Positions 1 to 64,000 of a stretch of DNA of 64,000 nucleotides are shown here, one piece after another. Position 1 is the stretch's first letter, and every line of letters begins with the position of its first letter. Below the pieces are notes generated by a model that saw nothing but the letters and a program-made list of their open reading frames with translations, ran no database searches and was not told the DNA's origin. This stretch comes from Erythrobacter sp. GTDB lineage: Bacteria > Pseudomonadota > Alphaproteobacteria > Sphingomonadales > Sphingomonadaceae. The stretch lies in the NCBI GenBank assembly GCA_009993605.1, contig JAACTB010000010.1:54091-118090 (forward strand), given 5' to 3'. The position numbers and the translations under genes were made by a program.

Positions 1-1403
1 CCGAAATCGCGGAACTGGATCGCGGCGCGCAGCACCACCTCTTCCTCCGCCTCGGCGAAGACCATCCGGCGCGGCTCCTTGCGCGCCAGCTCGTAGATAT
101 TGGTGAGCGCGGCGGTCGTCGGATTGAGCCGGGCCTTGAGGCTCATCCGGTATTCGTCCCAGTCCTCGATCCGGTCCAGCGCCACTCCGCTATCCATCGC
201 CGCCTTGGCGACCGCGCTCGACACGACCTCGATGAGGCGCGGATCGAAGGGGGCGGGAATGATGTAATCGGTGCCGAACTGGTGCGTCACGCCGTAGGCG
301 GCGGCGACTTCCTCGGGCACGCGCTCGCGCGCCAGCTTGGCGATGGCCTCTGCGGCAGCGATCTTCATCTCCTCGTTGATGGCGGTCGCCCGCACGTCAA
401 GTGCGCCGCGGAAGATGAAAGGGAAGCCGAGCACGTTGTTTACCTGGTTGGGATAGTCCGAGCGGCCCGTGGCGATGATCGCATCGGGTCGGACGGCCTT
501 GGCCTCTTCGGGCATGATCTCGGGCGTGGGATTGGCCATGGCGAAGATGATCGGCTTGTCCGCCATCTTGGCGACCCATTCGGGCTTGAGAGCCCCGGCC
601 GCCGACAGGCCGAGAAAGATATCCGCGCCGTCGAGCGCTTCTTCGAGGCTGCGCGCTTCGGTTTCGACCGCGTGCGCGCTCTTCCACTGATCGACATCCT
701 TGCGGCCCGGATAGATCGGGCCGGACCGGTCGCACACGATCACGTTTTCGTGGCGGATCCCCATCGCCTTGACCAGCGCCGTGCAGGCCAGCGCGGAGGC
801 GCCCGCGCCGTTCACCACCATCTTGCAGTCGGACAGCTTGCGACCGGTCACTTCGCAGGCGTTGATGAGACCGGCCGCCGCGATGATCGCGGTGCCGTGC
901 TGGTCGTCATGCATGACGGGGATGTTCATCCGCTCGCGCAGGGCCTGTTCGATGATGAAGCATTCGGGTGCGGCGATATCTTCGAGGTTGATGCCGCCGA
1001 AGCTCGGCTCCATCAGCGCGACCGCCTCGATGAACTTGTCGGGATCTTCGGTGTCGAGCTCGAGATCGATCGAATCGACATCGGCGAAGCGCTTGAAGAG
1101 GACCGCCTTGCCTTCCATCACCGGCTTGGAGGCGAGCGCGCCCAGATTGCCGAGGCCGAGAATGGCGGTGCCGTTCGAAATGACCGCCACGAGGTTGGAG
1201 CGCGCGGTGTATTTCGCGGCATTGGCGGGATCCTTGGCGATCTCTTCCACCGGAGCAGCGACGCCGGGTGAATAGGCGAGCGAAAGATCGCGCTGCGTCG
1301 CCATGGGCTTCGACGCAACGATCTCGATCTTACCGGGCCGGATGGTCTCGTGATAGAACAGCGCTTCGCGCGCGGTGAAACCGGCCTGTTTTTCGTCCGC
1401 CAT
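1..1403 (-). CDS. maeB: NADP-dependent malic enzyme, MaeB type (C-terminal part beyond the window)
   Basis: Oxidative decarboxylation of malate to pyruvate with reduction of NADP; a cytoplasmic link between the TCA cycle and pyruvate. The reading frame runs open into the window start, so only the first 467 codons are seen. The start ATG at 1403 gives an N-terminus beginning MADEKQAGF. The malic enzyme domain is clear: YSPGVAAP (about 44-51), the catalytic lysine region VMEGKAVLFK (about 95-104), VMHDDQHGTA (about 163-172), and the dinucleotide fold NGAGASA (about 198-204). After about residue 430 the sequence (KEPRRMVFAEAEEEVV) resembles the start of the phosphotransacetylase-like domain found in long MaeB proteins of about 750-760 aa. 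It is divergent from mutS. Confidence 0.93.
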   Translation of the reverse strand, partial: MADEKQAGFTAREALFYHETIRPGKIEIVASKPMATQRDLSLAYSPGVAAPVEEIAKDPANAAKYTARSNLVAVISNGTAILGLGNLGALASKPVMEGKAVLFKRFADVDSIDLELDTEDPDKFIEAVALMEPSFGGINLEDIAAPECFIIEQALRERMNIPVMHDDQHGTAIIAAAGLINACEVTGRKLSDCKMVVNGAGASALACTALVKAMGIRHENVIVCDRSGPIYPGRKDVDQWKSAHAVETEARSLEEALDGADIFLGLSAAGALKPEWVAKMADKPIIFAMANPTPEIMPEEAKAVRPDAIIATGRSDYPNQVNNVLGFPFIFRGALDVRATAINEEMKIAAAEAIAKLARERVPEEVAAAYGVTHQFGTDYIIPAPFDPRLIEVVSSAVAKAAMDSGVALDRIEDWDEYRMSLKARLNPTTAALTNIYELARKEPRRMVFAEAEEEVVLRAAIQFRDF

Positions 1404-1520
1404 GATGGCTCCTGAATCTGTACGTGTCCGCGTGCCCTAACCGCGCAGACAGGGAAGCACTAGGGGAAAGCGCGTCCGCACCGCTTCCCGAATCGGCCAA
1501 GGCTTGGCACGAGCGCGGGC

Positions 1521-4148
1521 ATGGCCGGCGGCGACACTCCGATGATGCAGCAATATCATGCGTTGAAGCGCCAGGCCGAAGGCGCGCTGCTGTTCTATCG
1601 CATGGGCGATTTCTTCGAGTTGTTCTTCGACGATGCGCGGCGCGCCGCCGCCATCCTCGACATCGCGCTGACCAGCCGGGGCGAGAGCGGGGGCGCACCC
1701 GTGCCGATGTGCGGCGTGCCGGTCCACGCGGCGGAAGGGTATCTCGCTCGTCTGATCAAGGCGGGCGAGCGGGTCGCGATCGCCGAACAGGTTGAAACGC
1801 CGGACGAGGCCAAGGCGCGGGCGAAACGCGAAGGCACGCCCAGTTCGAAGGCTCTGGTGGCGCGCGATATCGTTCGTTTCGTCACAGCGGGCACGCTGAC
1901 CGAGGAGGCGCTGCTCGATCCGCGCAGCGCCAATGTACTGGTTGCCCTAGCGCCGCTGCGCGAGGCGGTGGGGATCGCGGCCTGCGACATCTCGACCGGT
2001 CGCATGGTGCTGGAAGACTGTTCGCCCGACGCGGTCGAGGCCGCTCTGGCGCGGCTGGGCGCGCGCGAAATAGTAGTGCCCGAAGATTGGGAGGGGGCGG
2101 CGACCGATGCGACGCGGCGCGACCGGACGGAGTTTCGCAGCGAGGATGGCGAGGCGCGGTTGAAGGCGCTTCACGGGGTCGCCACGCTGGATGGGATGGG
2201 CGATTTTTCGCGGCCGATGCTGGCCGCTGCGGCAGGACTGATCGCCTATCTCGACCATGCCGGGCGCGGCAATCTCCCGCTGCTGCTCCCCCCCATCGCG
2301 CGCTCGGGCGCCGCGCAACTGGCGATGGATGCGGCGACCCGGACCAGCCTCGAAATCCTCGAAGCGCAGAACGGCGCGCGTGCGGGCAGCCTGATCGCCT
2401 GCGTCGATCGCTGTTCGACAGGGGCGGGCTCGCGCCAATTGGCCGAAGACCTGTCCGCTCCGCTCGCCGAGCGGACCGCGATCGAAGCCCGCTTGCTGGC
2501 CGTGCGGCATTTCCACGACGATCCCCTGTTGCGCGCCGATCTGCGCGCGTTGTTGCGCGGGGCGCCTGATATCGGACGCGCGCTCGGGAGGCTGGTCGCG
2601 GGGCGTGGGTCACCGCGCGATCTCGGTCAGATCCGCGACGGGCTGGCCGAGGCGCGGCGCGTGCGTGACCTGTTGCGGAGCAGCACCGACCTGCCCGCCC
2701 TGCTGGCTGGCGAGGCGGAAAAACTCGGCGGCCACGGCGCACTGACCGACCATCTCGACCGCGCCCTCGTCCCCTCCCCGCCGACCGAGCGCGGCCAGGG
2801 CGGCTTCATCGCCAGCGGGTACGATCACGCATTGGATGCTCTGCGCGAGACGAGCGGCAATGCGCGCCGCGCCATCGCTGCGCTCGAAGCGAAATATCGC
2901 GACGAGACCGGGACGCCCACGCTCAAGATCAAGCACAACAAGGTGCTCGGCTATTTTATCGAAGTGCCTGCCAAACACGGCGATAAATTGATGGCGGCGG
3001 ATAGCGGCTTCACCCACCGCCAGACGATGGCGGGTGCGGTGCGGTTCAATTCGCTGGGCCTACACGAGGAAGCGACTCGCATCGCCGAAGCGGGCGCCCA
3101 TGCCCTCGCCGCCGAAGACGCGCATTTCGAGACGCTGATCGGCGAAGTGGTGGACGCGCGCGAGGCCATCGCGGCAACGGCGGCGGCGCTCGCCCGCGTA
3201 GATGTGAGCGCGGCCCTGGCCGAACGCGCGGCGGAAAGCGGCTGGGCGCGGCCCGAGATCCTCGACGAGTGCTGCCTCGAGATAACCGGCGGGCGCCATC
3301 CGGTGGTGGAGGAAGCACTGGCGAAGAGCGGCGACCGCTTTGTGGCCAATGATTGCACGCTCGGCCCCGACGATCGGCTGTGGCTGATCGGCGGACCGAA
3401 CATGGGCGGCAAATCGACGTTCCTGAGGCAAAATGCGCTGATCCTCCTGCTGGCGCAGGCGGGCAGCTTCGTTCCGGCCGAAGCGGCCCGGATCGGCATC
3501 GCGGATCGGCTGTTCAGCCGCGTGGGCGCGTCGGACAATCTGGCGCGCGGGCGCTCCACCTTCATGGTCGAAATGGTCGAGACCGCCGCCATCCTCGCCC
3601 AGGCGACGGATCGCAGTTTCGTGATCCTCGACGAGGTCGGGCGCGGCACCTCGACCTATGACGGGATGGCGCTCGCGTGGGCGGTGGTCGAGGCGGTGCA
3701 CGAGACGCTGAAATGCCGCTGCCTGTTCGCGACGCATTACCACGAGCTCAGCCGCCTTGCCGAAAGCTGCGATGCGTTGAGCCTGCACCATGTGCGTGCG
3801 CGCGAATGGAAGGGCGATCTGGTGCTGATGCACGAACTGGCGAAAGGTCCGGCCGATCGCAGCTACGGGATCGCGGTGGCGCGGTTGGCGGGCGTGCCGC
3901 CGCCTGTCCTGAAGCGCGCGAAATCGGTGCTCGACCGGCTGGAAAAGGCGCGCGAAAAGACCGGTGGTCTCGCGGCAGGTCTCGGCGATCTGCCGCTGTT
4001 CGCCGCGATGGCCGAAGAGCCCGAACCGCAGCGCGACGCATTACGAGACAGGCTTCTCGAACTGGATATCGATGCGCTCGCCCCGCGCGAAGCTCTCGAC
4101 ACGCTGTACGCGCTGAAAGCCGAAGCGGCGGCGGATACGGAATCGTAA
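1521..4148 (+). CDS. mutS: DNA mismatch repair protein MutS
   Basis: Recognises base mismatches and small loops in DNA and starts methyl-independent or MutL-coupled repair. The 875-aa product has the usual MutS length. The N-terminal mismatch-binding domain carries the Phe-x-Glu region ([10 protein letters not shown], about 28-37), followed by connector, lever and clamp regions. The C-terminal ABC-type ATPase has Walker [10 protein letters not shown] at about 624-632, a Walker B region ending [15 protein letters not shown], and the ATHYHEL H-loop. The start at 1521 has only a weak ribosome binding site, but the sequence begins directly with conserved MutS residues (TPMMQQY), so a later start is unlikely. 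It is transcribed away from maeB. Confidence 0.97.
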
Positions 4149-4174
4149 GCTCTCGCTGGCATTAGCAAGCCGCT

Positions 4175-4564
4175 ATGGACGGCATTCTGCAAACGCACGG
4201 AAAGACGCTCGCCGGAGTGGGAGCGATCCTGGTCCTGGTCGTGGCCATGGTCGGCGAAGAGGATTCGCCCGGCGTCCTCAGCAAGGTGCAGGAACAGGCC
4301 GAGGCCAAAAAGGCCAGCGGAACGATGCCCAATACCGCATGGTACAGCCCGGACCCGCCGCCGCCGCCAGCCTCGAGCCTGCCTGCCCGGCCTGACGGGG
4401 TGGAAAACCGAATCGAGGCACCCACCTATCAAGCGCCGGGGCCGGTTTTTATCCCGCCAGCATCGATGGGGCTCGATCCGTCCGACTTCAATCAAACGAA
4501 CGAACGGATACCGCCGCGCACTCTCGACCCCAAGGATGCAAGGCTCCCTGAGCCGTCAGACTAG
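4175..4564 (+). CDS. Small membrane-anchored protein, function unknown
   Basis: 129 aa. Residues about 11-26 form one hydrophobic segment (LAGVGAILVLVVAMVG), probably a single membrane anchor. The rest is hydrophilic and rich in proline, including a run of five prolines near residue 60, so it looks disordered and is probably exposed to the periplasm. It follows mutS by 26 bases on the same strand and could be read through from it. I recognise no family. Codon use is like the neighbours, which supports a real gene, but no clear ribosome binding site is visible before the ATG. Confidence 0.6.
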   Translation: MDGILQTHGKTLAGVGAILVLVVAMVGEEDSPGVLSKVQEQAEAKKASGTMPNTAWYSPDPPPPPASSLPARPDGVENRIEAPTYQAPGPVFIPPASMGLDPSDFNQTNERIPPRTLDPKDARLPEPSD

Positions 4565-4573
4565 GTTCGGTGT

Positions 4574-4954
4574 TCAGGTTCCGTCGCCGCGCAGCCCGTC
4601 GGGCTTGTGCGCCTTGCCGTATTTATCGACATTATCGTCGTGATTGGGTTCGCCGCGATAGGCGCCCATGTCGACGCGCCCCGAGCTTTCCATGTCGCGC
4701 ATGTGATCGACGGTGTCCTGCGTCGAATCGCCCATGAGACCCGAAGAATTGTCGCTCTTCACGCTTTCGGTCGGGCTGCCGGTCTCGATGGTCGTTCCCT
4801 GAGCATCTTCGGCGACCTGCTGCGCCTGCGCGCGGTGATCGTCCTGCTCGTCATTATGGGTTTCGGGCGCCAGATCGGCTTGGCGCGCTTCCTGGCTTTC
4901 GCCGACGCCATCGACCTTGAGGGGGTTGTCGGGCTTCTTGTTCGTATCGCTCAT
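4574..4954 (-). CDS. Hydrophilic acidic protein, function unknown
   Basis: 126 aa, no signal peptide and no membrane segment. The product is strongly hydrophilic, rich in Asp, Glu, Asn, Gln, Lys and Gly, and probably disordered; such small proteins are often stress-related, but nothing here proves that. The ATG at 4954 was chosen because AAGGAGAT lies 8 bases upstream. A longer frame continues upstream but runs into the neighbouring dehydrogenase gene. It lies downstream of the 3-hydroxybutyryl-CoA dehydrogenase gene on the same strand (66-base gap) and converges with the small gene at 4175-4564. Confidence 0.65.
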   Translation of the reverse strand: MSDTNKKPDNPLKVDGVGESQEARQADLAPETHNDEQDDHRAQAQQVAEDAQGTTIETGSPTESVKSDNSSGLMGDSTQDTVDHMRDMESSGRVDMGAYRGEPNHDDNVDKYGKAHKPDGLRGDGT

Positions 4955-5019
4955 CGCGGAAAATCTCCTTTCCGCATGAACGAGCGGCGCGCGCGCCCTG
5001 TTCCCGCCGGCCCTGCCGA

Positions 5020-5892
5020 TCAGCGCGTCGGTACCGGCTCCTCGCCCGAATAATCGTAGAAGCCGCGCCCGGTCTTGCGGCCGAGCCAGCCGGCTTCGAC
5101 ATATTTCACGAGCAGCGGCGCGGGCCGGTACTTGGTGTCGCCCGTCGTTTCGTGAAGCACGCGGATGATGTCGAGGCAGGTGTCGAGCCCGACGAAATCG
5201 GCCAGCTGCAGCGGCCCCATCGGGTGGTTGAGTCCCAACCGGCACCCCTTGTCGATATCCTCGATCCCCGCCGTCGACTGGCCCAGCACGAACACCGCCT
5301 CGTTGATCATCGGCAACAGGATGCGATTGACGACGAAGCCGGGTTCGTCCTGGCTCAGCACGACTTCCTTGCCGAGATTGCGTGCGAAGGCGCAGGTCCG
5401 CTCGGTCGTGGTCTCAGCGGTGGCGAGGCCGGGGATTACCTCGATCAGCTTCATCACCGGGACCGGATTGAAGAAATGGAGGCCGATGAAGCGCGCCGGA
5501 TCGGGCGCGTAGTTCGCCATGCGGGTGATCGGGATCGAGCTGGTGTTCGACGCCATGATCGCGCCCGCCGCCAGCCGTTCGCCCGCCTTTTCGAAGATCG
5601 CCTTCTTGACCGCTTCCTTCTCGGTCGCGGCTTCGATGATGAGGTCGGCCTGCTCCATCGGCGCATAATCCGCCACTGCCTCGATCCGGGCGAGCGTCGC
5701 TTCCGCGTCCGCGATTTCGAGCTTGCCCTTCCCGACCAGCCTGCCGAGCGCCTTGTCGATGCCGCCACGCGCCTTTTCAGCCGTGGCGAGGTCGATATCG
5801 GCGAGGAGCACCTTCATGCCATGCGCGGCCACGGTCTGGGCGATGCCCGATCCCATCTGGCCCGCGCCGATCACGGCGACTGTATCGATCAT
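5020..5892 (-). CDS. 3-hydroxybutyryl-CoA dehydrogenase
   Basis: NAD(P)-dependent interconversion of 3-hydroxybutyryl-CoA and acetoacetyl-CoA, in fatty acid or polyhydroxybutyrate metabolism. 290 aa from the ATG at 5892, the usual size for the single-domain family (about 280-290). The Rossmann motif GAGQMGSG is at residues about 8-15; [16 protein letters not shown] holds the catalytic histidine and FNP signature; [11 protein letters not shown] and [16 protein letters not shown] are conserved C-terminal segments. A GAGGA lies 12 bases before this ATG; an upstream in-frame start would add 32 residues with no family similarity. The next gene upstream is cobalamin adenosyltransferase on the same strand. 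Confidence 0.93.
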
Positions 5893-5963
5893 GACTGCTT
5901 TATCCTCGCAACTGCAACAATCGCGCTGCACTAGCGAAGGACACGGGGTTTTGCCAGCGGCGG

Positions 5964-6542
5964 CTAGCGGTTGGCGCCCGGCACCCATTTCACGTCCGCC
6001 CGCCCCTGCTCGTTGGCGAGGCGCGCGGCGACGAAGAGATAGTCCGACAGACGGTTTATGTAAGCCAGCGCCTGGGGATTGATCAATTCGCCGTCCGCCA
6101 GGGCGACCACCGCGCGTTCGGCCCGCCTTACGATGGCGCGCGCGAGATGGAGCCGCGCCGCAGCTTCGCTACCACCGGGAAGAATGAAACTCGTCAGCGG
6201 TTCGAGCTGCGCGGTCGCGTCGTCGATCGCGCTTTCGAGCCAGGCGACCTGTCCCGCGACCACGCGCAGGACCATTTCCGACGGCGCGAAATCCTCGCCT
6301 TCGCCCGCAGGCGTGGCGAGGTCGGCACCGAGATCGAACAGATCGTTCTGGATCCGGAACAGCGCCTCCGCCTCGTGGCCTTCGCCAAGCGCCGCAGCGG
6401 CGAGGCCGATCGCGCTGTTCGCCTCGTCGACATCGCCAATCGCGACCATGCGCGGGCTGGATTTGGGTTGGCGCGATCCATCGACCAGACCTGTGGTGCC
6501 GTCGTCACCCGTGCGGGTGTAGATCTTGTTCAGCTTGACCAT
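5964..6542 (-). CDS. Cob(I)alamin adenosyltransferase, PduO type
   Basis: Transfers the adenosyl group of ATP to cob(I)alamin, giving coenzyme B12. The 192-aa product has the family N-terminus [14 protein letters not shown] (ATP-binding, about 6-19) and the C-terminal helical segment with [13 protein letters not shown], typical of the trimeric PduO type. It lies downstream of a twin-transmembrane HIG1-family gene, with 18 bases between them; this pairing is common in alphaproteobacteria. The gap to the next gene (71 bases) would permit co-transcription with 3-hydroxybutyryl-CoA dehydrogenase. Confidence 0.93.
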
Positions 6543-6560
6543 CGGATCGAGGTACCGCGA

Positions 6561-6791
6561 TCAGCGGGTCGCGGCGAGCAGGATCACCACCACGACCACC
6601 GCGAGCGCCTGATATTTGATGCGATTGAACATCATCTTGTTCTGCAACAATTGCATATCGGTCGCGGTTTCGCCCTGCCCCGTCTCGAGATCGATCTTGG
6701 TGGTCTTGAGAAACGCCACCACGCCCCTGATCAGCGAGAACAGGGTGAGACCCATGAGGAGGACGAGGAGGATGATCAGGAATGTGGTCAT
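6561..6791 (-). CDS. Twin-transmembrane HIG1-domain protein
   Basis: 76 aa with two hydrophobic helices (about 3-19 and 61-74) separated by a hydrophilic loop containing KTTKIDLETGQGE. Size, two-helix layout and position just upstream of cobalamin adenosyltransferase match the alphaproteobacterial HIG1-type twin-transmembrane proteins. Mitochondrial HIG1 proteins help assemble respiratory supercomplexes; that role in this bacterium is an inference. It sits in the inner membrane. The gene for GluQ-RS ends upstream at 6801, only 9 bases away. Confidence 0.8.
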   Translation of the reverse strand: MTTFLIILLVLLMGLTLFSLIRGVVAFLKTTKIDLETGQGETATDMQLLQNKMMFNRIKYQALAVVVVVILLAATR

Positions 6792-6800
6792 GGCTAAAAT

Positions 6801-7640
6801 CTAGGGATTGCCGAGCGAAATTCCAGCTGGAAATCGGTGCAAGCGCAGTTGCTCGGCAAGCAACAGCCCTGCTTGCCTGTCGTTTCCGCCCGCTTCACGC
6901 CGATCGGCGAGCGAGGGCGAGCCGCGCCGTTTGGCAAGCTTGCGCCCCTCTTCGTCGAGCAGCAGGCGATGATGGTCCCAGCGCGGCACCGGCAGGTCGA
7001 GCAGGGCCTGGAGCAGGCGGTGGACATGCGTCGCTTCGAACAGGTCCATGCCGCGCGTCACTAGCGTGACCCCATCCGCCGCATCGTCGAGCGTCGCGGC
7101 CAGGTGATAGCTCGCGGGCTCGTCCTTCCGGACCAGCACCAGGTCGCCCAGATCCTCGGGCCGCGCCGTAATCTCGCCCGCGCGCTCGTCGAACCAGGTG
7201 AGCGGCCCGGTCCGCGCCTGAGCCTTTGCGATGTCGAGCCGCCAGGATACGGCCCGGCCGGGTTGCGGACCATGCAAGCGGCAACGCCCGCCATAGACCG
7301 GGCCCATGGCGCTGGTGCCGACTGCTTCGGCCAGGATCTCTGCGCGCGTGCAGGAGCAGGGATAAAGCAATCCCTCGGCCCGCAATCTTTCCGCAGCCGC
7401 CTCGTAGCTCGCGAGCCGCGCGGATTGGGGTGCGACATCCTCCCAGGCGAGGCCCAACCATGCGAGATCGGCGCGGAAGGCCTCCACTAGTTCGGGCCGC
7501 GAGCGGGCACCGTCGATATCCTCGATCCGCAACAAGAAGCGCCCGTCCCGGCCCGCCAGATCATGCGCGGTGATCGCGGAAAAGGCGTGCCCGAGATGAA
7601 GCATCCCGTTCGGACTGGGGGCGAAGCGTGTGACCGGCAT
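6801..7640 (-). CDS. gluQRS: Glutamyl-Q tRNA(Asp) synthetase
   Basis: Attaches glutamate to the queuosine base at position 34 of tRNA(Asp). The 279-aa protein is a class I synthetase catalytic domain without the anticodon-binding domain of GltX, which defines the family. It carries the HIGH-like HLGHA within the first 20 residues, the PCSCTRAEI region that helps form the zinc site, and the KMSKS-like KLAKR near residue 237. The window also contains queC for queuosine precursor synthesis (43.1 kb), so the tRNA would be a substrate. Divergent from the HNH nuclease gene. Confidence 0.93.
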   Translation of the reverse strand: MPVTRFAPSPNGMLHLGHAFSAITAHDLAGRDGRFLLRIEDIDGARSRPELVEAFRADLAWLGLAWEDVAPQSARLASYEAAAERLRAEGLLYPCSCTRAEILAEAVGTSAMGPVYGGRCRLHGPQPGRAVSWRLDIAKAQARTGPLTWFDERAGEITARPEDLGDLVLVRKDEPASYHLAATLDDAADGVTLVTRGMDLFEATHVHRLLQALLDLPVPRWDHHRLLLDEEGRKLAKRRGSPSLADRREAGGNDRQAGLLLAEQLRLHRFPAGISLGNP

Positions 7641-7765
7641 GGGCCACCTTCTACGCGTTCCGGCCCCGCCTCGCCAAGCGGGGACAAGCCTGTGGATAGG
7701 CTGTCCGTAACAGGGTTGACGCTTTTTCCTGCGAGTGCATTCTCACATCCATCGGGGAGGAGCGC

Positions 7766-7852
7766 GTGATCGTTTCAGATACCCAGTGTGAAAACGGCCG
7801 AGGCGAGAGCGGCCAGTTCGAGAGCGGCCAATGCGAGGGCGGTTGTGTTTAG
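7766..7852 (+). CDS. Possible 28-aa leader peptide overlapping the HNH gene
   Basis: A GTG at 7766 follows GGGGAGGAG (7754-7762), one of the strongest ribosome binding sites in this region. The frame gives 28 residues with three cysteines and repeated Gly-Gln/Glu-Ser-Gly, and stops at TAG 7850-7852. The stop overlaps the GTG (7845) that is the likely start of the nuclease gene in another frame, so translational coupling is possible. No homologue is known to me; it may be an unexpressed frame. Confidence 0.3.
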   Translation: MIVSDTQCENGRGESGQFESGQCEGGCV

Positions 7853-8453
7853 GGCTGACCTGCTCGAACGCGCGGCGCGGTTCCGCAGCGCCGGCGACGA
7901 TCCGGCGAGCAGCCTGCAATCCTGCCCCAGCCTGGTGCTGAACGCCGATTACACGCCGCTATCCTATTACCCGCTCAGCCTGTGGCCGTGGCAGACCGCG
8001 ATCAAGGCGATCTTTCTCGACCGGGTCGATGTGATCGCGAGCTACGACCGCAGCGTCCACTCGCCCAACCTCGACATGAAGATCCCCAGCGTGATCGCGC
8101 TGAAGCAATATGTGAAGCCGTCGGAATTTCCCGCCTTCACTCGTTTCAACCTGTTCCTGCGCGATCGCTTCGCCTGCCAGTTCTGCGGCAGCCAGGCGAA
8201 CCTCACCTTCGATCATGTCCTCCCGCGCCGCCTGGGCGGCAAGACGAGTTGGGAAAACATCGCCACCGCCTGCGCGCCCTGCAACATGAAGAAAGGCGGG
8301 CGCACGCCGAAACAGGCGGGGATGCAGCTTTATGCCGAGCCGATCCGGCCGACCCACTGGCAATTGCAGCAGCATGGAAAGGCGTTTCCGCCGAATTACC
8401 TGCACGAGACCTGGCGGGACTGGCTTTATTGGGACATCGAACTGGAGGAGTAG
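7845..8453 (+). CDS. HNH endonuclease
   Basis: 202 aa from the GTG at 7845, which has GAGGG 5 bases upstream and gives an N-terminus VFRADLLERA like that of alphaproteobacterial relatives. A GTG at 7788 in the same frame would add 19 low-complexity alanine/arginine residues. The HNH module is complete: CQFCG, then FDHVLPRRLGG, WENIATACAPCNMKKG, so both zinc-binding CxxC pairs, the catalytic histidine and the asparagine are present. This is the widespread housekeeping-like HNH family. Its biological substrate is unknown; no restriction or phage genes are adjacent. Confidence 0.85.
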   Translation: MFRADLLERAARFRSAGDDPASSLQSCPSLVLNADYTPLSYYPLSLWPWQTAIKAIFLDRVDVIASYDRSVHSPNLDMKIPSVIALKQYVKPSEFPAFTRFNLFLRDRFACQFCGSQANLTFDHVLPRRLGGKTSWENIATACAPCNMKKGGRTPKQAGMQLYAEPIRPTHWQLQQHGKAFPPNYLHETWRDWLYWDIELEE

Positions 8454-8505
8454 CGGGCGCGGCGGACCGGTGGGGCTGATCGCACCCTTCTCCTCATAAA
8501 ACAAA

Positions 8506-8535
8506 GGCGGCGCCGGTCCGAAGACCGACGCCGCC
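8506..8535 (-). terminator. Intrinsic terminator of the small lipoprotein gene
   Basis: On the minus strand the 13-bp arms GGCGGCGTCGGTC and GACCGGCGCCGCC pair almost perfectly (one wobble) around a UUCG tetraloop, followed by TTTGTTTT. It lies 38 bases after the stop of the lipoprotein gene. Confidence 0.85.
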
Positions 8536-8573
8536 CGATTGCTTAGACCTGCCGGATGGGCAGGCCGCAAAGC

Positions 8574-8846
8574 TTACTGCGCGGTGGTGTCCGCACCGGC
8601 GTCCACGGCGTCTTCGGCCTGGTCGCCCATTTCGCCCATGGCGTCGGCCTGCGCGTCGAGAGCTTCTTCCTGAGCTTCGTTGCCCTGGGCTTCGGCGAGG
8701 TCGGCCTGCTCTTCAAGCACGTCTTCCTGCGCTTCGTACTGCTGCTCGACCAGGTCTTCCTGCGCTTCCTGCTCGCTTTCGGCGCAACCGCCGAGAGCTG
8801 CGAACGCGAAAGCCGAAGCGACGAGAGCGATTTTGTTGAACTTCAT
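8574..8846 (-). CDS. Small acidic lipoprotein, Glu/Gln/Ala-rich
   Basis: 90 aa. A lipoprotein signal peptide ends in ALGGC (cysteine at residue 21), so the mature protein has only about 70 residues. That part is almost entirely Glu, Asp, Gln and Ala in a quasi-repeat (EAQED, EEQADLAEAQ), predicting a long acidic helix or coiled coil. It could be a periplasmic spacer or metal-binding protein, somewhat like Lpp in layout, but no function can be assigned. It has its own ribosome binding site (AAAGGGGAA) and a strong terminator, so it is probably transcribed alone and at a high level. Confidence 0.75.
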   Translation of the reverse strand: MKFNKIALVASAFAFAALGGCAESEQEAQEDLVEQQYEAQEDVLEEQADLAEAQGNEAQEEALDAQADAMGEMGDQAEDAVDAGADTTAQ

Positions 8847-8980
8847 GAAAAATTCCCCTTTAATCCTGTCGATACTGACGGATGGGCCAAATGTGGCGAA
8901 ATTAAGTTATCGCGTCAAACGAGAAAACCGGTTTTGCGACGAAGCGTTCGCCATCCGCCTCATTTTTCGATGGAATTGCA

Positions 8981-10201
8981 TTAGGTTACGGCAGAGCGCT
9001 CGCTGAATTCGGCGCGTTTCCACTCGCCTGTTGCTAGGATGTCGGCAAGCACTCGCGCGGCGTCCGCCATGTCCTCGAATCGCAGATAGGCGGGCGCGAA
9101 GCCGAGCCGCAATATGTCGGGATCGCGGAAATCGCCGACCACGCCGCGCGCGATCAGCGCCTGGCTCAAGGCATAGGCGTGTTCGTGGCGAAAGCTCAGA
9201 TGGCTGCCGCGCCGGTCGGGATCTTCCGGGCTGACGAGTTCGAGAGATATCCCCCGTTCCGACAGGCATTCGCGGAAGAATTCGGACAGCGCCTGCGATT
9301 TGGCGAAAAGCCGCTCGACCCCGATTTCGGCAATCAAATCGACGCCCACTTCCAGCGCGGCCAAAGCGAGGATCGGCGGCGTTCCGCACAACAGGCGATC
9401 GGTGCCGGGCGCGGGCGCGTAATCGTCAAGAAATTCGAAGGGCTTTGCGTGCCCCATCCACCCGGTCAGCGGCTGGGAGAGCGCAGAATGGTGGCGCTCG
9501 GCGACATAGGCGAAAGCCGGCGCACCCGGGCCGCCGTTCAAATATTTATAGCCGCAGCCGACTGCGAAATCCGCCTCGCACCCATCGAGATCGACCGGCA
9601 TCGCGCCGACCGAATGCGACAGGTCCCACAGCACCAGCACCCCCTTGTCGTGCGCGGCCCGGGTCAGTTCCGCCATGTCGAAGACCTCCCCGGTCTTGTA
9701 ATGGGTGTGGGTCAGAAGCAGCAGGGCGACGTCTTCGTCCAGCGCTTCCAGGATCCGGTCCCGCTCGGCCAGGCGGCGCGTCGCAAGGCCCTGCTTTTCG
9801 AGCCCTTCGATCATGTATAGATCGGTCGGGAAATTGCCCGGCTCGCTCAGCACGGTCTTGCGATCCGGCCGCATCTGCAACGCCGCGGCAATGAGCTTGA
9901 ACAGGTTCACGCTGACCGAATCGCAGACGATCACCTCGTGCGGGGCGGCCCCGATCAGCGGGGCGATCTTGCCGCCGATGCGCTGGGGCATCACGATCCA
10001 GTCGGCGGTGTTCCAGCTGCCGATCAGATCGCGGCCCCATTCCTCACCCACCACCTCGGCGATGCGCGCGGGCGTGTCCCTGGGCAGGCAGCCAAGCGAA
10101 TTGCCATCGAGATAGATCGTGTCGGCGGGCAGCGCGAAGCGATCGCGATAATGCGCCAACGGGTCGGCGGCATCCAGTTCTCTCGCCCGGTCGATCGTCA
10201 T
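8981..10201 (-). CDS. kynU: Kynureninase
   Basis: Pyridoxal-phosphate enzyme cleaving kynurenine to anthranilate and alanine. 406 aa, normal for the family. The PLP lysine is in AVGCGYKYLNGGPGAPAF, the substrate region YLDGNSLGCLP is near residue 30, and LWDLSHSVGAMP precedes the lysine. The start ATG at 10201 overlaps the kynB stop codon (ATGA), which decides the start against an in-frame ATG nine codons upstream. It is the last gene of the kynA-kynB-kynU operon. Confidence 0.96.
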   Translation of the reverse strand: MTIDRARELDAADPLAHYRDRFALPADTIYLDGNSLGCLPRDTPARIAEVVGEEWGRDLIGSWNTADWIVMPQRIGGKIAPLIGAAPHEVIVCDSVSVNLFKLIAAALQMRPDRKTVLSEPGNFPTDLYMIEGLEKQGLATRRLAERDRILEALDEDVALLLLTHTHYKTGEVFDMAELTRAAHDKGVLVLWDLSHSVGAMPVDLDGCEADFAVGCGYKYLNGGPGAPAFAYVAERHHSALSQPLTGWMGHAKPFEFLDDYAPAPGTDRLLCGTPPILALAALEVGVDLIAEIGVERLFAKSQALSEFFRECLSERGISLELVSPEDPDRRGSHLSFRHEHAYALSQALIARGVVGDFRDPDILRLGFAPAYLRFEDMADAARVLADILATGEWKRAEFSERSAVT

Positions 10202-10827
10202 GCCAATTCCCTCAAGATCGCGCGGCACAATCCGGCATCGCCGCCTGCGACCTTGAGCGGCAGGGAGATCAGTTCGTAGCGGCCTTCGGGAACGTCATCG
10301 AGGACCAGTCCTTCGAGGATCCGCAGATCGTGGTCCAGCACGGCGAGATGGGCGGCCATGGTCTTGCTGTCCTCGGGATCGACGCTGGGCGCATCGGTCC
10401 CGATCAGGCGGACGCCCTGAAGCGCAAGCCATTCGACCGTTTCCGGCGCGATCGGCAGCCAGTCGCTGCGCCATTGATCATGCGGAAACGTGTCCCAGGT
10501 GCGGAACAGCACGCGGTCCGCGCTGTCGATATGCGGCAGGTCGCCGATATCGATTTCGTTGGACACGCCGCGCGCGTCAATCACGAGACATTCGCCGAGA
10601 TAGGGCGAGAGGTCCATCTGCGACGCGTCCAGCCCTTGCGCCGCATAATGCAGCGGCGCGTCGGCATGCGTGCCCGAATGCGTGCTCATCGTCATGCGAG
10701 CGACATTGACGGGCGAGCTGTCCTCCATCTTCCAGGTCCGCTCGAACGAAAACGCGGTGTCGCCCGGCCAGACCGGCAGGTTGGGCCGCAATGTCTGTGA
10801 GATGTCCCAGATGCGCCGTGCGCTCAT
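10198..10827 (-). CDS. kynB: Kynurenine formamidase (arylformamidase)
   Basis: Hydrolyses N-formylkynurenine to kynurenine and formate. The 209-aa product belongs to the cyclase/metal-dependent hydrolase family; the metal-binding signature HSGTHADAPLH is at about residues 50-60. The ATG overlaps the kynA stop and its own stop overlaps the kynU ATG, so all three enzymes are translationally coupled and act in order. Confidence 0.95.
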   Translation of the reverse strand: MSARRIWDISQTLRPNLPVWPGDTAFSFERTWKMEDSSPVNVARMTMSTHSGTHADAPLHYAAQGLDASQMDLSPYLGECLVIDARGVSNEIDIGDLPHIDSADRVLFRTWDTFPHDQWRSDWLPIAPETVEWLALQGVRLIGTDAPSVDPEDSKTMAAHLAVLDHDLRILEGLVLDDVPEGRYELISLPLKVAGGDAGLCRAILRELA

Positions 10828-11615
10828 ATCGCGGTCCTTACGCTCAAAAGTTCGGGGAAGAAGGCCTGCTTCAGCACGCCCGCCAGATAGGGCACCCCAG
10901 GCGTGCCGCCCGTACCCTTCTTGAAGCCGATGATCCGTTCAACCGTCTTCAGATGCCCGAACCGCCAGCGCTGGAAATGATATTCGAGATCGACCAGCTT
11001 TTCGGCCAATTCGTAGAGATCCCAATACTCCTGCGGGTTGCGGTAGATCGTCGCCCATGCCGCTTCGACCGCGTCGCTGTGTTCCCAGCTGTCGACATGG
11101 TCGCGGGCCAGCACGCTATCGGGAATGGCGAAGCCGCGCCGCCCAAGCAGGGCGACGACTTCGGCATAGATGCTCGGTCGGCCCAGTTCGGCGCGCAGTT
11201 GCTTCGCGACCTCGGGCACCGCCTCGTGCATGGTCACCATATCGGGATTGCGACCGCCCAACAGGAATTCCATCATCCGGTACTGCGCGCTCTGAAACCC
11301 GCTCGATCCGCCCAGATGCGGGCGGACGGTCGAATAATCGTGCGGTGTCATAGTACTCAGGACGTCCCAGCTCTGAATCAATTGCCCCTGCGCGCGGGCC
11401 ACGCGGGCGAGCATCTTGAAGGCGGGGCGCAGATCGTCCACGATCACGCATTCGCGCGCCTCGTGCAATTCATGCAGGCACAGTTTCAGCCACAATTCGC
11501 TTGCCTGGTGGACGATGATGAACAGCATCTCGTCATGCGCGTCCGACACGGGGTGCTGCGCCGCGAGGATGCGATCGAGATCGAGATAGGAGGAATAGGT
11601 TACGTCTTGCGCCAT
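10824..11615 (-). CDS. kynA: Tryptophan 2,3-dioxygenase
   Basis: Haem enzyme that opens the indole ring of L-tryptophan to N-formylkynurenine, the first step of the kynurenine pathway. 263 aa from the ATG at 11615, which gives the family N-terminus TYSSYLDLDRIL. Conserved segments are HDEMLFIIVHQASELWLK (substrate pocket), GFQSAQYRMMEF, and FGHLKTVERIIGFKKGTGG carrying the proximal haem histidine. A longer frame upstream is arginine-rich and not conserved. Only 25 bases separate it from the DUF4112 gene upstream, so the operon may begin further upstream. Confidence 0.96.
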   Translation of the reverse strand: MAQDVTYSSYLDLDRILAAQHPVSDAHDEMLFIIVHQASELWLKLCLHELHEARECVIVDDLRPAFKMLARVARAQGQLIQSWDVLSTMTPHDYSTVRPHLGGSSGFQSAQYRMMEFLLGGRNPDMVTMHEAVPEVAKQLRAELGRPSIYAEVVALLGRRGFAIPDSVLARDHVDSWEHSDAVEAAWATIYRNPQEYWDLYELAEKLVDLEYHFQRWRFGHLKTVERIIGFKKGTGGTPGVPYLAGVLKQAFFPELLSVRTAI

Positions 11616-11640
11616 GCCCCTCCGCCTAGCGGGCGCGGAC

Positions 11641-12135
11641 CTAGCGGTCGAGAGTGCGCGCCGCCGGATGGTGCTTGTCGAGATGCTTGCGAATGATCCG
11701 CAAGTTCTTCGTGTTCGAGCGGAAAGCAAGGTCGAAGGCATCGCCGACCAGCGGGATCGCGCCGATGATCGTGTCCACCGCGATATTGCCGCCCATGCGC
11801 CACAGCTTCCATTTCGGCATGCCGAGATTCTTGCCCTCCCACACGATATAGGAGGCCATCGCCGCGGTAATCAGATCGCCCACCACCGGGATAAGGCCGA
11901 TGATCGCATCGAGGCCGACCGGGTAATTCACGCCCGGAATGCGGAAACTGCGCTCGAGGATGTGTTCGAGCGCTTCGACCCGGCGGCGGATCGAAACGGG
12001 GTCGTTGCCCGTGGGCAGATCGAGACCGAGGGGCCGCAGGCGCTCCGCCCCCGGCGGCGTGTCGGAGGGATCGGGCCTGTAGGGAACCGGACGCCGGGGC
12101 GCCGCACCGTCGAGAGGTCTGTCGTCGCTCGTCAT
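11641..12135 (-). CDS. DUF4112 membrane protein
   Basis: 164 aa from the ATG at 12135. The conserved DUF4112 core runs from about residue 45: FRIPGVNYPVGLDAIIGLIPVVGDLIT, then IGAIPLVGDAFDLAFRSNTKNLRIIRKHL. Two short hydrophobic segments around the G-L-I-P-V-V-G-D motifs suggest membrane association. Function of the family is unknown. It lies between the substrate-binding lipoprotein gene (8 bases upstream) and kynA (25 bases downstream), all on one strand. Confidence 0.85.
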   Translation of the reverse strand: MTSDDRPLDGAAPRRPVPYRPDPSDTPPGAERLRPLGLDLPTGNDPVSIRRRVEALEHILERSFRIPGVNYPVGLDAIIGLIPVVGDLITAAMASYIVWEGKNLGMPKWKLWRMGGNIAVDTIIGAIPLVGDAFDLAFRSNTKNLRIIRKHLDKHHPAARTLDR

Positions 12136-12143
12136 ACGCGAAC

Positions 12144-13691
12144 CTAGATGGGGGCGCCGGAAAGCGGGAACAAGGGATGGAGGCCCCATGGGTTGTCGGC
12201 AAATCCCGCCACTCCCCCGCGCACCATCGACCAGCGGATCGGCGGGCCGAAGGGGATATAGACCGACAGCGCGACCAGCGCCGCTTCCGCTTCGGCGAGA
12301 TAGCTGGCCTGTTCCGCGGCACTCGGCGCATCGCGCGCCAGGTCGAGGAGGAAGTCGACGTCTTCGGAACAGACCGCGCGGCTGACGGTGCAATCGAACT
12401 GGTTTAGGAACCATTGCGCGCCGCCATAGCGGGCGATGCGTTCGCGAAAGGCGAGGTCGGGTTCGTCATCCATCGCGACCCGCACGCTGACGACGCCGAT
12501 CGCGGCGAATTGCGATTCGAGCGCAGAGTAGAGAAGGTCCGCGCCGGGCCCCTGGGGCATCCCGATGCGGAGGGTGACCTGCCCGCCCTCTGCCGACCCG
12601 GCATAGGCCGCGACGCGCGCAGCCGCTTGGGCCCGGCGCTGCTCGAGATCGAACGTGCTCCATGATGGCGTGCCCGCATCGATGATCTCGGCTGAGGCCT
12701 GGGATGGCAGGGGCAACGGCACGATCCGCTCGCTCGGCGTCCATCCCCCGACGCCGAAAGGTTCGATCAGGCCGGGCCGGTCGATCGCCATGATCAGCGC
12801 CTCGCGATTTTCCGCCGTGGCGAGGAAGCCGGTGCGGTTGCGGATGTCGAGGCCGAACAGACCCGCCACACCATCGAGGCGGATCGTGCCGCGCGACAAT
12901 GGCCCCACCTCCGCCAGCGGGAAATCGACGATGCTGCCGCCCAGCACCACGTCGTAGACCCCGCGCGAAAAACCCTCGACCGCGGCGGCGGCATCGGTGG
13001 CGACGAGGCGGACGGGCTCCACGCCCTCGTCCCAGTCGGGCTGGCTGGGCAGGCCGCGCAATTCGGGCGGCATGGCGGCGAGATAGATCCCCTCCAGCGG
13101 CTCGCTATCCCCGTCTTCGCCGGGATCGACGATCTGCATCGGGCCGAGCGGGGCATCGCCCACGGCAAGGCCCAGTTCCGGCTGGGCCAGCAATTGCAGC
13201 AATTCCGGCATCGGCCCGTCGAGCCGGATTTCGACCACGCGCCCGGTCATCGCGCGGATATCGCGCACGCGTTCGAGATCGAGGCCGAGCGAGGTCCCTT
13301 CGAGCCGTGCCACGGTGCGCCGCAGCGAATCGCGCACCGCCTGAGCGGTCAGCCGTCCGCCGCCGGGCAGATCGAATTCGCGAATGCGGAAGATGTAGCT
13401 CGCCCCATCATCGGTGACGATCCAGCGTTCCGCGATGCCCGGTACGACCAGGCCGGTCGCGTCCAGCCGCACCAGACCTTGCGCGGTGGCGGCGCGCAAA
13501 TGCTGGGCGGCAAAAGGCAGGCGCAGCCCGGGCGCGCGCATCCCCTCGTCCGATCCGACGATCGCGACATCGACCACCCCATCGTCCCGCGCCGGACCGC
13601 AGGCGGCGAGCACGAGGCTGGCGACCGCCGCAAACAGGGCGTGGCGAGCGAAAGGGGCGCAGGGGTATGAGGGGCGGCGACGAGCGATCAT
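12144..13691 (-). CDS. ABC transporter substrate-binding lipoprotein, SBP_bac_5 type
   Basis: 515 aa with a lipoprotein signal peptide (cysteine in LVLAAC, about residue 30). The order of segments (TAQGLVRLDATGLVVPGIAERWIV, then TAQAVRDSLRRTV) is that of the peptide/nickel-binding family 5 proteins. The central region with FLATAENREALIMAIDRP is also typical. No permease or ATPase genes are next to it, so it is an orphan binding protein. Its substrate cannot be read from the sequence. The downstream tryptophan-degrading genes make peptides or aromatic compounds an attractive but unproven guess. Confidence 0.8.
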   Translation of the reverse strand: MIARRRPSYPCAPFARHALFAAVASLVLAACGPARDDGVVDVAIVGSDEGMRAPGLRLPFAAQHLRAATAQGLVRLDATGLVVPGIAERWIVTDDGASYIFRIREFDLPGGGRLTAQAVRDSLRRTVARLEGTSLGLDLERVRDIRAMTGRVVEIRLDGPMPELLQLLAQPELGLAVGDAPLGPMQIVDPGEDGDSEPLEGIYLAAMPPELRGLPSQPDWDEGVEPVRLVATDAAAAVEGFSRGVYDVVLGGSIVDFPLAEVGPLSRGTIRLDGVAGLFGLDIRNRTGFLATAENREALIMAIDRPGLIEPFGVGGWTPSERIVPLPLPSQASAEIIDAGTPSWSTFDLEQRRAQAAARVAAYAGSAEGGQVTLRIGMPQGPGADLLYSALESQFAAIGVVSVRVAMDDEPDLAFRERIARYGGAQWFLNQFDCTVSRAVCSEDVDFLLDLARDAPSAAEQASYLAEAEAALVALSVYIPFGPPIRWSMVRGGVAGFADNPWGLHPLFPLSGAPI

Positions 13692-13778
13692 GGGCGGCCC
13701 GGCGCTGATAGCACCGTCATGGGATGCCCGGAAGATGAAGCCGCAGCCGGTTTTTTTAAAACCGCCGAGCCGCGATGA

Positions 13779-14144
13779 TCAGAGGCGACGCTTGCCGATC
13801 TGCGGGTCGGTGAAGGCGGGCGCGGTGCGGATGTGGGTGGGAACGATCGATTCGCTTACTCCCACGCGCGCGCGCACCTGCTTGGGATCGATTTCCTTGT
13901 CGAAGGCGATCCCGATGCGGCTGTCCTGTACCCAGGCGACCGTGCCGGGGACGTGGCCGACATGGCGCAGGTCGACCACCAGCCGCATTCCGCGTTCGAC
14001 CGTGAAATCGCCATCGGCCATCATGCCGCCCGCCGAAAGATTGCGCACCTTGGCACGCACCGGATGGACGCTGCCCTCGACAGTGATGTCGGCCATCAGA
14101 AACAGGCTGTCTCGGCTGACATTCCGTGTATCGACTGCGGACAT
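13779..14144 (-). CDS. PilZ-domain protein
   Basis: 121 aa, a single PilZ domain. The D/N-x-S-x-x-G signature is present as NLSAGGM (about residues 34-40), with an arginine-containing segment before it (RDSLF and RAKVR), and the second half IGIAFDKEI closes the barrel. PilZ domains bind cyclic di-GMP, but the usual RxxxR switch is not obvious in the first residues, so binding is uncertain. Neighbours give no target. Confidence 0.8.
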   Translation of the reverse strand: MSAVDTRNVSRDSLFLMADITVEGSVHPVRAKVRNLSAGGMMADGDFTVERGMRLVVDLRHVGHVPGTVAWVQDSRIGIAFDKEIDPKQVRARVGVSESIVPTHIRTAPAFTDPQIGKRRL

Positions 14145-14237
14145 GGCGGGTAATCTTTCTCTTGGCGCTTCGCTCCCCGTGCTAGGAGCAAACCCTCAAC
14201 AAATGGTAAGCTGCGGCAACGGACTTGTCGTAAATAA

Positions 14238-14696
14238 TCAGTCGTCGCGCGAGATTTTTTCGCGGCGCTCATGCGCTTCCTGCGCTTCGACCGTCATGGT
14301 GGCGACGGGCCGCGCGATCAGGCGGCGCAAACCGATCGGATCGCCGGTCTTCTCGCAATAGCCGTATTCGCCCGCATCGATCCGGCGCAGCGCACTGTCG
14401 ATCTTGGCGATCAGCTTGCGTTGCCGGTCGCGCGTGCGCAGTTCGATGCCCCAATCGGTTTCGCTCGAGGCACGGTCGTTGAGATCGGCCTCGCGCAGGG
14501 GGCCGTCCTGAAGGGATTGCAGCGTGTTCTCCGCCGCGTCGTGAATGGATTTCTTCCATTCGAGCAACAACATGCGGAAATAGTCGAGCTGCTGCTCGCC
14601 CATATATTCCTCGTCATCGCTCGGGACATAATCATCGCCAACGGATCGCTTGATCCTGGCGAGCTTTTCCTGATCCACAGCTAAAGTGGCGACCAT
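14238..14696 (-). CDS. dksA: DksA family RNA polymerase-binding regulator (one-cysteine zinc-finger type)
   Basis: Binds in the secondary channel of RNA polymerase and acts with ppGpp in the stringent response. 152 aa from the ATG at 14696 (GAGGT upstream); a GTG two codons earlier is possible. The coiled-coil tip motif DxxDxA is present as DLNDRA. The C-terminal finger keeps the fold sequence (GYCEKTGDPIGLRRLIARP) but only one of the four zinc-binding cysteines, the other three positions being T, T and A/E. This degeneration is common in alphaproteobacterial DksA. Upstream is a 309-base region shared with the divergent Sel1-like gene. Confidence 0.9.
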   Translation of the reverse strand: MVATLAVDQEKLARIKRSVGDDYVPSDDEEYMGEQQLDYFRMLLLEWKKSIHDAAENTLQSLQDGPLREADLNDRASSETDWGIELRTRDRQRKLIAKIDSALRRIDAGEYGYCEKTGDPIGLRRLIARPVATMTVEAQEAHERREKISRDD

Positions 14697-15005
14697 CGGC
14701 ACCTCTATCCTACCCTGACGGGCGGACCACCACCATCCGCGAAACCCGGCCCACTCCGCGAGCCCTCTCCGGCTCCCGGCCCCGGCCCCCCGAAAGCGAG
14801 GTCCGTCGGGCGCGGCCTATAGGGCGGTGCCGGAGTCGGCACAAGCGGCAATCCCCGCCATTCCGGTACGGGTTCGGGCGGACCGGCCCGCCCTGCTCAA
14901 TTTGCGCGTTTGCTCGCGAAGCGGCGTTAACCCTTTGTTGACCATAATCGCGCAGATTGAGGATGCCCGGCAATAGGGTTGCCGGCACGAACAGGGGGAA
15001 GAGCC
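14697..15005. promoter_or_regulatory. Divergent intergenic region between dksA and the Sel1-like gene
   Basis: 309 bases without a gene. It contains the inverted repeat TGCCCGGCAA / TTGCCGGCA (about 14963-14987), which would lie in the leader of the Sel1-like gene. A TTGACC near 14936 is a possible -35 box but has no convincing -10 partner. No tRNA or small RNA fold was recognised in the GC-rich remainder. Confidence 0.4.
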
Positions 15006-15332
15006 ATGCACTTCACTTCGATCGACGGCGGACAGGGCGCCGTTCTCCAGGGGCCGCAGGCGGATGCGCTGGTGGCCGAATGCCTCGCCGCGTTTTCCGG
15101 CGGCAGTCTCGATGCGATCTACGATCTCGGCGTCGCGTTCTCGACCGCCAGCCACGGATGCGAATGCGACCTCGTCGAGGCGCATAAATGGTTCAACATC
15201 GCCGCATCGCGCGGGCACGAGGAAGCCTCGCTCTGCCGCGCCGACATTTCCGAGGAAATGACCGCCCGCGAAATCGCCGAAGCCCAGCGCCGCGCGCGCG
15301 AATGGCTCGCGATCGAACGCCGCGCGGCCTGA
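15006..15332 (+). CDS. Sel1-repeat-like small protein
   Basis: 108 aa from the ATG at 15006 (GGGGGAAGAG upstream). The middle contains one Sel1/TPR-like unit: AIYDLGVAFSTASHGCECDLVEAHKWFNIAASRGHEEAS (written here as the range about 39-77), with the characteristic A-x-K-W-x-x-x-A-A-x-x-G-H pattern. A C-terminal amphipathic helix rich in Arg and Glu follows. Sel1 units mediate protein contacts; the partner is unknown. No signal peptide is seen, so it is cytoplasmic. Confidence 0.75.
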   Translation: MHFTSIDGGQGAVLQGPQADALVAECLAAFSGGSLDAIYDLGVAFSTASHGCECDLVEAHKWFNIAASRGHEEASLCRADISEEMTAREIAEAQRRAREWLAIERRAA

Positions 15333-15361
15333 TTTCAGCCTGAATCTCAGGGGTTTCGGGC

Positions 15362-16489
15362 CTACCCTTTCCTGAAGGGCGTCAGCTCTTCCAGATGCAT
15401 CTTCTCGACGGCGACGCCCTGGCGTTCGCGTTCGAGGAAATCCTTCACCGCCGCGGAAAAGCCGGGATCGGCGATCCAGTGGGCGGAGATCGTCTCGACC
15501 GGTTCATAGCCACGCGCCAATTTGTGGCCGCCCTGCGCCCCCGCCTCGACGCGGGCGAGGCCCAATTCGATCGCCGCGTCGATCGCCTGATAATAGCACA
15601 GTTCGAAATGCAGGAAGCGCACGTCCCGCGTGCAGCCCCAATAGCGGCCATACAAGGCTTCCGGGCCGATGAAATTGAGCGCGCCCGCGATCGGCTCGTC
15701 GCCATCGAAGGCGAGGATCAGCAGCAGCGCATCGCCCATGCGTTCGGAAAACAGATCGAAGGCTTCGCGCGTCAGATAGGGCGATCCCCATTTGCGCGCG
15801 CCGGTATCCTGATAGAATATCCAGAACGCGTCCCAGTGTTCGGGCCGGATCGCGTCGCCGCGCAGCCGCTCGATCCGCACCTCGGCCTGCGCCGCCGCGC
15901 GCTCCTTCCTTAACGCGCGGCGCTTGCGCGAGGCGAGTTCGCCCAGGAATCCGTCGAAATCGTCGTACCCGCGATTGCGCCAGTGATACTGGATGTCGCG
16001 CCGGGTCATCCAACCCGCCCGTTCGAACAGCTCGACCTGCCCCGGTTCCACGAACGTCGCATGGGCGGACGAAAAACCGTTCTGCGCGCATAATTGCTCG
16101 GCAGCCGAGACCAGCGGGCGCGCGAGGCTCTCGTCCGAAATCAACAGGCGCGGCCCGGTGGCGGGGGTGAAAGGCGCGGCGATCTGCAATTTAGGGTAAT
16201 ACTGCCCGCCCGCGCGCTCATAGGCGTCGGCCCAGGCGTGATCGAAGACGTATTCGCCCTGGCTGTGGCCCTTGAGATAGGCGGGAAGCGCGCCGCGCAA
16301 ACGGCCTTCGGCGTCCTCGATCACGATCGGCGCGCTCTGCCAGCCGGTGCCCGGACCCACGCTGCCCGAGTCCTCGAGCGCGGTCAGGAAGGCGTGGCTG
16401 ACGAAGGGATTGCCGCCCGTCAGCGCGTCCCATTCAGCTTGCGGGAACGCGCCGACCGATCCGCCCAGTTTGGCGACCAGATCGCTCAT
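15362..16489 (-). CDS. FemAB/GNAT-like acyltransferase, DUF482 type
   Basis: 375 aa. The sequence matches the DUF482 (peptidogalycan biosynthesis-like) family in having NPFVSHAFLTALEDSGSV near the N-terminus and repeated acyltransferase-like folds (AHATFVEPGQVELFERAGW, then GALNFIGPEALYGRYWG). Such proteins are thought to transfer aminoacyl or acyl groups, but the substrate is not established. Its ATG overlaps the stop of the glycerophosphodiesterase gene, so it belongs to the minus-strand run starting near 18.65 kb. Confidence 0.85.
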   Translation of the reverse strand: MSDLVAKLGGSVGAFPQAEWDALTGGNPFVSHAFLTALEDSGSVGPGTGWQSAPIVIEDAEGRLRGALPAYLKGHSQGEYVFDHAWADAYERAGGQYYPKLQIAAPFTPATGPRLLISDESLARPLVSAAEQLCAQNGFSSAHATFVEPGQVELFERAGWMTRRDIQYHWRNRGYDDFDGFLGELASRKRRALRKERAAAQAEVRIERLRGDAIRPEHWDAFWIFYQDTGARKWGSPYLTREAFDLFSERMGDALLLILAFDGDEPIAGALNFIGPEALYGRYWGCTRDVRFLHFELCYYQAIDAAIELGLARVEAGAQGGHKLARGYEPVETISAHWIADPGFSAAVKDFLERERQGVAVEKMHLEELTPFRKG

Positions 16490-17286
16490 GCCGCGCGCGG
16501 TTCTTCGTCCAGTGAGGAGAAGCCGTTACCCTCCGCGATCGCAGCATCGGCGTGTTCGGCGGCGCGCTCCGCCTTGTGCGGCGTGTCCACCGTCCAGCTC
16601 GGCAGCGGAAATCCCCGCGCGCGCAGATCGGTCGCGAAGCGATTGGGCAGCGCGCGGATGTCGTAGGCGACGAAATCGGGCCGCGCGGTCCAGAAGGCGA
16701 CATGGCGCTGCCAGCGATGCGGGGTCGAGCCGTCCTCGGTTTCCTTGACAACGAGGCCGACCAGCGTGCGCGGCGTATGGGCGCGGAACCAGCGCGCGAC
16801 GCGCGGATCGAAGCTCATCACCGCATGGGGGCCGGAATACCCCTCCAGCGCGGTGCGCACCGCGCGGCAGGTCTTGGCGACGTTGTAGCGGGCGCGCGAT
16901 TTGATCTCGATCAGGATCGGCACCTGGCCCGCGACCAGTTCGAGAAGGTCGGACAGGCGCGCGATCCGGTGTTCGCTGTCGAGATAGGCGATCTGCGCGA
17001 GTTCCTCCGCGGAATGCGCGGCGATCGGCCCGGCCATACCGGTCAGCCGCTCCAGTTCCCAATCGTGCAGCAGCATCGCCTCGCCATCGCGACTGCGCTG
17101 GATGTCGCACTCGATCCCGTATCCCGCCGCAATCGCCCCCGCGAAGGCCGCCAGCGAGTTTTCGGGCACGCCGGGCTTGTGCAGCCCGCGATGCGCGTAG
17201 GTCCCCTGCCCGATCCACGCCACGCGGGCCGGATCGGGCGCGCGGGCCAGCAGCCGGTCAAGCGCCCGAAAGAGCAAGGACCGCAT
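16486..17286 (-). CDS. Glycerophosphodiester phosphodiesterase family protein
   Basis: 266 aa, a single GDPD TIM-barrel domain. Catalytic features are visible: AHRGLH (about 31-36) with the acid-base histidine, PENSLAAF, IECDIQRSRDG with the metal-binding Glu and Asp, and LHDWELERLTG with the second histidine. It hydrolyses glycerophosphodiesters to an alcohol and glycerol 3-phosphate. No signal peptide is seen, so it is cytoplasmic. The chosen start overlaps the end of the RidA gene by 29 bases; a later start before AWIGQ is possible. Confidence 0.9.
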   Translation of the reverse strand: MRSLLFRALDRLLARAPDPARVAWIGQGTYAHRGLHKPGVPENSLAAFAGAIAAGYGIECDIQRSRDGEAMLLHDWELERLTGMAGPIAAHSAEELAQIAYLDSEHRIARLSDLLELVAGQVPILIEIKSRARYNVAKTCRAVRTALEGYSGPHAVMSFDPRVARWFRAHTPRTLVGLVVKETEDGSTPHRWQRHVAFWTARPDFVAYDIRALPNRFATDLRARGFPLPSWTVDTPHKAERAAEHADAAIAEGNGFSSLDEEPRAA

Positions 17287-17716
17287 CCACTTCGACCGCC
17301 GCGTTCAGCGGCAGGACGGGCACGCCGACCGCACTGCGGGCGTGCTTGCCCTTTTCGCCGAAAACTTCCGCCATCAGGTCGGATGCGCCGTTCACCACCT
17401 TGGGCTGGTCGGTGAAATCGGGCACGCTGGCGACGAAGCCGCCCAGCTTGACCACGCGCTCGACGCGTTCGAGCAAATCGTGCGCTTCGAGCTGCGCGAG
17501 GATCATCAGCCCGCAGGCGCGCGCCGCCTGCTGGCCGCGTTCAAGCTCGACATCGGCGCCCAGCTTCCCCGTTACCAGCTCGCCATCGATGAAAGGCAAT
17601 TGCCCGGAAAGATAGCACTGATCCCCTTGGACCACGAGCGGCTGATAGCTCGCCACGGGGGCCGCGGCCTTGGGCAAGGTGATGCCGAGTTCCTTCAGGC
17701 GATTGGCGATTGTCAT
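17258..17716 (-). CDS. RidA/YjgF family protein
   Basis: 152 aa, a YjgF/YER057c/UK114 fold: YQPLVVQGDQCYLSGQLPF near residue 24 and the C-terminal ARSAVGVPVLPLNAAVEVDAVLAL. RidA proteins deaminate reactive enamine/imine intermediates from PLP enzymes. The catalytic arginine of true RidA sits in this C-terminal part, and ARSAVGV is consistent with the related Rid5-7 subgroup, so deaminase activity is not certain. The ATG overlaps the HAD gene's stop codon. Confidence 0.88.
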   Translation of the reverse strand: MTIANRLKELGITLPKAAAPVASYQPLVVQGDQCYLSGQLPFIDGELVTGKLGADVELERGQQAARACGLMILAQLEAHDLLERVERVVKLGGFVASVPDFTDQPKVVNGASDLMAEVFGEKGKHARSAVGVPVLPLNAAVEVDAVLALSGA

Positions 17717-18342
17717 GCGGGTTCCTTTTCAAGTTGATCCTTCAACCAGGGCAATGCGCTGGCCCAGTCGTCGATCCGGGCATCGGCATGTCCGGCCTTG
17801 TGCGCACAGGCAATATGCGGCGCGATCAGCGGTTCGCCGACGAGATGCAGCGTGGTGATGTCCTTGCCGAAGGTCTCGCGCGCGGACTGGTGATGCTGGG
17901 GCAGATCGTCGATGAAGATGGTGCGGCTGGGCTGGTATTCGTCGACGATGCGGCGCAGCGCCGGGCCCTTGGGCCCCTGATTGGTGAAAACCCTCGCATC
18001 GAGCCCGTGGGCGAGCAATTGCGCCTTGCGGCGGTCCTGCCGTTTGTCGAGCAGATTGGTGAGGATCACCACGTCCGCATCTTTCGACAGCGTGTCGATC
18101 GCATCGAGCGCGCCTTCGATCGGCTGCTGGCTGTCCATCTCGGTATCGAAGAACCCGTTGAGCAGCGCCCAGACCTCTTCCTGCGCGACGACGTCGCCCG
18201 TTTCGCGGCGGGTCAGGGCATTGCCGAAATCGCCGTCCATGGCGAAATCGATTTTGTGCTCCTCGCCCAGCCAGTCGCGGAAATGGGCGACCATGTGCAG
18301 CAGCACTTCGTCGCAATCGGAAATGATCAGAGGGCGGCTCAT
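17713..18342 (-). CDS. HAD family hydrolase
   Basis: 209 aa. Motif I is DCDEVLL (about residues 9-15, nucleophile Asp9), motif II is VVILTNL (about 91-97) with Thr, motif III lysine is in NQGPKGPAL, and motif IV is FIDDLPQHH. The enzyme is expected to be a small-molecule phosphatase; the substrate is unknown. It overlaps the stop of the DUF3572 gene and the start of the RidA gene through ATGA junctions, indicating one transcript. Confidence 0.88.
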   Translation of the reverse strand: MSRPLIISDCDEVLLHMVAHFRDWLGEEHKIDFAMDGDFGNALTRRETGDVVAQEEVWALLNGFFDTEMDSQQPIEGALDAIDTLSKDADVVILTNLLDKRQDRRKAQLLAHGLDARVFTNQGPKGPALRRIVDEYQPSRTIFIDDLPQHHQSARETFGKDITTLHLVGEPLIAPHIACAHKAGHADARIDDWASALPWLKDQLEKEPA

Positions 18343-18650
18343 GAATTCAAAACTCGTGCAGCGTGGAGCAGCGCCTCGGGCTCGGTTTCGAGCGCCTCGG
18401 CGCAGGCGATCAGGTCGGGTTCGTGATTGGCGAGAAAATCGAGCACCGCGCCCAGCACGCGCGGATCGCCGAGGCCGGTGCGCAATTCATCGGCCGTTAG
18501 CCCGGTCAGGTCCAGCAGCCGCTCCGCCCGGCGCGCATCCTCCAGCGCCCAGCCGAGCGCAGCAAGAGCAAGCGCGCTGGCGCGGTCTTCGGAGGTCGCG
18601 CCATCGGCGAGACCGGCAGCGGGGGAAGGCGAATTGCGAAGAATTGTCAG
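18339..18650 (-). CDS. DUF3572 protein with a non-standard start codon
   Basis: About 103 aa. The frame ends at TGA overlapping the HAD ATG and contains the DUF3572 core: ALALAALGWALEDARRAERLLDLTGL, GLGDPRVLGAVLDFLANHEPDLIACAEAL (split here over two stretches). There is no ATG, GTG or early TTG in the frame before the conserved part. An upstream TAG at about 18662 limits the 5' end, leaving CTG (18650) or ATT (18644) as starts; GGAG lies just before the CTG and 7 bases before the ATT. Function unknown. A sequencing error near the start is the alternative. Confidence 0.7.
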   Translation of the reverse strand: MTILRNSPSPAAGLADGATSEDRASALALAALGWALEDARRAERLLDLTGLTADELRTGLGDPRVLGAVLDFLANHEPDLIACAEALETEPEALLHAARVLNS

Positions 18651-18695
18651 TCTCCGGGGAAATCTCTAGGGGCGGCTTCGGATAGGAGCTCAGCC

Positions 18696-19064
18696 GTGGC
18701 CAAGCGGATAATGGTTGTCGAGGACAACGATCTCAACCGGAAACTCTTCTGCGACGTGCTGAAAGTGAACGGGCACGAGGTGGTGCCGGTCGCCGATGGG
18801 CAGAACGTGCTCTCCACGGCGGCGAAGTTCCAGCCCGACCTCGTCATCATGGATATCCAGCTCCCCAACGTATCCGGCGTCGAGCTGATCGCGGGGCTGA
18901 AAGCCGATGCGCGGCTTGCCGCGACGCCGATCCTCGCCGTCACCGCCTATGCCGGCAAGGGCGACGAGGAGCGGATCCGCGACGCGGGCGCCAGCGACTA
19001 TCTTTCCAAGCCGGTTTCGATCGGCCCCTTCATGGCGGCGGTCCGCACTCTGCTGAGCGAGTGA
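18696..19064 (+). CDS. divK: Response regulator DivK
   Basis: 122 aa, a stand-alone receiver domain as in DivK, which controls the CtrA phosphorelay and cell-cycle polarity in alphaproteobacteria. The acidic pocket is EDND (about 9-12), the phospho-acceptor is Asp in VIMDIQLP (about residue 53), with the conserved threonine in AVTAYA and lysine in LSKPVS. It starts at GTG with AGGAG upstream. It is divergent from the DUF3572 gene, with only 45 bases between them. Confidence 0.9.
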   Translation: MAKRIMVVEDNDLNRKLFCDVLKVNGHEVVPVADGQNVLSTAAKFQPDLVIMDIQLPNVSGVELIAGLKADARLAATPILAVTAYAGKGDEERIRDAGASDYLSKPVSIGPFMAAVRTLLSE

Positions 19065-19213
19065 TCGACACAAGGGCGATCGAGCGGCAAGCGATTTCAA
19101 CCGTTTGCCGTGGCGCACCATGCGAGCGCGCTTGACAAGTCCCGCAGCCTTGCGCTTGTCCCGCCGCAACCGACGCGACCCTTCGCGCCCTCTTATCGAA
19201 CTGGACCTTTTTC

Positions 19214-19462
19214 ATGGACCGCGCCGAAATCGACACCCGCATCCGCACGCTGATCGAACCCTTCAACAAGAAGGGCGTGACAATCACCGACGACACGACA
19301 TTCGCCAACGATCTCGAATTCGACAGCCTGACGGTGATGGATTTCGTCGCCGCGATCGAGGACGAATTCGACATCATCATCTCGATGAACCAGCAGGCCG
19401 AGATCGAGACCTACGGCCAGTTGGTCGATGCGGTCCACAAGCTTCAGGCCGGCAGGGATTGA
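19214..19462 (+). CDS. Acyl carrier protein for sphingolipid synthesis
   Basis: 82 aa, one ACP domain. The phosphopantetheine serine is in the D-S-L motif of LEFDSLTVMDF (about residue 37), and the flanking acidic helix is typical. It lies 7 bases before serine palmitoyltransferase. In Caulobacter and Sphingomonas a dedicated ACP next to spt delivers the acyl chain for sphinganine synthesis, and this pair has the same layout. TTGACA at about 19133 could be part of its promoter, but no good -10 box follows. Confidence 0.9.
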   Translation: MDRAEIDTRIRTLIEPFNKKGVTITDDTTFANDLEFDSLTVMDFVAAIEDEFDIIISMNQQAEIETYGQLVDAVHKLQAGRD

Positions 19463-19469
19463 TCCGGTC

Positions 19470-20720
19470 ATGAGCGAAGGCATCGCCCAGCCCGACCGTC
19501 CCGAAACACCGGAAGGCGGGGAGACGGACCTGTTCTCAAAGTTCGACGACATCATCGCCATGCGCGAAGGGTTGCTGTCGCAGGGGCGGGAGGATCCGTT
19601 CAACCTCGTCATGGAGCAGGTGCTGTCCCCCACCCGCGCGATCTGCAACGGGCGCGAGACGATCCTGCTCGGCACCTACAATTACATGGGCATGACCTTC
19701 GATCCCGACGTGATCGAGGCGGGCAAGCAGGCGCTCGCCGATTTCGGGTCGGGCACCACCGGCAGTCGCGTCCTCAACGGCACCTATCAGGGCCACAAGG
19801 AGTGCGAGGAGGCGCTGCGCGAATTTTACGGGATGGACCACGCAATGGTCTTTTCCACTGGATACCAGGCCAATCTCGGCATCATCAGTACGATCGCGGG
19901 CAAGGGCGATTACGTCGTGCTCGACATCGATAGCCACGCCAGCATCTGGGACGGCTGCGCGATGGGCAAGGCCGAAATCGTGCCCTTCAAGCACAACGAT
20001 GTCGAAGCGATGGAAAAGCGCCTGAAGCGCATTCCCGAAGGTGCGGGTATCCTCGTGGTGCTCGAAGGGGTCTATTCGATGCTGGGCGATACCGCGCCGC
20101 TAAAGGAGATGATCCGCATCGCCAAGGAACACGGCGCGATGGTCCTCGTCGACGAGGCGCATTCGATGGGCTTCATCGGAGAGAACGGGCGCGGCGTGGC
20201 CGAGGATCAGGGCGTGCTCGACGAGGTAGATTTCGTGATCGGCACGTTCTCGAAGAGCGTGGGCACGGTGGGCGGCTTCTGCGTCTCCAACCACCCCAAG
20301 TTCGAGATCATGCGGCTGGTCTGCCGCCCCTACGTCTTCACCGCCAGTCTCCCGCCGAGCGTGGTCGCCACCGCGGCGACCTCGATCCGCAAGCTCATGC
20401 ACGGATCGAACAAGCGCGCGCATCTCTGGGAAAATTCCCGCACCCTGCACAAGGGCCTGCGGGATCTCGGCTTCGAGCTGGGGACCGAAGAGCCGCAGAG
20501 CGCGATCATCGCGGTCATCATGCCCGATCTCGAACAGGGCGCGGCGATGTGGGAGGCGCTGATCGAGAACGGCCTCTACGTCAATCTCGCCCGCCCACCC
20601 GCAACGCCTGCCAACATGACCCTGCTGCGCTGCTCGCTCTGCGCCGAACATTCGAGCGAGGAGGTCGAGCAGATCCTCGCGATCTTCGAGAAGGCGGGCA
20701 AGGCGGTCGGGATCATCTAA
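19470..20720 (+). CDS. spt: Serine palmitoyltransferase
   Basis: PLP enzyme condensing serine with an acyl thioester to 3-ketodihydrosphingosine, the first step of sphingolipid synthesis. 416 aa, like the soluble Sphingomonas enzyme (420 aa). The N-terminal family segment ILLGTYNYMGM, GSGTTGSRVLNGT, LVDEAHSMGFIG with the PLP-binding aspartate and histidine, and TFSKSVGTVGGF with the Schiff-base lysine are all present. The start at 19470 follows the ACP gene by 7 bases, so the pair is one operon. No ceramide synthase or ketosphinganine reductase gene is adjacent. Confidence 0.94.
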   Translation: MSEGIAQPDRPETPEGGETDLFSKFDDIIAMREGLLSQGREDPFNLVMEQVLSPTRAICNGRETILLGTYNYMGMTFDPDVIEAGKQALADFGSGTTGSRVLNGTYQGHKECEEALREFYGMDHAMVFSTGYQANLGIISTIAGKGDYVVLDIDSHASIWDGCAMGKAEIVPFKHNDVEAMEKRLKRIPEGAGILVVLEGVYSMLGDTAPLKEMIRIAKEHGAMVLVDEAHSMGFIGENGRGVAEDQGVLDEVDFVIGTFSKSVGTVGGFCVSNHPKFEIMRLVCRPYVFTASLPPSVVATAATSIRKLMHGSNKRAHLWENSRTLHKGLRDLGFELGTEEPQSAIIAVIMPDLEQGAAMWEALIENGLYVNLARPPATPANMTLLRCSLCAEHSSEEVEQILAIFEKAGKAVGII

Positions 20721-20863
20721 GGCGTCGAAATCCGATCACATCAGGGCATGAACCGATCGCTGTTTTCGTCGGCCCGAAATTAGGCTGCATTGCCCACATC
20801 AAAATTCCGCTATAGATCGCTCGAGGGATTTATCGGCGGGTTTTCTTGGGGGTCGGAATTTAC

Positions 20864-22321
20864 ATGTTTGCGGTGACATCGCGCGGTCTTGCGCGCATTT
20901 CTTCGGCGGCGGTGGCAATACTGGCGCTAGCGTCATGTGGCGGCGGTGGGACTAGCGGCGGAAATGGCGGTGGCGGCTCAGTCGTCACGTCCCCCAATGC
21001 GGCTCCGACATTCACGTCCGGTAATTCTGTTTCCGTAATCGAAAATACCAGCGGTACGATTTATACCGCGACCGCCAGCGATGCGGACGGCGACGCGCTG
21101 ACCTTTGCGCGGGTAGAAGGTGGGGATGCCGGTTTCTTCACTCTCAGCGCGAATGGCGCGCTCGCCTTTGCGCCTCCGCCCAATTACGATCTGCCGAAAG
21201 ATGCAGATCAGGATAACGTCTACCGGCTGACCCTGCAGGCAGCGGACGGAAAGGGCGGAACCGCCAATCTGGCGATCTCCGTGACAGTGACCAACAGCCG
21301 CGAAGGCATCAGGGTCCGCCGGATCGCCACGCAGTTCAACGCACCGGTCGATATGGCGTTCGATGCGGACGGGAGCACGCTGCTGATCGGAGAGCGTGAC
21401 ACATCCGTCTATAGATTCGATCCCACTACTGGCACGCGAAGCCTCTTGAGCGCGCCTTTGGGGTTCGACGATGTGCGCCTTCTCGGCGTGGAGCGGGGCT
21501 TCGCACCTGCGGCAAATGTCTATCGCGGCACCTTCATTCTTTACCAGCTTGCCGATGGACGCGTGCAGATACGCCGCTTAAACTCCAGCTACGTCGATAT
21601 AGTAGGGTTGACCGAGACCGGCGCCCAGACCGTCACGGGAGCCCTTTCAGCGGATCCCAACACAGGCGAATTGTTTGCCGCCATTGGTGACCCCTTTGGC
21701 GATCTTGCGCAAAACGATGCGAGCGGGTTCGGCAAGCTCTTCCGTATCAAGGCTAATCCCGATCCATATGCCGGGGCTAGGGCGAACTTCTTCTTCGCCT
21801 TGCGAGTGGGCAAGGGCATTCGCGAACCCGGCGGATCGGCGCCCGTTCGCGGGTTGGTTTGGTTTTCGGATCGCGGGGCGTCGCTAATGGACGAAATCAA
21901 CGAAGTGAGCGTGGTAAGCGAGCCGAACTTTGGATGGCCTTTCTTCGAAGGCACCATGCCAGGACGACCGACTGGGTTGGACCTGTCCAAACAGCCACCT
22001 CCGCGGGCCGTCCTTCCGAGGGGGACAACCGCCCGCGAAAGCCGCGGCCTGACCGGCCTTGCAGAATATTCCGGTCCAATCACGAGCCTATTCGACCAAG
22101 TGGTCGCTGGTGACCGAAACGGTTCCATCTTCAGCTTTCCCCTCTCGTTACTCGCAGGATCGCTTCCGGTAACGATCGGCGCGATCGAGCGGCGGACAGA
22201 GGATTTCGTTCCCGACATCGGGACGATCGATTCCCCGGTCGCGTTTTTAGCGAGCCCACGTGGAACTCTCTTCATTCTGGATGGCGACGGCGAGATATTC
22301 AGCGTCGAAAACGGGGGCTGA
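20864..22321 (+). CDS. Lipoprotein with cadherin-like domain and PQQ-type beta-propeller
   Basis: 485 aa from the ATG at 20864. A lipoprotein signal ends in LASC (cysteine about residue 25), followed by a Gly/Ser-rich spacer. About 45-150 is a cadherin-like domain (ASDADGDALTF, NYDLPKDADQDNVYRLTLQAAD). From about 155 the sequence looks like a sugar dehydrogenase-type propeller: FNAPVDMAFDADGSTLLIGERD, GELFAAIGDPFG, EPNFGWPFFEG. It may be an extracellular dehydrogenase or a binding protein. Codon choice is less GC-rich than in the neighbours, suggesting recent acquisition. A TTG start 18 bases upstream is possible. Confidence 0.75.
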   Translation: MFAVTSRGLARISSAAVAILALASCGGGGTSGGNGGGGSVVTSPNAAPTFTSGNSVSVIENTSGTIYTATASDADGDALTFARVEGGDAGFFTLSANGALAFAPPPNYDLPKDADQDNVYRLTLQAADGKGGTANLAISVTVTNSREGIRVRRIATQFNAPVDMAFDADGSTLLIGERDTSVYRFDPTTGTRSLLSAPLGFDDVRLLGVERGFAPAANVYRGTFILYQLADGRVQIRRLNSSYVDIVGLTETGAQTVTGALSADPNTGELFAAIGDPFGDLAQNDASGFGKLFRIKANPDPYAGARANFFFALRVGKGIREPGGSAPVRGLVWFSDRGASLMDEINEVSVVSEPNFGWPFFEGTMPGRPTGLDLSKQPPPRAVLPRGTTARESRGLTGLAEYSGPITSLFDQVVAGDRNGSIFSFPLSLLAGSLPVTIGAIERRTEDFVPDIGTIDSPVAFLASPRGTLFILDGDGEIFSVENGG

Positions 22322-22372
22322 TTGGGAACGCAGCCGCGTGTTCAGTCATATCTCTCCGGTAAGGAGAAACTA

Positions 22373-22804
22373 ATGACCATCATCAAATCCGGCAGTGCGA
22401 AATACGAAGGCCTCGGCAAATCGGGCAAGGGCCATGTGTCGAGCGAATCGGGCGCGCTGTCCGATCAGCCCTATGGCTTCAACACGCGGTTCGAAGACGG
22501 TGCGGGCACCAATCCCGAGGAACTGATCGCGGCGGCCCATGCCAGCTGCTTCACCATGGCGCTGGCCTTCAAGCTGGCCGATGCCGGGCACGAGGACGGC
22601 ACGCTGGAAACCGAAGCGAAGGTCAGCCTCGAAAAGGACGGCGACGGGTTCAGCGTGACCAAGTCGGCCCTGCACCTCAAGGGCAATGTCCCCGGCCTCG
22701 ACAAGGCGAAGTTCGAGGAACTGGCGGGCGAAGCCAAGAAGGGCTGCCCGATTTCCAAGCTTCTGACCTGCGAAATCACGCTGGAAACCGAATTTACCGG
22801 CTGA
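22373..22804 (+). CDS. OsmC family peroxiredoxin
   Basis: 143 aa from the ATG at 22373 (AAGGAG 7 bases upstream). Both redox cysteines of the OsmC/Ohr family are present: HASCFTMAL (about residue 57) and GCPISKLL (about 124). The N-terminal part (SAKYEGLGKSGKGHVSSESG) is closest to OsmC proper. The enzyme reduces organic hydroperoxides with a dithiol donor. Its last 11 bases overlap the convergent aquaporin gene. Confidence 0.93.
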   Translation: MTIIKSGSAKYEGLGKSGKGHVSSESGALSDQPYGFNTRFEDGAGTNPEELIAAAHASCFTMALAFKLADAGHEDGTLETEAKVSLEKDGDGFSVTKSALHLKGNVPGLDKAKFEELAGEAKKGCPISKLLTCEITLETEFTG

Positions 22805-23504
22805 GGTCGCTCTCACCTAAGATTGGGGGCGGATCGGCGGTAAGCCATCCGCCCACCAAAACCGCCAACAGCGTGCCCACGATCTGCGCGGCGATGAAGC
22901 CCGGAACGTCCATCGGGGCGATTCCGGCGAACGTGTTGCTGAGACTGCGCACGATCGTGATCGCCGGATTGGCGAAACTCGTCGACGAGGTGAACCAATA
23001 GGCGGCGGCGATGTACAGCGCCACGCTCGCCGGGACCGATGCGGGAAGGCGGCGCAGAGTGACGAGGATCGTGAAGACCAGACCGAAGCTGGCGATCGCC
23101 TCGCCCGCGAGCATGCCGATCCCCGTTCGCGCCTTGGTCGAAAATTGCAGGATCGGCAGGTCGAACATCAGATGGACGGCAAAGGCGCCGAGGATGCCGC
23201 CGATCAATTGGACGCCTACGTAAGGCAGCGCGTCCTTCCACCGGAATTCCCGCCGGATCGCGAAAGCCAGCGTCACCGCCGGATTGAAATGCGCCCCCGA
23301 ATAGGGGCCGAGCATCGCGATGAGGACATAAAGGATCGCACCGGTCGCGATCGTATTGGCAAGCAGCGCGATGGCCACGTTTCCGCCACTGAGCGCCTCC
23401 GCCATGACGCCCGAGCCCAGCACGCCCGCGAAGAGGAAAAAGCTTCCGATCGCTTCGGCTGCGAGCCGCCTTGCAAGGTCGGGCTCGAACGGCGCGGTGG
23501 TCAA
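22794..23504 (-). CDS. Aquaporin-type MIP channel
   Basis: 236 aa with six hydrophobic helices and both NPA half-helices: AHFNPAVTLAF (about 74) and FANPAITIVRS (about 187). The family carries water or small uncharged solutes across the inner membrane. Residues around the selectivity filter do not clearly distinguish a water channel from an aquaglyceroporin. It overlaps the upstream VTT-protein gene by 4 bases, so both are co-transcribed. Confidence 0.9.
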   Translation of the reverse strand: MTTAPFEPDLARRLAAEAIGSFFLFAGVLGSGVMAEALSGGNVAIALLANTIATGAILYVLIAMLGPYSGAHFNPAVTLAFAIRREFRWKDALPYVGVQLIGGILGAFAVHLMFDLPILQFSTKARTGIGMLAGEAIASFGLVFTILVTLRRLPASVPASVALYIAAAYWFTSSTSFANPAITIVRSLSNTFAGIAPMDVPGFIAAQIVGTLLAVLVGGWLTADPPPILGESDLSR

Positions 23505-24208
23505 AGCCCCAAGCTTTCATAGGTCGCGCCCGAGCAGGCGTCCGCCGGGTCTTCCTCGCCGCTGCCGACCATCGTCAGCAGCAGTACGCCGCCCACGATC
23601 AGAGCGACGAAAGCGATCGTGACCAGGCCGAGATATTTGTCGATGAAGCGCTTGATCGGGGCGCCGAACACGCGGAACAGCACGCCGACGGTGAAGAAGA
23701 TCATGCCGCGGCCGACGATGCTGGCAAGGATAAACGTCACGAGGTTCATGCCGACGAAGCCCGATGCGATGGTCAGCAGCTTGAACGGCACCGGGGTCGC
23801 GCCCGCGATCAGGATCGCTTCGAAATCGAATTCGCGCAGATAGCACGCCGCGACCGGGAAGCTGTCGGTCATCCCCAGCAGCGCGATCAATTGCGCGCCC
23901 ACGCTGTCCCACAAGCCCCACCCGATCGCATAGCCGAGCAGCCCGCCCGCGACCGAGGACAGAGTCGCGATGGTGCCGAAGCGGATCGCCTTTTTCGGTT
24001 CCGCGAGACACATCAGCCCGAGCAGCGGATGGGGCGGGATCGGAAAAAAGCTCGCCTCGACGAAGCAGAACAGCGCCAGCCACCACACGGCGTGGGGATG
24101 CGCGGCCTTGGCCATGGTCCATTCGTAGAGACCGCGCAGAGGCTTCATCAGCATGGAGATGTCATCCGGAAAGCGAGGGTTCGCGCGCCTGTAAAGGAAC
24201 CACGCCAT
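23501..24208 (-). CDS. YqaA/DedA-like VTT-domain membrane protein
   Basis: 235 aa. Conserved VTT features: SFFPIPPHPLLGLM (about 54-67), GYAIG, and the GATPVPFKLLTIASGFVG (about 136-153) proline-rich re-entrant loop. These proteins act in lipid scrambling or envelope homeostasis; the exact role is not known. The ATG at 24208 lacks a good ribosome binding site, and an ATG at 24154 in the same frame would remove 18 residues. It is divergent from the GTA cluster. Confidence 0.87.
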   Translation of the reverse strand: MAWFLYRRANPRFPDDISMLMKPLRGLYEWTMAKAAHPHAVWWLALFCFVEASFFPIPPHPLLGLMCLAEPKKAIRFGTIATLSSVAGGLLGYAIGWGLWDSVGAQLIALLGMTDSFPVAACYLREFDFEAILIAGATPVPFKLLTIASGFVGMNLVTFILASIVGRGMIFFTVGVLFRVFGAPIKRFIDKYLGLVTIAFVALIVGGVLLLTMVGSGEEDPADACSGATYESLGL

Positions 24209-24250
24209 GGCGGCAAGCGAAGCCTATTTAACCTATTTGGTGTTTTATCC

Positions 24251-24279
24251 TTGACATCGTGACGATCCTTGGTTAGAGA
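24251..24279 (+). promoter_or_regulatory. Sigma70-like promoter ahead of the GTA cluster
   Basis: TTGACA at 24251-24256, a 17-base spacer, and TAGAGA at 24274-24279 (a weak -10). It is the only promoter-like sequence seen between the divergent VTT gene and the first GTA gene. Transcription would start near 24286. The -10 box matches only partly, so activity is not certain. Confidence 0.55.
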
Positions 24280-24334
24280 AAAGGAACATCGCGATAGTGT
24301 GATTCGCCGCCGCAATGGCGGGATGGACTGAAAC

Positions 24335-24364
24335 GGGCGGGCCGGAAACGGCACCGCCCTTTTT
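24335..24364 (+). terminator. Intrinsic terminator or attenuator in the GTA leader
   Basis: GGGCGGGCCG pairs with CGGC-A-CCGCCC around a GAAA tetraloop (one bulged A), followed by five T. This is a standard intrinsic terminator. It lies about 50 bases after the promoter at 24251-24279 and 38 bases before the ATG of the first GTA gene, with no gene ending on this strand upstream, so it acts as an attenuator or ends a short leader RNA. Confidence 0.75.
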
Positions 24365-24401
24365 CGTGCCGCACGCTCGCCAGACAATCGGGACGGGACA
24401 T

Positions 24402-24917
24402 ATGAAAGGAAAGCGCTTCAGGACCGGCGCGCCGAGGAATTGGCGCGACCGGTTCATCGCTGCATTGGGCGAAACGTCGAACATCAGCGCTGCGGCCGAC
24501 GCGGCGGAGATCAGCCTCAGCTGGGTCTACAAGACGAGGCGCGAGGACCCGGAGTTCGCCCGGCGCTGGTTCGAGGCGCTGTGCGAGGGATACGACAATC
24601 TCGAAATGCAGCTGCTCGAACATCTCCGCCACGGCGAGACGAGCGAGGCGAAAGACGCGAAACGCAAATTCGACACGGCGGGCGCGCTGCGCTGCCTGAC
24701 CGCGCATCGCGAGGCGGTGGCGCGCGAGAAGGGGCGCCGCACGCTGGCGGGCGAAGTCACCACGATCGCCGCGATCAACGCCAAGATCGACGCCCTGCGC
24801 GTCCAGAGAAAGGCAGGCGACAAGGCGATCGCCAAGGCACGGGCCGAGACTCGCAAGGCTGCGAAGGCACTGAAAACCGGAACGGACCGAACGGAGGATC
24901 GCGATGGCGCGAAATAG
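24402..24917 (+). CDS. GTA small terminase-like protein (g1)
   Basis: 171 aa from the ATG at 24402; an ATG at 24315 in frame would add 29 residues but would place the leader terminator inside the gene. Residues about 14-45 look like a helix-turn-helix: WRDRFIAALGETSNISAAADAAEISLS (given as a range), as in phage small terminases that bind DNA before packaging. The C-terminal half is a charged helix with KxxKA repeats. It overlaps the large terminase gene by 14 bases, matching gene g1 of the Rhodobacter GTA. In GTAs packaging is nonspecific, so DNA recognition may be relaxed. Confidence 0.8.
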   Translation: MKGKRFRTGAPRNWRDRFIAALGETSNISAAADAAEISLSWVYKTRREDPEFARRWFEALCEGYDNLEMQLLEHLRHGETSEAKDAKRKFDTAGALRCLTAHREAVAREKGRRTLAGEVTTIAAINAKIDALRVQRKAGDKAIAKARAETRKAAKALKTGTDRTEDRDGAK

Positions 24918-26274
24918 GCGCGAGCTGTCGCGCGGATCGTGGCTGCGGCGGATGGATGCGAACGGCGCGGCAAATCGCGAGACGCTTGCCGCCGAGCTTG
25001 CCCCGCACGAACTGGCTGCTCTGGGTAGCTATTACTGGGAAGGCTGGGCGCGCGACGAGCAATTGCCGCCGCAGGACCGGGCCAAGGATATCTGGCGCAC
25101 CTGGCTGATCTGTGCCGGGCGCGGCTTCGGCAAGACCCGTGCGGGCGCCGAATGGATAAGGGATGTGGCGCGCAATGACGGCGCGGCGCGCATCGCGCTT
25201 GTCGGCGCGAGCCTCGCCGAGGTCCGCTCCGTTATGGTGGAGGGCGATAGCGGCGTATTGGCCGCCGCGCCCGGCGCTCTCGCCCCCGTCTTCGAGCCGA
25301 GCCTGAAACGGCTGACCTGGGAGAACGGGGCGCAGGCCTTCCTCTATTCGGCCGCCGAACCGGAAAGCCTGCGGGGCCCCCAGCACAGCCATGCCTGGTG
25401 CGACGAGATCGCCAAATGGGATAATGCGAGCGATCGGGCCATGACGAGCTGGAACAATCTCCAGCTCACCATGCGCCTCGGCACGACACCGCGCGTCCTC
25501 GCCACGACGACCCCGCGCAATGCGCCGCTGATGCGCCTGCTGCTCGCCGATGCGAAGCGCGGCAAGGTCGTGGTGGCGCGCGGAAAGACAGTCGACAATC
25601 GCGAGATCCTGCCCGCCGATTATTTCGCCAGCATGATCGAACAGTTTTCGCAAAGCGGCTTCGGGCGGCAGGAACTGGACGGCGAAATGGTCGAAGCCAG
25701 CGAAGGCGCCTTGTGGAACCGCGCGCTGATCGAGACCTGCCGCGAGAGCGCGCCGAGCGCCGCATCCACGCGCATCGTGATCGGCGTCGATCCGCCCGCC
25801 TCGGCCAAGGGCGATGCCTGCGGGATCATCGTCTGCGCGATGGGCGAAGACGCTATCGCCCGCGTGCTCGCCGACATGTCGGTGGAGCGCGCCAGCCCCG
25901 AACGCTGGGCCCGTGCGGTCGCCCGCGCCGCCGAATATTGCAGCGCCGATCGCGTGATCGCCGAAGCCAATCAGGGCGGCGCGATGGTCGAAAGCGTGTT
26001 GCGCGCGGCGGATGTCTCGCTGCCGATCACGCTGGTCCATGCGAGCCGTGGCAAGGCCGCCCGCGCCGAACCCGTCGCCGCGCTCTACGAACGGGGCCGC
26101 GTGCGCCATGTCGGCCTGTTCGCAAAACTGGAGGACCAGATGTGCGGGTTGCTGGCAGGCGGCGCCTACGAAGGCCCCGGCCGCTCCCCCGACCGCGCCG
26201 ACGCGCTGGTCTGGGCGCTGACGGAACTGGTGCTGAAGAAGGGCGGCGGGGAGCCGCGGGTGCGGGGGTTGTGA
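24904..26274 (+). CDS. GTA terminase large subunit (g2)
   Basis: 456 aa. Motor ATPase and nuclease that pump and cut DNA into the capsid. Walker A is AGRGFGKT (71-78), Walker B/catalytic Glu is in AWCDEIAKW (about 164-172), and TTTPRN resembles the coupling motif. The RNase H-like nuclease has VIGVDPPAS (Asp296), IAEANQGG (Glu354) and SPDRADALVWAL (Asp430/433). All catalytic positions are intact, indicating a working motor. In RcGTA this gene sits second in the cluster, as here. Confidence 0.94.
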   Translation: MARNRRELSRGSWLRRMDANGAANRETLAAELAPHELAALGSYYWEGWARDEQLPPQDRAKDIWRTWLICAGRGFGKTRAGAEWIRDVARNDGAARIALVGASLAEVRSVMVEGDSGVLAAAPGALAPVFEPSLKRLTWENGAQAFLYSAAEPESLRGPQHSHAWCDEIAKWDNASDRAMTSWNNLQLTMRLGTTPRVLATTTPRNAPLMRLLLADAKRGKVVVARGKTVDNREILPADYFASMIEQFSQSGFGRQELDGEMVEASEGALWNRALIETCRESAPSAASTRIVIGVDPPASAKGDACGIIVCAMGEDAIARVLADMSVERASPERWARAVARAAEYCSADRVIAEANQGGAMVESVLRAADVSLPITLVHASRGKAARAEPVAALYERGRVRHVGLFAKLEDQMCGLLAGGAYEGPGRSPDRADALVWALTELVLKKGGGEPRVRGL

Positions 26275-26291
26275 CATCCGCGCCGGACGAC

Positions 26292-26367
26292 TTGGATTCC
26301 CGCCTTCGCGGGAATGACATAAGGGACCGACAAATAGTCGTCATTCCCGCGAAGGCGGGAATCCAGG
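26292..26367. repeat. Pair of inverted REP palindromes upstream of the GIY-YIG gene
   Basis: Two 27-28 base palindromic units in opposite orientation at 26292-26318 and 26340-26367, each with core ATTCCCGCCTTCGCGGGAAT and flanks TTGG/GTCA. The second unit ends in CCAGGAG, which forms the Shine-Dalgarno sequence of the nuclease gene that follows. Confidence 0.85.
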
Positions 26368-26379
26368 AGCAACGCCGAG

Positions 26380-26691
26380 ATGAAGCGCGAGATTTCACCG
26401 ATGGTCTACATCATGGCCTCCGCGCGCAACGGCACACTCTATATCGGCGTCACATCGAACTTGATGCAGCGGGTCGCGCAGCATCGGACAGGGACGCTTC
26501 GCGGCTTCAGCGCAAAGTACCGCACGAAGACGCTAGTCTGGTTCGAACCGCACGCGACGATGGAGAATGCGATCATCCGCGAAAAGCGTCTCAAGAAATG
26601 GAACCGTGCGTGGAAACTCAGGCTGATCGAAGAAACCAACGCCGATTGGCGAGACCTTGCGGTCGATCTCGGTTTCGAACCCTTGCGCTGA
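26380..26691 (+). CDS. GIY-YIG nuclease family protein, REP-flanked
   Basis: 103 aa. The GIY-YIG core is complete: VYIMAS (about 9-14), TLYIG (19-23), the arginine in MQRVAQH (Arg31), His35, and the catalytic glutamate in IIREKRLKKW (Glu68). It belongs to the small UPF0213/YhbQ-like group of single-domain proteins common in alphaproteobacteria. Its ribosome binding site lies at the edge of the upstream REP unit and its TGA abuts the downstream REP unit, so the gene is enclosed by REP sequences and probably moved as a unit. It interrupts the terminase-portal junction, which is usually tight in GTA clusters. Confidence 0.9.
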   Translation: MKREISPMVYIMASARNGTLYIGVTSNLMQRVAQHRTGTLRGFSAKYRTKTLVWFEPHATMENAIIREKRLKKWNRAWKLRLIEETNADWRDLAVDLGFEPLR

Positions 26692-26720
26692 CTGGATCCC
26701 CGCCTTCGCGGGGATGACGA
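26692..26720. repeat. REP palindrome downstream of the GIY-YIG gene
   Basis: Core GATCCCCGCCTTCGCGGGGATGAC, same family as the upstream pair but with C/G instead of T/A at the variable pair. It begins one base after the gene's stop codon. Confidence 0.85.
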
Positions 26721-26788
26721 TCCGACTTAATCCGCCCCAAATCGGGCGCGCGGCCCCGACCTAGATATCCGCCACCACGGAGACCCCC

Positions 26789-27937
26789 ATGTCCTTCCTC
26801 ACCACCCTCGTCTCCGCCTTCAAGGGCGGGGGCGATGTTCGCGTGCCTGTCGCGGGCAGCTTCGTCGCGCCCTGGAGCACAGTGTTCGACACCTCCCCCT
26901 CCCGGCCCGGCTTCGATTACCCCGCCGCCATCCGCGAGGCCTATCTCGCCAATCCGGTGGCGCAGCGCAGCGTCAGGATCGTGGCGGAAGGGATCGGCGG
27001 CGCGCCGCTCGTCTGCGACACGTCCGCGCTCGAACGCCTCGTCCACTGCGCCTGCGGGTCGCAGCCCTTGCTGGAGACGGTCGCCGCGCAGCTCTTGTTG
27101 CATGGCAATGCCTATCTCCAGGTGGTGAAGGATGCGGCGGGCGATCCGGTCGATCTCCATCCGTTGAGGCCCGAGCGGGTCGAGGTGGTGGCGGGCGCGG
27201 ATGGCTGGCCCGCGCTCTATCGCTACCGCGTCGGCGAGCAGGCGATCGATCTCGCGCTGGCCGATGCGGACGGGTGGCCCGAAATCGTCCATTTGAAAGG
27301 CTTCCACCCTGCCGACGATCATTACGGCGCGGGCTGCCTCGCCGCCGCGCACGGTGCGGTCGCGGTGCATAATGCGGCGAGCGAATGGAACCGCGCGCTG
27401 CTGACGAACGCCGCACGGCCTTCGGGCGCGCTCGTCTACGACACCGGCGATGGGGCGGGCCTCACCGCCGACCAGTTCGAGCGGTTGAAAGGCGAACTCG
27501 CGCAGGCCTTTCAGGGCGCGGGCAATGCCGGGCGGCCGATGCTGCTCGAAGGGGGGCTCAGCTGGCAGAGCATGTCGCTGAGCCCGGCGGACATGGATTT
27601 CGCGGCCCTCAAGGCGGGCGCGGCGCGCGACATCGCGCTCGCCTTCGGGGTGCCGCCGATGCTGTTGGGCCTGCCCGGCGACAACACTTATTCCAATTAC
27701 CGCGAGGCCAATCGCGCCCTGTGGCGCCTGACTTTGCTGCCGCTGGCGAAGCGCGTTCTCGACGGCCTCGTCCAGGGGCTGGAGCCGTGGTTCGGCAATG
27801 CGAGCCTGCGGGTCGATCTCGACCAGGTGCCCGCCCTTGCCGAGGACCGCGAGAAGATGTGGTCGCAAATCGGCGGGGCGGATTTCCTGTCGGACGACGA
27901 GAAACGCGAATTGCTGGGACTGGAGACACGCGCATGA
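26789..27937 (+). CDS. GTA portal protein (g3)
   Basis: 382 aa, HK97-type phage portal forming the 12-mer through which DNA enters the head. Diagnostic stretches are NPVAQRSVRIVAEGIGGAPL (about 52-71), HGNAYLQVVKDAAGDPV, YGAGCLAAAHGAVAVHN, and LLGLPGDNTYSNYREANRALWRLTL near residue 290-314 (quoted in pieces). Length is near that of RcGTA portal. Its TGA overlaps the ATG of the DUF6127 gene. Confidence 0.94.
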   Translation: MSFLTTLVSAFKGGGDVRVPVAGSFVAPWSTVFDTSPSRPGFDYPAAIREAYLANPVAQRSVRIVAEGIGGAPLVCDTSALERLVHCACGSQPLLETVAAQLLLHGNAYLQVVKDAAGDPVDLHPLRPERVEVVAGADGWPALYRYRVGEQAIDLALADADGWPEIVHLKGFHPADDHYGAGCLAAAHGAVAVHNAASEWNRALLTNAARPSGALVYDTGDGAGLTADQFERLKGELAQAFQGAGNAGRPMLLEGGLSWQSMSLSPADMDFAALKAGAARDIALAFGVPPMLLGLPGDNTYSNYREANRALWRLTLLPLAKRVLDGLVQGLEPWFGNASLRVDLDQVPALAEDREKMWSQIGGADFLSDDEKRELLGLETRA

Positions 27938-28242
27938 GCCGCGAGGACATGATCGCGCGCCTGGTCGCGCAGGCAGCGGCGGAGGGCGGCGAGCTCGTCA
28001 CTCTGCGCGCGCTGATCGAGGAAGCCAGCGAATTGGGCGCGGCCCGAGCGCTCGCCCGGCTGGGCCTCGGCGACGACAAGGCGTCGGGCGATATCGACGA
28101 ATTGCGCGAGCTCCTGTCCGCCTGGCGCGATGCCAAGGCGAGCGCGTGGAAGGCGGCGGTCGACTGGCTGGTGCGCGGCGTCTTCGCGCTGCTGCTGGTG
28201 GGCATCGCGGTGAGGCTGGGCGTCGGGGAGATGGTGCGATGA
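27934..28242 (+). CDS. GTA accessory protein, DUF6127-like (g3.5 position)
   Basis: 102 aa, translationally coupled to the portal gene (ATGA) and to the protease gene (ATGA). The N-terminal half is helical and acidic (ALIEEASELGAARALARLGL); a single hydrophobic segment (GVFALLLVGIAVRLGV) lies near the C-terminus. It occupies the place of RcGTA g3.5, for which a small membrane-associated protein of unknown function is common in this order. Confidence 0.75.
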   Translation: MSREDMIARLVAQAAAEGGELVTLRALIEEASELGAARALARLGLGDDKASGDIDELRELLSAWRDAKASAWKAAVDWLVRGVFALLLVGIAVRLGVGEMVR

Positions 28243-28637
28243 ACGCGCTGAGGATCGCCGGATACGCGGCGCTGTTCGGCGTGGCGGATGCGGGCCGCGA
28301 CACCATCTTGCCTGGCGCGTTCCGCGAGACGCTGCGCGCGCGGCGCACGCCCTACCCGCTCTATTGGCAGCACCATCCCGAACAGCGCATCGGCTGGGTC
28401 GAGACTGCGGGTGAGGATGCGCGCGGCCTGCGCGTGATCGCGACGATCGACAATCCGATGGGCCGCGCGGGACGGATGCTGCGCGCCCACAAGGTCAGCG
28501 GGCTCAGCTTCGGCTACCGTGCCCGCGCCTTCCGTCACACGCCCGAGGGGCGCGAGCTTGCCGAGATCGACCTGTTCGAGGTGAGCGTGGTGACGCATCC
28601 GCTCCAGCACGGGGCGCGGGTGCATCTCTTGATTTAG
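28239..28637 (+). CDS. GTA prohead protease (g4)
   Basis: 132 aa, HK97 prohead protease family (assemblin fold), which trims capsid subunits during maturation. Family markers are GYAALFGVADAGRDTILPGAF (about 8-28), the catalytic histidine in YWQHHPEQRIGW, and serine in KVSGLSFGYRA, followed by EIDLFEVSVVTHP. It is shorter than phage homologues that carry a scaffold domain. Confidence 0.92.
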   Translation: MNALRIAGYAALFGVADAGRDTILPGAFRETLRARRTPYPLYWQHHPEQRIGWVETAGEDARGLRVIATIDNPMGRAGRMLRAHKVSGLSFGYRARAFRHTPEGRELAEIDLFEVSVVTHPLQHGARVHLLI

Positions 28638-28640
28638 GTT

Positions 28641-28690
28641 TGTTTTCCGCACGCCTTCGGCGCGCGAAATCCTCGCGCCTGACGGGTCCG
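28641..28690 (+). repeat. Truncated copy of the dispersed multi-hairpin repeat
   Basis: Repeats the first 45 bases of the full copy that follows (TTTTCCGCACGC, then GCGCGCGA and CCTCGCGCCTGACGG), then breaks off. It lies right after the protease stop codon. Confidence 0.7.
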
Positions 28691-28701
28691 AGCGGTTTTG
28701 A

Positions 28702-28929
28702 TTTTTCCGCACGCCATCCGGCGCGCGATTTCCTCGCGCCTGGCGGCGCTGCGGACGGGCGGTCGCCCTTGCGGACCCTTTCGGGTCCGAGCTCCGCCAC
28801 CACACCAACGGGTTCGGCCAGGAACGGGCGGCGACCAGCCGACCGCAAGCGCGACCGCGCGCCCGCAGGTGCCCGACCGAAGGGAGGATTAGCACCGAGG
28901 ACGAACCGGCGGAGGCCGGTTCGAAACAT
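28702..28929 (+). repeat. Dispersed multi-hairpin repeat, copy A
   Basis: About 228 bases, nearly full length. Order of recognisable hairpins: CCGCACGCC/GGCGCGCG, GGACCC-TTTC-GGGTCC, GGCGGCGACCAGCCGACC region, and AACCGGC-GGAG-GCCGGTT at the end. It fills the 326-base gap between protease and capsid, so transcripts of the capsid gene would carry it as a leader. Confidence 0.85.
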
Positions 28930-28963
28930 AAAAATTCCCGATTTCCACACGAAAGGACCTTAT

Positions 28964-30130
28964 ATGGACTTCCCGACCACCACTCCCGACACGAGCCCCG
29001 CTCCCGCCCCCGACATCGCAGAAGTCAGCTTCGACATCGTCGCGCGGCAGGACCGGACCGAGGCCGAGGTGACCGCGCTCAGGACCGATGTCGAGGAGGT
29101 GAAGGCCCGCGTCGATCGCATCTCCCGCGCCGCCGCTCGCCCCGCCCTCGCCCCCTCGGGCCAGGAAACCGCCCCGGAAGTGAAGGGCTTCGTCGACGGT
29201 TATCTGCGCCGGGGCGCCGCGCATGAGATCAAGTCGATCAGCGGCGCCGTGCCGTCCGATGGCGGCTATGCCGTGCCGCGACAGATCGACGCCGCCATCG
29301 CCCGCGCCCTGACCGAGATCAGCCCGATCCGCGCGATCGCGCAGGTGGTCCAGACCGGCAGCGCGGGCTATCGCAAGCTCGTGACCACCGGCGGCACCGC
29401 CAGCGGCTGGGTCAGCGAGACCACCGCACGGCCCGGCACCGCCACGCCCGATTTCCACGAGATCGCCCCGCCGACCGGCGAACTCTATGCCAATCCGGCG
29501 GCCTCTCAGGCCATGGTCGACGATGTCGGCTTCGACCTCGAAGCATGGCTGGCGAGCGAGATCGCGGTGGAATTCGCCCGGGCCGAAGGCGCCGCCTTTG
29601 TCAACGGGAGCGGGAACAACCAGCCCGAAGGCTTCCTCACCGCCCCTGCCACCACGGCGGCGGACGGCGTGCGCAGCTTCGGATCGCTCCAATATATCGG
29701 GAGCGGCGATGCGGCGGGCCTCGGCGGGTCGCCCGAATTGCGCCTGATCGACCTCGTCCATACGCTGAAGGCGGGGCATCGCCAGGGTGCGAGCTTCGTG
29801 ATGAATTCGGCGACGCTGGCCGAGGTGCGCAAGGTGAAGACGGCGGACGGCGCCTTCCTGTGGCAGCCCGGCCTCGTGGAAGGCCAGCCCGATCGCCTGC
29901 TCGGCTATCCGGTGATCGAGGCGGAGGACATGCCGGACGTGGCGGCGGGCGACTATCCGATCGCCTTCGGCAATTTCCGCCACGGCTATCTGATCGCGGA
30001 ACGCAGCGCGACCCAGATCCTGCGCGATCCCTTCACCAACAAGCCCTTCGTCCACTTCTACGCCACCAAGCGCGTGGGCGGACAGGTGCTCGACGGTAAC
30101 GCGATCAAGCTGTTGAAGATCGAGGCGTAA
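28964..30130 (+). CDS. GTA major capsid protein (g5)
   Basis: 388 aa from the ATG at 28964 (GAAAGGA 6 bases upstream); the open frame continues upstream into the repeat but has no start with a site. HK97 fold: an N-terminal delta-like helical region with EVTALRTDVEEVKARVD (about 41-57), then SISGAVPSDGGYAVPRQI marking the start of the mature part (about 88 on), and C-terminal ANPAASQAMVDDVGFDLEAWLASEIA. The maturation cut should be before the SGAVPSDGG stretch. It is the most abundant structural protein expected. Confidence 0.95.
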   Translation: MDFPTTTPDTSPAPAPDIAEVSFDIVARQDRTEAEVTALRTDVEEVKARVDRISRAAARPALAPSGQETAPEVKGFVDGYLRRGAAHEIKSISGAVPSDGGYAVPRQIDAAIARALTEISPIRAIAQVVQTGSAGYRKLVTTGGTASGWVSETTARPGTATPDFHEIAPPTGELYANPAASQAMVDDVGFDLEAWLASEIAVEFARAEGAAFVNGSGNNQPEGFLTAPATTAADGVRSFGSLQYIGSGDAAGLGGSPELRLIDLVHTLKAGHRQGASFVMNSATLAEVRKVKTADGAFLWQPGLVEGQPDRLLGYPVIEAEDMPDVAAGDYPIAFGNFRHGYLIAERSATQILRDPFTNKPFVHFYATKRVGGQVLDGNAIKLLKIEA

Positions 30131-30154
30131 TTTTTTCGCCTCAAGCGCCGGCGG

Positions 30155-30240
30155 CCGCGTCCGCGGCCTTGGCTATCCTCGCGCCTGACGGCGCTGCGGG
30201 CGCGCAGTCGCGCTTGCCTCGCCTTCGGCTCGGATAGTCT
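30155..30240 (+). repeat. Partial copy E of the dispersed repeat
   Basis: Shares CCTCGCGCCTGACGGCGCTG and CGGGCG-CAGTCGC with copy A. The outer part is degenerate. It occupies the gap between capsid and connector genes (187 bases); the rest of the gap shows a purine-poor tract and the ribosome binding site of the next gene. Confidence 0.6.
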
Positions 30241-30317
30241 CCCCAGCCGCGCTTCCTTTGGGGGAGGAAGAACCCCTGTCCTCCCCCACCCTTCTCCCCT
30301 TTTTCAAGGACCCGCCC

Positions 30318-30641
30318 ATGCCGACCCCTATCGTCGTGCCCGATCTGTCGGGCGCGCCGCTCGCTGCGCTGAAGGAGTGGCTCGCGATCGCGGGTCCGCG
30401 CGAGGATGCGCTGCTGCTGCGTCTGCTGGCGGCCGGATACGAGACCTGCCTCCGCTTCGTCTCGTTGGAAGAGCCACCCGCCGAATGGTCGCAGGACTGG
30501 AACGCGCTTCCGACCGCGCTCGCCGAGGGGATCGTGCGCTTCGCCGCCTGGCTCTATCGCGAGCGGGACGGCGCCGCCGACCGTCCGCCGCCCGCAGCGG
30601 TCGCGGCCCTGTGGCGCCCTTATCGCACGATGCGCCTGTGA
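30318..30641 (+). CDS. GTA head-tail connector, gp6-like (g6)
   Basis: 107 aa from the ATG at 30318 (AAGGA 7 bases upstream). All-helical, with LAALKEWLAIAGPREDALLLRLLAAGYETC and LAEGIVRFAAWLYRERDG (quoted partly) typical of HK97 gp6-like connectors. It is about half of the RcGTA adaptor length, as common in this order. The next gene starts at an overlapping GTG. Confidence 0.85.
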   Translation: MPTPIVVPDLSGAPLAALKEWLAIAGPREDALLLRLLAAGYETCLRFVSLEEPPAEWSQDWNALPTALAEGIVRFAAWLYRERDGAADRPPPAAVAALWRPYRTMRL

Positions 30642-30802
30642 GCGGGATTGTGTTCGACCGTCTCGCCGCGTCCCTGATGGCGCGCGCCGAACGCATCGCC
30701 CGCACCCGGCGCCGCGCCAGCCGAAGCGCCCCCAGAAGCGCCGTCAGAAACGCCGATCGCTGGCGTTCCGCGCCGTATCTCTGGCCCCTGTTCGCGAATT
30801 GA
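30638..30802 (+). CDS. Very short protein in the GTA head-tail stopper position (g7)
   Basis: 54 aa, start GTG overlaps the TGA of the connector gene. Strongly basic (12 arginines), with [11 protein letters not shown] and a hydrophobic end YLWPLFAN. In RcGTA the g7 protein in this place has about 110 residues with a beta-barrel fold, which cannot fit here. Either a shorter protein takes over, or the frame is a remnant. Basic composition suggests contact with DNA. Tight overlap with g6 supports that it is translated. Confidence 0.6.
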   Translation: MSGIVFDRLAASLMARAERIARTRRRASRSAPRSAVRNADRWRSAPYLWPLFAN

Positions 30803-30812
30803 GAGCCGTACC

Positions 30813-31205
30813 ATGGAAGCCCTGTTCCGCACTCACCTGATCGCCTGGCTGCGCGCCGATCCTGCCCTCGCATCCCGGCTCAACGCCATCGAGGAGGAAA
30901 GCCCCGCCGCCTCGAGTCCGCCCTGGCTCGGCATAGCGGCGAGCGCGGCCGCCGATTGGAGCGGCAAGACCTTTGCCGGCCGCGAGGTTCGCGTGGCGCT
31001 CGAACTGGTCGATCGCAACGACGACGGGGCGACGACTGCCGAGACGGTGGCGCTGATCGAACGCCGTATCGCGACGATGGCGCCGGTCCAGCAAGGCTAT
31101 CGCCTGGTCGCAACCCAGTTCCTCAGAAGCCGCGCCGAACGGCGAGCAAAGGGATTGAGAGCTGTGCTGATCGAGTACCGGTTTCGATTACTTGGAGAGT
31201 TTTAG
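30813..31205 (+). CDS. GTA tail terminator, DUF3168 (g8)
   Basis: 130 aa. DUF3168 proteins form the hexameric ring that ends the tail tube. Conserved features are FRTHLIAWLRADPALASRLNAI near the N-terminus and LIERRIATMAPVQQGYRLVATQFL in the second half. It is 10 bases after the short stopper-position gene. Confidence 0.9.
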   Translation: MEALFRTHLIAWLRADPALASRLNAIEEESPAASSPPWLGIAASAAADWSGKTFAGREVRVALELVDRNDDGATTAETVALIERRIATMAPVQQGYRLVATQFLRSRAERRAKGLRAVLIEYRFRLLGEF

Positions 31206-31206
31206 T

Positions 31207-31430
31207 GTTTCGAACCCGCCTCCGCGGGTTCGTCCTCGGTGCTGTTCTTCCCTTCGGTCGGGCACCTGCGGTGCGCGCGCGTGCGCTTGCAGTCGGCTGG
31301 TCGCCGACCGGTCCATTCCCGGCCTTGAGGCCTGGCGGCGGAGCACGGGCCGCAGGCCTGCAAGGGCGACCGCCCGCCCGCAGCGCCGTCAGGCGCGAGG
31401 ACATCGCACGCCGGATGGCGTGCGGAAATC
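31207..31430 (-). repeat. Dispersed multi-hairpin repeat, copy B (inverted)
   Basis: Same element as copy A but reverse-complemented: it begins with TTCGAACCCGCCTCCGCGGGTTCG and ends with CGCACGCCGGATGGCGTGCGG. It fills the gap between g8 and the major tail gene and leaves only about 20 bases for the ribosome binding site. Confidence 0.85.
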
Positions 31431-31449
31431 AAGAAAAGGAGATCTACTC

Positions 31450-31857
31450 ATGACCGTCCAGAAAGGCGCCGCCTTCCTTCTCAAGATCGGCGATGGCGCC
31501 CCCACGCCCGCCTACGAAACCGTCGCGGGGCTGCGCACCACGCAGATGAGTGTCAACGGCGACACCGTGGTCGTCACGCATAAGGGTTCGGGCGGATGGC
31601 GCGAGCTGTTGTCTGGCGCGGGCACGCGCTCGGTCTCGGTTTCGGCGAGCGGGATCTTCCTCGGCTCGGACGCCGAAGCGCGGGTCCGTACTCATGCCCT
31701 CGCAGGAACGCTCGACCAGTACGAGCTGAGCTTCGAGGACGGGGCGAAGATGCGCGGGCAATTCCTCGTCCAGCGGCTCGATTATTCGGGCGATTTCAAC
31801 GGCGAGCGGACCTATGCGATGCAGCTGGAAAGCAGCGGTGCGGTGGTGCCGTCGTGA
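31450..31857 (+). CDS. GTA major tail tube protein (g9)
   Basis: 135 aa from the ATG at 31450 (AAAAGGAG 8 bases upstream). Tail tube family (TP901-1 major tail protein type): TVQKGAAFLLKIGDG at the start, VAGLRTTQMSVNGDTVVVTHK, and GWRELLSGAGTRSVSVSASGIF (quoted partly). It should be one of the most abundant structural proteins. The TGA overlaps the GTG of the next gene. Confidence 0.92.
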   Translation: MTVQKGAAFLLKIGDGAPTPAYETVAGLRTTQMSVNGDTVVVTHKGSGGWRELLSGAGTRSVSVSASGIFLGSDAEARVRTHALAGTLDQYELSFEDGAKMRGQFLVQRLDYSGDFNGERTYAMQLESSGAVVPS

Positions 31858-32312
31858 CCCGCGCTCAAGCAGCCAAAGGCGGTAGCGCAGAAGGGACTCC
31901 CCGCGCTCAAGCAGCCGAAGGCGGTAGCGCGGAAGAGACTCCCCGCGCTCAAGCAGCCGAAGGCGGTAGCGCGGAAGAGACTCCCCGCGCTCAAGCAGCC
32001 GAAGGCGGTAGCGCGAACAAATTACGCGGCGAAGCTTCGATACTCGTCGCCGGTCGTGCCTGCCTGTTGCGCCCGAGTTTCGACGCGCTGGTGCGGGCGG
32101 AGGAAGAATTGGGGCCGCTGTTCGCGCTGGTCGAGCGGGCAGGCGAGGGCCAACTCAAGCTCGCAGAGATCGCGGCTTTGTTCTGGCACTGCCTTGTTGA
32201 TCGCGCCGTCCCGCGCGAACAGGTGGGCGAGGCGGTGATGGCGCTGGGCCTTGCCCGCTGCACCGCGCCGCTGCGCATACTTCTGAGCCAGATCCTGAAG
32301 GGCACCGGGTGA
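31854..32312 (+). CDS. GTA tail assembly chaperone with 14-aa tandem repeats (g10)
   Basis: 152 aa, start GTG overlapping the tail-protein stop. Residues about 2-55 are four copies of a 14-aa unit (RAQAAEGGSAEETP, first and last copies variant). From about 58 the sequence becomes a Phage_TAC_11-like domain: GEASILVAGRACLLRPSFDALVRAEEELG (given as a range), IAALFWHCL. Such proteins chaperone the tape measure before tail assembly. The repeats are not a known feature of the family; they preserve the frame and look recently expanded. Confidence 0.85.
   Translation: MTRAQAAKGGSAEGTPRAQAAEGGSAEETPRAQAAEGGSAEETPRAQAAEGGSANKLRGEASILVAGRACLLRPSFDALVRAEEELGPLFALVERAGEGQLKLAEIAALFWHCLVDRAVPREQVGEAVMALGLARCTAPLRILLSQILKGTG
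31857..32015 (+). repeat. 42-bp tandem repeat, about 3.8 copies
   Basis: Units at 31857-31898, 31899-31940, 31941-31982 and 31983-32015 (partial). Units 2 and 3 are identical over all 42 bases; unit 1 differs at 4-5 positions. Each unit has CGCGCT...AGCGCG ends and a GCCGAAGGC centre, so it can fold. Confidence 0.95.
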
Positions 32313-32500
32313 CGCGCTTTTCCGATACGGCGCTGCGCCTGTCGGGCCTCGCCGCGCGGGCGCTGGGGTGGACGCCGCCGGTGTTCTGGGCGGCGACGCC
32401 GGCGGAACTCGCCGCCTGTATCGGCCATGAAGCTGCTCCTGCCGAACCGCCCGACCGCGCCGAGATCGCGGCCATGATCGAAAGGGATCGCCATGGATGA
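32309..32500 (+). CDS. GTA tail assembly chaperone, Phage_TAC_6-like (g10.1)
   Basis: 63 aa. GTG-start frame coupled to g10 by a 4-base overlap. Contains the family pattern RALGWTPPVFWAATPAELAACI and an N-terminal F-S-D-T-A-L-R-L-S-G-L. This short second chaperone corresponds to the RcGTA gene between g10 and g11. It ends 8 bases inside the tape measure gene. Confidence 0.82.
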   Translation: MTRFSDTALRLSGLAARALGWTPPVFWAATPAELAACIGHEAAPAEPPDRAEIAAMIERDRHG

Positions 32501-33071
32501 TGAATTGGACCCGCTATTGGTTGAAATTCGCGCCGACACCGCCGGTTTCGCTGCCGACGTCGCGCGGATGCGGGCGAGCTTCGACGGACAATTGCTCGAT
32601 GGCTTCGCGCGCGCGGGCGACGTGCTCGAACGCGGATTGCTGTCCGCGATCCGCAAGGGCAGCCTCGGCTTCGAGGACCTGAAGCGCGTGGCGCTCGGCG
32701 CGCTCGACCAGATCGCAGGGCAGGCGCTTCAGCTGGGGCTGGATCGCGTGCTGGGCGGTGGGGGGAAATCGGGAGGAGGTATCGGCGGCGTGCTCGCGGG
32801 CCTGCTCGCCGGGCTGACCGGCCTCCCCGGCCGCGCGACCGGCGGTCTCGTTTCGCCCGAACGGCCCTATCTGGTGGGCGAAAGGGGCCCGGAACTCTTC
32901 GTGCCCGCCAGCGCGGGCCGGGTCGAACCGAACCGCGAGGGCGCCTCGCGCGGTCGTGACGTGCGCGTGAACATCGCCCTCCCCACCGCCCGCGGAACCG
33001 AAAGCCCGGTCGCGCTCAGACGTTCGGCAAGGCAGATCGCAAGCGCCGTAAGACGAGCGGTGATGGAATAA
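32493..33071 (+). CDS. GTA tail tape measure protein (g11)
   Basis: 192 aa, unusually short for a tape measure but fitting the short tails of GTAs. N-terminal helical part (IRADTAGFAADVARMRASF), then a Gly-rich hydrophobic stretch (about 88-118), then GLVSPERPYLVGERGPELFVPASAGRV (about 118-144), which is the hallmark of the family, and an arginine-rich tail. Read-through to the DUF2460 gene is interrupted by 150 bases containing repeat copy C. Confidence 0.88.
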   Translation: MDDELDPLLVEIRADTAGFAADVARMRASFDGQLLDGFARAGDVLERGLLSAIRKGSLGFEDLKRVALGALDQIAGQALQLGLDRVLGGGGKSGGGIGGVLAGLLAGLTGLPGRATGGLVSPERPYLVGERGPELFVPASAGRVEPNREGASRGRDVRVNIALPTARGTESPVALRRSARQIASAVRRAVME

Positions 33072-33090
33072 GAAGAACCAAAAAAGCGTG

Positions 33091-33202
33091 GCAGGATCGG
33101 TCGGCGACCAGCCGACCGCAAGGGCACGCGCCCGCCCCGCAGGTGCCCTGAGCGAAGCGAAGGAACAGCGCCGAGGACGAACCGGCGGAGGCCGGTTCGC
33201 AA
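33091..33202 (+). repeat. Dispersed multi-hairpin repeat, copy C (second half only)
   Basis: About 112 bases matching the second half of copy A: GGTCGGCGACCAGCCGACC, CCCCGCAGGTGCCC, CGCCGAGGACGAACCGGCG and GGAGGCCGGTTCG. It lies in the leader of the DUF2460 gene, ending 20 bases before its ATG. Confidence 0.8.
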
Positions 33203-33221
33203 TGAAAGGACTCAAAAAATC

Positions 33222-35561
33222 ATGCCCTTCTGGCTCGCCCGTCGTCGCGATGGGCAGGACGAGGACGCGATCCAGCGGTTCGATCCCCGCTTCTGGACCG
33301 TCAATTTCCCCCGCCCCATGATGGCAAGCGTCGTCACCACCGCGCCCGACGCCCTGCGCGTCGAGTGCGAGTTCTACCACGAGGGCGAGATCGCGGGGTT
33401 GATCTGGGCAAGCGAGGATGTGCTCGACCATCCGCTGCTGCGCTATGCGACCGACCGCGATTATTCGCGCACCGTGCTGACCTTTCGCTGGCGGTCCGCC
33501 GGGATCGTGCCGCTCGACCAGCCGAACGGGCCGACGCTGACGATCGAAGGCCGCGATGCGAGCGGCGCGGCGCGGGTCTGGTATGTGCGGCTGTGGAATT
33601 ACGCGGTCGGCACGCCCGAGGACGCGGTAGTCACTCTGCGCTTCTCGGACCTCCAATCGGGCTACGTCCTGCCCGGCGAACTCGTCCATCCCGCCGATAT
33701 CGATCGGATGTTCGTCAGCCTCGTGCCCGCATCCTACGTGCCTGACAGCACACAGGCTCTCCTCGCGCGCAGCGAAGCCTGGGCCGAGATGAGCGACATC
33801 GCCTGCCATGGCGAGCGCGCGATGCTGACGATCGGCGACGTCATGCTCCCCGCCCATGGCGAGGGCATCGCCACCGCCTATGACGACAGCTTCAACCAGA
33901 CGCCCACGCGCCTGCTGCGCACGATCGAGGCGCTCGGCTATCGCGACCGGATCGTCCATTATGTCGGGATGAGCCATTATTTTCGGCTCGAACCGGCGGG
34001 CGGCGGCCATTACGTCAGCCTGGCGGGCGGCGTGCTGTCGCGCGTATGCGAGGCGTGGCACCGCGCCTTCGCCGCAGAAGCCATGGCGCGCGGTTTCACC
34101 GTGATCTGGTCGCTGTCCTACGAACTGTTCGACGCGCATTGCTGGAACGACTGGAAACAGCGCGCCCATGACGGAACGCCCGCGCTGACCGGGTGGGTGC
34201 CGCCATCGACTCTGCTGTCGCCCGCGCATGACGGGGCGATGGGCTATCTGCGCCAGGTCGCCTCGGCCTTCGTGCGGATCGCTTTGGATGCCGAAATGCC
34301 GGTCGAGTTCCAGATCGGCGAGCCGTGGTGGTGGGTCCAGCCGCAGGGGCGCAAACCCTGTTTCTACGATGCTGCGGCTGAGGCGATCTTGCCGGACGCG
34401 GCGCCGATCCTGGACATGCGTCAGCCTATGGATGCGGACCAGCTCGCCCGGCTCGACGCGGCGGGCGCGCTGCTGGCGCAATCGACGGCGGCGCTGGCCC
34501 AGACGGTCCGCGATGCGACACTGAATGCCGGCGGGGGCGAGGCGGAAATCCTGCTGCTCGCTTTCACGCCGACAATTCTCGATCCCGAAATGCCCGAATT
34601 GAAGCGCGTGAACCTTCCCGTCGGCTGGGCCCATCCTGCCTTCGATCGACTACAGTTAGAAGATTACGACTGGCTGACCGATGGCGCCACCGCCGCGCGG
34701 CGCGCGGGCTACGCTCTGGTGCAGGAGCGGCTCGGCTATCCGCTGGAGAACCAGGATTACCTCTCGGGCTTCGTGCTGCTGGCCGAGGATGCCGAGCTCT
34801 ATTGGCGGCGGATCGATCGTGGGCTCGACGAGGCGCGGGAGCGTGGCGTTCCCCGCCGCTACGTCTGGGCGCTGCCGCAGATCGCGCGCGACGGATACAC
34901 GCGGCTGCCGCGACCCCATGACAGTGAGGAGACTTCCATGACGCCCTTCGACGATGTCGCCTATCCGCTCGCGCTGGGCCGGGACGCTTCGGTCAGCCCC
35001 GAATTCTCCACCTCGGTCGCCCTCACGGCTTCGGGGCACGAACGGCGCAACGCGCTGTGGTCCGACGCGCGGCTGCGCTTCGATGTCGGGCCGGGTATAC
35101 GCTCGGAAAAGGAACTCGGCACGCTGATCGCCTTCTTTCGTGCCCGCCACGGCCCGGCACGCGGGTTCCGTTTGCGCGATCCGTTCGATTTCAGTTCGCG
35201 CGGAATGACGGGCGCTCCCACCGCCTTCGACCAGGTCATCGCCACGGGTGACGGCCTCGCCTCCGAATTCGCGCTGATCAAGACCTATGACGAGCAGGTC
35301 CGCCGCATCACGCGCCCGGTCGCCGGTTCGGTCCTGGTCAGCGTCGACGGGGTTCCGACGAGCGAATGGGCGCTGGGCGAGAGCGGCACGATTCTCCTCG
35401 ACACGGCGCCACCCATGGACGCGATCGTCCGCGCGGGCTTCCTGTTCGACGTGCCGGTGCGCTTCGCCGAGGACCGGATCGACGTATCCGGTCTCAATTT
35501 CGCAGCCGGGGAAGCGCCGTCAATCCCATTGATCGAATTGCGGGAGGAAACCTTCGCGTGA
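33222..35561 (+). CDS. GTA TIM-barrel-like/DUF2460 fusion protein (g12 position)
   Basis: 779 aa. The last 207 residues (from about 573) are a complete DUF2460 distal tail protein: FDDVAYPLALGRDASVSPEF, ARHGPARGFRLRDPFDFSSRG and RITRPVAGSVLVSVDG. The first 570 residues form a separate part: a beta-rich segment, then an apparent TIM barrel with VIWSLSYELFDAHCWNDW (about 305-322), QIGEPWWWVQPQ (about 364-375) and PILDMRQPM. Glutamates there could be glycosidase-type, but activity is not shown. An ATG at 34938 with GAGGAG 6 bases upstream could also give a free DUF2460 protein. I recall the name 'non-contractile tail sheath' for similar fusions; I am not certain. Confidence 0.85.
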   Translation: MPFWLARRRDGQDEDAIQRFDPRFWTVNFPRPMMASVVTTAPDALRVECEFYHEGEIAGLIWASEDVLDHPLLRYATDRDYSRTVLTFRWRSAGIVPLDQPNGPTLTIEGRDASGAARVWYVRLWNYAVGTPEDAVVTLRFSDLQSGYVLPGELVHPADIDRMFVSLVPASYVPDSTQALLARSEAWAEMSDIACHGERAMLTIGDVMLPAHGEGIATAYDDSFNQTPTRLLRTIEALGYRDRIVHYVGMSHYFRLEPAGGGHYVSLAGGVLSRVCEAWHRAFAAEAMARGFTVIWSLSYELFDAHCWNDWKQRAHDGTPALTGWVPPSTLLSPAHDGAMGYLRQVASAFVRIALDAEMPVEFQIGEPWWWVQPQGRKPCFYDAAAEAILPDAAPILDMRQPMDADQLARLDAAGALLAQSTAALAQTVRDATLNAGGGEAEILLLAFTPTILDPEMPELKRVNLPVGWAHPAFDRLQLEDYDWLTDGATAARRAGYALVQERLGYPLENQDYLSGFVLLAEDAELYWRRIDRGLDEARERGVPRRYVWALPQIARDGYTRLPRPHDSEETSMTPFDDVAYPLALGRDASVSPEFSTSVALTASGHERRNALWSDARLRFDVGPGIRSEKELGTLIAFFRARHGPARGFRLRDPFDFSSRGMTGAPTAFDQVIATGDGLASEFALIKTYDEQVRRITRPVAGSVLVSVDGVPTSEWALGESGTILLDTAPPMDAIVRAGFLFDVPVRFAEDRIDVSGLNFAAGEAPSIPLIELREETFA
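34926..34940 (+). promoter_or_regulatory. Internal ribosome binding site and start codon for a free DUF2460 protein
   Basis: GAGGAG (34926-34931), six bases, then ATG (34938-34940), in frame with the long gene. Starting here gives a 207-aa protein the size of RcGTA g12. Confidence 0.6.
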
Positions 35562-36373
35562 GCCGCATTTTCTTCGATCGCCCGCTCGATACCGTGGCGA
35601 CTTTCTGGCGGGTCTATCGCCGCGATGGTGTCGCGCTCGGCTTCACCACGCATGATCGGGATATCTGGTCGGACGGCCTGCTCCATCGGGCTGGTCCTGG
35701 CATGGTCCCATCCGCGATCCGCCGCACGGTCGATTTCTCCGACGATGCCGCCGAGATCGAAGGTGCGCTGTCGCACGATGCGATCACGGAAAGCGATCTG
35801 GCCAGCGGACGCTTTGACGGGGCGCGCGTGGCGGTGGGCGCGATCGATTGGGAAATGGGGGAGGCAGAAATCCTCTATCGCGGCACGATCGAAAGCGTCG
35901 GGCGCGAGAGCGGCAGCTTCACCGCCCGCCTGCGTTCTGCGAAAGCCGTTCTGGCGCGCGACACCATCCCGCGCACCAGCCCAGGATGCCGCGCCCGCTT
36001 CTGCGATCGCGGCTGCACCCTCTCGCCCGCGCGCTTCACGCACCGCGCGCTCGTCACGGAGATCGATCGCGATGCGGACCGCGTCAGCTTCGCGATTGCG
36101 GACCCTGCCCGCTTCGCCGAGGGGGAGGTGCGATGGATTGACGGGCCGCAGACCGGCCTTTCGGCGACCGTGATCGCCGCCGATGAGAGTGGGCTGGTGC
36201 TCGACCGCGCGATCGATCCCGGCACTGTGCCCGGCCATCGCGCGATGCTGCGCGAGGGATGCGATCACACCATGGCGACATGTGCCGCCCGCTTCGCCAA
36301 CGCCGTCAACTTCCAGGGCGAGCCGCATCTGCCGGGCAATGATTTGCTGACGCATTATCCGATGCCGCGATGA
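35558..36373 (+). CDS. GTA hub protein, DUF2163 (g13)
   Basis: 271 aa from GTG 35558, overlapping the stop of the g12 gene. Cysteines cluster at residues 144, 149, 153 and again at 235, 242 (CRARFCDRGC; CDHTMATC), in the DUF2163 C-terminal part. In RcGTA the hub protein carries an iron-sulphur cluster held by such cysteines. The final FANAVNFQGEPHLPGND is the most conserved stretch. It forms the baseplate hub at the tail tip. Confidence 0.93.
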   Translation: MSRIFFDRPLDTVATFWRVYRRDGVALGFTTHDRDIWSDGLLHRAGPGMVPSAIRRTVDFSDDAAEIEGALSHDAITESDLASGRFDGARVAVGAIDWEMGEAEILYRGTIESVGRESGSFTARLRSAKAVLARDTIPRTSPGCRARFCDRGCTLSPARFTHRALVTEIDRDADRVSFAIADPARFAEGEVRWIDGPQTGLSATVIAADESGLVLDRAIDPGTVPGHRAMLREGCDHTMATCAARFANAVNFQGEPHLPGNDLLTHYPMPR

Positions 36374-36789
36374 ACCGGCGCGAGACCCTGGCCGAGGAGG
36401 CGGAGGCCCTCGTCGGCGTGCCCTTCCGCCTGTTCGGCCGCGATGCGCGCTATGGGCTCGACTGCGTGGGACTGGTGGCGGCGGCGCTCGCGCGCAGTGG
36501 CGCGGCCGTATCAGCTCCCTCGGGATACGCCCTGCGCAATACTGGCATCGACCCGTTTCTCCCTTTCGCAGCGAAAGCCGGACTGATGCCTTGCGAGGGC
36601 GATCCGAAGCGAGGGGACGTCCTGCTTCTCCAGCCCGGCCCCGCCCAGCATCACCTCGCCATCGCGACCGGACCCGAAACGATCGTCCATGCCCATGCCG
36701 GGCTGCGCCGGGTCGTCCTGCAACCCCTCGTCACCGAACCCGGCTCCGGCTCGCCGATCCTGCGCGCCTGGCAGCTTCCCTTGGAGTAG
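36370..36789 (+). CDS. GTA NlpC/P60 cell-wall peptidase (g14)
   Basis: 139 aa, cysteine peptidase: GLDCVGLVAAAL (Cys32 nucleophile), QHHLAIATG (His95) and VHAHAGL (His107 or His109). It probably cuts peptidoglycan crosslinks so that DNA can enter the recipient cell. Overlaps g13 by 4 bases. Confidence 0.93.
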   Translation: MNRRETLAEEAEALVGVPFRLFGRDARYGLDCVGLVAAALARSGAAVSAPSGYALRNTGIDPFLPFAAKAGLMPCEGDPKRGDVLLLQPGPAQHHLAIATGPETIVHAHAGLRRVVLQPLVTEPGSGSPILRAWQLPLE

Positions 36790-36795
36790 ATCACC

Positions 36796-38973
36796 ATGGT
36801 AACCCTGGTCCTCGGCGCTGTCGGCACGCTGGTCGGCGGACCGCTCGGCGGCGCACTCGGCGCGCTCGCCGGACGGCAGATCGACGGCGCGATCATCGGC
36901 AGTCCCCGGCGCGAAGGGCCTCGGCTCGACGAGCTGAAGGTCACTACCTCGAGCTACGGCCAGCCGATCCCGCGTCATATCGGGCGAATGCGCACGGCAG
37001 GCACGATCATCTGGGCGACCGACCTCAAGGAGCATGGCGAGACGACCGGGGGCAAGGGCGAGCCCAAGACGACGACCTATTCCTATTCCACCAGCTTCGC
37101 CGTCGCGCTCGCCTGCCATCCCATCGATACAGTCGGGCGCATCTGGGCGGACGGGAACCTGCTGCGCGGCGCGGCGGGCGATCTGAAGACCGGCGGGCGC
37201 CTGCGCGTGCATCTCGGCCATGGCGATCAGCTGCCGGACCCCTTGATGCAGGCGGCGCTCGGCGCGCAGTGTCCTGCCTTTCGCGGCACGGCCTATCTCG
37301 TTTTCGAGGATCTCCAACTCGCCGATTTCGGCAATCGCCTTCCGGCGCTCAGCTACGAGGTGTTCAGCGGGACGGGCTCGGCGACGGTCGGCGTGTTGGC
37401 GAGCGCTGCGGGCATCGCGGCCGACCCCGAACTGGTGCTGCCGCAGGTCGAAGGTTTCACCCAAACCGGCGAGGCGCCGATCCAGACGCTTGCATTTCTC
37501 GATACCGTCATCCCCATGGTTCCGATCGCATCGGCGGAGGGATTGCGCATCGCCGCGCCGCCCTCGGCTCAAGCGGCGCCTGTCCTCGGAACCCCAGCGA
37601 GCTGGGACGAGGGCGAATTCGGAACGCAATCTGGAACGCGCAGCGAAAGCGTCGCACCGCCTCCAGCCAGTTTCGCGGGCGTGCGCTATTACGATGTGGA
37701 GCGCGATTATCTCCCCGGCGTCCAGCGGGCCATCGCTCGGCCCGAACGCACCGGCCAGGACGTGATCGATCTGCCCGTGGCCAGCCAGGCCGAAGGCGCC
37801 CGCCAGCTCGCCCGTGCGATCCAGCGCCGCGAAGCAGAAGCCCGCTCGCGCCTCTTCGTCCGGCTGGCGGAACTCGACCCGTCAATCTTCCCCGGCGCCC
37901 GCTTACGCGTTCCTGGGCGCTCCGGCATCTGGACAGTGATGGCCTGGGAGTGGCGGGAGAAGGGGGTGGAGATCGAACTATCTCGCCTTTCTCTGCCGCA
38001 AAGCGACCTGTCGGCACCCGCCAGCCATGGCGTACCCTGGGCTCCGCTCGATCGGTCCGCGAGCATGACCCTGCTCGACGCCTTCGAATTGCCTTGGGAC
38101 GGCCACGGGCCGCCGGACACCGGCAGCGTCCAAGTGGCGCTCAGCGCGAGCGAAGGTCGTTGGGCCGGCGCCGCGCTCTACGCCGATAGTGCGGGGACGC
38201 TGGTCCCTCTCGGCCCCGGCGCCGGTCCGCCGGCAGTGGTCGGCACTTTGGTGGAGCCGCTGCGCGGATCGCCGGCCTTGATGGTCGAGACAGGAGCGCC
38301 GCTGGTGCTCGAACTGGTCAGCGTAGACATGGTGCTCGCTCCGACCAGCATGGCAGCGGTCGCACTGGGCCGGAACCGGTTGATCCTTGGCGAAGAGGTC
38401 GTGCAGTTCGTGGATGCGCGGCAAACCGGTCCCCGACGCTGGGCTTTGACCGGATTGCTGCGCGGGCGCCTTGGAACCGAGCATGTCGCGCGCCTCGGAC
38501 ACGAAGCGGGAACGCCGATGGCGCTGCTCGACGAGCGGATAATTTCGCTGGAAGCAGAGCAGGTCGCATCCATCACGCGGCTCGCGGCGATCGGCAGTGC
38601 GGAGGACGATCCCGTCTATGCACCGATCCGCGCACGCGGCTCGGGTGCGGCTCCGCCCTCCCCCGTCCATCCTCGCGTCACGTCAGCAACCGATGGCGGG
38701 CTGGCGCTTGAATGGACGCGCCGGGCTCGTGGCGCCTGGCGCTGGAGCGAGGGAAGCGAAATTCCCCTCGTCGAAGCGAGCGAACTTTACGAAGTCGGTG
38801 TGGGACCAATCGATGCACCGATCGCGCTGTGGCAAACCGCGACGCCCGCGCTCACGATCACCGGATCCGAACGTGCCGCTCTCGCCGCAGCTTTGCCGGG
38901 CGGGGTCATATGGGTCCGACAGGTCGGCACTGTCGCCCGATCCCGCCCGCTCGCGCTGAAAACCCTCGCCTGA
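36796..38973 (+). CDS. GTA host-contact tail protein, Phage-tail_3 type (g15, short form)
   Basis: 725 aa. The N-terminus VTLVLGAVGTLVGGPLGGALGALAGRQID is a glycine-rich hydrophobic segment as in RcGTA g15. YGQPIPRHIGRMRTAGTIIW and VALACHPIDTVGRIWADGNLL are shared with that family. RcGTA g15 has about 1,300 residues and includes a GTA-type TIM barrel; here no such region is found, and the protein passes directly to a C-terminal part with SVDMVLAPTSMAAVALGRNR and fibronectin-like strands. Missing barrel may be compensated by the N-terminal part of the g12 fusion. Confidence 0.88.
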   Translation: MVTLVLGAVGTLVGGPLGGALGALAGRQIDGAIIGSPRREGPRLDELKVTTSSYGQPIPRHIGRMRTAGTIIWATDLKEHGETTGGKGEPKTTTYSYSTSFAVALACHPIDTVGRIWADGNLLRGAAGDLKTGGRLRVHLGHGDQLPDPLMQAALGAQCPAFRGTAYLVFEDLQLADFGNRLPALSYEVFSGTGSATVGVLASAAGIAADPELVLPQVEGFTQTGEAPIQTLAFLDTVIPMVPIASAEGLRIAAPPSAQAAPVLGTPASWDEGEFGTQSGTRSESVAPPPASFAGVRYYDVERDYLPGVQRAIARPERTGQDVIDLPVASQAEGARQLARAIQRREAEARSRLFVRLAELDPSIFPGARLRVPGRSGIWTVMAWEWREKGVEIELSRLSLPQSDLSAPASHGVPWAPLDRSASMTLLDAFELPWDGHGPPDTGSVQVALSASEGRWAGAALYADSAGTLVPLGPGAGPPAVVGTLVEPLRGSPALMVETGAPLVLELVSVDMVLAPTSMAAVALGRNRLILGEEVVQFVDARQTGPRRWALTGLLRGRLGTEHVARLGHEAGTPMALLDERIISLEAEQVASITRLAAIGSAEDDPVYAPIRARGSGAAPPSPVHPRVTSATDGGLALEWTRRARGAWRWSEGSEIPLVEASELYEVGVGPIDAPIALWQTATPALTITGSERAALAAALPGGVIWVRQVGTVARSRPLALKTLA

Positions 38974-38997
38974 TCGGCTGAACGAAGGACTTTCCCG

Positions 38998-39456
38998 ATG
39001 ACCGATCCGATCGCGCTCGATGCGCGCACCCCGCGCCATGCGCTGCCCCTGCTCTACCCGGGCCAGGCCCAGAAGGAGATTTTCGTGAACGAGGCCCTCG
39101 CGCGCCTCGACGCGCTGGCGCAGCCGGTGGTCCTGGCAAGTCGTGCGGCGCCGCCTCCCAGCCATGCGGCTGGCGACACGTATCTGGTCGTCGCGCCCGC
39201 AAGCGAAGAGTGGAGCGGCCGGGAGAATTGCCTCGCCATCTCCCAGGAAACCCATTGGGTCTTTCAGACGCCTTACGAGGGAATGCGAATCTATGACAGG
39301 GAAGAGGCCGCCATAAGGCTCTGGCGCGATGGCTGGAGCGATCCGCAATCGATCCCCGATCCCGCCGGAGGTTCGACTATCGACATCGAAGCGCGTGGCA
39401 CTATTGCAACACTTTTACTCTGTCTGCGCAGCCTCGGTATTCTCCCCGCGAATTGA
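38998..39456 (+). CDS. DUF2793 tail-associated protein
   Basis: 152 aa. TPRHALPLLYPGQAQKEIFVNEALARLD is the DUF2793 N-terminus, followed by a beta-rich part with HWVFQTPYEGMRIYDREE. Found at the end of GTA clusters in this order; a fibre-like or adsorption role is likely but not shown. It is the last gene of the cluster, 24 bases after g15. Confidence 0.88.
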   Translation: MTDPIALDARTPRHALPLLYPGQAQKEIFVNEALARLDALAQPVVLASRAAPPPSHAAGDTYLVVAPASEEWSGRENCLAISQETHWVFQTPYEGMRIYDREEAAIRLWRDGWSDPQSIPDPAGGSTIDIEARGTIATLLLCLRSLGILPAN

Positions 39457-39646
39457 GGGAACTTGAATAGGCAGGGCTCGTTTGCAGCTACCGAGACGGA
39501 CATTTCGACCGAATTGTAAAGGACTGGCGCGGTTTAGCGACTATCTTGCAACAGTTCCCGCCTACGTCCGGCTTGCCACCCGTGAGGGGAAAAGTTAGAT
39601 AACCCGCCACTCGGTGGCTTAAATTCGCAATAAGGGGAATTTTATA

Positions 39647-40762
39647 ATGCGGAAACTCGTCATAGGAATGGCGATGGCCTCTACGGCCCTTGCATCGCCT
39701 GCCCTTGCACGTGACGGCGCTTGGTACGTCGGCGTGGAAGCAGGTCCGATGATCGTCGAAGACACGGATTTCGATATCGGCGCCACTGGCGACGTCACCA
39801 GCATCGACTACGACTACGGCTTCGACGCCGGCGGCTTCGTCGGTTACGATTTCGGCCCGGTTCGCATCGAAGCCGAAGCGCGTTACGCTGAAGCCAATAT
39901 CGATCAGGTCACTGTCGGCAACACCGGCTTCCTCGCCACGGCAACTCGTGCTCGTGCGGGCGTCTATCCGGCCAGCGGCCAGATCGATTCGCTCGCGTTC
40001 ATGGTGAACGGTCTTGCCGATTTCGGTCCGGATGACGGTCTTCAGGGCTTTGTCGGCGGTGGTGTCGGCGTTGCCCGTACCGGCCTCGACGCGCGCATCG
40101 CGCAGAGCGGCCCTTCCGGGATCGACGATTCCGATACCGATTTCGCTTGGCAGATCCTTGCGGGCGTCCGCGCTCCGCTCACTGAAAACATCGATGTCGG
40201 TCTGAAGTATCGCCTGTTCACCGCCGAGAACGTCCTTCTGACGGACGCTCTGGGTCGTTCCTTCCAGGACGATGTCCGTTCGCACTCGCTGATGGGCACG
40301 CTGACCTACAACTTCGGCGCTCCGGAAGTAGTGGCTCCGCCGCCGCCTCCCCCGCCGCCGCCCCCGCCGCCGCCGCCGCCGCCTCCCCCGCCGCCGCCGC
40401 CGGTCGCGCAGTGCGAGTCGGGTCCGTACATCGTCTTCTTCAACTGGGACAAGTCGGACATCACGCCGGAAGCGGCCACGATTCTCGACAACGCGGTTTC
40501 GGCATACGCCAATTGCGGCATGGCCTCGGTCATGCTGGCGGGCCACACCGACACCTCGGGTTCGGCGCAGTACAATATCGGCTTGGCCGAGCGTCGTAAC
40601 TCCTCGGTTCGCGATTACCTGACGGCGCGTGGCGTCCCGGGTGGCCGCATCAGCAGCGAAGCCTTCGGTGAAACGCAGCTTCGCGTTCCGACCGCCGATG
40701 GCGTCCGTGAGCTGCAGAACCGCCGCGTGGAAGTGACCTACGGTCCGGGTTCGGGCATGTAA
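39647..40762 (+). CDS. OmpA-family outer membrane protein with polyproline linker
   Basis: 371 aa. Signal peptide ends ASPALA-RDG. The N-terminal about 220 residues form an eight-strand beta barrel (alternating pattern with WYVGVEAGPMIV, GGFVGYDFGPVRIEAEARY). Residues about 230-252 are 22 consecutive prolines. The C-terminal OmpA domain has FFNWDKSDITPEAATIL, LAGHTDTSG, the GLAERR box and LQNRRVEV, so peptidoglycan binding is intact. A weak promoter TTGCCA-17-TAGATA lies in the 190-base upstream gap. A terminator follows. Confidence 0.92.
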   Translation: MRKLVIGMAMASTALASPALARDGAWYVGVEAGPMIVEDTDFDIGATGDVTSIDYDYGFDAGGFVGYDFGPVRIEAEARYAEANIDQVTVGNTGFLATATRARAGVYPASGQIDSLAFMVNGLADFGPDDGLQGFVGGGVGVARTGLDARIAQSGPSGIDDSDTDFAWQILAGVRAPLTENIDVGLKYRLFTAENVLLTDALGRSFQDDVRSHSLMGTLTYNFGAPEVVAPPPPPPPPPPPPPPPPPPPPPPVAQCESGPYIVFFNWDKSDITPEAATILDNAVSAYANCGMASVMLAGHTDTSGSAQYNIGLAERRNSSVRDYLTARGVPGGRISSEAFGETQLRVPTADGVRELQNRRVEVTYGPGSGM

Positions 40763-40790
40763 GTCCAACGCTCAGCGTTGAAATGATTAA

Positions 40791-40816
40791 GGGGTCGGAG
40801 CAATCCGGCCCCTTTT
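40791..40816 (+). terminator. Intrinsic terminator after the ompA-like gene
   Basis: GGGGTCGG and CCGGCCCC form the stem (one G-U pair) around AGCAAT, followed by TTTTT. It is 28 bases after the stop. Confidence 0.9.
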
Positions 40817-40880
40817 TCGTTGCTTCCGGGTAAGCTTGCGCAAATCGCGCGCTTTATTCACCCGATACGGAGCACCGACC

Positions 40881-41429
40881 ATGACGATACGCCCCCTCGC
40901 CGCATTCGCCGGAAGCCTTTTCTTGCTGGCCGGAACCGCCGCCTGCACCACCATGTCCGATACCGGCGCCATGGCGGGCGATACGGTCGGAACGGCCAAT
41001 CTTGCCCTCGCCAACGGAAGTCCCGCCGGGACGGCGATGCTGATGCGCTCGGACGACGGCTATTCGATGATGGTGCAGGCTCGCGGGCTCACCCCCGGCG
41101 CCCATGGCTTCCACCTGCACACGACCGGACGCTGCGACGCGCCGGACTTCACTAGCGCGGGCGGCCACCTCAATCCCGGCGATCGCAGCCATGGGCGCCT
41201 GTCGGCGCAGGGGCCGCATCTCGGCGATCTGACCAATCTTCAGGTCGGCAGCGATGGAACGGTGACCGCTACGGTCGAAGTCCCGAACGTACGCGCCGAT
41301 GCGCTGGCGCAGATCTTCGACGCCGATGGTACGGCGGTGATGATCCATGCCGGGCCTGACGATTACCGCTCCGATCCGGCGGGCGATGCCGGATCGCGCG
41401 TCGCCTGCGGCGTTCTTGTCCGTAGCTGA
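40881..41429 (+). CDS. sodC: Cu/Zn superoxide dismutase-like lipoprotein
   Basis: 182 aa from the ATG at 40881. Lipoprotein signal with LAGTAAC, so it is anchored in the periplasm. Metal-binding histidines are in HGFHLHTTG, GGHLNPG and VMIHAGPDDY, and cysteines in GRCDAPDF and VACGVLV give the conserved disulphide. It protects the envelope from superoxide. Its end meets the MFS gene in a convergent pair separated by a strong hairpin. Confidence 0.9.
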   Translation: MTIRPLAAFAGSLFLLAGTAACTTMSDTGAMAGDTVGTANLALANGSPAGTAMLMRSDDGYSMMVQARGLTPGAHGFHLHTTGRCDAPDFTSAGGHLNPGDRSHGRLSAQGPHLGDLTNLQVGSDGTVTATVEVPNVRADALAQIFDADGTAVMIHAGPDDYRSDPAGDAGSRVACGVLVRS

Positions 41430-41458
41430 TGGTTTCAGTCAACTAGTTCAGCGAACCG

Positions 41459-41493
41459 AGCGGGCGAGGTGGTCTCAGACCGCCTCGCCCGCT
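41459..41493. terminator. Hairpin between the convergent sodC and MFS genes
   Basis: An 11-bp perfect stem (AGCGGGCGAGG / CCTCGCCCGCT) with an inner GGTC-TCA-GACC extension. It overlaps the last codons of the MFS gene. There is no T tail, so it may act as a bidirectional factor-dependent stop. Confidence 0.5.
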
Positions 41494-43088
41494 TCGCGTG
41501 CCCGCTCCACCACGCTTGACCCCGCTGCCGGGACGAGTTTGAGCGCCAGCAACAGCATGACGAGACCGATCGGCGCGACCAAGAGAGTCGTCAGCATCCC
41601 AGTGCTCAACCCACCTTCGCTGACTGCCGAAACATAGCCGGCAAGGAAGGGCCCGATCCCCAACCCGATGAGCGTAGTCGACAGGAAGAAGATCGCCGTC
41701 GCCATGCCGCGCATTCGCGGCAGAACCAGCGCCTGGCTGCTCGCCGCCGCGGCGCCGAGCGCCGAAGCGGAGATCATCTGCGCCAGGAAGCTCGCGATAT
41801 AGAACACGGGCAGGCTATCGGTCGTGTAGGCGACCGCCACCGGCGGGATCGAGACGACCAGGCCGAAGAGGATCACCATGACGCGCCCATTGGGGAAGCG
41901 TTCGAGCAGGTAATCGGCCATTCGCCCACCCAGGATCACGCCGAGAAAACCGGCCAGTGCGGCGGGCATCCCCAACAGCCATCCCAGCTCGGTCTTCGCC
42001 GCACCCAAATTCCGCTCTGCGTAGGGCGCACCCCAATACGAGGCGGCGTAGGACATGAAGGCGACCGTTCCGTATCCCAGCACCACCGTCATGAAGGCTG
42101 ACGAGCCCCAGGTCAGGCGGAAGGTCGGCAGGTCGCGTGAACGCAGCGCGACGGCCCAGCTGAAGACAGCGTAATAGCCGACGCCGAGAAACAGCCACTG
42201 GTCGGCGACGCCGGGAACGAGCGACGAGGTTGCGCCTGCCGTCAGCCGCGAAAGTCCCACCGCCAAGGCCCCGAAACCGATCGCCGCGACCACGTTGATG
42301 GCCAAAGCCCCCATCCCGCGCCGTGCGGCACCCACCAGAGTGAAGGGCGGGATAACCTGCAACAGTTCTTCCACGAAGCCTTTGAAGGGGTGCGGATTTT
42401 CGGGCGTGGGCATTCCGTCGATCGCGCCGCGGACCGGTTCGCGAAGGGTCATGACCCACAAGGCTAGCAACAGGCCTGGAATGCCTACCGAAAGGAACGC
42501 CGCCTGCCATCCCGCAAGGCCGAGCGGCCCGCCATCGGGATAGGCCGCGTTCCAGTTCTCCACCACCAGCGCGCCGATCCAGATGGAGATGCCGCCGCCG
42601 ATATAAAGGCCGGAGGAATAGATCGCGAGCGCGGTCGCCCGCAGGCGAGCCGGGAACCAGTCCGAAATCAGCGAATAGGCCGAGGGGCTGGCGGTCGCTT
42701 CACCCACGCCCACGCCGATCCGCGCCGCCGTCAAAGTGCCCGCGTTCTTGGCGAAGCCGGACAACGCCGTCATGGCCGACCACAAGGTCAGGCCCACAGC
42801 CATCAGGCGAACGCGCTTCCAGCTGTCGGCCAGCTTGCCGAGCGGAATACCGAACAGGGCATAGAAGACCGCGAAGGCGGTGCCGTAGAGGAAGCCGAGA
42901 TAGTCGTCCGCGACTCCCAGATCGGCCTTGATGTCGTTGGCGAGGATCGAGAGGATCTGCCGATCGATGAAATTCAGCACATAGACCAGCACCAGCACGC
43001 CCAGCGCATACCAGCTGTACGACGGAACCTTGGCGTTCGGATCGACTGGCGCTTTTTCCGGCTGAACGACCTCTTCGATCTTGCTCAA
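41475..43088 (-). CDS. MFS transporter, spinster-like
   Basis: 537 aa with about 12 membrane helices. N-terminal YVLNFIDRQILSILANDIKADLG and IPLGKLADSWKRVRLMAVGLTLWS (quoted partly) carry the MFS A-motif-like loop; GVGEATASPSAYSLISDWF is typical of the spinster/permease group. Substrate unknown. The gene lies 11 bases after queC on the same strand, but a shared role is not indicated. Confidence 0.88.
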   Translation of the reverse strand: MSKIEEVVQPEKAPVDPNAKVPSYSWYALGVLVLVYVLNFIDRQILSILANDIKADLGVADDYLGFLYGTAFAVFYALFGIPLGKLADSWKRVRLMAVGLTLWSAMTALSGFAKNAGTLTAARIGVGVGEATASPSAYSLISDWFPARLRATALAIYSSGLYIGGGISIWIGALVVENWNAAYPDGGPLGLAGWQAAFLSVGIPGLLLALWVMTLREPVRGAIDGMPTPENPHPFKGFVEELLQVIPPFTLVGAARRGMGALAINVVAAIGFGALAVGLSRLTAGATSSLVPGVADQWLFLGVGYYAVFSWAVALRSRDLPTFRLTWGSSAFMTVVLGYGTVAFMSYAASYWGAPYAERNLGAAKTELGWLLGMPAALAGFLGVILGGRMADYLLERFPNGRVMVILFGLVVSIPPVAVAYTTDSLPVFYIASFLAQMISASALGAAAASSQALVLPRMRGMATAIFFLSTTLIGLGIGPFLAGYVSAVSEGGLSTGMLTTLLVAPIGLVMLLLALKLVPAAGSSVVERAREAGEAV

Positions 43089-43099
43089 GCCTTCTCTCC

Positions 43100-43807
43100 C
43101 TATCCCGTCATGCCCTGTTTATAGGGCGTGGTATCGTTAAGGCCCGCCTCGGCAAAGCCTTTTCGCCGCAAGCGACAGGAATCGCATACGCCGCAGGCGA
43201 TCCCTTCGGGCGCGGGATCATAGCATGACCAGCTCCATGCCGGATCGAGGCCGAGCCTGTGGCACTCGCGCGCAATATCGGCCTTTGTCATGAATTGCAG
43301 CGGCGCGTGGATCGTGAAGGGCCTTCCCTCGACGCCCTGCTTCGTTCCCAACCGCGCCGTTTCGGCGAAGCTGGCAATGAATTCAGGGCGACAATCGGGG
43401 TAGCCGGAATAATCGAGCGCGTTCACTCCGATGAAGATGTCGCTGGCGGCGCTCGCCTCCGCGAAGGCTGTGGTCAGGGCCAGGAAAACGAGATTGCGCG
43501 CCGGGACATAGGTCACGGGAATCGTATCGTCCTCCACCCCCGCTTTCGGCACGGCGATATCGTCGGTCAGCGCCGACCCGCCGAATTGGCGCAAATCGAG
43601 CGGCAGTTCGACGTGACGAGCGACGCCCAAGCGCCTGCCGATATCGCGTGCGGACTGGAGCTCGCGACGGTGCCTTTGTCCGTAATCGATACTGAGCGCG
43701 TGTACCGCGTAACCCTGCTCGCGCGCCAGGGCGGCGACGACCATCGAATCGAGCCCGCCGGAAAGGAGGATCACGGCGGCTTTCGCATTGTCTGACTTAT
43801 CGGTCAT
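43100..43807 (-). CDS. queC: 7-cyano-7-deazaguanine synthase QueC
   Basis: ATP-dependent conversion of carboxy-deazaguanine to preQ0, in queuosine synthesis. 235 aa from the ATG at 43807. The ATP-pyrophosphatase loop LLSGGLDSMV is near residue 13, and the zinc site CYDPAPEGIACGVCDSCRLR (about 200-219) holds four cysteines. A 12-codon upstream extension has no conservation. The window also encodes GluQ-RS, which acts on Q-tRNA. Confidence 0.95.
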   Translation of the reverse strand: MTDKSDNAKAAVILLSGGLDSMVVAALAREQGYAVHALSIDYGQRHRRELQSARDIGRRLGVARHVELPLDLRQFGGSALTDDIAVPKAGVEDDTIPVTYVPARNLVFLALTTAFAEASAASDIFIGVNALDYSGYPDCRPEFIASFAETARLGTKQGVEGRPFTIHAPLQFMTKADIARECHRLGLDPAWSWSCYDPAPEGIACGVCDSCRLRRKGFAEAGLNDTTPYKQGMTG

Positions 43808-43846
43808 AAAGGCGGCGCTAGGCCGGTGGGACCGCGGCGACAAGCC

Positions 43847-44263
43847 TCAGCGGCAGGAACCGACGCGCCTTGCCTCCACAGCGAATTGGAACGGCCTGCC
43901 CCCTTCGATCCCTTGGCTGTCGATCTGAGCCAGTGCATTCGTCTCGCGCCGGATATGCGTGCGCCCGTATCCATCGCCCCGGCAGGTGTACTGGACGGTG
44001 ATCTCGTTCGCAGCGTCTTCTACGACGAAGCGATTGCAGGCTGCACCGCGATGCCGGAGTTGCACCAGCTCGCTCCCGTCGCGCACGCAGATCGAGCGCA
44101 CCGACCTGCCGCCGCGGGTACTGATCTCCCACAATCCGCGCTCGAGCTTCGACAACATGCCGAGCGATGATTGCGCCGTAGCAGGTGCGAATGTCATTGC
44201 CCCGGTCACGAGGCCGAGGGTCAGCGCTCCGCAGGTGGCAAGAATGCGCAAAGGTTTGGCCAT
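43847..44263 (-). CDS. DUF3617-like secreted protein
   Basis: 138 aa from the ATG at 44263 (GGAG 7 bases upstream). Signal peptide with cleavage near APATAQ-SS. The mature part has LERGLWEISTRG and two cysteines flanking (ICVRDGS, AACNRF, TCRGDGY, GSCR), in the arrangement of DUF3617 proteins. Periplasmic, function unknown. It may be co-transcribed with nothing else; the next upstream gene is hslO over 96 bases away. Confidence 0.8.
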   Translation of the reverse strand: MAKPLRILATCGALTLGLVTGAMTFAPATAQSSLGMLSKLERGLWEISTRGGRSVRSICVRDGSELVQLRHRGAACNRFVVEDAANEITVQYTCRGDGYGRTHIRRETNALAQIDSQGIEGGRPFQFAVEARRVGSCR

Positions 44264-44359
44264 GGCCATTCTCCAAGCCGCGACCACCCCACCATTGTAG
44301 GCGAAATCGCGTCGATTGTCCTCTCGATCGATGAAAAAGCCTCTCGCTTCGACAGGCCG

Positions 44360-45310
44360 TCAGGCCGCGATCGGGAAGCTCCGCGAACAGAATGCGCAAT
44401 CGACGAGAATGATCCCGTCCTCGTTGCGCATCTCCTGACGATCGCTTTCGGGAAAGCGCGACAGCAATTTCTCGTAATGCTCGGCCGTGCAGCGGCAACC
44501 GCGCGCCAGCATGGGGCCGCGCGTCACGCGCACCTCATCCTCTTCGTGGAACAGCCGCCAGACGATCGCATCCATCGACAGCGCCGGGTCGAGCAATTCC
44601 TCGTGCTTGATCGATCCGGCCATCACCGCGACATGTTCCCATTCCGGGTGGTCCAGCCGGACATGGAGGCGTTCGCGCCCTTCCTCGCCATCGGGAAGGT
44701 GCTGTACGAGCAGACCCGCTGCGGTGCATCCATCCGTTCCCGACGCGATCGCCACGCGGATGAGCGTTGGGACCTGTTCGGACTGGATGAAATAGCTTTG
44801 GCAGGCATCCGCCAGACTATCGCCTTCGAGCGGCACGATGCCCTGATACCGGCCCCGCTCGCCCGGCAGATCGAAGGTCAGCGCCAGATAGCCTTTCCCG
44901 AATAGCGCATAAAGCGATGGGTTCGCACCCAGCTCGGTCAGGCGATCGGCGTCGAAATCGACATAGCCGCGCAGATCGCCGTCTTCGTAGTCGCAGGCGA
45001 GAAGGCTCACCGGGCCGGCCTCTGTCTGGGCCTGCATCGTGACCTGCGCGCCTTCATCCTTCAGCAGCGATCCGATCAGCGCGATCAGCACCAATGCTTC
45101 TGCCAGCAAGTGCTTGATCGGCGGCGGGTAATCATGCGCCGAGAGGATCTCGTCCAGGACAGCGTCCAGCCGCACGGCGCGGCCGCGCGCGTGTTGCGAC
45201 GGGATCATGAAGCCGAGCACCTGACCGGCAAAAATCTCGGGCAGCGCGGGTTTGTCAGCAGGGTTTGGGGTAGGCTTGGGAGCGGGGGTCTTATCCGTCA
45301 TCCACTCCAT
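44360..45310 (-). CDS. hslO: Redox-regulated chaperone Hsp33
   Basis: Holdase activated by oxidative unfolding. 316 aa from the ATG at 45310 (or 313 from 45301). The C-terminal redox switch is recognisable: GCRCTAEHYEKLL (Cys-x-Cys) and DCAFCSRSF (Cys-x-x-Cys). The N-terminal domain (GFMIPSQHARGRAVRLDAVLDEIL, quoted partly) is typical of the alphaproteobacterial type. It lies 46 bases after argF, as in many relatives. Confidence 0.94.
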   Translation of the reverse strand: MEWMTDKTPAPKPTPNPADKPALPEIFAGQVLGFMIPSQHARGRAVRLDAVLDEILSAHDYPPPIKHLLAEALVLIALIGSLLKDEGAQVTMQAQTEAGPVSLLACDYEDGDLRGYVDFDADRLTELGANPSLYALFGKGYLALTFDLPGERGRYQGIVPLEGDSLADACQSYFIQSEQVPTLIRVAIASGTDGCTAAGLLVQHLPDGEEGRERLHVRLDHPEWEHVAVMAGSIKHEELLDPALSMDAIVWRLFHEEDEVRVTRGPMLARGCRCTAEHYEKLLSRFPESDRQEMRNEDGIILVDCAFCSRSFPIAA

Positions 45311-45356
45311 ATGGTGACCGATCCCGCCGCTGGGAAGACCGACACGCAAACCCGCT

Positions 45357-46325
45357 TCAGATCTGGCCGAAACACCAGCGCAAAATGGATTTCTGCGCAT
45401 GGATCCGGTTCTCGGCCTCGTCGAACACCACCGATTGCGATCCTTCGAAAACCTCCTCGTTAACCTCGTCGCCGACATGGGCGGGAAGGCAATGCAGGAA
45501 CAGCGCATCGGATTTCGCCGCGCCCATCAGGGCGGCGTCGACTCGGAAGGGGTCCATTGCGGCAAGCTTGGCCTCTGCGTGGTCCTGCCCCATCGAGATC
45601 CAGGTGTCGGTCACCAGCACATCCGCGCCCTCGGCCGCCGCGCGGGCGTCCTGCGTCAGCGAAATCGTGGCCCCGCCCGCGCGCGCCATCTCCACGAACT
45701 CCGCTTCCGGCTCGTAGCCCTGCGGCGTGGCCACGCGGACGTTGAACTTCATCAGCCCCGCCGCCTCCAGGATCGAATGGAGCACGTTGTTACCGTCTCC
45801 GAACCAAGCGAGCTCAAGGCCCGGCAGAGCCTTTCCGTGTTCGACCAGCGTCAGCAGGTCGGCGACGATCTGGCAGGGATGCGAACGGTCGGTCAGGCCG
45901 TTGATGACGGGGACATGGGCGTGGTGGGCAAGTTCTTCAGCCTTGGCATGATCGTCGGTGCGGATCATGATCGCATCCACCATCCGGCTGAGCACGCGCG
46001 CGGTATCGGCGATGCTCTCGCCCCGACCAAGCTGGCTGGTACCCGCATCTAAGATCAGCGCGCTGCCGCCCAATTGCCGCATCCCGATATCGAAGCTGAC
46101 GCGGGTGCGGGTGGAGGCCTTTTCGAAGATCATTCCCAAGACATAACCCGCCAGGGGTGCATCCGAATCGGGCTTCCCCTTCGGCCAACCCGCGCGCGCC
46201 GCCTTGCGATCCACCGCATCGCCGATCATCGCGGCAATCGCGTTCCCGCCCGCATCCGACAGGTCGAGGAACTTGCGCACGGAGGGCGCAAGGTCGAGTG
46301 CGTCGCCGGTCATGCCCCCCGTCAT
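45357..46325 (-). CDS. argF: Ornithine carbamoyltransferase
   Basis: Ornithine + carbamoyl phosphate to citrulline. 322 aa. Carbamoyl-phosphate binding motif [13 protein letters not shown] (about 68-80); ornithine-binding region [10 protein letters not shown] and [11 protein letters not shown]. It overlaps argD by 4 bases (ATGA), so argD-argF-hslO is one operon. Confidence 0.96.
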
Positions 46326-47515
46326 GCAGCTTCCGCCGGATGGTAGCTCGCCGCGCCGGCGGAAAGCTTGTCGAGAAATTCGTCGAACTCGGCCTCGTCC
46401 GCGACCAGCGGGGGGAGGACGCGCAAGGTCTGATCGCCCGCTGCCACGGTCAGGAGCTTATGATTGTCGCGCAGGTGGACGAAGAAGGGGCGGCTTTCCG
46501 TCTTCATGCGAATGCCAAGCATCAGCCCCATGCCGCGCACGCAATCGAACAGGTCGGGATAATTGCCGATGAACTGTTCGATCCGGGCCCGCAGCCGTTC
46601 GCCCTTGGCCGTCACCTCGGCGAGGAATTCTTCATTGGCGACCGTGTCCATCACGGCCTGGCCAGCCGCCATCGCCAGCGGATTGCCGCCATAGGTCGAT
46701 CCATGCGTGCCGAAGCCCATGCCGCGCGCCGCCTTCTCGGTGGCGAGGCAGGCGCCGAGCGGGAAGCCGCCGCCGATACCCTTGGCGCTGGCCATCACGT
46801 CCGGTTCGATCCCGTAATGCTCGTGGGCATACATCTTGCCGGTGCGCGCGACGCCGCACTGGACCTCGTCCAGCACCAGCATCAAATCGTGCTCGTCGCA
46901 CAAAGCGCGCAGCCCGCTCATGAACTCCTGGCTCGCCGGACGGATGCCGCCCTCGCCCTGGATGGGTTCGACCAGGAAGCCCGCCGTCTTCGGCCCGATC
47001 AAAGCCTTGGCTGCCTCCAGATCGTCGAACTCGCAATAGACGAAGCCAGGCAGCAGCGGCTGGAAGCCCTTGTGCATCTTCTCCTGATTGGAGGCGCTGA
47101 TCGTCGCCATGGTGCGGCCGTGGAAGGCGTTGGTGAAGGTGATCAGCTCGGTGCGATTGGCATCGCCGTCTTCATGCTGGTGATAGGCCCGCGCGGTCTT
47201 GATAGCGGTCTCGACCGCCTCGGCGCCCGAATTGGTAAAGAAGACCGTGTCGGCGAAGGTCGCATCGACCAGGCTCTGCGCCAGTTTCTCGCCCTGCGGA
47301 CTGCCATAGAGGTTGGAGACGTGCATCAGCGTTTCCGCCTGACGCTGGATCGCGCCGATCAGGGTCGGATGCGAATGGCCGAGCAGATTGACCGCGATGC
47401 CGCTGGCGAAATCGAGATAGCGCGTGCCGTCCTCGTCGATCAGATGACAGTTCTCGCCGCGAACGGGGCGCACGCCGCAGCGGGGATAGACGGGCATCAG
47501 CGGCGAAATCGACAT
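46322..47515 (-). CDS. argD: Acetylornithine aminotransferase
   Basis: 397 aa PLP aminotransferase (class III). [20 protein letters not shown] (about 95-114), [14 protein letters not shown], and the PLP lysine in [13 protein letters not shown]. Converts N-acetylglutamate semialdehyde to N-acetylornithine in arginine synthesis. First gene of the argD-argF-hslO unit. Confidence 0.96.
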
Positions 47516-47558
47516 GGGGTTCTCCGGTAAAAATTCGATTGGTTGGATAGGCTCCCGA

Positions 47559-47600
47559 ACGAGAAATGGCGGCCCCCGAGAGGAACCGCCATTCTCGTTT
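47559..47600 (-). terminator. Hairpin between the cold-shock gene and argD
   Basis: AACGAGAAATGGCGG pairs with CCGCCATTCTCGTT (one bulge). It lies 67 bases after the stop of the cold-shock gene on the minus strand and 44 bases upstream of argD. There is no long T tail; it probably slows or stops read-through into argD. Confidence 0.55.
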
Positions 47601-47666
47601 GCTCGGCGTTCTATGGTCTCACGCCTGCCCGGTCAAACCGGGAGCGGGACCAGGCCGGTCCGCTTC

Positions 47667-48446
47667 TCAGTCGGAAGCGGGGACCAGATTGACCGCCGAG
47701 TACTTGCCGCGTCGGTCGACCTCGAGATCGAAGCTGTAACGCTCCCCCTCGTTGATCCCGGCGAGGCCGGACCGTTCGACCGCGCTGATGTGCACGAACG
47801 CGTCGGGCTGGCCATCGTCGCGCGTCAGGAAGCCGAAGCCCTTCATCGCGTTGAAGAACTTGACCGTGCCGGTCGCCTTCTCACCGGTCACTTCGCGCTT
47901 GGGCGGGCCACCGGCATTGCCGGCGGGCACCACGTCACCCACGATCTGGAGATCTTGCGCGGACACCTTCCCACCGCGGTCGACGAGGTTGAATTCTAGC
48001 TCCTGGCCTTCGCCCAGACCTTCGAGGCCGGCGCGTTCGACGGCGCTGATGTGGACGAAGATATCTTCGCCCCCGCCATCTTGCTGGATGAAGCCGAAAC
48101 CCTTCTGGGCGTTGAAGAACTTGACCGTTCCCTTGCCCGTGCCGACGACCTGAGCGGGCATGCGGTTTCCACCGCCGCCGCCACCGCCGCCGCCACGGAA
48201 ACCACCGCCGCCGCCGCCGAAGCCGCCACCGCCGCCGCGATCGTCACCGCCGAAGCCGCCTCCGCCGCCGCCACGGTAACCGCCGCCACCGCCACCGCGA
48301 TAGCCGCCACCACCGCCGCCGCCGCCGTAACCGCCGCGATCGTCACCGCCGAAGCCGCCCCCCGGAGGGCCGCCGAAGGGATCGTAATCTTCGCCGATAC
48401 CGTCGCGCTTGTCCCGTCCCCGTCGACGGCCTTTATCGTAACCCAT
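47667..48446 (-). CDS. Double cold-shock-domain protein with glycine-rich RGG-like N-terminus
   Basis: 259 aa. Residues about 25-92 are almost only Gly with Arg, Tyr, Phe and Asp (GGYRGGGGGG, GGFGGDDRGG), as in eukaryotic RGG/GRP RNA-binding proteins. Two cold-shock domains follow: GTVKFFNAQKGFGFIQQDGG...DIFVHISAVE (about 104-132) and GTVKFFNAMKGFGFLTRDDG...AFVHISAVE (about 193-222), each with RNP1 and RNP2. It binds single-stranded nucleic acid; Gly-rich tails may drive condensation. Confidence 0.9.
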   Translation of the reverse strand: MGYDKGRRRGRDKRDGIGEDYDPFGGPPGGGFGGDDRGGYGGGGGGGGYRGGGGGGYRGGGGGGFGGDDRGGGGGFGGGGGGFRGGGGGGGGGNRMPAQVVGTGKGTVKFFNAQKGFGFIQQDGGGEDIFVHISAVERAGLEGLGEGQELEFNLVDRGGKVSAQDLQIVGDVVPAGNAGGPPKREVTGEKATGTVKFFNAMKGFGFLTRDDGQPDAFVHISAVERSGLAGINEGERYSFDLEVDRRGKYSAVNLVPASD

Positions 48447-48725
48447 AATTCAAAACATACCTTTGCGCCGCCCCGTCGTGAGTGCGCCGGATCGAGGGCC
48501 GCGAATGCGAACCGGCGCGGGACGGCCATGCCCGAAAAGGCAAATCCGCCCCATTATCGATTCCCCCATAGCGGCAAATCGAACGAGAGGCGAACGATTT
48601 AGCGCCGATGAACGAAATCGCGCATCATTATGACATTTTCGCCAATCCTGACGGCTCCTATTGGAACCGATCCTTCATTCCGCTTGGCGATTGCGTTGTT
48701 TGGCGAAGGAAGGCATTCGCGCGGC

Positions 48726-49565
48726 ATGGACATTCTGGCACTTCTTTCTGACCCCGCCGCTTGGCTCGCCCTGCTCACGCTCATCGCGCTCGAAGTGGTG
48801 TTGGGGATCGACAATCTGATCTTCATCGCGATCCTGTCGAACAAATTGCCCGAGCATCAACAGCAGCGCGCCCGGCGAATCGGCCTGTCGCTGGCCCTGA
48901 TCATGCGGATCGGGATGCTGATGCTGATCGGCTGGCTGGTGACCTTGCAGACGCCCTTGTTCGATCTCGGCATCCAGGGCGCGCCGAACGAATATGGCGA
49001 GCCGAGCTTCGATACCGCCTTTTCGGGGCGCGACCTGATCCTGCTCGTCGGGGGCCTGTTCCTGCTGTGGAAGGCGACCAAGGAAATCCACCATTCGATG
49101 GAGCCGGAAGACAATTCGGGCGATCTTCTCGACAAAACGCCGGGCAAGACCCCGACGGTCGGCGATGCGGTAAAGGCCAGCTTCGCCACCGTGATCGCGC
49201 AGATCGTGGCGATCGATCTCGTCTTCTCGGTCGATTCGATCCTCACCGCCGTGGGCATGACCGACGATATCCCGATCATGGTCGCCGCCGTGGTCATCAC
49301 CGTCGCCATCATGATGATCGCTGCCGATCCGCTGGCGCGCTTCATCGAGAAGAACCCGACGCTGGTGATGCTCGCGCTGGCCTTTCTCGTCATGATCGGC
49401 GTGGTGCTGATCGCCGACGGGTTCGGCTTCCACGTGCCCAAGGGCTATATCTACGCGGCGATGGGTTTCTCGGTCGGAGTCGAGATTCTCAACATCGTTC
49501 AGCGCAATCGCCGTATGAAGAGGCGCGCCGCCGAGACCAATGCCGCCAGGGAGAACGCAGCATGA
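48726..49565 (+). CDS. TerC family membrane protein
   Basis: 279 aa from the ATG at 48726. Seven or more helices; LALLTLIALEVVLGIDNLIFIAIL and ATVIAQIVAIDLVFSVDSILTAVG carry the two conserved acidic motifs of TerC (quoted partly as ranges 12-35 and 153-177). TerC proteins export manganese or support metal loading of exported proteins. The TGA overlaps the next ATG. The 280 bases upstream contain the divergent promoter of the cold-shock gene, but no clear box was found. Confidence 0.92.
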   Translation: MDILALLSDPAAWLALLTLIALEVVLGIDNLIFIAILSNKLPEHQQQRARRIGLSLALIMRIGMLMLIGWLVTLQTPLFDLGIQGAPNEYGEPSFDTAFSGRDLILLVGGLFLLWKATKEIHHSMEPEDNSGDLLDKTPGKTPTVGDAVKASFATVIAQIVAIDLVFSVDSILTAVGMTDDIPIMVAAVVITVAIMMIAADPLARFIEKNPTLVMLALAFLVMIGVVLIADGFGFHVPKGYIYAAMGFSVGVEILNIVQRNRRMKRRAAETNAARENAA

Positions 49566-50002
49566 GCGAATTCAAACCGATTGCCGACGGATTCTTCGCC
49601 GCCGGCCAAATCGATGATGGCGATATAGTGCGCGCGAAACAGGCGGGCATCGTCGCCGTGGTGAACAACCGCCCCGATGGCGAAGTGCCGGACCAGCCGC
49701 CCGGCGACACGATCCGTGCGGCGGCTGACGAAGCGGGCCTTGCCTATACTGCGATCCCGATCGGGCCGAACGGCTTCAGCCTCGAAGATGTCGAAGCGCT
49801 GGCCAGTGTGCTCGACACGGCAGACGGGTCGGTCCTCGGCTTCTGCCGGACGGGCACCCGCTCGACCTTGCTCTGGGCGCTCGCTCAGGCCCACAAGGGT
49901 CGCGATCTCGACGAGGTGGCGGGCAAAGCGGCTGAGGCGGGCTATGACGTCTCGCCGGTCAGACCCGCAATGGAGCAGCTCGCAGCCCGCGCCCGATCCT
50001 GA
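49562..50002 (+). CDS. TIGR01244-type sulfur transferase/phosphatase
   Basis: 146 aa, start coupled to TerC by ATGA. P-loop C-R-T-G-T-R-S (LGFCRTGTRSTLLW) is at about residue 96; NNRPDGEVPDQPPGDTI is the family's N-terminal signature. This group is related to dual-specificity phosphatases and rhodanese-like BlhA proteins. The natural substrate is not known. Confidence 0.87.
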   Translation: MSEFKPIADGFFAAGQIDDGDIVRAKQAGIVAVVNNRPDGEVPDQPPGDTIRAAADEAGLAYTAIPIGPNGFSLEDVEALASVLDTADGSVLGFCRTGTRSTLLWALAQAHKGRDLDEVAGKAAEAGYDVSPVRPAMEQLAARARS

Positions 50003-50013
50003 TTTCGCAAGCG

Positions 50014-50412
50014 GTGGGACTTCCGCCCGACCTGCTGCGGTTTGCCGGATCGCTCCTCGCAATCCTCTTGCTCGCGGGTATGGCGTGGTCGCTCAAACTG
50101 GGCCCGCAGCGCAGGCTGGACAGCGACAACGCAGCGCGCGAGGCGGCCCGTGAGGCGCTGGACGGGTTCGAGCCCGTCGCCTTAGCTCGCGATCGCGAAG
50201 GCCGCGCCGCCCTGCTGCGCGATGCCGACGATCGCCTTCTCCTGATTCGCCAACACGGGTCGCATTTCGCCGGACGCCTGCTTGGCGAAAATGCCAGCGC
50301 CCGGATCGAGAACGGCGCGCTGATCGTCGACAGCGGCGAGCGGCGCTACGGCGCGGTGCGGCTCGCCATCGCCGATGCCGAAGCTTGGAGAGACGCGATC
50401 GCGCGCCTATGA
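50014..50412 (+). CDS. Membrane-anchored protein of unknown function
   Basis: 132 aa, GTG start. One hydrophobic helix (about 9-26), then a small soluble domain with a repeated beta pattern (ALLRDADDRLLLIRQHGSHFAGRLL) and RRYGAVRLAI. Lies between the phosphatase and sterol desaturase genes with gaps of 11 and 10 bases, so it is co-transcribed. No family recognised with confidence. Confidence 0.7.
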   Translation: MGLPPDLLRFAGSLLAILLLAGMAWSLKLGPQRRLDSDNAAREAAREALDGFEPVALARDREGRAALLRDADDRLLLIRQHGSHFAGRLLGENASARIENGALIVDSGERRYGAVRLAIADAEAWRDAIARL

Positions 50413-50422
50413 TCGCACGACC

Positions 50423-51358
50423 ATGCCGGATTTCTCGCCCACCGAACTCGCCGTGCCCGGCTTCGTCGCGCTGGTTCTGATCGAGATGATCTGGGCGTGG
50501 CGCAAGCGGCGCGAGGCGTACGAGCCGCGCGACACGCTTACCAGCCTCGCCTTCGGCCTCGGGAGCACGGTGGCGGGGCTGCTGACCGGCGGTCTCTTTC
50601 TCGCCCTGTTCCTGTGGGCGTGGCAGTTCCGCATGTTCGACATCGGGTGGAGCTGGTGGGCCTTCGCGCTGTGCTTCGTGCTCGACGATCTGGCCTATTA
50701 CTGGGTTCACCGCTTCGGCCACCGGGTACGCTGGTTCTGGGCGAGCCACGTCAATCACCATTCCAGCCAGCACTACAATCTCTCGACCGCGCTGCGCCAG
50801 ACCTGGACCGGGTTCCTGACGCTGGGCTTCGCGTTCAAGCTGCCGCTGGTTTTGCTCGGCTTCCACCCCGGAATGATCGCGATCTGCGCGGGTTTCAATC
50901 TGATCTACCAATTCTGGATCCACACCGAAGCGATCAAGAAAATGCCGCGTTGGTTCGAAGCGGTGATGAACACGCCCAGCCATCACCGCGTCCACCACGC
51001 CACCAACCCCCGCTATCTCGACAAGAATTATGCGGGCGTTTTCATCATCTGGGACAGGCTGTTCGGCACGTTCGAGGCCGAGCGCGACGACGAAAAAATC
51101 CGCTACGGCATCGTCAGGCAGCTCGGCAGTTTCAACCTGCTCTGGGCGGTGTTCCACGAATGGATCGGCATCGCTCAGGATGTTCGCCGCGCGCCGTGGC
51201 GGCACAAACTGTCCTATCTTTTGCGCGAACCCGGCTGGAGCCATGACGGCAGCCGCCAGACCTCGGACCAGATCCGCGCCGACTGGATCGCGCGATCCGA
51301 GGCCGCGAACAAGGTTGCAGTCCAAAACGCGATTGCCGAGACGGGAAAGCCTACCTAA
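50423..51358 (+). CDS. Sterol desaturase/fatty acid hydroxylase family protein
   Basis: 311 aa, integral membrane di-iron enzyme. Histidine boxes: HRFGHRVRWFWASHVNHHSSQHYN, then HHRVHHATNPRYLDKNYAG (quoted partly). Four or five helices surround them. Such proteins hydroxylate or desaturate lipids, including carotenoids and hopanoid or ornithine lipids; substrate unknown. The start at 50423 overlaps nothing and follows the preceding stop by 10 bases. Confidence 0.9.
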   Translation: MPDFSPTELAVPGFVALVLIEMIWAWRKRREAYEPRDTLTSLAFGLGSTVAGLLTGGLFLALFLWAWQFRMFDIGWSWWAFALCFVLDDLAYYWVHRFGHRVRWFWASHVNHHSSQHYNLSTALRQTWTGFLTLGFAFKLPLVLLGFHPGMIAICAGFNLIYQFWIHTEAIKKMPRWFEAVMNTPSHHRVHHATNPRYLDKNYAGVFIIWDRLFGTFEAERDDEKIRYGIVRQLGSFNLLWAVFHEWIGIAQDVRRAPWRHKLSYLLREPGWSHDGSRQTSDQIRADWIARSEAANKVAVQNAIAETGKPT

Positions 51359-51383
51359 CCTCTCTCCCAGAGGGAGAGATGAA

Positions 51384-52967
51384 ATGGACGAATTCGACGT
51401 CATCGTGGTCGGCGGCGGCAGCGGCGGTTGCGCGGTCGCAGGCCGTTTGGCCGAGGCAGGGTACAGCGTCTGCCTGCTGGAGGCGGGCGGGCGCAACGAC
51501 ACTTTCGGGGTCAAGACCCCCGCAATGCTCGCCTTCACCGGGCCCAAGATCAATTACCGCTACGAAACCGTGCCCCAGAAGGGGCTGAACGGGCGGCGGG
51601 GCTATCAGCCGCGCGGCAAGGGGCTCGGCGGATCGTCGGCGATCAACGCGATGGTCTATATTCGCGGCAATCGCTACGATTACGACAATTGGGCGGCCCT
51701 CGGCTGCGACGGGTGGAGCTATGACGACGTGCTCCCCTATTTCAAGCGCGCCGAGCACAATGTGCGTGGGTCCGACGCCTATCACGGCGCATCCGGCCTC
51801 TTGTGGGTGAGCGACCAGAGCGCGGTAAATCCCGGCAGCCATGCCTTCGTCGAGGCCGCGACGCAGCTCCAGCTTCCGCATAATCGCGATTTCAACGGCG
51901 CGAAGCAGGAAGGCTTCGGGCTCTATCAGGTGACCCAGAAGGATGGCGAACGCTGGTCGGCCTCGCGCGGCTATGTCGAGCCGCTGCGCAAGTCGCGCAA
52001 TCTGGATGTCCGCATCGGCGTGACGGTTCAGAAGGTGGAGATCGACGATGGGCGCGTGACCGGCGTGACCTATTCGGCAGGCGACCGCCAGCGCACCGTG
52101 CGCGCTCGCGGCGGTGTCGTGATGAGCGCGGGCGCGTTCAATTCGCCGCAGATCCTTATGCTCTCGGGCATCGGGCCGGGCGATCACCTGAACGAGCATG
52201 GGATAACCGTGCAACGGGACTGCAACGCGGTCGGATCGGACCTGCAAGACCATATCGATTACGTTTCGAGCTGGGAGAGCCAGGATGACGGATTTTTCGG
52301 CGACAGCCTGAAGGGCACGGTGCGGATGGCGAAGGCGCTGATCGAGCATCGCCGCCATCGCACCGGCTTGATGACCACCCCCTATGCCGAGGCGGGTGGG
52401 TTCTGGACCGTGATGGAGGATGCGCCCGCGCCCGACATCCAGTGGCATTTCGTCCCCGCCATGCTGGAGGATCACGGGCGGACCAAGGTGAAGGGCCACG
52501 GCTTCTCGCTCCATGCCTGCGTCCTGCGGCCCGAAAGCCGGGGCACGGTGCGGCTCGCCAGCAGGCGCGCAGGCGATGCGCCCGTGATCGATCCGAATTT
52601 CCTCGCCGACGAGCGCGATCTCGAAGTGCTGAGAAAGGGCGTGCGCCTGTCGCACCGGATCGTCGATGCGCCCGCGATGCAGGCGTTCGACCCGAAGGAT
52701 CGCTATCCTATCGATCTCGACGACGATGCGGCGCTCGACGATCTCATCCGCAACCGCGCCGACACGGTCTACCACCCGGTCGGCACCTGCCGCATGGGTT
52801 CGGACGCGGACAGCGTGGTCGATCCGAAGCTGAAAGTGCGCGGGATCGAGGGGTTGTGGATCGCCGATGCCAGCGTGATGCCACGGCTCGTCAGCGGCAA
52901 CACCAATGCGCCGAGCATCATGATCGGCGAAAGATGCGCGGATTTCGTTAAGGACGCGCTGGGGTAA
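51384..52967 (+). CDS. GMC family oxidoreductase (choline dehydrogenase-like)
   Basis: 527 aa from the ATG at 51384 (AGGGAGAG upstream). FAD site VVGGGSGGCAVAGRLAEAG (about 7-25), GMC signature 1 GKGLGGSSAINAMVYIRGN (about 73-91), signature 2 GAFNSPQILMLSGIG, and C-terminal catalytic histidine in YHPVGTCRMG with the NTNAPSIMIGE end. Oxidises an alcohol; the substrate is not clear from sequence. 25 bases after the sterol desaturase gene. Confidence 0.92.
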   Translation: MDEFDVIVVGGGSGGCAVAGRLAEAGYSVCLLEAGGRNDTFGVKTPAMLAFTGPKINYRYETVPQKGLNGRRGYQPRGKGLGGSSAINAMVYIRGNRYDYDNWAALGCDGWSYDDVLPYFKRAEHNVRGSDAYHGASGLLWVSDQSAVNPGSHAFVEAATQLQLPHNRDFNGAKQEGFGLYQVTQKDGERWSASRGYVEPLRKSRNLDVRIGVTVQKVEIDDGRVTGVTYSAGDRQRTVRARGGVVMSAGAFNSPQILMLSGIGPGDHLNEHGITVQRDCNAVGSDLQDHIDYVSSWESQDDGFFGDSLKGTVRMAKALIEHRRHRTGLMTTPYAEAGGFWTVMEDAPAPDIQWHFVPAMLEDHGRTKVKGHGFSLHACVLRPESRGTVRLASRRAGDAPVIDPNFLADERDLEVLRKGVRLSHRIVDAPAMQAFDPKDRYPIDLDDDAALDDLIRNRADTVYHPVGTCRMGSDADSVVDPKLKVRGIEGLWIADASVMPRLVSGNTNAPSIMIGERCADFVKDALG

Positions 52968-53007
52968 TCGAGTTGCGCGTTTTGGTGCGCCCGGCCTCGT
53001 AGAATCC

Positions 53008-53083
53008 GTCACCCCCGCGCAGGCGGGGGTCCAGGCCTTCGGGAGCGGCGCTAGCTGGATCCCCGCCTGCGCGGGGATGACGA
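53008..53083. repeat. Pair of inverted REP palindromes
   Basis: Units at 53008-53035 (ACCCCCGCGCAGGCGGGGGT) and 53055-53083 (GGATCCCCGCCTGCGCGGGG), opposite orientations, in the gap after the GMC gene. Same family as the units around the GIY-YIG gene. Confidence 0.85.
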
Positions 53084-53152
53084 GGCTGGGAGGGTAGCTC
53101 TCGATGTCGGGGTCCAAGCCGAGAGCGCGGGCACCAAGGAACGTGCGTTAAG

Positions 53153-53391
53153 GTTTTGTTTTCCGCACGCGCGTCCGCGCTCGCGATATCCTCGCGCCTG
53201 ACGACGCTGCGGGCGGGCAGTCGCCCTTGCGGACCCTGCGGGTCCGAGCTCCGCCACCAAGCCTAAAGGCTGGGAATGGTCCGGTCCGCGACCAGCGGAC
53301 CGCAAGGGCACGCGCCCGCCCCGCAGGTGCCTCGAAGCGAAGCTGAGGGAACAGCGCCGAGGACGAACCGGCGCAGGCCGGTTCGAAACTT
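53153..53391 (+). repeat. Dispersed multi-hairpin repeat, copy D
   Basis: About 239 bases, full length, in the same order as copy A: CCGCACGCG, CCTCGCGCCTGACG, GGACCCTGCGGGTCC, GGTCCGCGACCAGCGGACC, GAGGACGAACCGGCGC, GGCCGGTTCGAAAC. This copy is outside the GTA cluster. The 550-base gap 52968-53517 holds only the REP pair, this repeat and the amt terminator; no gene was seen. Confidence 0.85.
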
Positions 53392-53392
53392 A

Positions 53393-53430
53393 AAAAAAGG
53401 CCGGAACTCCGTCTGGGAGCTCCGGCCTTA
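53393..53430 (-). terminator. Intrinsic terminator of the glnK-amt operon
   Basis: On the minus strand GGCCGGAGCTCC and GGAGTTCCGGCC pair around CAGAC (one G-U), followed by seven T. It lies 88 bases after the amt stop and is directly continuous with the end of repeat copy D. Confidence 0.9.
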
Positions 53431-53517
53431 GTCTCATGTTCGCAGGAGGAACAAGGGTTGGCGGGGAGAAGGATAGGAGAGAGGAGAGAGAACCCCCGCC
53501 CCGCCAATTCGGTAGGA

Positions 53518-54900
<1,383 letters not shown>

Positions 54901-54926
54901 CGTGGTCCCTCTGGTTCCGATACGGC

Positions 54927-55265
54927 TCATAGCGCGGTGTCTCCCGTTTCGCCGGTGCGGATGCGCGTCGCGGCGGCGAGGTCGAGCACGAAGATCTTGC
55001 CGTCCCCGATGGCCTCGGTGCTGGCGGTCTGCTGGATCGTTTCGACGACCTGCGGCGCGAGATCGTCGCTCGCGGCGATCTCCAGCTTCACCTTCGGCAG
55101 CATGTTGGTCGAATATTCGGCGCCGCGGTAGATTTCGGTCTGACCCTTCTGGCGCCCGAAACCCTTCACTTCCGAAACGGTCATGCCAGCAACACCGATC
55201 GCACCGAGGGCTTCGCGCACCTCGTCGAGCTTGAACGGCTTGATGACGGCGATGATGTATTTCAC
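54927..55265 (-). CDS. glnK: P-II nitrogen regulatory protein GlnK
   Basis: 112 aa from GTG 55265, the exact family length; the ATG at 55274 has its site too close. Uridylylation Tyr51 is in the T-loop EYSTNMLPKVK; GFGRQKG and the C-terminal B-loop signature are intact. It binds ATP and 2-oxoglutarate and plugs AmtB when nitrogen is plentiful. Stop overlaps the longer amt start (ATGA). Confidence 0.95.
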   Translation of the reverse strand: MKYIIAVIKPFKLDEVREALGAIGVAGMTVSEVKGFGRQKGQTEIYRGAEYSTNMLPKVKLEIAASDDLAPQVVETIQQTASTEAIGDGKIFVLDLAAATRIRTGETGDTAL

Positions 55266-55319
55266 GTCGCGCATCCCCCTTGTCAAAGGCCGGGCCCGAT
55301 CCCGGCTCTCGCAAGTGCA

Positions 55320-55334
55320 GCAAAACGTGTGCCA
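55320..55334 (-). promoter_or_regulatory. Sigma54 promoter of glnK-amt
   Basis: Minus-strand TGGCAC-A-CGTT-TTGC matches the -24/-12 consensus with the correct 10-base distance between GG and GC. Transcription should begin near 55308, leaving a leader of about 43 bases. It fits NtrC control of ammonium uptake; no NtrC site was recognised upstream. Confidence 0.8.
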
Positions 55335-55410
55335 AACCGCTAAACCGCGCAATAACAACACACTACGCGGGCGGGTTTCGATAACCTTTGTTTAACGAAT
55401 AGGCTCTTGC

Positions 55411-56112
55411 CTAAATATTGGGCAGTTCCAAGGTCGCCGTCACGGGCAGATGGTCCGACGCGATCGCTGACAGAGCGGTGTGGTGCGCGCCGCTGGCGAT
55501 CACTGAAAACGCGGCGGAGGCGACCAGCCGGTCGAGCCGGGCGATCGGTTTGCGGCTGGGGAAGCTCGCGCCGGGCGTGATCAGCGTCCACCGATCGCCG
55601 AATTCCCGCATCGCGCCGGTGCTGCGGCCCCATTGGTTGAAATCGCCCGCGATGACCGTGGGGCAGTCGCCTTCGCATTCGCTCACGAATTTCAGCAGCG
55701 CGCGGACCTGCGCGCGGCGGCGCAGACCCGAGAGGTCGAGATGGGTGCCGATGATGCGAACGCGCGCGCCTTCGTGTCGCACCACCGCGCAGGCCGCCCC
55801 GCGTGGCTCGATCGTCGGCAGGTCCAGCGCCTCGCCGCTTTCGATCGCCATATCGCGCCGCACCAAGATCGCATTGCCATGCCAGCCGATGCTGCGTGGC
55901 CGTTTCGCCACGGGAACCACGCGCCACGGCGTGTCGTCGAGCAGCGCCTTGGGCAGCACGCTGGCGCGATCGCCCAGCCGCAGATCGGCTTCCTGCAGGG
56001 CGATGACGTCGGCATCGACCTCGCGCAGCACCGCGATGATCCGCTCAGGGTCGCGCCTTCGATCGACGCCGACGGCCTTGTGGATGTTGTAGCTGGCGAA
56101 TGTGAGCTTCAC
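55411..56112 (-). CDS. Endonuclease/exonuclease/phosphatase family protein
   Basis: 233 aa from GTG 56112. EEP fold: ASYNIHKAVGVD (about 5-16), ALQEADLRLG with the metal-binding Glu, GTHLDLSG, AGDFNQWG, and ASDHLPVTATL with Asp-His. Could act on nucleic acids or phospholipids. The start is 5 bases past the stop of the alpha/beta hydrolase. Confidence 0.9.
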   Translation of the reverse strand: MKLTFASYNIHKAVGVDRRRDPERIIAVLREVDADVIALQEADLRLGDRASVLPKALLDDTPWRVVPVAKRPRSIGWHGNAILVRRDMAIESGEALDLPTIEPRGAACAVVRHEGARVRIIGTHLDLSGLRRRAQVRALLKFVSECEGDCPTVIAGDFNQWGRSTGAMREFGDRWTLITPGASFPSRKPIARLDRLVASAAFSVIASGAHHTALSAIASDHLPVTATLELPNI

Positions 56113-56116
56113 GCGC

Positions 56117-56986
56117 TCAGAGGAAGTCGCGCAAGGTTTGCATGAAGCGATCGAACTGATCGTGGTGCAGCCAGTGTCCGGCATTTTCGAACTCGATCAC
56201 TTTCGCATTTTCGAAATGCTCCAGCCGCCCATCGCCTTGCGGGTTGGAAGCCCAGCTGTCCGCGCCATAAAGCAGCAGGGTCGGCGCGGTGATCGCGGCC
56301 CAGGTCTGGTGGAGGAATTCGTCCGCCACATCCTCGACATGCCAGACGTTCAGATGCGGATCGAACTTCCAGCTATAGGTTCCGTCCTCGTTGCGGGTGA
56401 CCCCATGCAGCGTCAGATGGCGGGCCTGCGCTTCGGTGAGGTAGCTATTCTCCTCGATCATGCGCGCGAAGGCAGCTTCGATGCTCTCGTATTTGCGGGG
56501 GCTTCGGGCGGCGGCGGCGCGCTTCTTTTCGATCCATTCGGCCATGCGCCGGGGATAGGGATCGGCGCGCATCTCTTCCTGCCGCTTGGGACTGGGGCCG
56601 AGCCCTTCGATGGCGACGATCTTGCGGACCTTGTCGGGAAACGTCCCGGCATAACGCAGCGCGACATTGCCACCCATCGAATGGCTGACGATGGTGACTT
56701 CGTCGTCGCCAAGCTGATGGACGAGCTGGGCAAGGTCGTAGACCATGTCCTGGACGTTGTAATTGCCGTCGCTTACCCAGTCCGAATCGCCGTGGCCGCG
56801 ATGATCGAAGGCGACGACGTGCCAGTCCTCGCGCAAGTGCTCCGCCACCCAGTCCCAGCTGCGCGCATGATCGCGCCCGCCATGGACGAGCATCAGCAGC
56901 GGTTTTTTGGGATTGCCCCAGTCGAGGTAATTGAGGCGCAGGCGCTGCGAGACGAAAGTCTGCGAGGTGGGTCCGGTGAGAGTCAT
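56117..56986 (-). CDS. Alpha/beta hydrolase
   Basis: 289 aa. Oxyanion region LVHGGRDHARSWD, nucleophile elbow SHSMGGN (about 101-107), acid in LLYGADSW and histidine in NAGHWLHHDQ. The lid region is helical and charged. Substrate unknown. Co-oriented with the EEP gene downstream and prfC upstream. Confidence 0.9.
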   Translation of the reverse strand: MTLTGPTSQTFVSQRLRLNYLDWGNPKKPLLMLVHGGRDHARSWDWVAEHLREDWHVVAFDHRGHGDSDWVSDGNYNVQDMVYDLAQLVHQLGDDEVTIVSHSMGGNVALRYAGTFPDKVRKIVAIEGLGPSPKRQEEMRADPYPRRMAEWIEKKRAAAARSPRKYESIEAAFARMIEENSYLTEAQARHLTLHGVTRNEDGTYSWKFDPHLNVWHVEDVADEFLHQTWAAITAPTLLLYGADSWASNPQGDGRLEHFENAKVIEFENAGHWLHHDQFDRFMQTLRDFL

Positions 56987-57035
56987 GCCAGCGGTTTGAA
57001 ATCCTCCGCGCCGCTGCGCAAGCCCGTTCGCCCGA

Positions 57036-58571
57036 TTATCGCTCCTTCGTCGCCGAGAATTTCAGCTCCGGGTTCTTCTCTTCCTGATAGCCGACATCCC
57101 ACGGGCTCTTGGCCATGAAGACGAGGTCTCCGTCGCGATCCTTCGCAAGATTGGCGCGGTTGAAGCTTTCGAACTGGTCCAGGGCCTTGGCATCGCCCGA
57201 CACCCAGCGCGCGGTGGCGAACGGCGCGGCTTCGAGCGCGGCCTCCACCTTGTATTCCGCCGACAGGCGCGAAATGAGCACTTCCAATTGCAATTGACCG
57301 ACCACGCCGACGATCCACTGCGCCCCGATCTCTGGATAGAAGACCTGGATCACGCCCTCTTCCGAAAGATCGTCGAGCGCCTTCCTGAGTTGCTTGGTCT
57401 TGGTCGGATCCTTCAATTGGACGCGGCGCAGGATTTCCGGCGCGAAATTGGGCAGGCCGGTAAAGCGCACCTTGTTGGTCTCGCTCAACGTGTCGCCCAC
57501 GCGCAGGGTGCCGTGATTGGGAATGCCGATGATGTCGCCCGGCTCGGCCGTATCGGCCAGCTCGCGGTCCTGCGCGAAGAACAGGATCGGCGAATGCACC
57601 GCGATCGGCTTGCCGAGGCCGCTCGGCGTCAGCTTCATGCCGCGTTTGAACGTGCCCGAAACCTGCCGCATGAAGGCGATCCGGTCGCGGTGATTGGGGT
57701 CCATATTGGCCTGAACCTTGAAGATGAAGCCCGTCACCTCGTCATGGTCCGGCCCGATCTTGTCCTCGCCCGCAGGCTGGGGGCGCGGCGGCGGTGCGAA
57801 TTCCGCGATCGCCTCGATCAGTTCGGTGACGCCGAAATTCTTCAGCGCCGATCCGAAATAGACCGGCGTCAGATCGCCGTTGCGATAGGCGTCGAGATCG
57901 AATTCGGGATAGCCGATCTGCGCCAGTTCGACATTCTCGGCTACCTTCTCGGGCAGCTCGACATCCGCCTCGCGCTTGCCCTTGAACTCCTTGGACGGAC
58001 CTTCGGGCCGCGCGACGCAGCCGGTCGAAAAATCGAGCACGCCCTGAAATTCGCCGCCCATCCCGACCGGATAGGCCTGGGGGCTCACGTCCAGCGCCAG
58101 CATGTCCGCGATCTCGTCGAGCAGTTCGAAGACCGGGCGCCCCTCGCGATCGACCTTGTTGACGAAGGTGATGATCGGCACGCTGCGCAGGCGACAGACT
58201 TCGAACAGCTTCCGCGTCTGCGGCTCGATCCCCTTGGCCGCGTCGATCACCATGATGGCGGAATCGACTGCGGTCAGCGTGCGATAGGTGTCTTCCGAGA
58301 AATCCTCGTGCCCCGGTGTGTCGAGCAGGTTGAAAGTGATCCCGTCCCGCTCGAACGTCATGACCGAGCTGGTCACGGAAATCCCGCGCTGCTGTTCGAT
58401 CTTCATCCAGTCCGAGCGTGCCCGCCGCGCCTGGCCGCGCGCCTTGACCTCGCCGGCGAGATGGATCGCGCCGCCGGTGAGCAGCAGCTTCTCGGTCAGC
58501 GTCGTCTTGCCTGCGTCAGGGTGCGAGATGATGGCGAAGGTACGGCGGGAGTTCTGGGCGGTGGAAGTCAT
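57036..58571 (-). CDS. prfC: Peptide chain release factor 3
   Basis: 511 aa GTPase that recycles RF1/RF2 from the ribosome. G1 SHPDAGKTTL (about 16-25), G2 region QRGISVTSSVM, G3 DTPGHEDFSEDTYR, G4 NKVDREGR. Domains II and III are complete at the C-terminus. The 49-base gap to the hydrolase gene shows no terminator. Confidence 0.96.
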   Translation of the reverse strand: MTSTAQNSRRTFAIISHPDAGKTTLTEKLLLTGGAIHLAGEVKARGQARRARSDWMKIEQQRGISVTSSVMTFERDGITFNLLDTPGHEDFSEDTYRTLTAVDSAIMVIDAAKGIEPQTRKLFEVCRLRSVPIITFVNKVDREGRPVFELLDEIADMLALDVSPQAYPVGMGGEFQGVLDFSTGCVARPEGPSKEFKGKREADVELPEKVAENVELAQIGYPEFDLDAYRNGDLTPVYFGSALKNFGVTELIEAIAEFAPPPRPQPAGEDKIGPDHDEVTGFIFKVQANMDPNHRDRIAFMRQVSGTFKRGMKLTPSGLGKPIAVHSPILFFAQDRELADTAEPGDIIGIPNHGTLRVGDTLSETNKVRFTGLPNFAPEILRRVQLKDPTKTKQLRKALDDLSEEGVIQVFYPEIGAQWIVGVVGQLQLEVLISRLSAEYKVEAALEAAPFATARWVSGDAKALDQFESFNRANLAKDRDGDLVFMAKSPWDVGYQEEKNPELKFSATKER

Positions 58572-58588
58572 ATCAGGTCTCTGCTGTC

Positions 58589-58664
58589 GTCATCCCCGCG
58601 ACGGCGGGGATCCAAGGGCGGTCAGTCAAGGCGCTTGCTGGATTCCCGCCATCGCGGGAATAAC
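58589..58664. repeat. Pair of inverted REP palindromes between prfC and the SDR gene
   Basis: Units at 58589-58614 (CATCCCCGCGACGGCGGGGAT) and 58638-58664 (GGATTCCCGCCATCGCGGGAA), opposite orientations with about 23 bases between. They fill most of the 99-base gap. Confidence 0.85.
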
Positions 58665-58670
58665 GGGGAG

Positions 58671-59420
58671 CTAGGGCTCTCTGGCCACGCGGAAGCCCGC
58701 GAAATCCTGATTGACCGGCATCGGTTCCAATCGATTGATATTGAGATGCGGCGGCAATTCCGCCACCCATTTGATCATCATCGCGATATCCTCGCCCGTC
58801 ATCGGATCGGAACCGCGATAAAGATCGTCCGACGCCTGCTGGCTGCCCGTCCGCACCAGCGTGAATTCGGTTTCCACCATGCCGGGCTCGATACTCGTCA
58901 CGCGCACGCCGGTGCCGTGAAGATCCGCGCGCAGCGCCAGCGTGAAGTGGTTCGCAAAGGCCTTGGACCCGGCATAGACGTTGCCGCCCGGATAGACGTA
59001 ATTCCCCGCAACCGAGCCCAGCGCGATGATCGCGCCCTTGCGCTCGATAAGGCCGGGCAAAAGCTTGCGCGTCAGCTTGACCATGGCGGTGACGTTGGTG
59101 TCGATCATGGTCTGCCAATCGTCGAGATCGGCCTCCTGCGCGGGGCTGAGGCCCTGCGCGAGCCCGGCATTGTTCACCAGCAGGTCGATCTTCGCGAAAT
59201 CGCCGGGCAGCGCCGCGATGGCCTGATCCATCGCGGCCTCGTCGCGCACGTCGAACACGGCGGCGTGGACCTTGTCGGCCCCCAGCTCGCTGACCAGCGC
59301 GTCCAGCCGTTCCTTGCGGCGCCCGGTCGCGACGCAGCGCCAGCCACCTGCCACGAGCGCGCGCACGGTGGCTTCTCCGATCCCGGCGGTGGCTCCGGTG
59401 ACGAATGCGGTCTTGGTCAT
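58671..59420 (-). CDS. Short-chain dehydrogenase, YdfG-like
   Basis: 249 aa. NAD(P) motif TGATAGIG (about 8-15), NNAG (about 89-92), active site Ser in LGSVAG, and YAGSK (Tyr-x-x-x-Lys). Ends with RLEPMPVNQDFAGFRV like the NADP-dependent 3-hydroxy acid dehydrogenases. Its ATG is 1 base from the pheT stop, so it is the last gene of the phe operon. Confidence 0.9.
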   Translation of the reverse strand: MTKTAFVTGATAGIGEATVRALVAGGWRCVATGRRKERLDALVSELGADKVHAAVFDVRDEAAMDQAIAALPGDFAKIDLLVNNAGLAQGLSPAQEADLDDWQTMIDTNVTAMVKLTRKLLPGLIERKGAIIALGSVAGNYVYPGGNVYAGSKAFANHFTLALRADLHGTGVRVTSIEPGMVETEFTLVRTGSQQASDDLYRGSDPMTGEDIAMMIKWVAELPPHLNINRLEPMPVNQDFAGFRVAREP

Positions 59421-59421
59421 A

Positions 59422-61806
59422 TCAGCCTCTCAACTCCGCGCCCTGCTTGCTCGCAGCGGCGACGATCCTGTCGGACAATGCCTTGATCTCCGCCTCGGTG
59501 AAGCTCTTCTCGCCAGGCTGGAGCGTGACTTCGAGGGCGAGCGATTTCCTGCCTTCGGGCACGCCCGCGCCTGCGAACACGTCGAAGACGCGCGCATCGA
59601 CGATGGCCTGCTTGTCCGCGCCGCGCACCGCCTTGACCAGATCTCCCGCCGCGAGATCGGCGGGGACGAGGAACGCGAAATCGCGCGTGATCGCCTGTAA
59701 GGCGGGCGGCGCATAGGCAGGTCGGGCGAACCCGGCATTCTTTTTCGCCGGAACCGCGTCGAGATAGATCTCCACCGCGACCACCGGTCCATCGAGGTCG
59801 AAGGCCTTCACCGTCGCCGGGTGCAGAGCACCGAAGCGGGCGAGCACGTTCTTGGGCCCGAGACGCAGGGTAGCGGACTGGCCGGGATGGAACTGCGCAC
59901 CGGCTTCCCCGAATACCATCAGATTGTCGACCGGCGAGCCTGCCGCTTCGAGCAGTGCCAGCGCCTCCGCCTTTGCGTCATAGGCATCGAAGCCCTTCGC
60001 CTTGCCGTCGCTCCATCCGCGCTGCGTCTTCTCGCCTGCCAGCACGACACCCAGCGTCGGCTTCTCGTCGCTCGCGCCGTTTGGCCCACGGAAATAGCGT
60101 CTGCCGATCTCGAACAGGCGCGAGGTGTCGGCGCCGCGATCTGCGTTGCGCCTGGCCGCCATCAACAGGCCCGGCAGCAGTGAGGGGCGCATCGCCTTCA
60201 GATCCTCGCTGATCGGATTGTCCAGCACCCACAGATCCGCACCGTCGGCGAAATGCTGCGCTTCCTGCGTCGGCAGGAAGCTCCACGTCACAGCCTCGTT
60301 CAGCCCGCGCGCCGCCGCCGCCCGGCGCAGTCTGCGCTCGGTCAGCTGGAGCGGAGACGCGGTCGGCTTGGCGACGCCTTCCGCACGCGGCAGAGCAACG
60401 CTTTCGACCTTGTCGAGGCCATATATGCGCACGACTTCCTCGACCAGATCGGCCGGCCCTTCGATATCGTGGCGGCGCGGCGGGCAGGTGACCTGCCAAT
60501 CGCCTGCGACCTCGAAATCGAGCGCTTCGAGAATGCGCTTCTGCTCGCCCTCGGCCACGTCGACGCCGCCGAGCGTCGCGGTCAGCTTGGGATCGAAGGC
60601 GACCCGCCTCGGCTCGACCGGCGGATTGCCCGCCCGCGTCACTGCGCCGGGCGTCCCGCCGCAGGTCTTGAGGATAAGGCTGGTCAGAATATCCAGCCCT
60701 TCGTCGAGGAAGGCCGGATCGACGCCGCGCTCGAACCGGGTGCGCGCATCGCTCGCAATGCCGAGCTTGCGGCCGGTCACACCGATCGCCTCGGGATCGA
60801 AATAGGCGATTTCGAGCAGGACATCGGTGGTCGCGTCGGTCGCGCCCGAATGCTCACCGCCCATGATCCCGCCGATATCGTGGACCTGCGTGTCGTCGGC
60901 GATCACGGTCATGCTGGAATCGAGCGTATAGATCTTCTCGTTCAGCGCCTCGACCGTCTCGCCATCTTTTGCGCGGCGCGCGGTGACGGGGCCGCTCAAT
61001 TTCGCGAGATCGTAGACATGCGCCGGGCGCCCGAAGGCGAGCATCAGGTAATTGGTGCAATCGACCAGCGCGCTGATGGGCCGCTGGCCCGCGGCTTTCA
61101 GGCGGCGCTGCATCCAGGCCGGGCTCGGGCCGTTGGTCACGCCCGTAATGGTGCGGGCGTAGAAGGCCGGACAACCCTGCTCGTCCTCTATACGGATATC
61201 GGGCGCCGCCCCTTCGCCTCCGACCGGTTCGGCGGTGACGGGCTTCAATGTCCCCAGCCCCGCCGCCGCGAGATCGCGCGCGATGCCGAGCACGCCCATG
61301 CAATCGGGCCGGTTCGGCGTGATCGCCACGTCGAAGACGGGCGAGACGTCGCTGTATTCGGCGAACGCCGCGCCGACCGGAGCATCGGCGGGCAGTTCGA
61401 TGATCCCGTCATGCTCTTCGCCCAGTTCGAGCTCGCGCACCGAGCACATCATTCCGTTCGATTCGACGCCGCGGATCGCGCTCTTGCGCAATTCCATTCC
61501 GTTCGCAGGCACGACCGCACCGGGCAGGCCGAGCACGCCCTTCATGCCCGCACGCGCATTGGGCGCGCCGCAAACGACCTGCAACGGTTCCGCATCGCCG
61601 GTGGAAACGGTCAGCACCTGCAATTTGTCGGCATCGGGGTGGGGGCCGGCGGTCAGCACTTCCGCCACGCGGAAACCGGCGAGCTTTTCCGCCGGATCCT
61701 CGATCCCTTCGACCTCGTGGCCGATGCGATTGAGCGTGGCTGCAATCTCCTGAACCGACGCATCGGTTTCGAGGAAATATTTCAGCCATTCGAGCGAGAA
61801 TTTCAT
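59422..61806 (-). CDS. pheT: Phenylalanyl-tRNA synthetase beta chain
   Basis: 794 aa. N-terminal tRNA-binding EMAP-like domain (about 40-150), B3/B4 with editing site, B5, and C-terminal FDX-ACB anticodon-binding domain ([31 protein letters not shown]). Start overlaps the pheS stop. Works as alpha2-beta2 with PheS. Confidence 0.96.
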
Positions 61807-62906
61807 GTCCGCGCTCCTACACCGGCGGAAAGGGTCGGCTGGTCGAAGGGCGAGAAGCCGTAATGCGACAGCCAGCGATTATCGCCGTCGAAAAAGGCGC
61901 GCAGATCGTCCATCGCGTATTTCAGCATGGCGAGGCGATCGACGCCGACGCCGAAGGCGAAGCCCTGCCATTCTTGCGGGTCGAGCCCGGCGAATTCGAT
62001 GACACGCCGGTTGACCATGCCGCTGCCCAGCAATTCCATCCAGCCATGGCCCGGCGCATCGCCATCGCCGCCCAGAACCCGCCTGCCATTCACGTCCTTC
62101 CACCCGACATCGACTTCGACGCTGGGTTCGGTGAAGGGGAAATAGCTGGGGCGCAGGCGCAGCACGATATCGTCACGCTCGAAGAAGGCCTTGAGGAAGG
62201 TTTCCAGCGTCCATTTCAAATGGCCGAGATGGATATCCCGGTCGATGACGAGGCCTTCGATCTGATGGAACATCGGCGTGTGCGTGGCATCGCTGTCGCT
62301 GCGATAGACGCGGCCCGGCGCGATGATGCGGATCGGCGCGCCGTTCGCGACCATCGAGCGGATCTGGACCGGCGAGGTGTGCGTCCTCAAAAGCATCCGC
62401 CGTCCCTCGGAATCCGTATCCGGGAAATAGAACGTGTCATGCATGGCGCGCGCGGGGTGCGTTTCGGCCATGTTGAGCGCGGTGAAATTGTGCCAGTCGT
62501 CCTCGATCTCGGGCCCGGTGGCGACCGAGAAGCCAAGATCGGCGAAGATCTCCGCCAGCTCGTCCATTACCTGGCTGACGGGATGGACCGATCCCTTCGG
62601 CGTGGCAGGCGCGGGGAGCGTCAGGTCGAGCGTTTCGGACGCCAACCGCGCTTCCAGCGCCGCCGCTTCCAGCACCGCCTTGCGATCCTCCACCGCATCG
62701 GCGACGCGCGTGCGCAGCCCCTGGATGCGGGGCGCTTCCTGCTGGCGTTCTTCCGGGCACATCTTGCCCAGCGTCTTCATCAGCTGGCTGATCCAGCCCT
62801 GCTTGCCCAGCGCCTCGACGCGGATCGCTTCGACCTGATCGACGCTGTCGGCTTTATGCAGCCGCTCCAGCGTGTCGGTGACCTGTTGTTCGTGTTCGGT
62901 GCTCAT
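61803..62906 (-). CDS. pheS: Phenylalanyl-tRNA synthetase alpha chain
   Basis: 367 aa. Class II catalytic domain: motif 2 [20 protein letters not shown] (about 204-223) and motif 3 [14 protein letters not shown]-like [14 protein letters not shown] (about 326). N-terminal coiled coil (about 5-95) binds tRNA. The ATG is preceded by no strong site; the terminator at 62936 separates it from rplT. Confidence 0.96.
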
Positions 62907-62933
62907 CGTGGCGCTCGATTAGGAGGGACAACG

Positions 62934-62970
62934 AAAAAGCGCCACCCCCGCATATGCGGGAATGGCGCTT
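62934..62970 (-). terminator. Intrinsic terminator between rplT and pheS
   Basis: Minus-strand AAGCGCCATTCCCGC pairs with GCGGGGGTGGCGCTT around ATAT, followed by TTTCG. It ends the rpmI-rplT transcript, and as it lies 28 bases before the pheS ATG it may act as an attenuator of pheST. Confidence 0.85.
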
Positions 62971-62992
62971 CCTCGATTTTCATTTCAGCAAA

Positions 62993-63352
62993 TCAGGCGG
63001 GAAGCGCGTCCTTCGCCTGCTTGATGATGCCGCTGAACGCGCCCGCTTCGTTCATGGCGAGATCGGCCATAACCTTGCGATCGAGTTCGATCCCGGCCAG
63101 CTTCACGCCGTGCATGAACTGCGAATAGGTCAGGCCTTCGGCGCGGACGGCGGCGTTGATGCGCTGGATCCACAGGGCGCGGAAGGTGCGCTTCTTAACC
63201 TTGCGGTCGCGATAGGCGTACTGGCCGGCCTTTTCGACGGCCTGGCGCGCGACGCGGATGGTGTTCTTGCGGCGGCCGCGATAGCCCTTGGCCTGGTCTA
63301 GGAGCCGCTTGTGCTTCTGGCGCGTGGTGACGCCGCGTTTGATGCGAGGCAT
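62993..63352 (-). CDS. rplT: 50S ribosomal protein L20
   Basis: 119 aa, the usual size. [36 protein letters not shown] at the start and [19 protein letters not shown] (quoted partly) at the C-terminal half. Early assembly protein of the large subunit. 59 bases after rpmI. Confidence 0.97.
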
Positions 63353-63411
63353 ATCAGTATATCCTTATGATCCGGAGAGGCGCGCAGCCACGAAGCCGCG
63401 CAGCCGAAACC

Positions 63412-63615
63412 TCACTTGAGGCCGTAGGGCGCCCACTGCTTGATGTGGCCTACATCGCAGTCGGCCATCACTTCGGTGCCGCGGCGCTGGCGGATATACT
63501 TCGCATTATGGCTCATCAAACGGTGGCGCTTGCCCGCGACACCATGCTTGACCTTGCCGGTGGCGGTGAATTTGAAGCGTTTCTTCACACCGCTCTTGGT
63601 CTTCAGCTTGGGCAT
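63412..63615 (-). CDS. rpmI: 50S ribosomal protein L35
   Basis: 67 aa from the ATG at 63615 (GGAG 6 bases upstream); an ATG two codons upstream is less well placed. PKLKTKSGVKKRFKFTATGK and GKRHRLMSHNAKYIRQRRG are the family signature. infC, commonly next to rpmI, is not between it and the following SDR gene. Confidence 0.96.
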   Translation of the reverse strand: MPKLKTKSGVKKRFKFTATGKVKHGVAGKRHRLMSHNAKYIRQRRGTEVMADCDVGHIKQWAPYGLK

Positions 63616-63751
63616 TTTCATCTCCTATGGCAGAGACACGTCCGAACCGGCCCTGGCAGCCCTTGTCGCCAGGCAGGCAGATGAATCACGTGTCAGTGAA
63701 GGCGCGCGACATAGCGTTTTACGGGCCAAACGCAAGTCGGAAGTGCCCAAA

Positions 63752-64000
63752 TCAGAAGTGGCTCAGATAGCCTCCGTCGACGGCGAGCGAATGGCCCGTG
63801 ACATAGCCCGCCTCGTCCGAGACGAGATAGGCGACCGCGCCCGCGACTTCGTCCGGCTGGCCCCAGCGCCCAAGCGCGGTGCGGCGCTGGAGATGCGCGG
63901 CGACGTCTTCGTCCGCCACCATGTCCGCATTCGCCTGCGTGGCGAAATAGCCCGGTGCGACCGAATTGACCGTGATCCCGCTGCCGCCCAGTTCGGCCGC
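63752..64000 (-). CDS. Short-chain dehydrogenase, C-terminal part (rest beyond the window)
   Basis: 83 codons to the window edge. The visible part GITVNSVAPGYFATQ, LGRWGQPDEVAGAVAYLVSDEAGYVTG and DGGYL is the C-terminal third of an SDR of the FabG/gluconate 5-dehydrogenase type. The NAD-binding and catalytic regions lie outside, so the substrate class is not known. Minus strand, upstream of rpmI. Confidence 0.85.
   Translation of the reverse strand, partial: AAELGGSGITVNSVAPGYFATQANADMVADEDVAAHLQRRTALGRWGQPDEVAGAVAYLVSDEAGYVTGHSLAVDGGYLSHF

What the first reader, a model, noticed from the sequence alone, without database searches (positions are those of the whole stretch)
28641..53391. A roughly 230-bp multi-hairpin dispersed repeat present in at least five intergenic places
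Copies lie at 28702-28929, 31207-31430 (inverted), 53153-53391, a half copy at 33091-33202, and fragments at 28641-28690 and 30155-30240. All have the same order of small palindromes, ending in AACCGGC-GGAG-GCCGGTT. The element has no convincing reading frame. Five copies within 25 kb, most between GTA genes, is a striking density. I know no name for this element; it may be a non-autonomous mobile element or a structured RNA.
Basis: seen in the sequence. Interest (0 to 1): 0.75.

Follow-up and report, generated by a model that had tools for sequence, protein, structure and literature searches.

The report
Multi-hairpin repeat crowding GTA gene clusters
A 230-base repeat made of two mirror-image halves, each folding into four hairpins, has spread through one family of bacteria without carrying a gene of its own, and it sits far more often than expected in the gaps between the genes that build virus-like gene transfer particles.

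Summary
The repeat is real. Full copies lie at about 28696-28935, 31206-31440 (inverted) and 53150-53398, a half at 33091-33206, pieces at 28638-28695 and 30137-30240. The unit is a half of about 105 bases: hairpin D, GCAAG, hairpin C, CCCGCAG, hairpin B, CGAGGA, hairpin A, A-rich tip. A full element is two inverted halves. Covariation is strong in 44 training halves and in 55 halves from other genomes. A covariance model hits 96 of 298 genomes of the family; in a class-wide draw of 337 the only 4 hits are in that family. Sites without the element in relatives point to insertion after divergence. No RAYT link, no Rfam match, no enzyme found. Most likely a non-autonomous palindromic mobile element, REPIN-like in layout but not a member. 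The surprise is location: in 15 genomes, 18 of 109 sites lie in the GTA cluster (0.5% of the DNA, 32-fold), in the same few gaps. Small-terminase-like genes also have it directly upstream (11 of 53, about 0.2 expected), found late and post hoc.

The parts
28638..28695 (+). truncated 5' half (T-tract, outer hairpin, TCCTCG linker, then broken off) directly before the full copy
   Evidence: blastn 28643-28685 to the start of the full copy, 89%; sequence; not present before the orthologous copy in the sister genome
28696..28935 (+). full element 1, between prohead protease (stop 28637) and major capsid gene (start 28964)
   Evidence: R1 hits 28703-28791 (-) and 28823-28927 (+); orthologous copy at the same place in the sister genome, 90%
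28825..28845 (+). hairpin D of the 3' half of element 1 (loop GACCA)
   Evidence: alignment A3 and covariation
28849..28860 (+). hairpin C (GCGC-GACC-GCGC)
28868..28896 (+). hairpin B, outer stem GGTGC/GCACC
28902..28923 (+). outer hairpin A (CGAACCGGC-GGAG-GCCGGTTCG)
28964..30130 (+). GTA major capsid gene, with element DNA on both sides
   Evidence: Pfam PF05065, E 4e-85
30137..30240 (-). half element with the second kind of outer end (CTCAAGCGCCGGCGG), after the capsid gene
   Evidence: R1 30169-30239 (-), 29 bits; sequence
31206..31440 (-). full element 2, inverted, between the tail-completion gene (stop 31205) and the tail tube gene (start near 31450)
   Evidence: R1 hits 31207-31312 (-) and 31344-31429 (+)
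31450..31857 (+). GTA tail tube protein gene
   Evidence: Pfam PF06199, E 8e-42
33091..33206 (+). solo 3' half between the tape-measure gene (stop 33071) and the next tail gene (start 33222)
   Evidence: R1 33096-33203, 109.9 bits, the best hit in the own genome
53150..53398 (+). full element 3, between a GMC oxidoreductase gene and the ammonium transporter gene (convergent)
   Evidence: R1 hits 53160-53248 (-) and 53280-53389 (+); neighbours by Pfam
53397..53429 (-). terminator-like hairpin on the transporter side that abuts element 3
   Evidence: stem 9, A-run next to the element; sequence

Best explanation
A family of non-autonomous, palindromic mobile DNA repeats of the Erythrobacteraceae and kin. 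The unit is the half: four hairpins (D, C, B, A) separated by the short linkers GCAAG, CCCGCAG and CGAGGA and ended by an A-rich tip. Two halves in inverted order make the full 230-base element, much as two REPs make a REPIN. SHOWN: anatomy, fold by covariation, dispersal, relatives without the element at two sites, and about 32-fold over-representation in GTA clusters. INFERRED: copies spread when a factor acting in trans (not a RAYT; identity unknown) recognises the folded half, probably as single-stranded DNA or a cruciform, and it lands in gaps between genes. Once resident, hairpins are kept paired and swapped as modules by copying between the two arms or between copies, with the constant linkers as crossover points. 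In GTA and prophage clusters, insertions that survive fall into the gaps; there they may also act as intercistronic mRNA hairpins around the capsid and tail tube genes. This last step is a guess.
For: Dispersal: 31 blastn pieces in the own genome; all 24 same-genus relatives have at least one match to w1 at E <= 0.001, some weak. Covariation: 91.8% of cells paired against 32-37% for slid structures, 148 double-change cells against 44 in shuffles; in 55 other halves 97.0%, 30-41%, 301 against 86. Distribution: 96 of 298 family genomes, 39 of 96 genera; 4 of 337 in the class draw, all of this family. Sites without the element: the copy at C15:79060 is missing in the sister genome directly after a terminator T-tract, and the tandem halves at C20:27876 are missing there too; of 9 relatives' loci at each site the model finds an element in one each, G001 and G002. 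Same-site changes: one half against two in tandem, a swapped 5' half type. At 8 of about 13 sites shared with the sister genome, 208 stem pairs hold 20 compensated double changes, 8 one-sided changes that keep the pair and 4 breaks, against 3 double and 46 single if arms changed independently. Alleles of most hairpin pairs tested are unlinked, while stem and loop of hairpin C are linked, p 0.002, n 27.
Against: No enzyme was found, and no target duplication at the cleaner empty site. Most own sites are shared with the sister genome, so recent movement is rare. That the folded form is DNA rests on loop types only, and these are mixed: hairpin A fits, hairpin C does not; an energy test failed its control. 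Terminator adjacency is a minority feature: 5 of 55 half ends against 0.5 in shuffled flanks. Not all modules are unlinked: hpD with hpA p 0.03-0.04, hpD with hpB p 0.002 over all 44 rows. Missing elements could be precise losses; the tree counts changes without telling gain from loss. Halves of the second end type score low (29 bits at 30169-30239), so the model under-counts them.
Confidence: 0.62

Rival explanations
1. A structured RNA or mRNA processing/stability element, domesticated: hairpins between cistrons of the GTA polycistron protect or release the capsid and tail tube messages and set their dosage.
For: Strong covariation. Copies recur on both sides of the capsid gene and before the tail tube gene. 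Loci without a model hit in the capsid gap have another strong hairpin there: 61 of 65 with a stem of 9 or more, 54 of 65 at p <= 0.05 by letter shuffles. Capsid is the most abundant GTA protein and, with g11, has the highest codon adaptation, strongest in Sphingomonadales (PMC9765227, passages).
Against: 91 of 109 sites are not in GTA clusters and 7 of 15 GTA-bearing genomes have none there. Both orientations occur. Element ends are A-rich reading outwards, so it is no intrinsic terminator. Stem letters change about as fast as unpaired ones at shared sites (12.5% against 11.6%), which is not what strong purifying selection would give.
Confidence: 0.17
2. A MITE of an ordinary insertion sequence whose transposase acts on terminal inverted repeats (TTTGTTTTTCG.. 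/ ..CGAAAAACAAA).
For: Inverted, T-rich tips and inverted halves; intergenic dispersal.
Against: No target duplication seen. In the listed hits of 15 genomes the only half pairs 0.3-4 kb apart outside GTA clusters are one locus in the own and sister genomes, and it frames a small-terminase-like gene, not a known transposase. No systematic search for insertion sequences was made.
Confidence: 0.1
3. A recognition site for small-terminase (TerS)-like DNA-binding proteins, a dispersed pac-like sequence that travels with or is packaged by GTA and prophage machinery.
For: 11 of 53 listed homologues of a TerS-like protein (phrog_4044, E 2e-16) have the element within 240 bases, all on the upstream side, about 0.2 expected; 3 of 30 family loci in other genomes show the same, 0 in 1.2 Mb of control; enrichment in GTA clusters and presence in phage or prophage pieces.
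Against: The 11 fall into about three groups of equivalent loci, so independent cases are few. 42 of 53 homologues have no listed element nearby. No binding shown; RcGTA packaging is known as near-random (recalled).
Confidence: 0.1
4. A REP/REPIN moved by a RAYT (Y1 tyrosine transposase).
For: Same logic: palindromic unit, inverted dimers, intergenic (PMC2817692 passages, PMC3116915 listing only).
Against: No Y1_Tnp in the own genome; 10 of 96 element genomes have one against 29 of 202 others; no GTAG tag; unit several times longer.
Confidence: 0.03
5. A CsrA-sponging small RNA (GGA in hairpin loops).
For: Hairpin A loops are GGAG/GGAT/GGAC in 105 of 115 tetraloops.
Against: No CsrA over the cut-off in 15 of 15 element-bearing genomes (one weak match in G132); many dispersed copies.
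Confidence: 0.01
6. Chance GC-rich similarity or a local duplication.
For: None found.
Against: Copies on 10 contigs of the own genome, 1 hit in 1.2 Mb of control, covariation.
Confidence: 0.01

Closest known systems
REP / BIME / REPIN with RAYT
   Same: short palindromic units, mostly intergenic, found singly, in tandem and as inverted dimers
   Different: unit is about 105 bases with four hairpins instead of 20-40 bases with one; no GTAG tag; no association with a RAYT
CGTC-tagged REPs of Alphaproteobacteria (PMC3733652, passages)
   Same: alphaproteobacterial, palindromic, often inverted dimers, no dedicated transposase known
   Different: no CGTC head or CCA tail, not a single 8-9 bp stem. 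CGTC-like repeats stand separately in this window
RIME, BOX, ERIC and other mosaic intergenic repeats (recalled)
   Same: modular, structured, intergenic, about 100-300 bases, no gene
   Different: sequence relation not tested; the fixed linker/hairpin order and the GTA bias are not features I recall for any of them
MITEs of insertion sequences
   Same: non-autonomous, inverted ends
   Different: no parental insertion sequence and no target duplication found (not searched systematically)

Membership tests
REP/REPIN (RAYT-mobilised) | a RAYT (Y1 tyrosine transposase) in the genome or lineage | tested here: not met
   none in own genome; 10 of 96 element genomes against 29 of 202 others (overlap counted by hand)
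REP/REPIN (RAYT-mobilised) | GTAG-type unpaired head beside a single hairpin of about 20-40 bases | tested here: not met
   half unit is about 105 bases, four hairpins, linkers GCAAG/CGCAG/CGAGGA
REP/REPIN (RAYT-mobilised) | inverted pairs of units | tested here: met
   full element = two inverted halves
CGTC REPs | CGTC (or TGTC/CCTC) head, 8-9 bp stem, 4-5 base loop, CCA tail | tested here: not met
   definition from passages of PMC3733652; hairpin A is preceded by CGAGGA and followed by an A-rich tip
MITE | no transposase gene, terminal inverted repeats | tested here: met
   no convincing frame
MITE | target site duplication | tested here: inconclusive
   one cleaner empty site shows none, but the right flank has extra bases
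MITE | parental insertion sequence with the same ends | not tested
   only distances between listed half pairs were checked
Known structured RNA (Rfam 15) | match to a covariance model | tested here: not met
   window 28000-54000, E up to 1: two matches, both under their cut-offs and on none of the copies
CsrB-type sponge RNA | host has CsrA | tested here: not met
   0 of 15 genomes over cut-off

The most novel reading that the evidence does not exclude
A mobile multi-hairpin element tied to virus-type packaging machinery: it homes to GTA and prophage structural operons and to the upstream side of small-terminase-like genes, serves those DNA-binding proteins as a pac-like or regulatory site, and has been recruited repeatedly into the same gaps around the capsid and tail tube genes, where it tunes gene transfer agents. 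Its hairpins stay paired by arm-to-arm copying rather than by selection on single letters.
Probability: 0.2. Interest if true: 0.88.

Novelty: new variant of a known kind. Interest (0 to 1): 0.64.

Why it matters
Gene transfer agents are virus-like particles encoded by the cell. A repeat that is about 32 times over-represented in their gene cluster and turns up in the same gaps in several genera is either a clue to how these long operons set capsid dosage, or a sign of a mobile element tied to phage-type operons and their packaging proteins. The shared copies are also a natural record of palindromes whose two arms change together, which makes 'selection on structure or arm-copying mutation?' testable. 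The searches found no description of the element.

Tried and rejected
1. Folded form is DNA, tested by energy: the sense strand of 149 halves is more stable than the antisense with DNA parameters (126 of 149) and not with RNA parameters (78 of 149), but shuffling the unpaired letters gives the same DNA asymmetry (-1.39 against -1.41 kcal/mol), so this is composition, not evidence (first seen on 80 halves). What remains is a mixed loop tally. For: hairpin A was found in 117 of 149 halves, 115 with tetraloops, 110 of them cGNABg; hairpin B tetraloops are GNNA in 25 of 52, only 7 of these GNRA, and CTTG in 18; triloops are GNA in 18 of 31 (B) and 31 of 47 (D). Against: hairpin D tetraloops are GNNA in 10 of 16 but 7 of these are GNRA, and the commonest hairpin C loops (cGACCg, cACGCg) fit none of the motifs. 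cGNNAg, cGNABg, cCNNGg and gCNNGc are in the title of Nakano et al. 2002, seen in the reference list of PMC8373063. The halves were picked by a pattern that fixes the linkers, so linker invariance there is by construction; loops were not fixed.

2. RAYT: rejected. CsrA sponge: rejected. Rfam: nothing on the copies. w1 gives no match at 1e-6 in plasmid or phage records.

3. Terminators as a strict target: rejected as a rule, kept as a tendency (5 of 55 against 0.5; letter shuffles).

4. Pairing of hairpin C arms between the two halves: the C alleles of the two halves of one element often differ (seen), so the local hairpins are the conserved fold; the linkers remain complementary between halves.

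5. A gene framed by two elements like a RAYT: one locus (own C1:655-656 kb, sister C59) frames a TerS-like gene, not a transposase. No Pfam, NCBIfam or PDB match for it.

6. Papers: searches are listings; passages were seen of PMC12306157, PMC3733652, PMC2817692, PMC9765227, PMC8373063. No paper was read whole. Only openly licensed PMC papers are held.
Full report
What is there. The window (G000:C7:54091-118090) holds three full copies, one solo half and two pieces of one repeat. An alignment of 20 near-full copies from this genome and its sister G023 (G023 is Erythrobacter sp. HI0063 by the matching contig L064) shows a symmetric body: the 5' half is the reverse complement of the 3' half in layout. 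Read outward, a half is hairpin D, GCAAG, hairpin C, CCCGCAG, hairpin B, CGAGGA, hairpin A, A-rich tip. Hairpin A comes in two main kinds and a third with a CTCAAGCGCCGG tip; hairpin B is very variable. Solo and tandem halves are common.

Fold. On 44 halves from the genus (A3), 91.8% of 1140 cells are standard pairs, 17 of 26 pairs show double changes, with 148 double-change cells against 44 in shuffles; sliding the partner by 1-3 columns drops pairing to 32-37%. On 55 halves not used to build the model, from family-wide and GTA loci, the figures are 97.0%, 22 of 26, 301 against 86, and 30-41%. The second alignment is fitted to the structure, so its percentage leans upward. Hairpin C changes almost only between G-C and C-G.

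Spread. A covariance model of the half (R1) hits 96 of 298 genomes of the family in 39 of 96 genera (only 13 candidates per genome were scored, with strict filters, so copy numbers are lower bounds). In a class-wide draw of 337 genomes it hits 4, the own one included, all in the same family. The DNA query w1 gave matches in 27 of 41 genomes: the own one, all 24 same-genus relatives (some weak) and two of 16 others at E 3e-4. No match in plasmid or phage records.

Mobility. The full copy at C15:79060 is missing in G023, where the sequence reads straight on after the T-tract of a terminator; the tandem halves at C20:27876 are missing there too. Run on 9 relatives' loci at each site, R1 finds an element in one each, G001 and G002, and otherwise only a weak 15-bit match beside the G023 junction. 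So at both places another species carries its own half. No target duplication could be read. About 13 of the own sites are shared with G023, with local changes: one half against two in tandem, a swapped 5' half, an added 5' half. Movement after the split happened but is rare; remodelling in place is common.

Arms change together. At 8 of the shared sites (those with both 3' halves in A3), 208 stem pairs hold 20 compensated double changes, 8 one-sided changes that keep the pair and 4 breaks; independent change would give about 3 double and 46 single. Stem letters differ at 12.5% and unpaired letters at 51 of 438 (11.6%), so stems are not slower. Linkage between hairpin alleles: hpD with hpC p 0.85, hpC with hpA p 0.46, hpC with outer hpB p 1.0, stem with loop of hpC p 0.002 (n 27); hpD with hpA is weakly linked (p 0.03) and hpD with hpB is linked over all 44 rows (p 0.002) (sister copies are not independent). 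I read this as module exchange and arm-copying, but selection for pairing with fast compensation is not excluded.

Enzyme. PF01797 (RAYT and IS200 type) is absent from the own genome. In the same family draw it occurs in 10 of 96 genomes with the element and 29 of 202 without. Among the 150 listed hits in 15 genomes, half pairs 0.3-4 kb apart lie only in GTA clusters and at one other locus, shared by the own and sister genomes. That locus frames a 204-residue protein with no Pfam, NCBIfam or PDB match but a PHROG match to terminase small subunits (phrog_4044, E 2e-16); the first gene of the window's GTA cluster matches the same PHROG (E 7e-9) and is a distant relative. The moving enzyme is unknown.

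TerS-like genes. Relatives of that protein occur in 14 of 15 genomes. Of the 53 listed, 11 have a listed element hit within 240 bases, all on the upstream side, against about 0.2 if sites lay anywhere. They fall into about three groups of equivalent loci (one of them the first GTA gene of G024), so the independent cases are few. In 30 family loci from other genomes, 3 have such a gene about 100 bases from the element, again with the element upstream; 60 control regions have no such gene.

GTA bias. The window genes are a GTA head-tail cluster: terminase, portal, prohead protease, capsid, tail completion and tail tube by Pfam. In the window and 80 named capsid loci (the best 80 of 493 kept by the tool), R1 gives 52 hits, which with the 16 hits of the genus loci fall, apart from the window's 53 kb copy, into protease|capsid, capsid|next gene, gp8|tail tube, tape|gp12, the upstream side of the cluster (4) and terminase|portal (1). 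In that script three of 15 query frames (gp6, tail tube, one small gene) were translated out of frame, so gp6 mostly drops out and the capsid gap reads capsid|gp8; places are not affected. On a capsid tree the occupancy needs at least 10, 9, 3 and 5 changes for 15, 12, 4 and 7 occupied loci (capsid|next, protease|capsid, gp8|tail tube, tape|gp12; 76-79 loci counted). That is a quick tree of one protein, occupancy was set by hand from model hits plus the window and L078, halves of the second end type seen were not counted, and gain and loss are not separated. Control: 60 regions of 20 kb in 12 genomes that all bear the GTA capsid gene gave 1 hit, while 15 GTA regions gave 21, and 6 of the 8 window hits are in its GTA cluster. 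In whole-genome scans of 15 of the 16 genus genomes with a capsid hit (G015, with a split hit, left out), 18 of 109 merged sites lie in the GTA segment, 0.52% of the DNA, 0.57 expected, 32-fold (from the 150 rows listed; further weak rows were not listed). Without G023 and one edge site: 14 of 94. Eight genomes have at least one, seven none. Two chromosomes whose record ends fall inside the cluster were checked for the rest of it. In element-free loci the tape|gp12 gap has a median of 22 bases between hit ends (n 62).

Independent view. A pattern for the hairpin C core found 58 stretches in IMG/VR; 34 match at least one window GTA gene (some may be related phages), and there 46 of 51 positions lie in the four gaps. 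Of the other 24, genes beside the motif were tested in 14: five loci have phage structural genes (capsid E, baseplate twice, tail fibre, portal and head protease) and three a DUF6441 gene. IMG/VR is a virus collection, so this does not by itself measure a bias.

Possible role. Of 65 loci without a model hit in the capsid|next-gene gap, 61 have a stem of 9 or more there (mean 12.9 against 8.0 in letter shuffles), 54 at p <= 0.05 (a few of these hold relic halves of the second end type). PMC9765227 (passages) reports capsid as the most copied GTA protein, high codon adaptation of capsid and g11, and the strongest selection in Sphingomonadales. An mRNA role is plausible but untested.

Verdict. 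A real, structured, dispersed, gene-less repeat with evidence of past mobility; REPIN-like in logic, not in membership; not described in the papers searched; its GTA bias is the unexpected part.

Noticed in passing
window 26293-26365, 26693-26719, 53056-53082, 58588-58665: Six CGTC-REP-like palindromes (CGTCATTCCCGCG..GCGGGAATCCA), some as inverted pairs, near the GTA terminase-portal gap and element 3; chance expectation 0.
   Followed up: partly
window 26380-26691: A small GIY-YIG endonuclease gene sits between the GTA terminase and portal genes, with CGTC-like repeats on both sides.
   Followed up: partly
window 31858-32015: A 42-base tandem repeat, 3.8 copies, 97% matches, at the start of the GTA gp10 frame.
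   Followed up: no
window 33222-35561: The GTA gp12 gene is a long frame with non-contractile tail sheath domains followed by DUF2460.
   Followed up: no
L064-L143, within 150 bases after the capsid stop: Most GTA loci without a model hit there carry a strong hairpin after the capsid gene, often followed by T-rich sequence.
   Followed up: partly
L039:475-1086 (own C1:655474-656085) and relatives: Orphan small-terminase-like genes in 14 of 15 genus genomes, 11 of 53 listed relatives with the element directly upstream.
   Followed up: partly
L321, L272, L295, L298, L319, L271, L291, L312: The same repeat core occurs in phage or prophage pieces beside structural genes, three times beside a DUF6441 gene.
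   Followed up: partly
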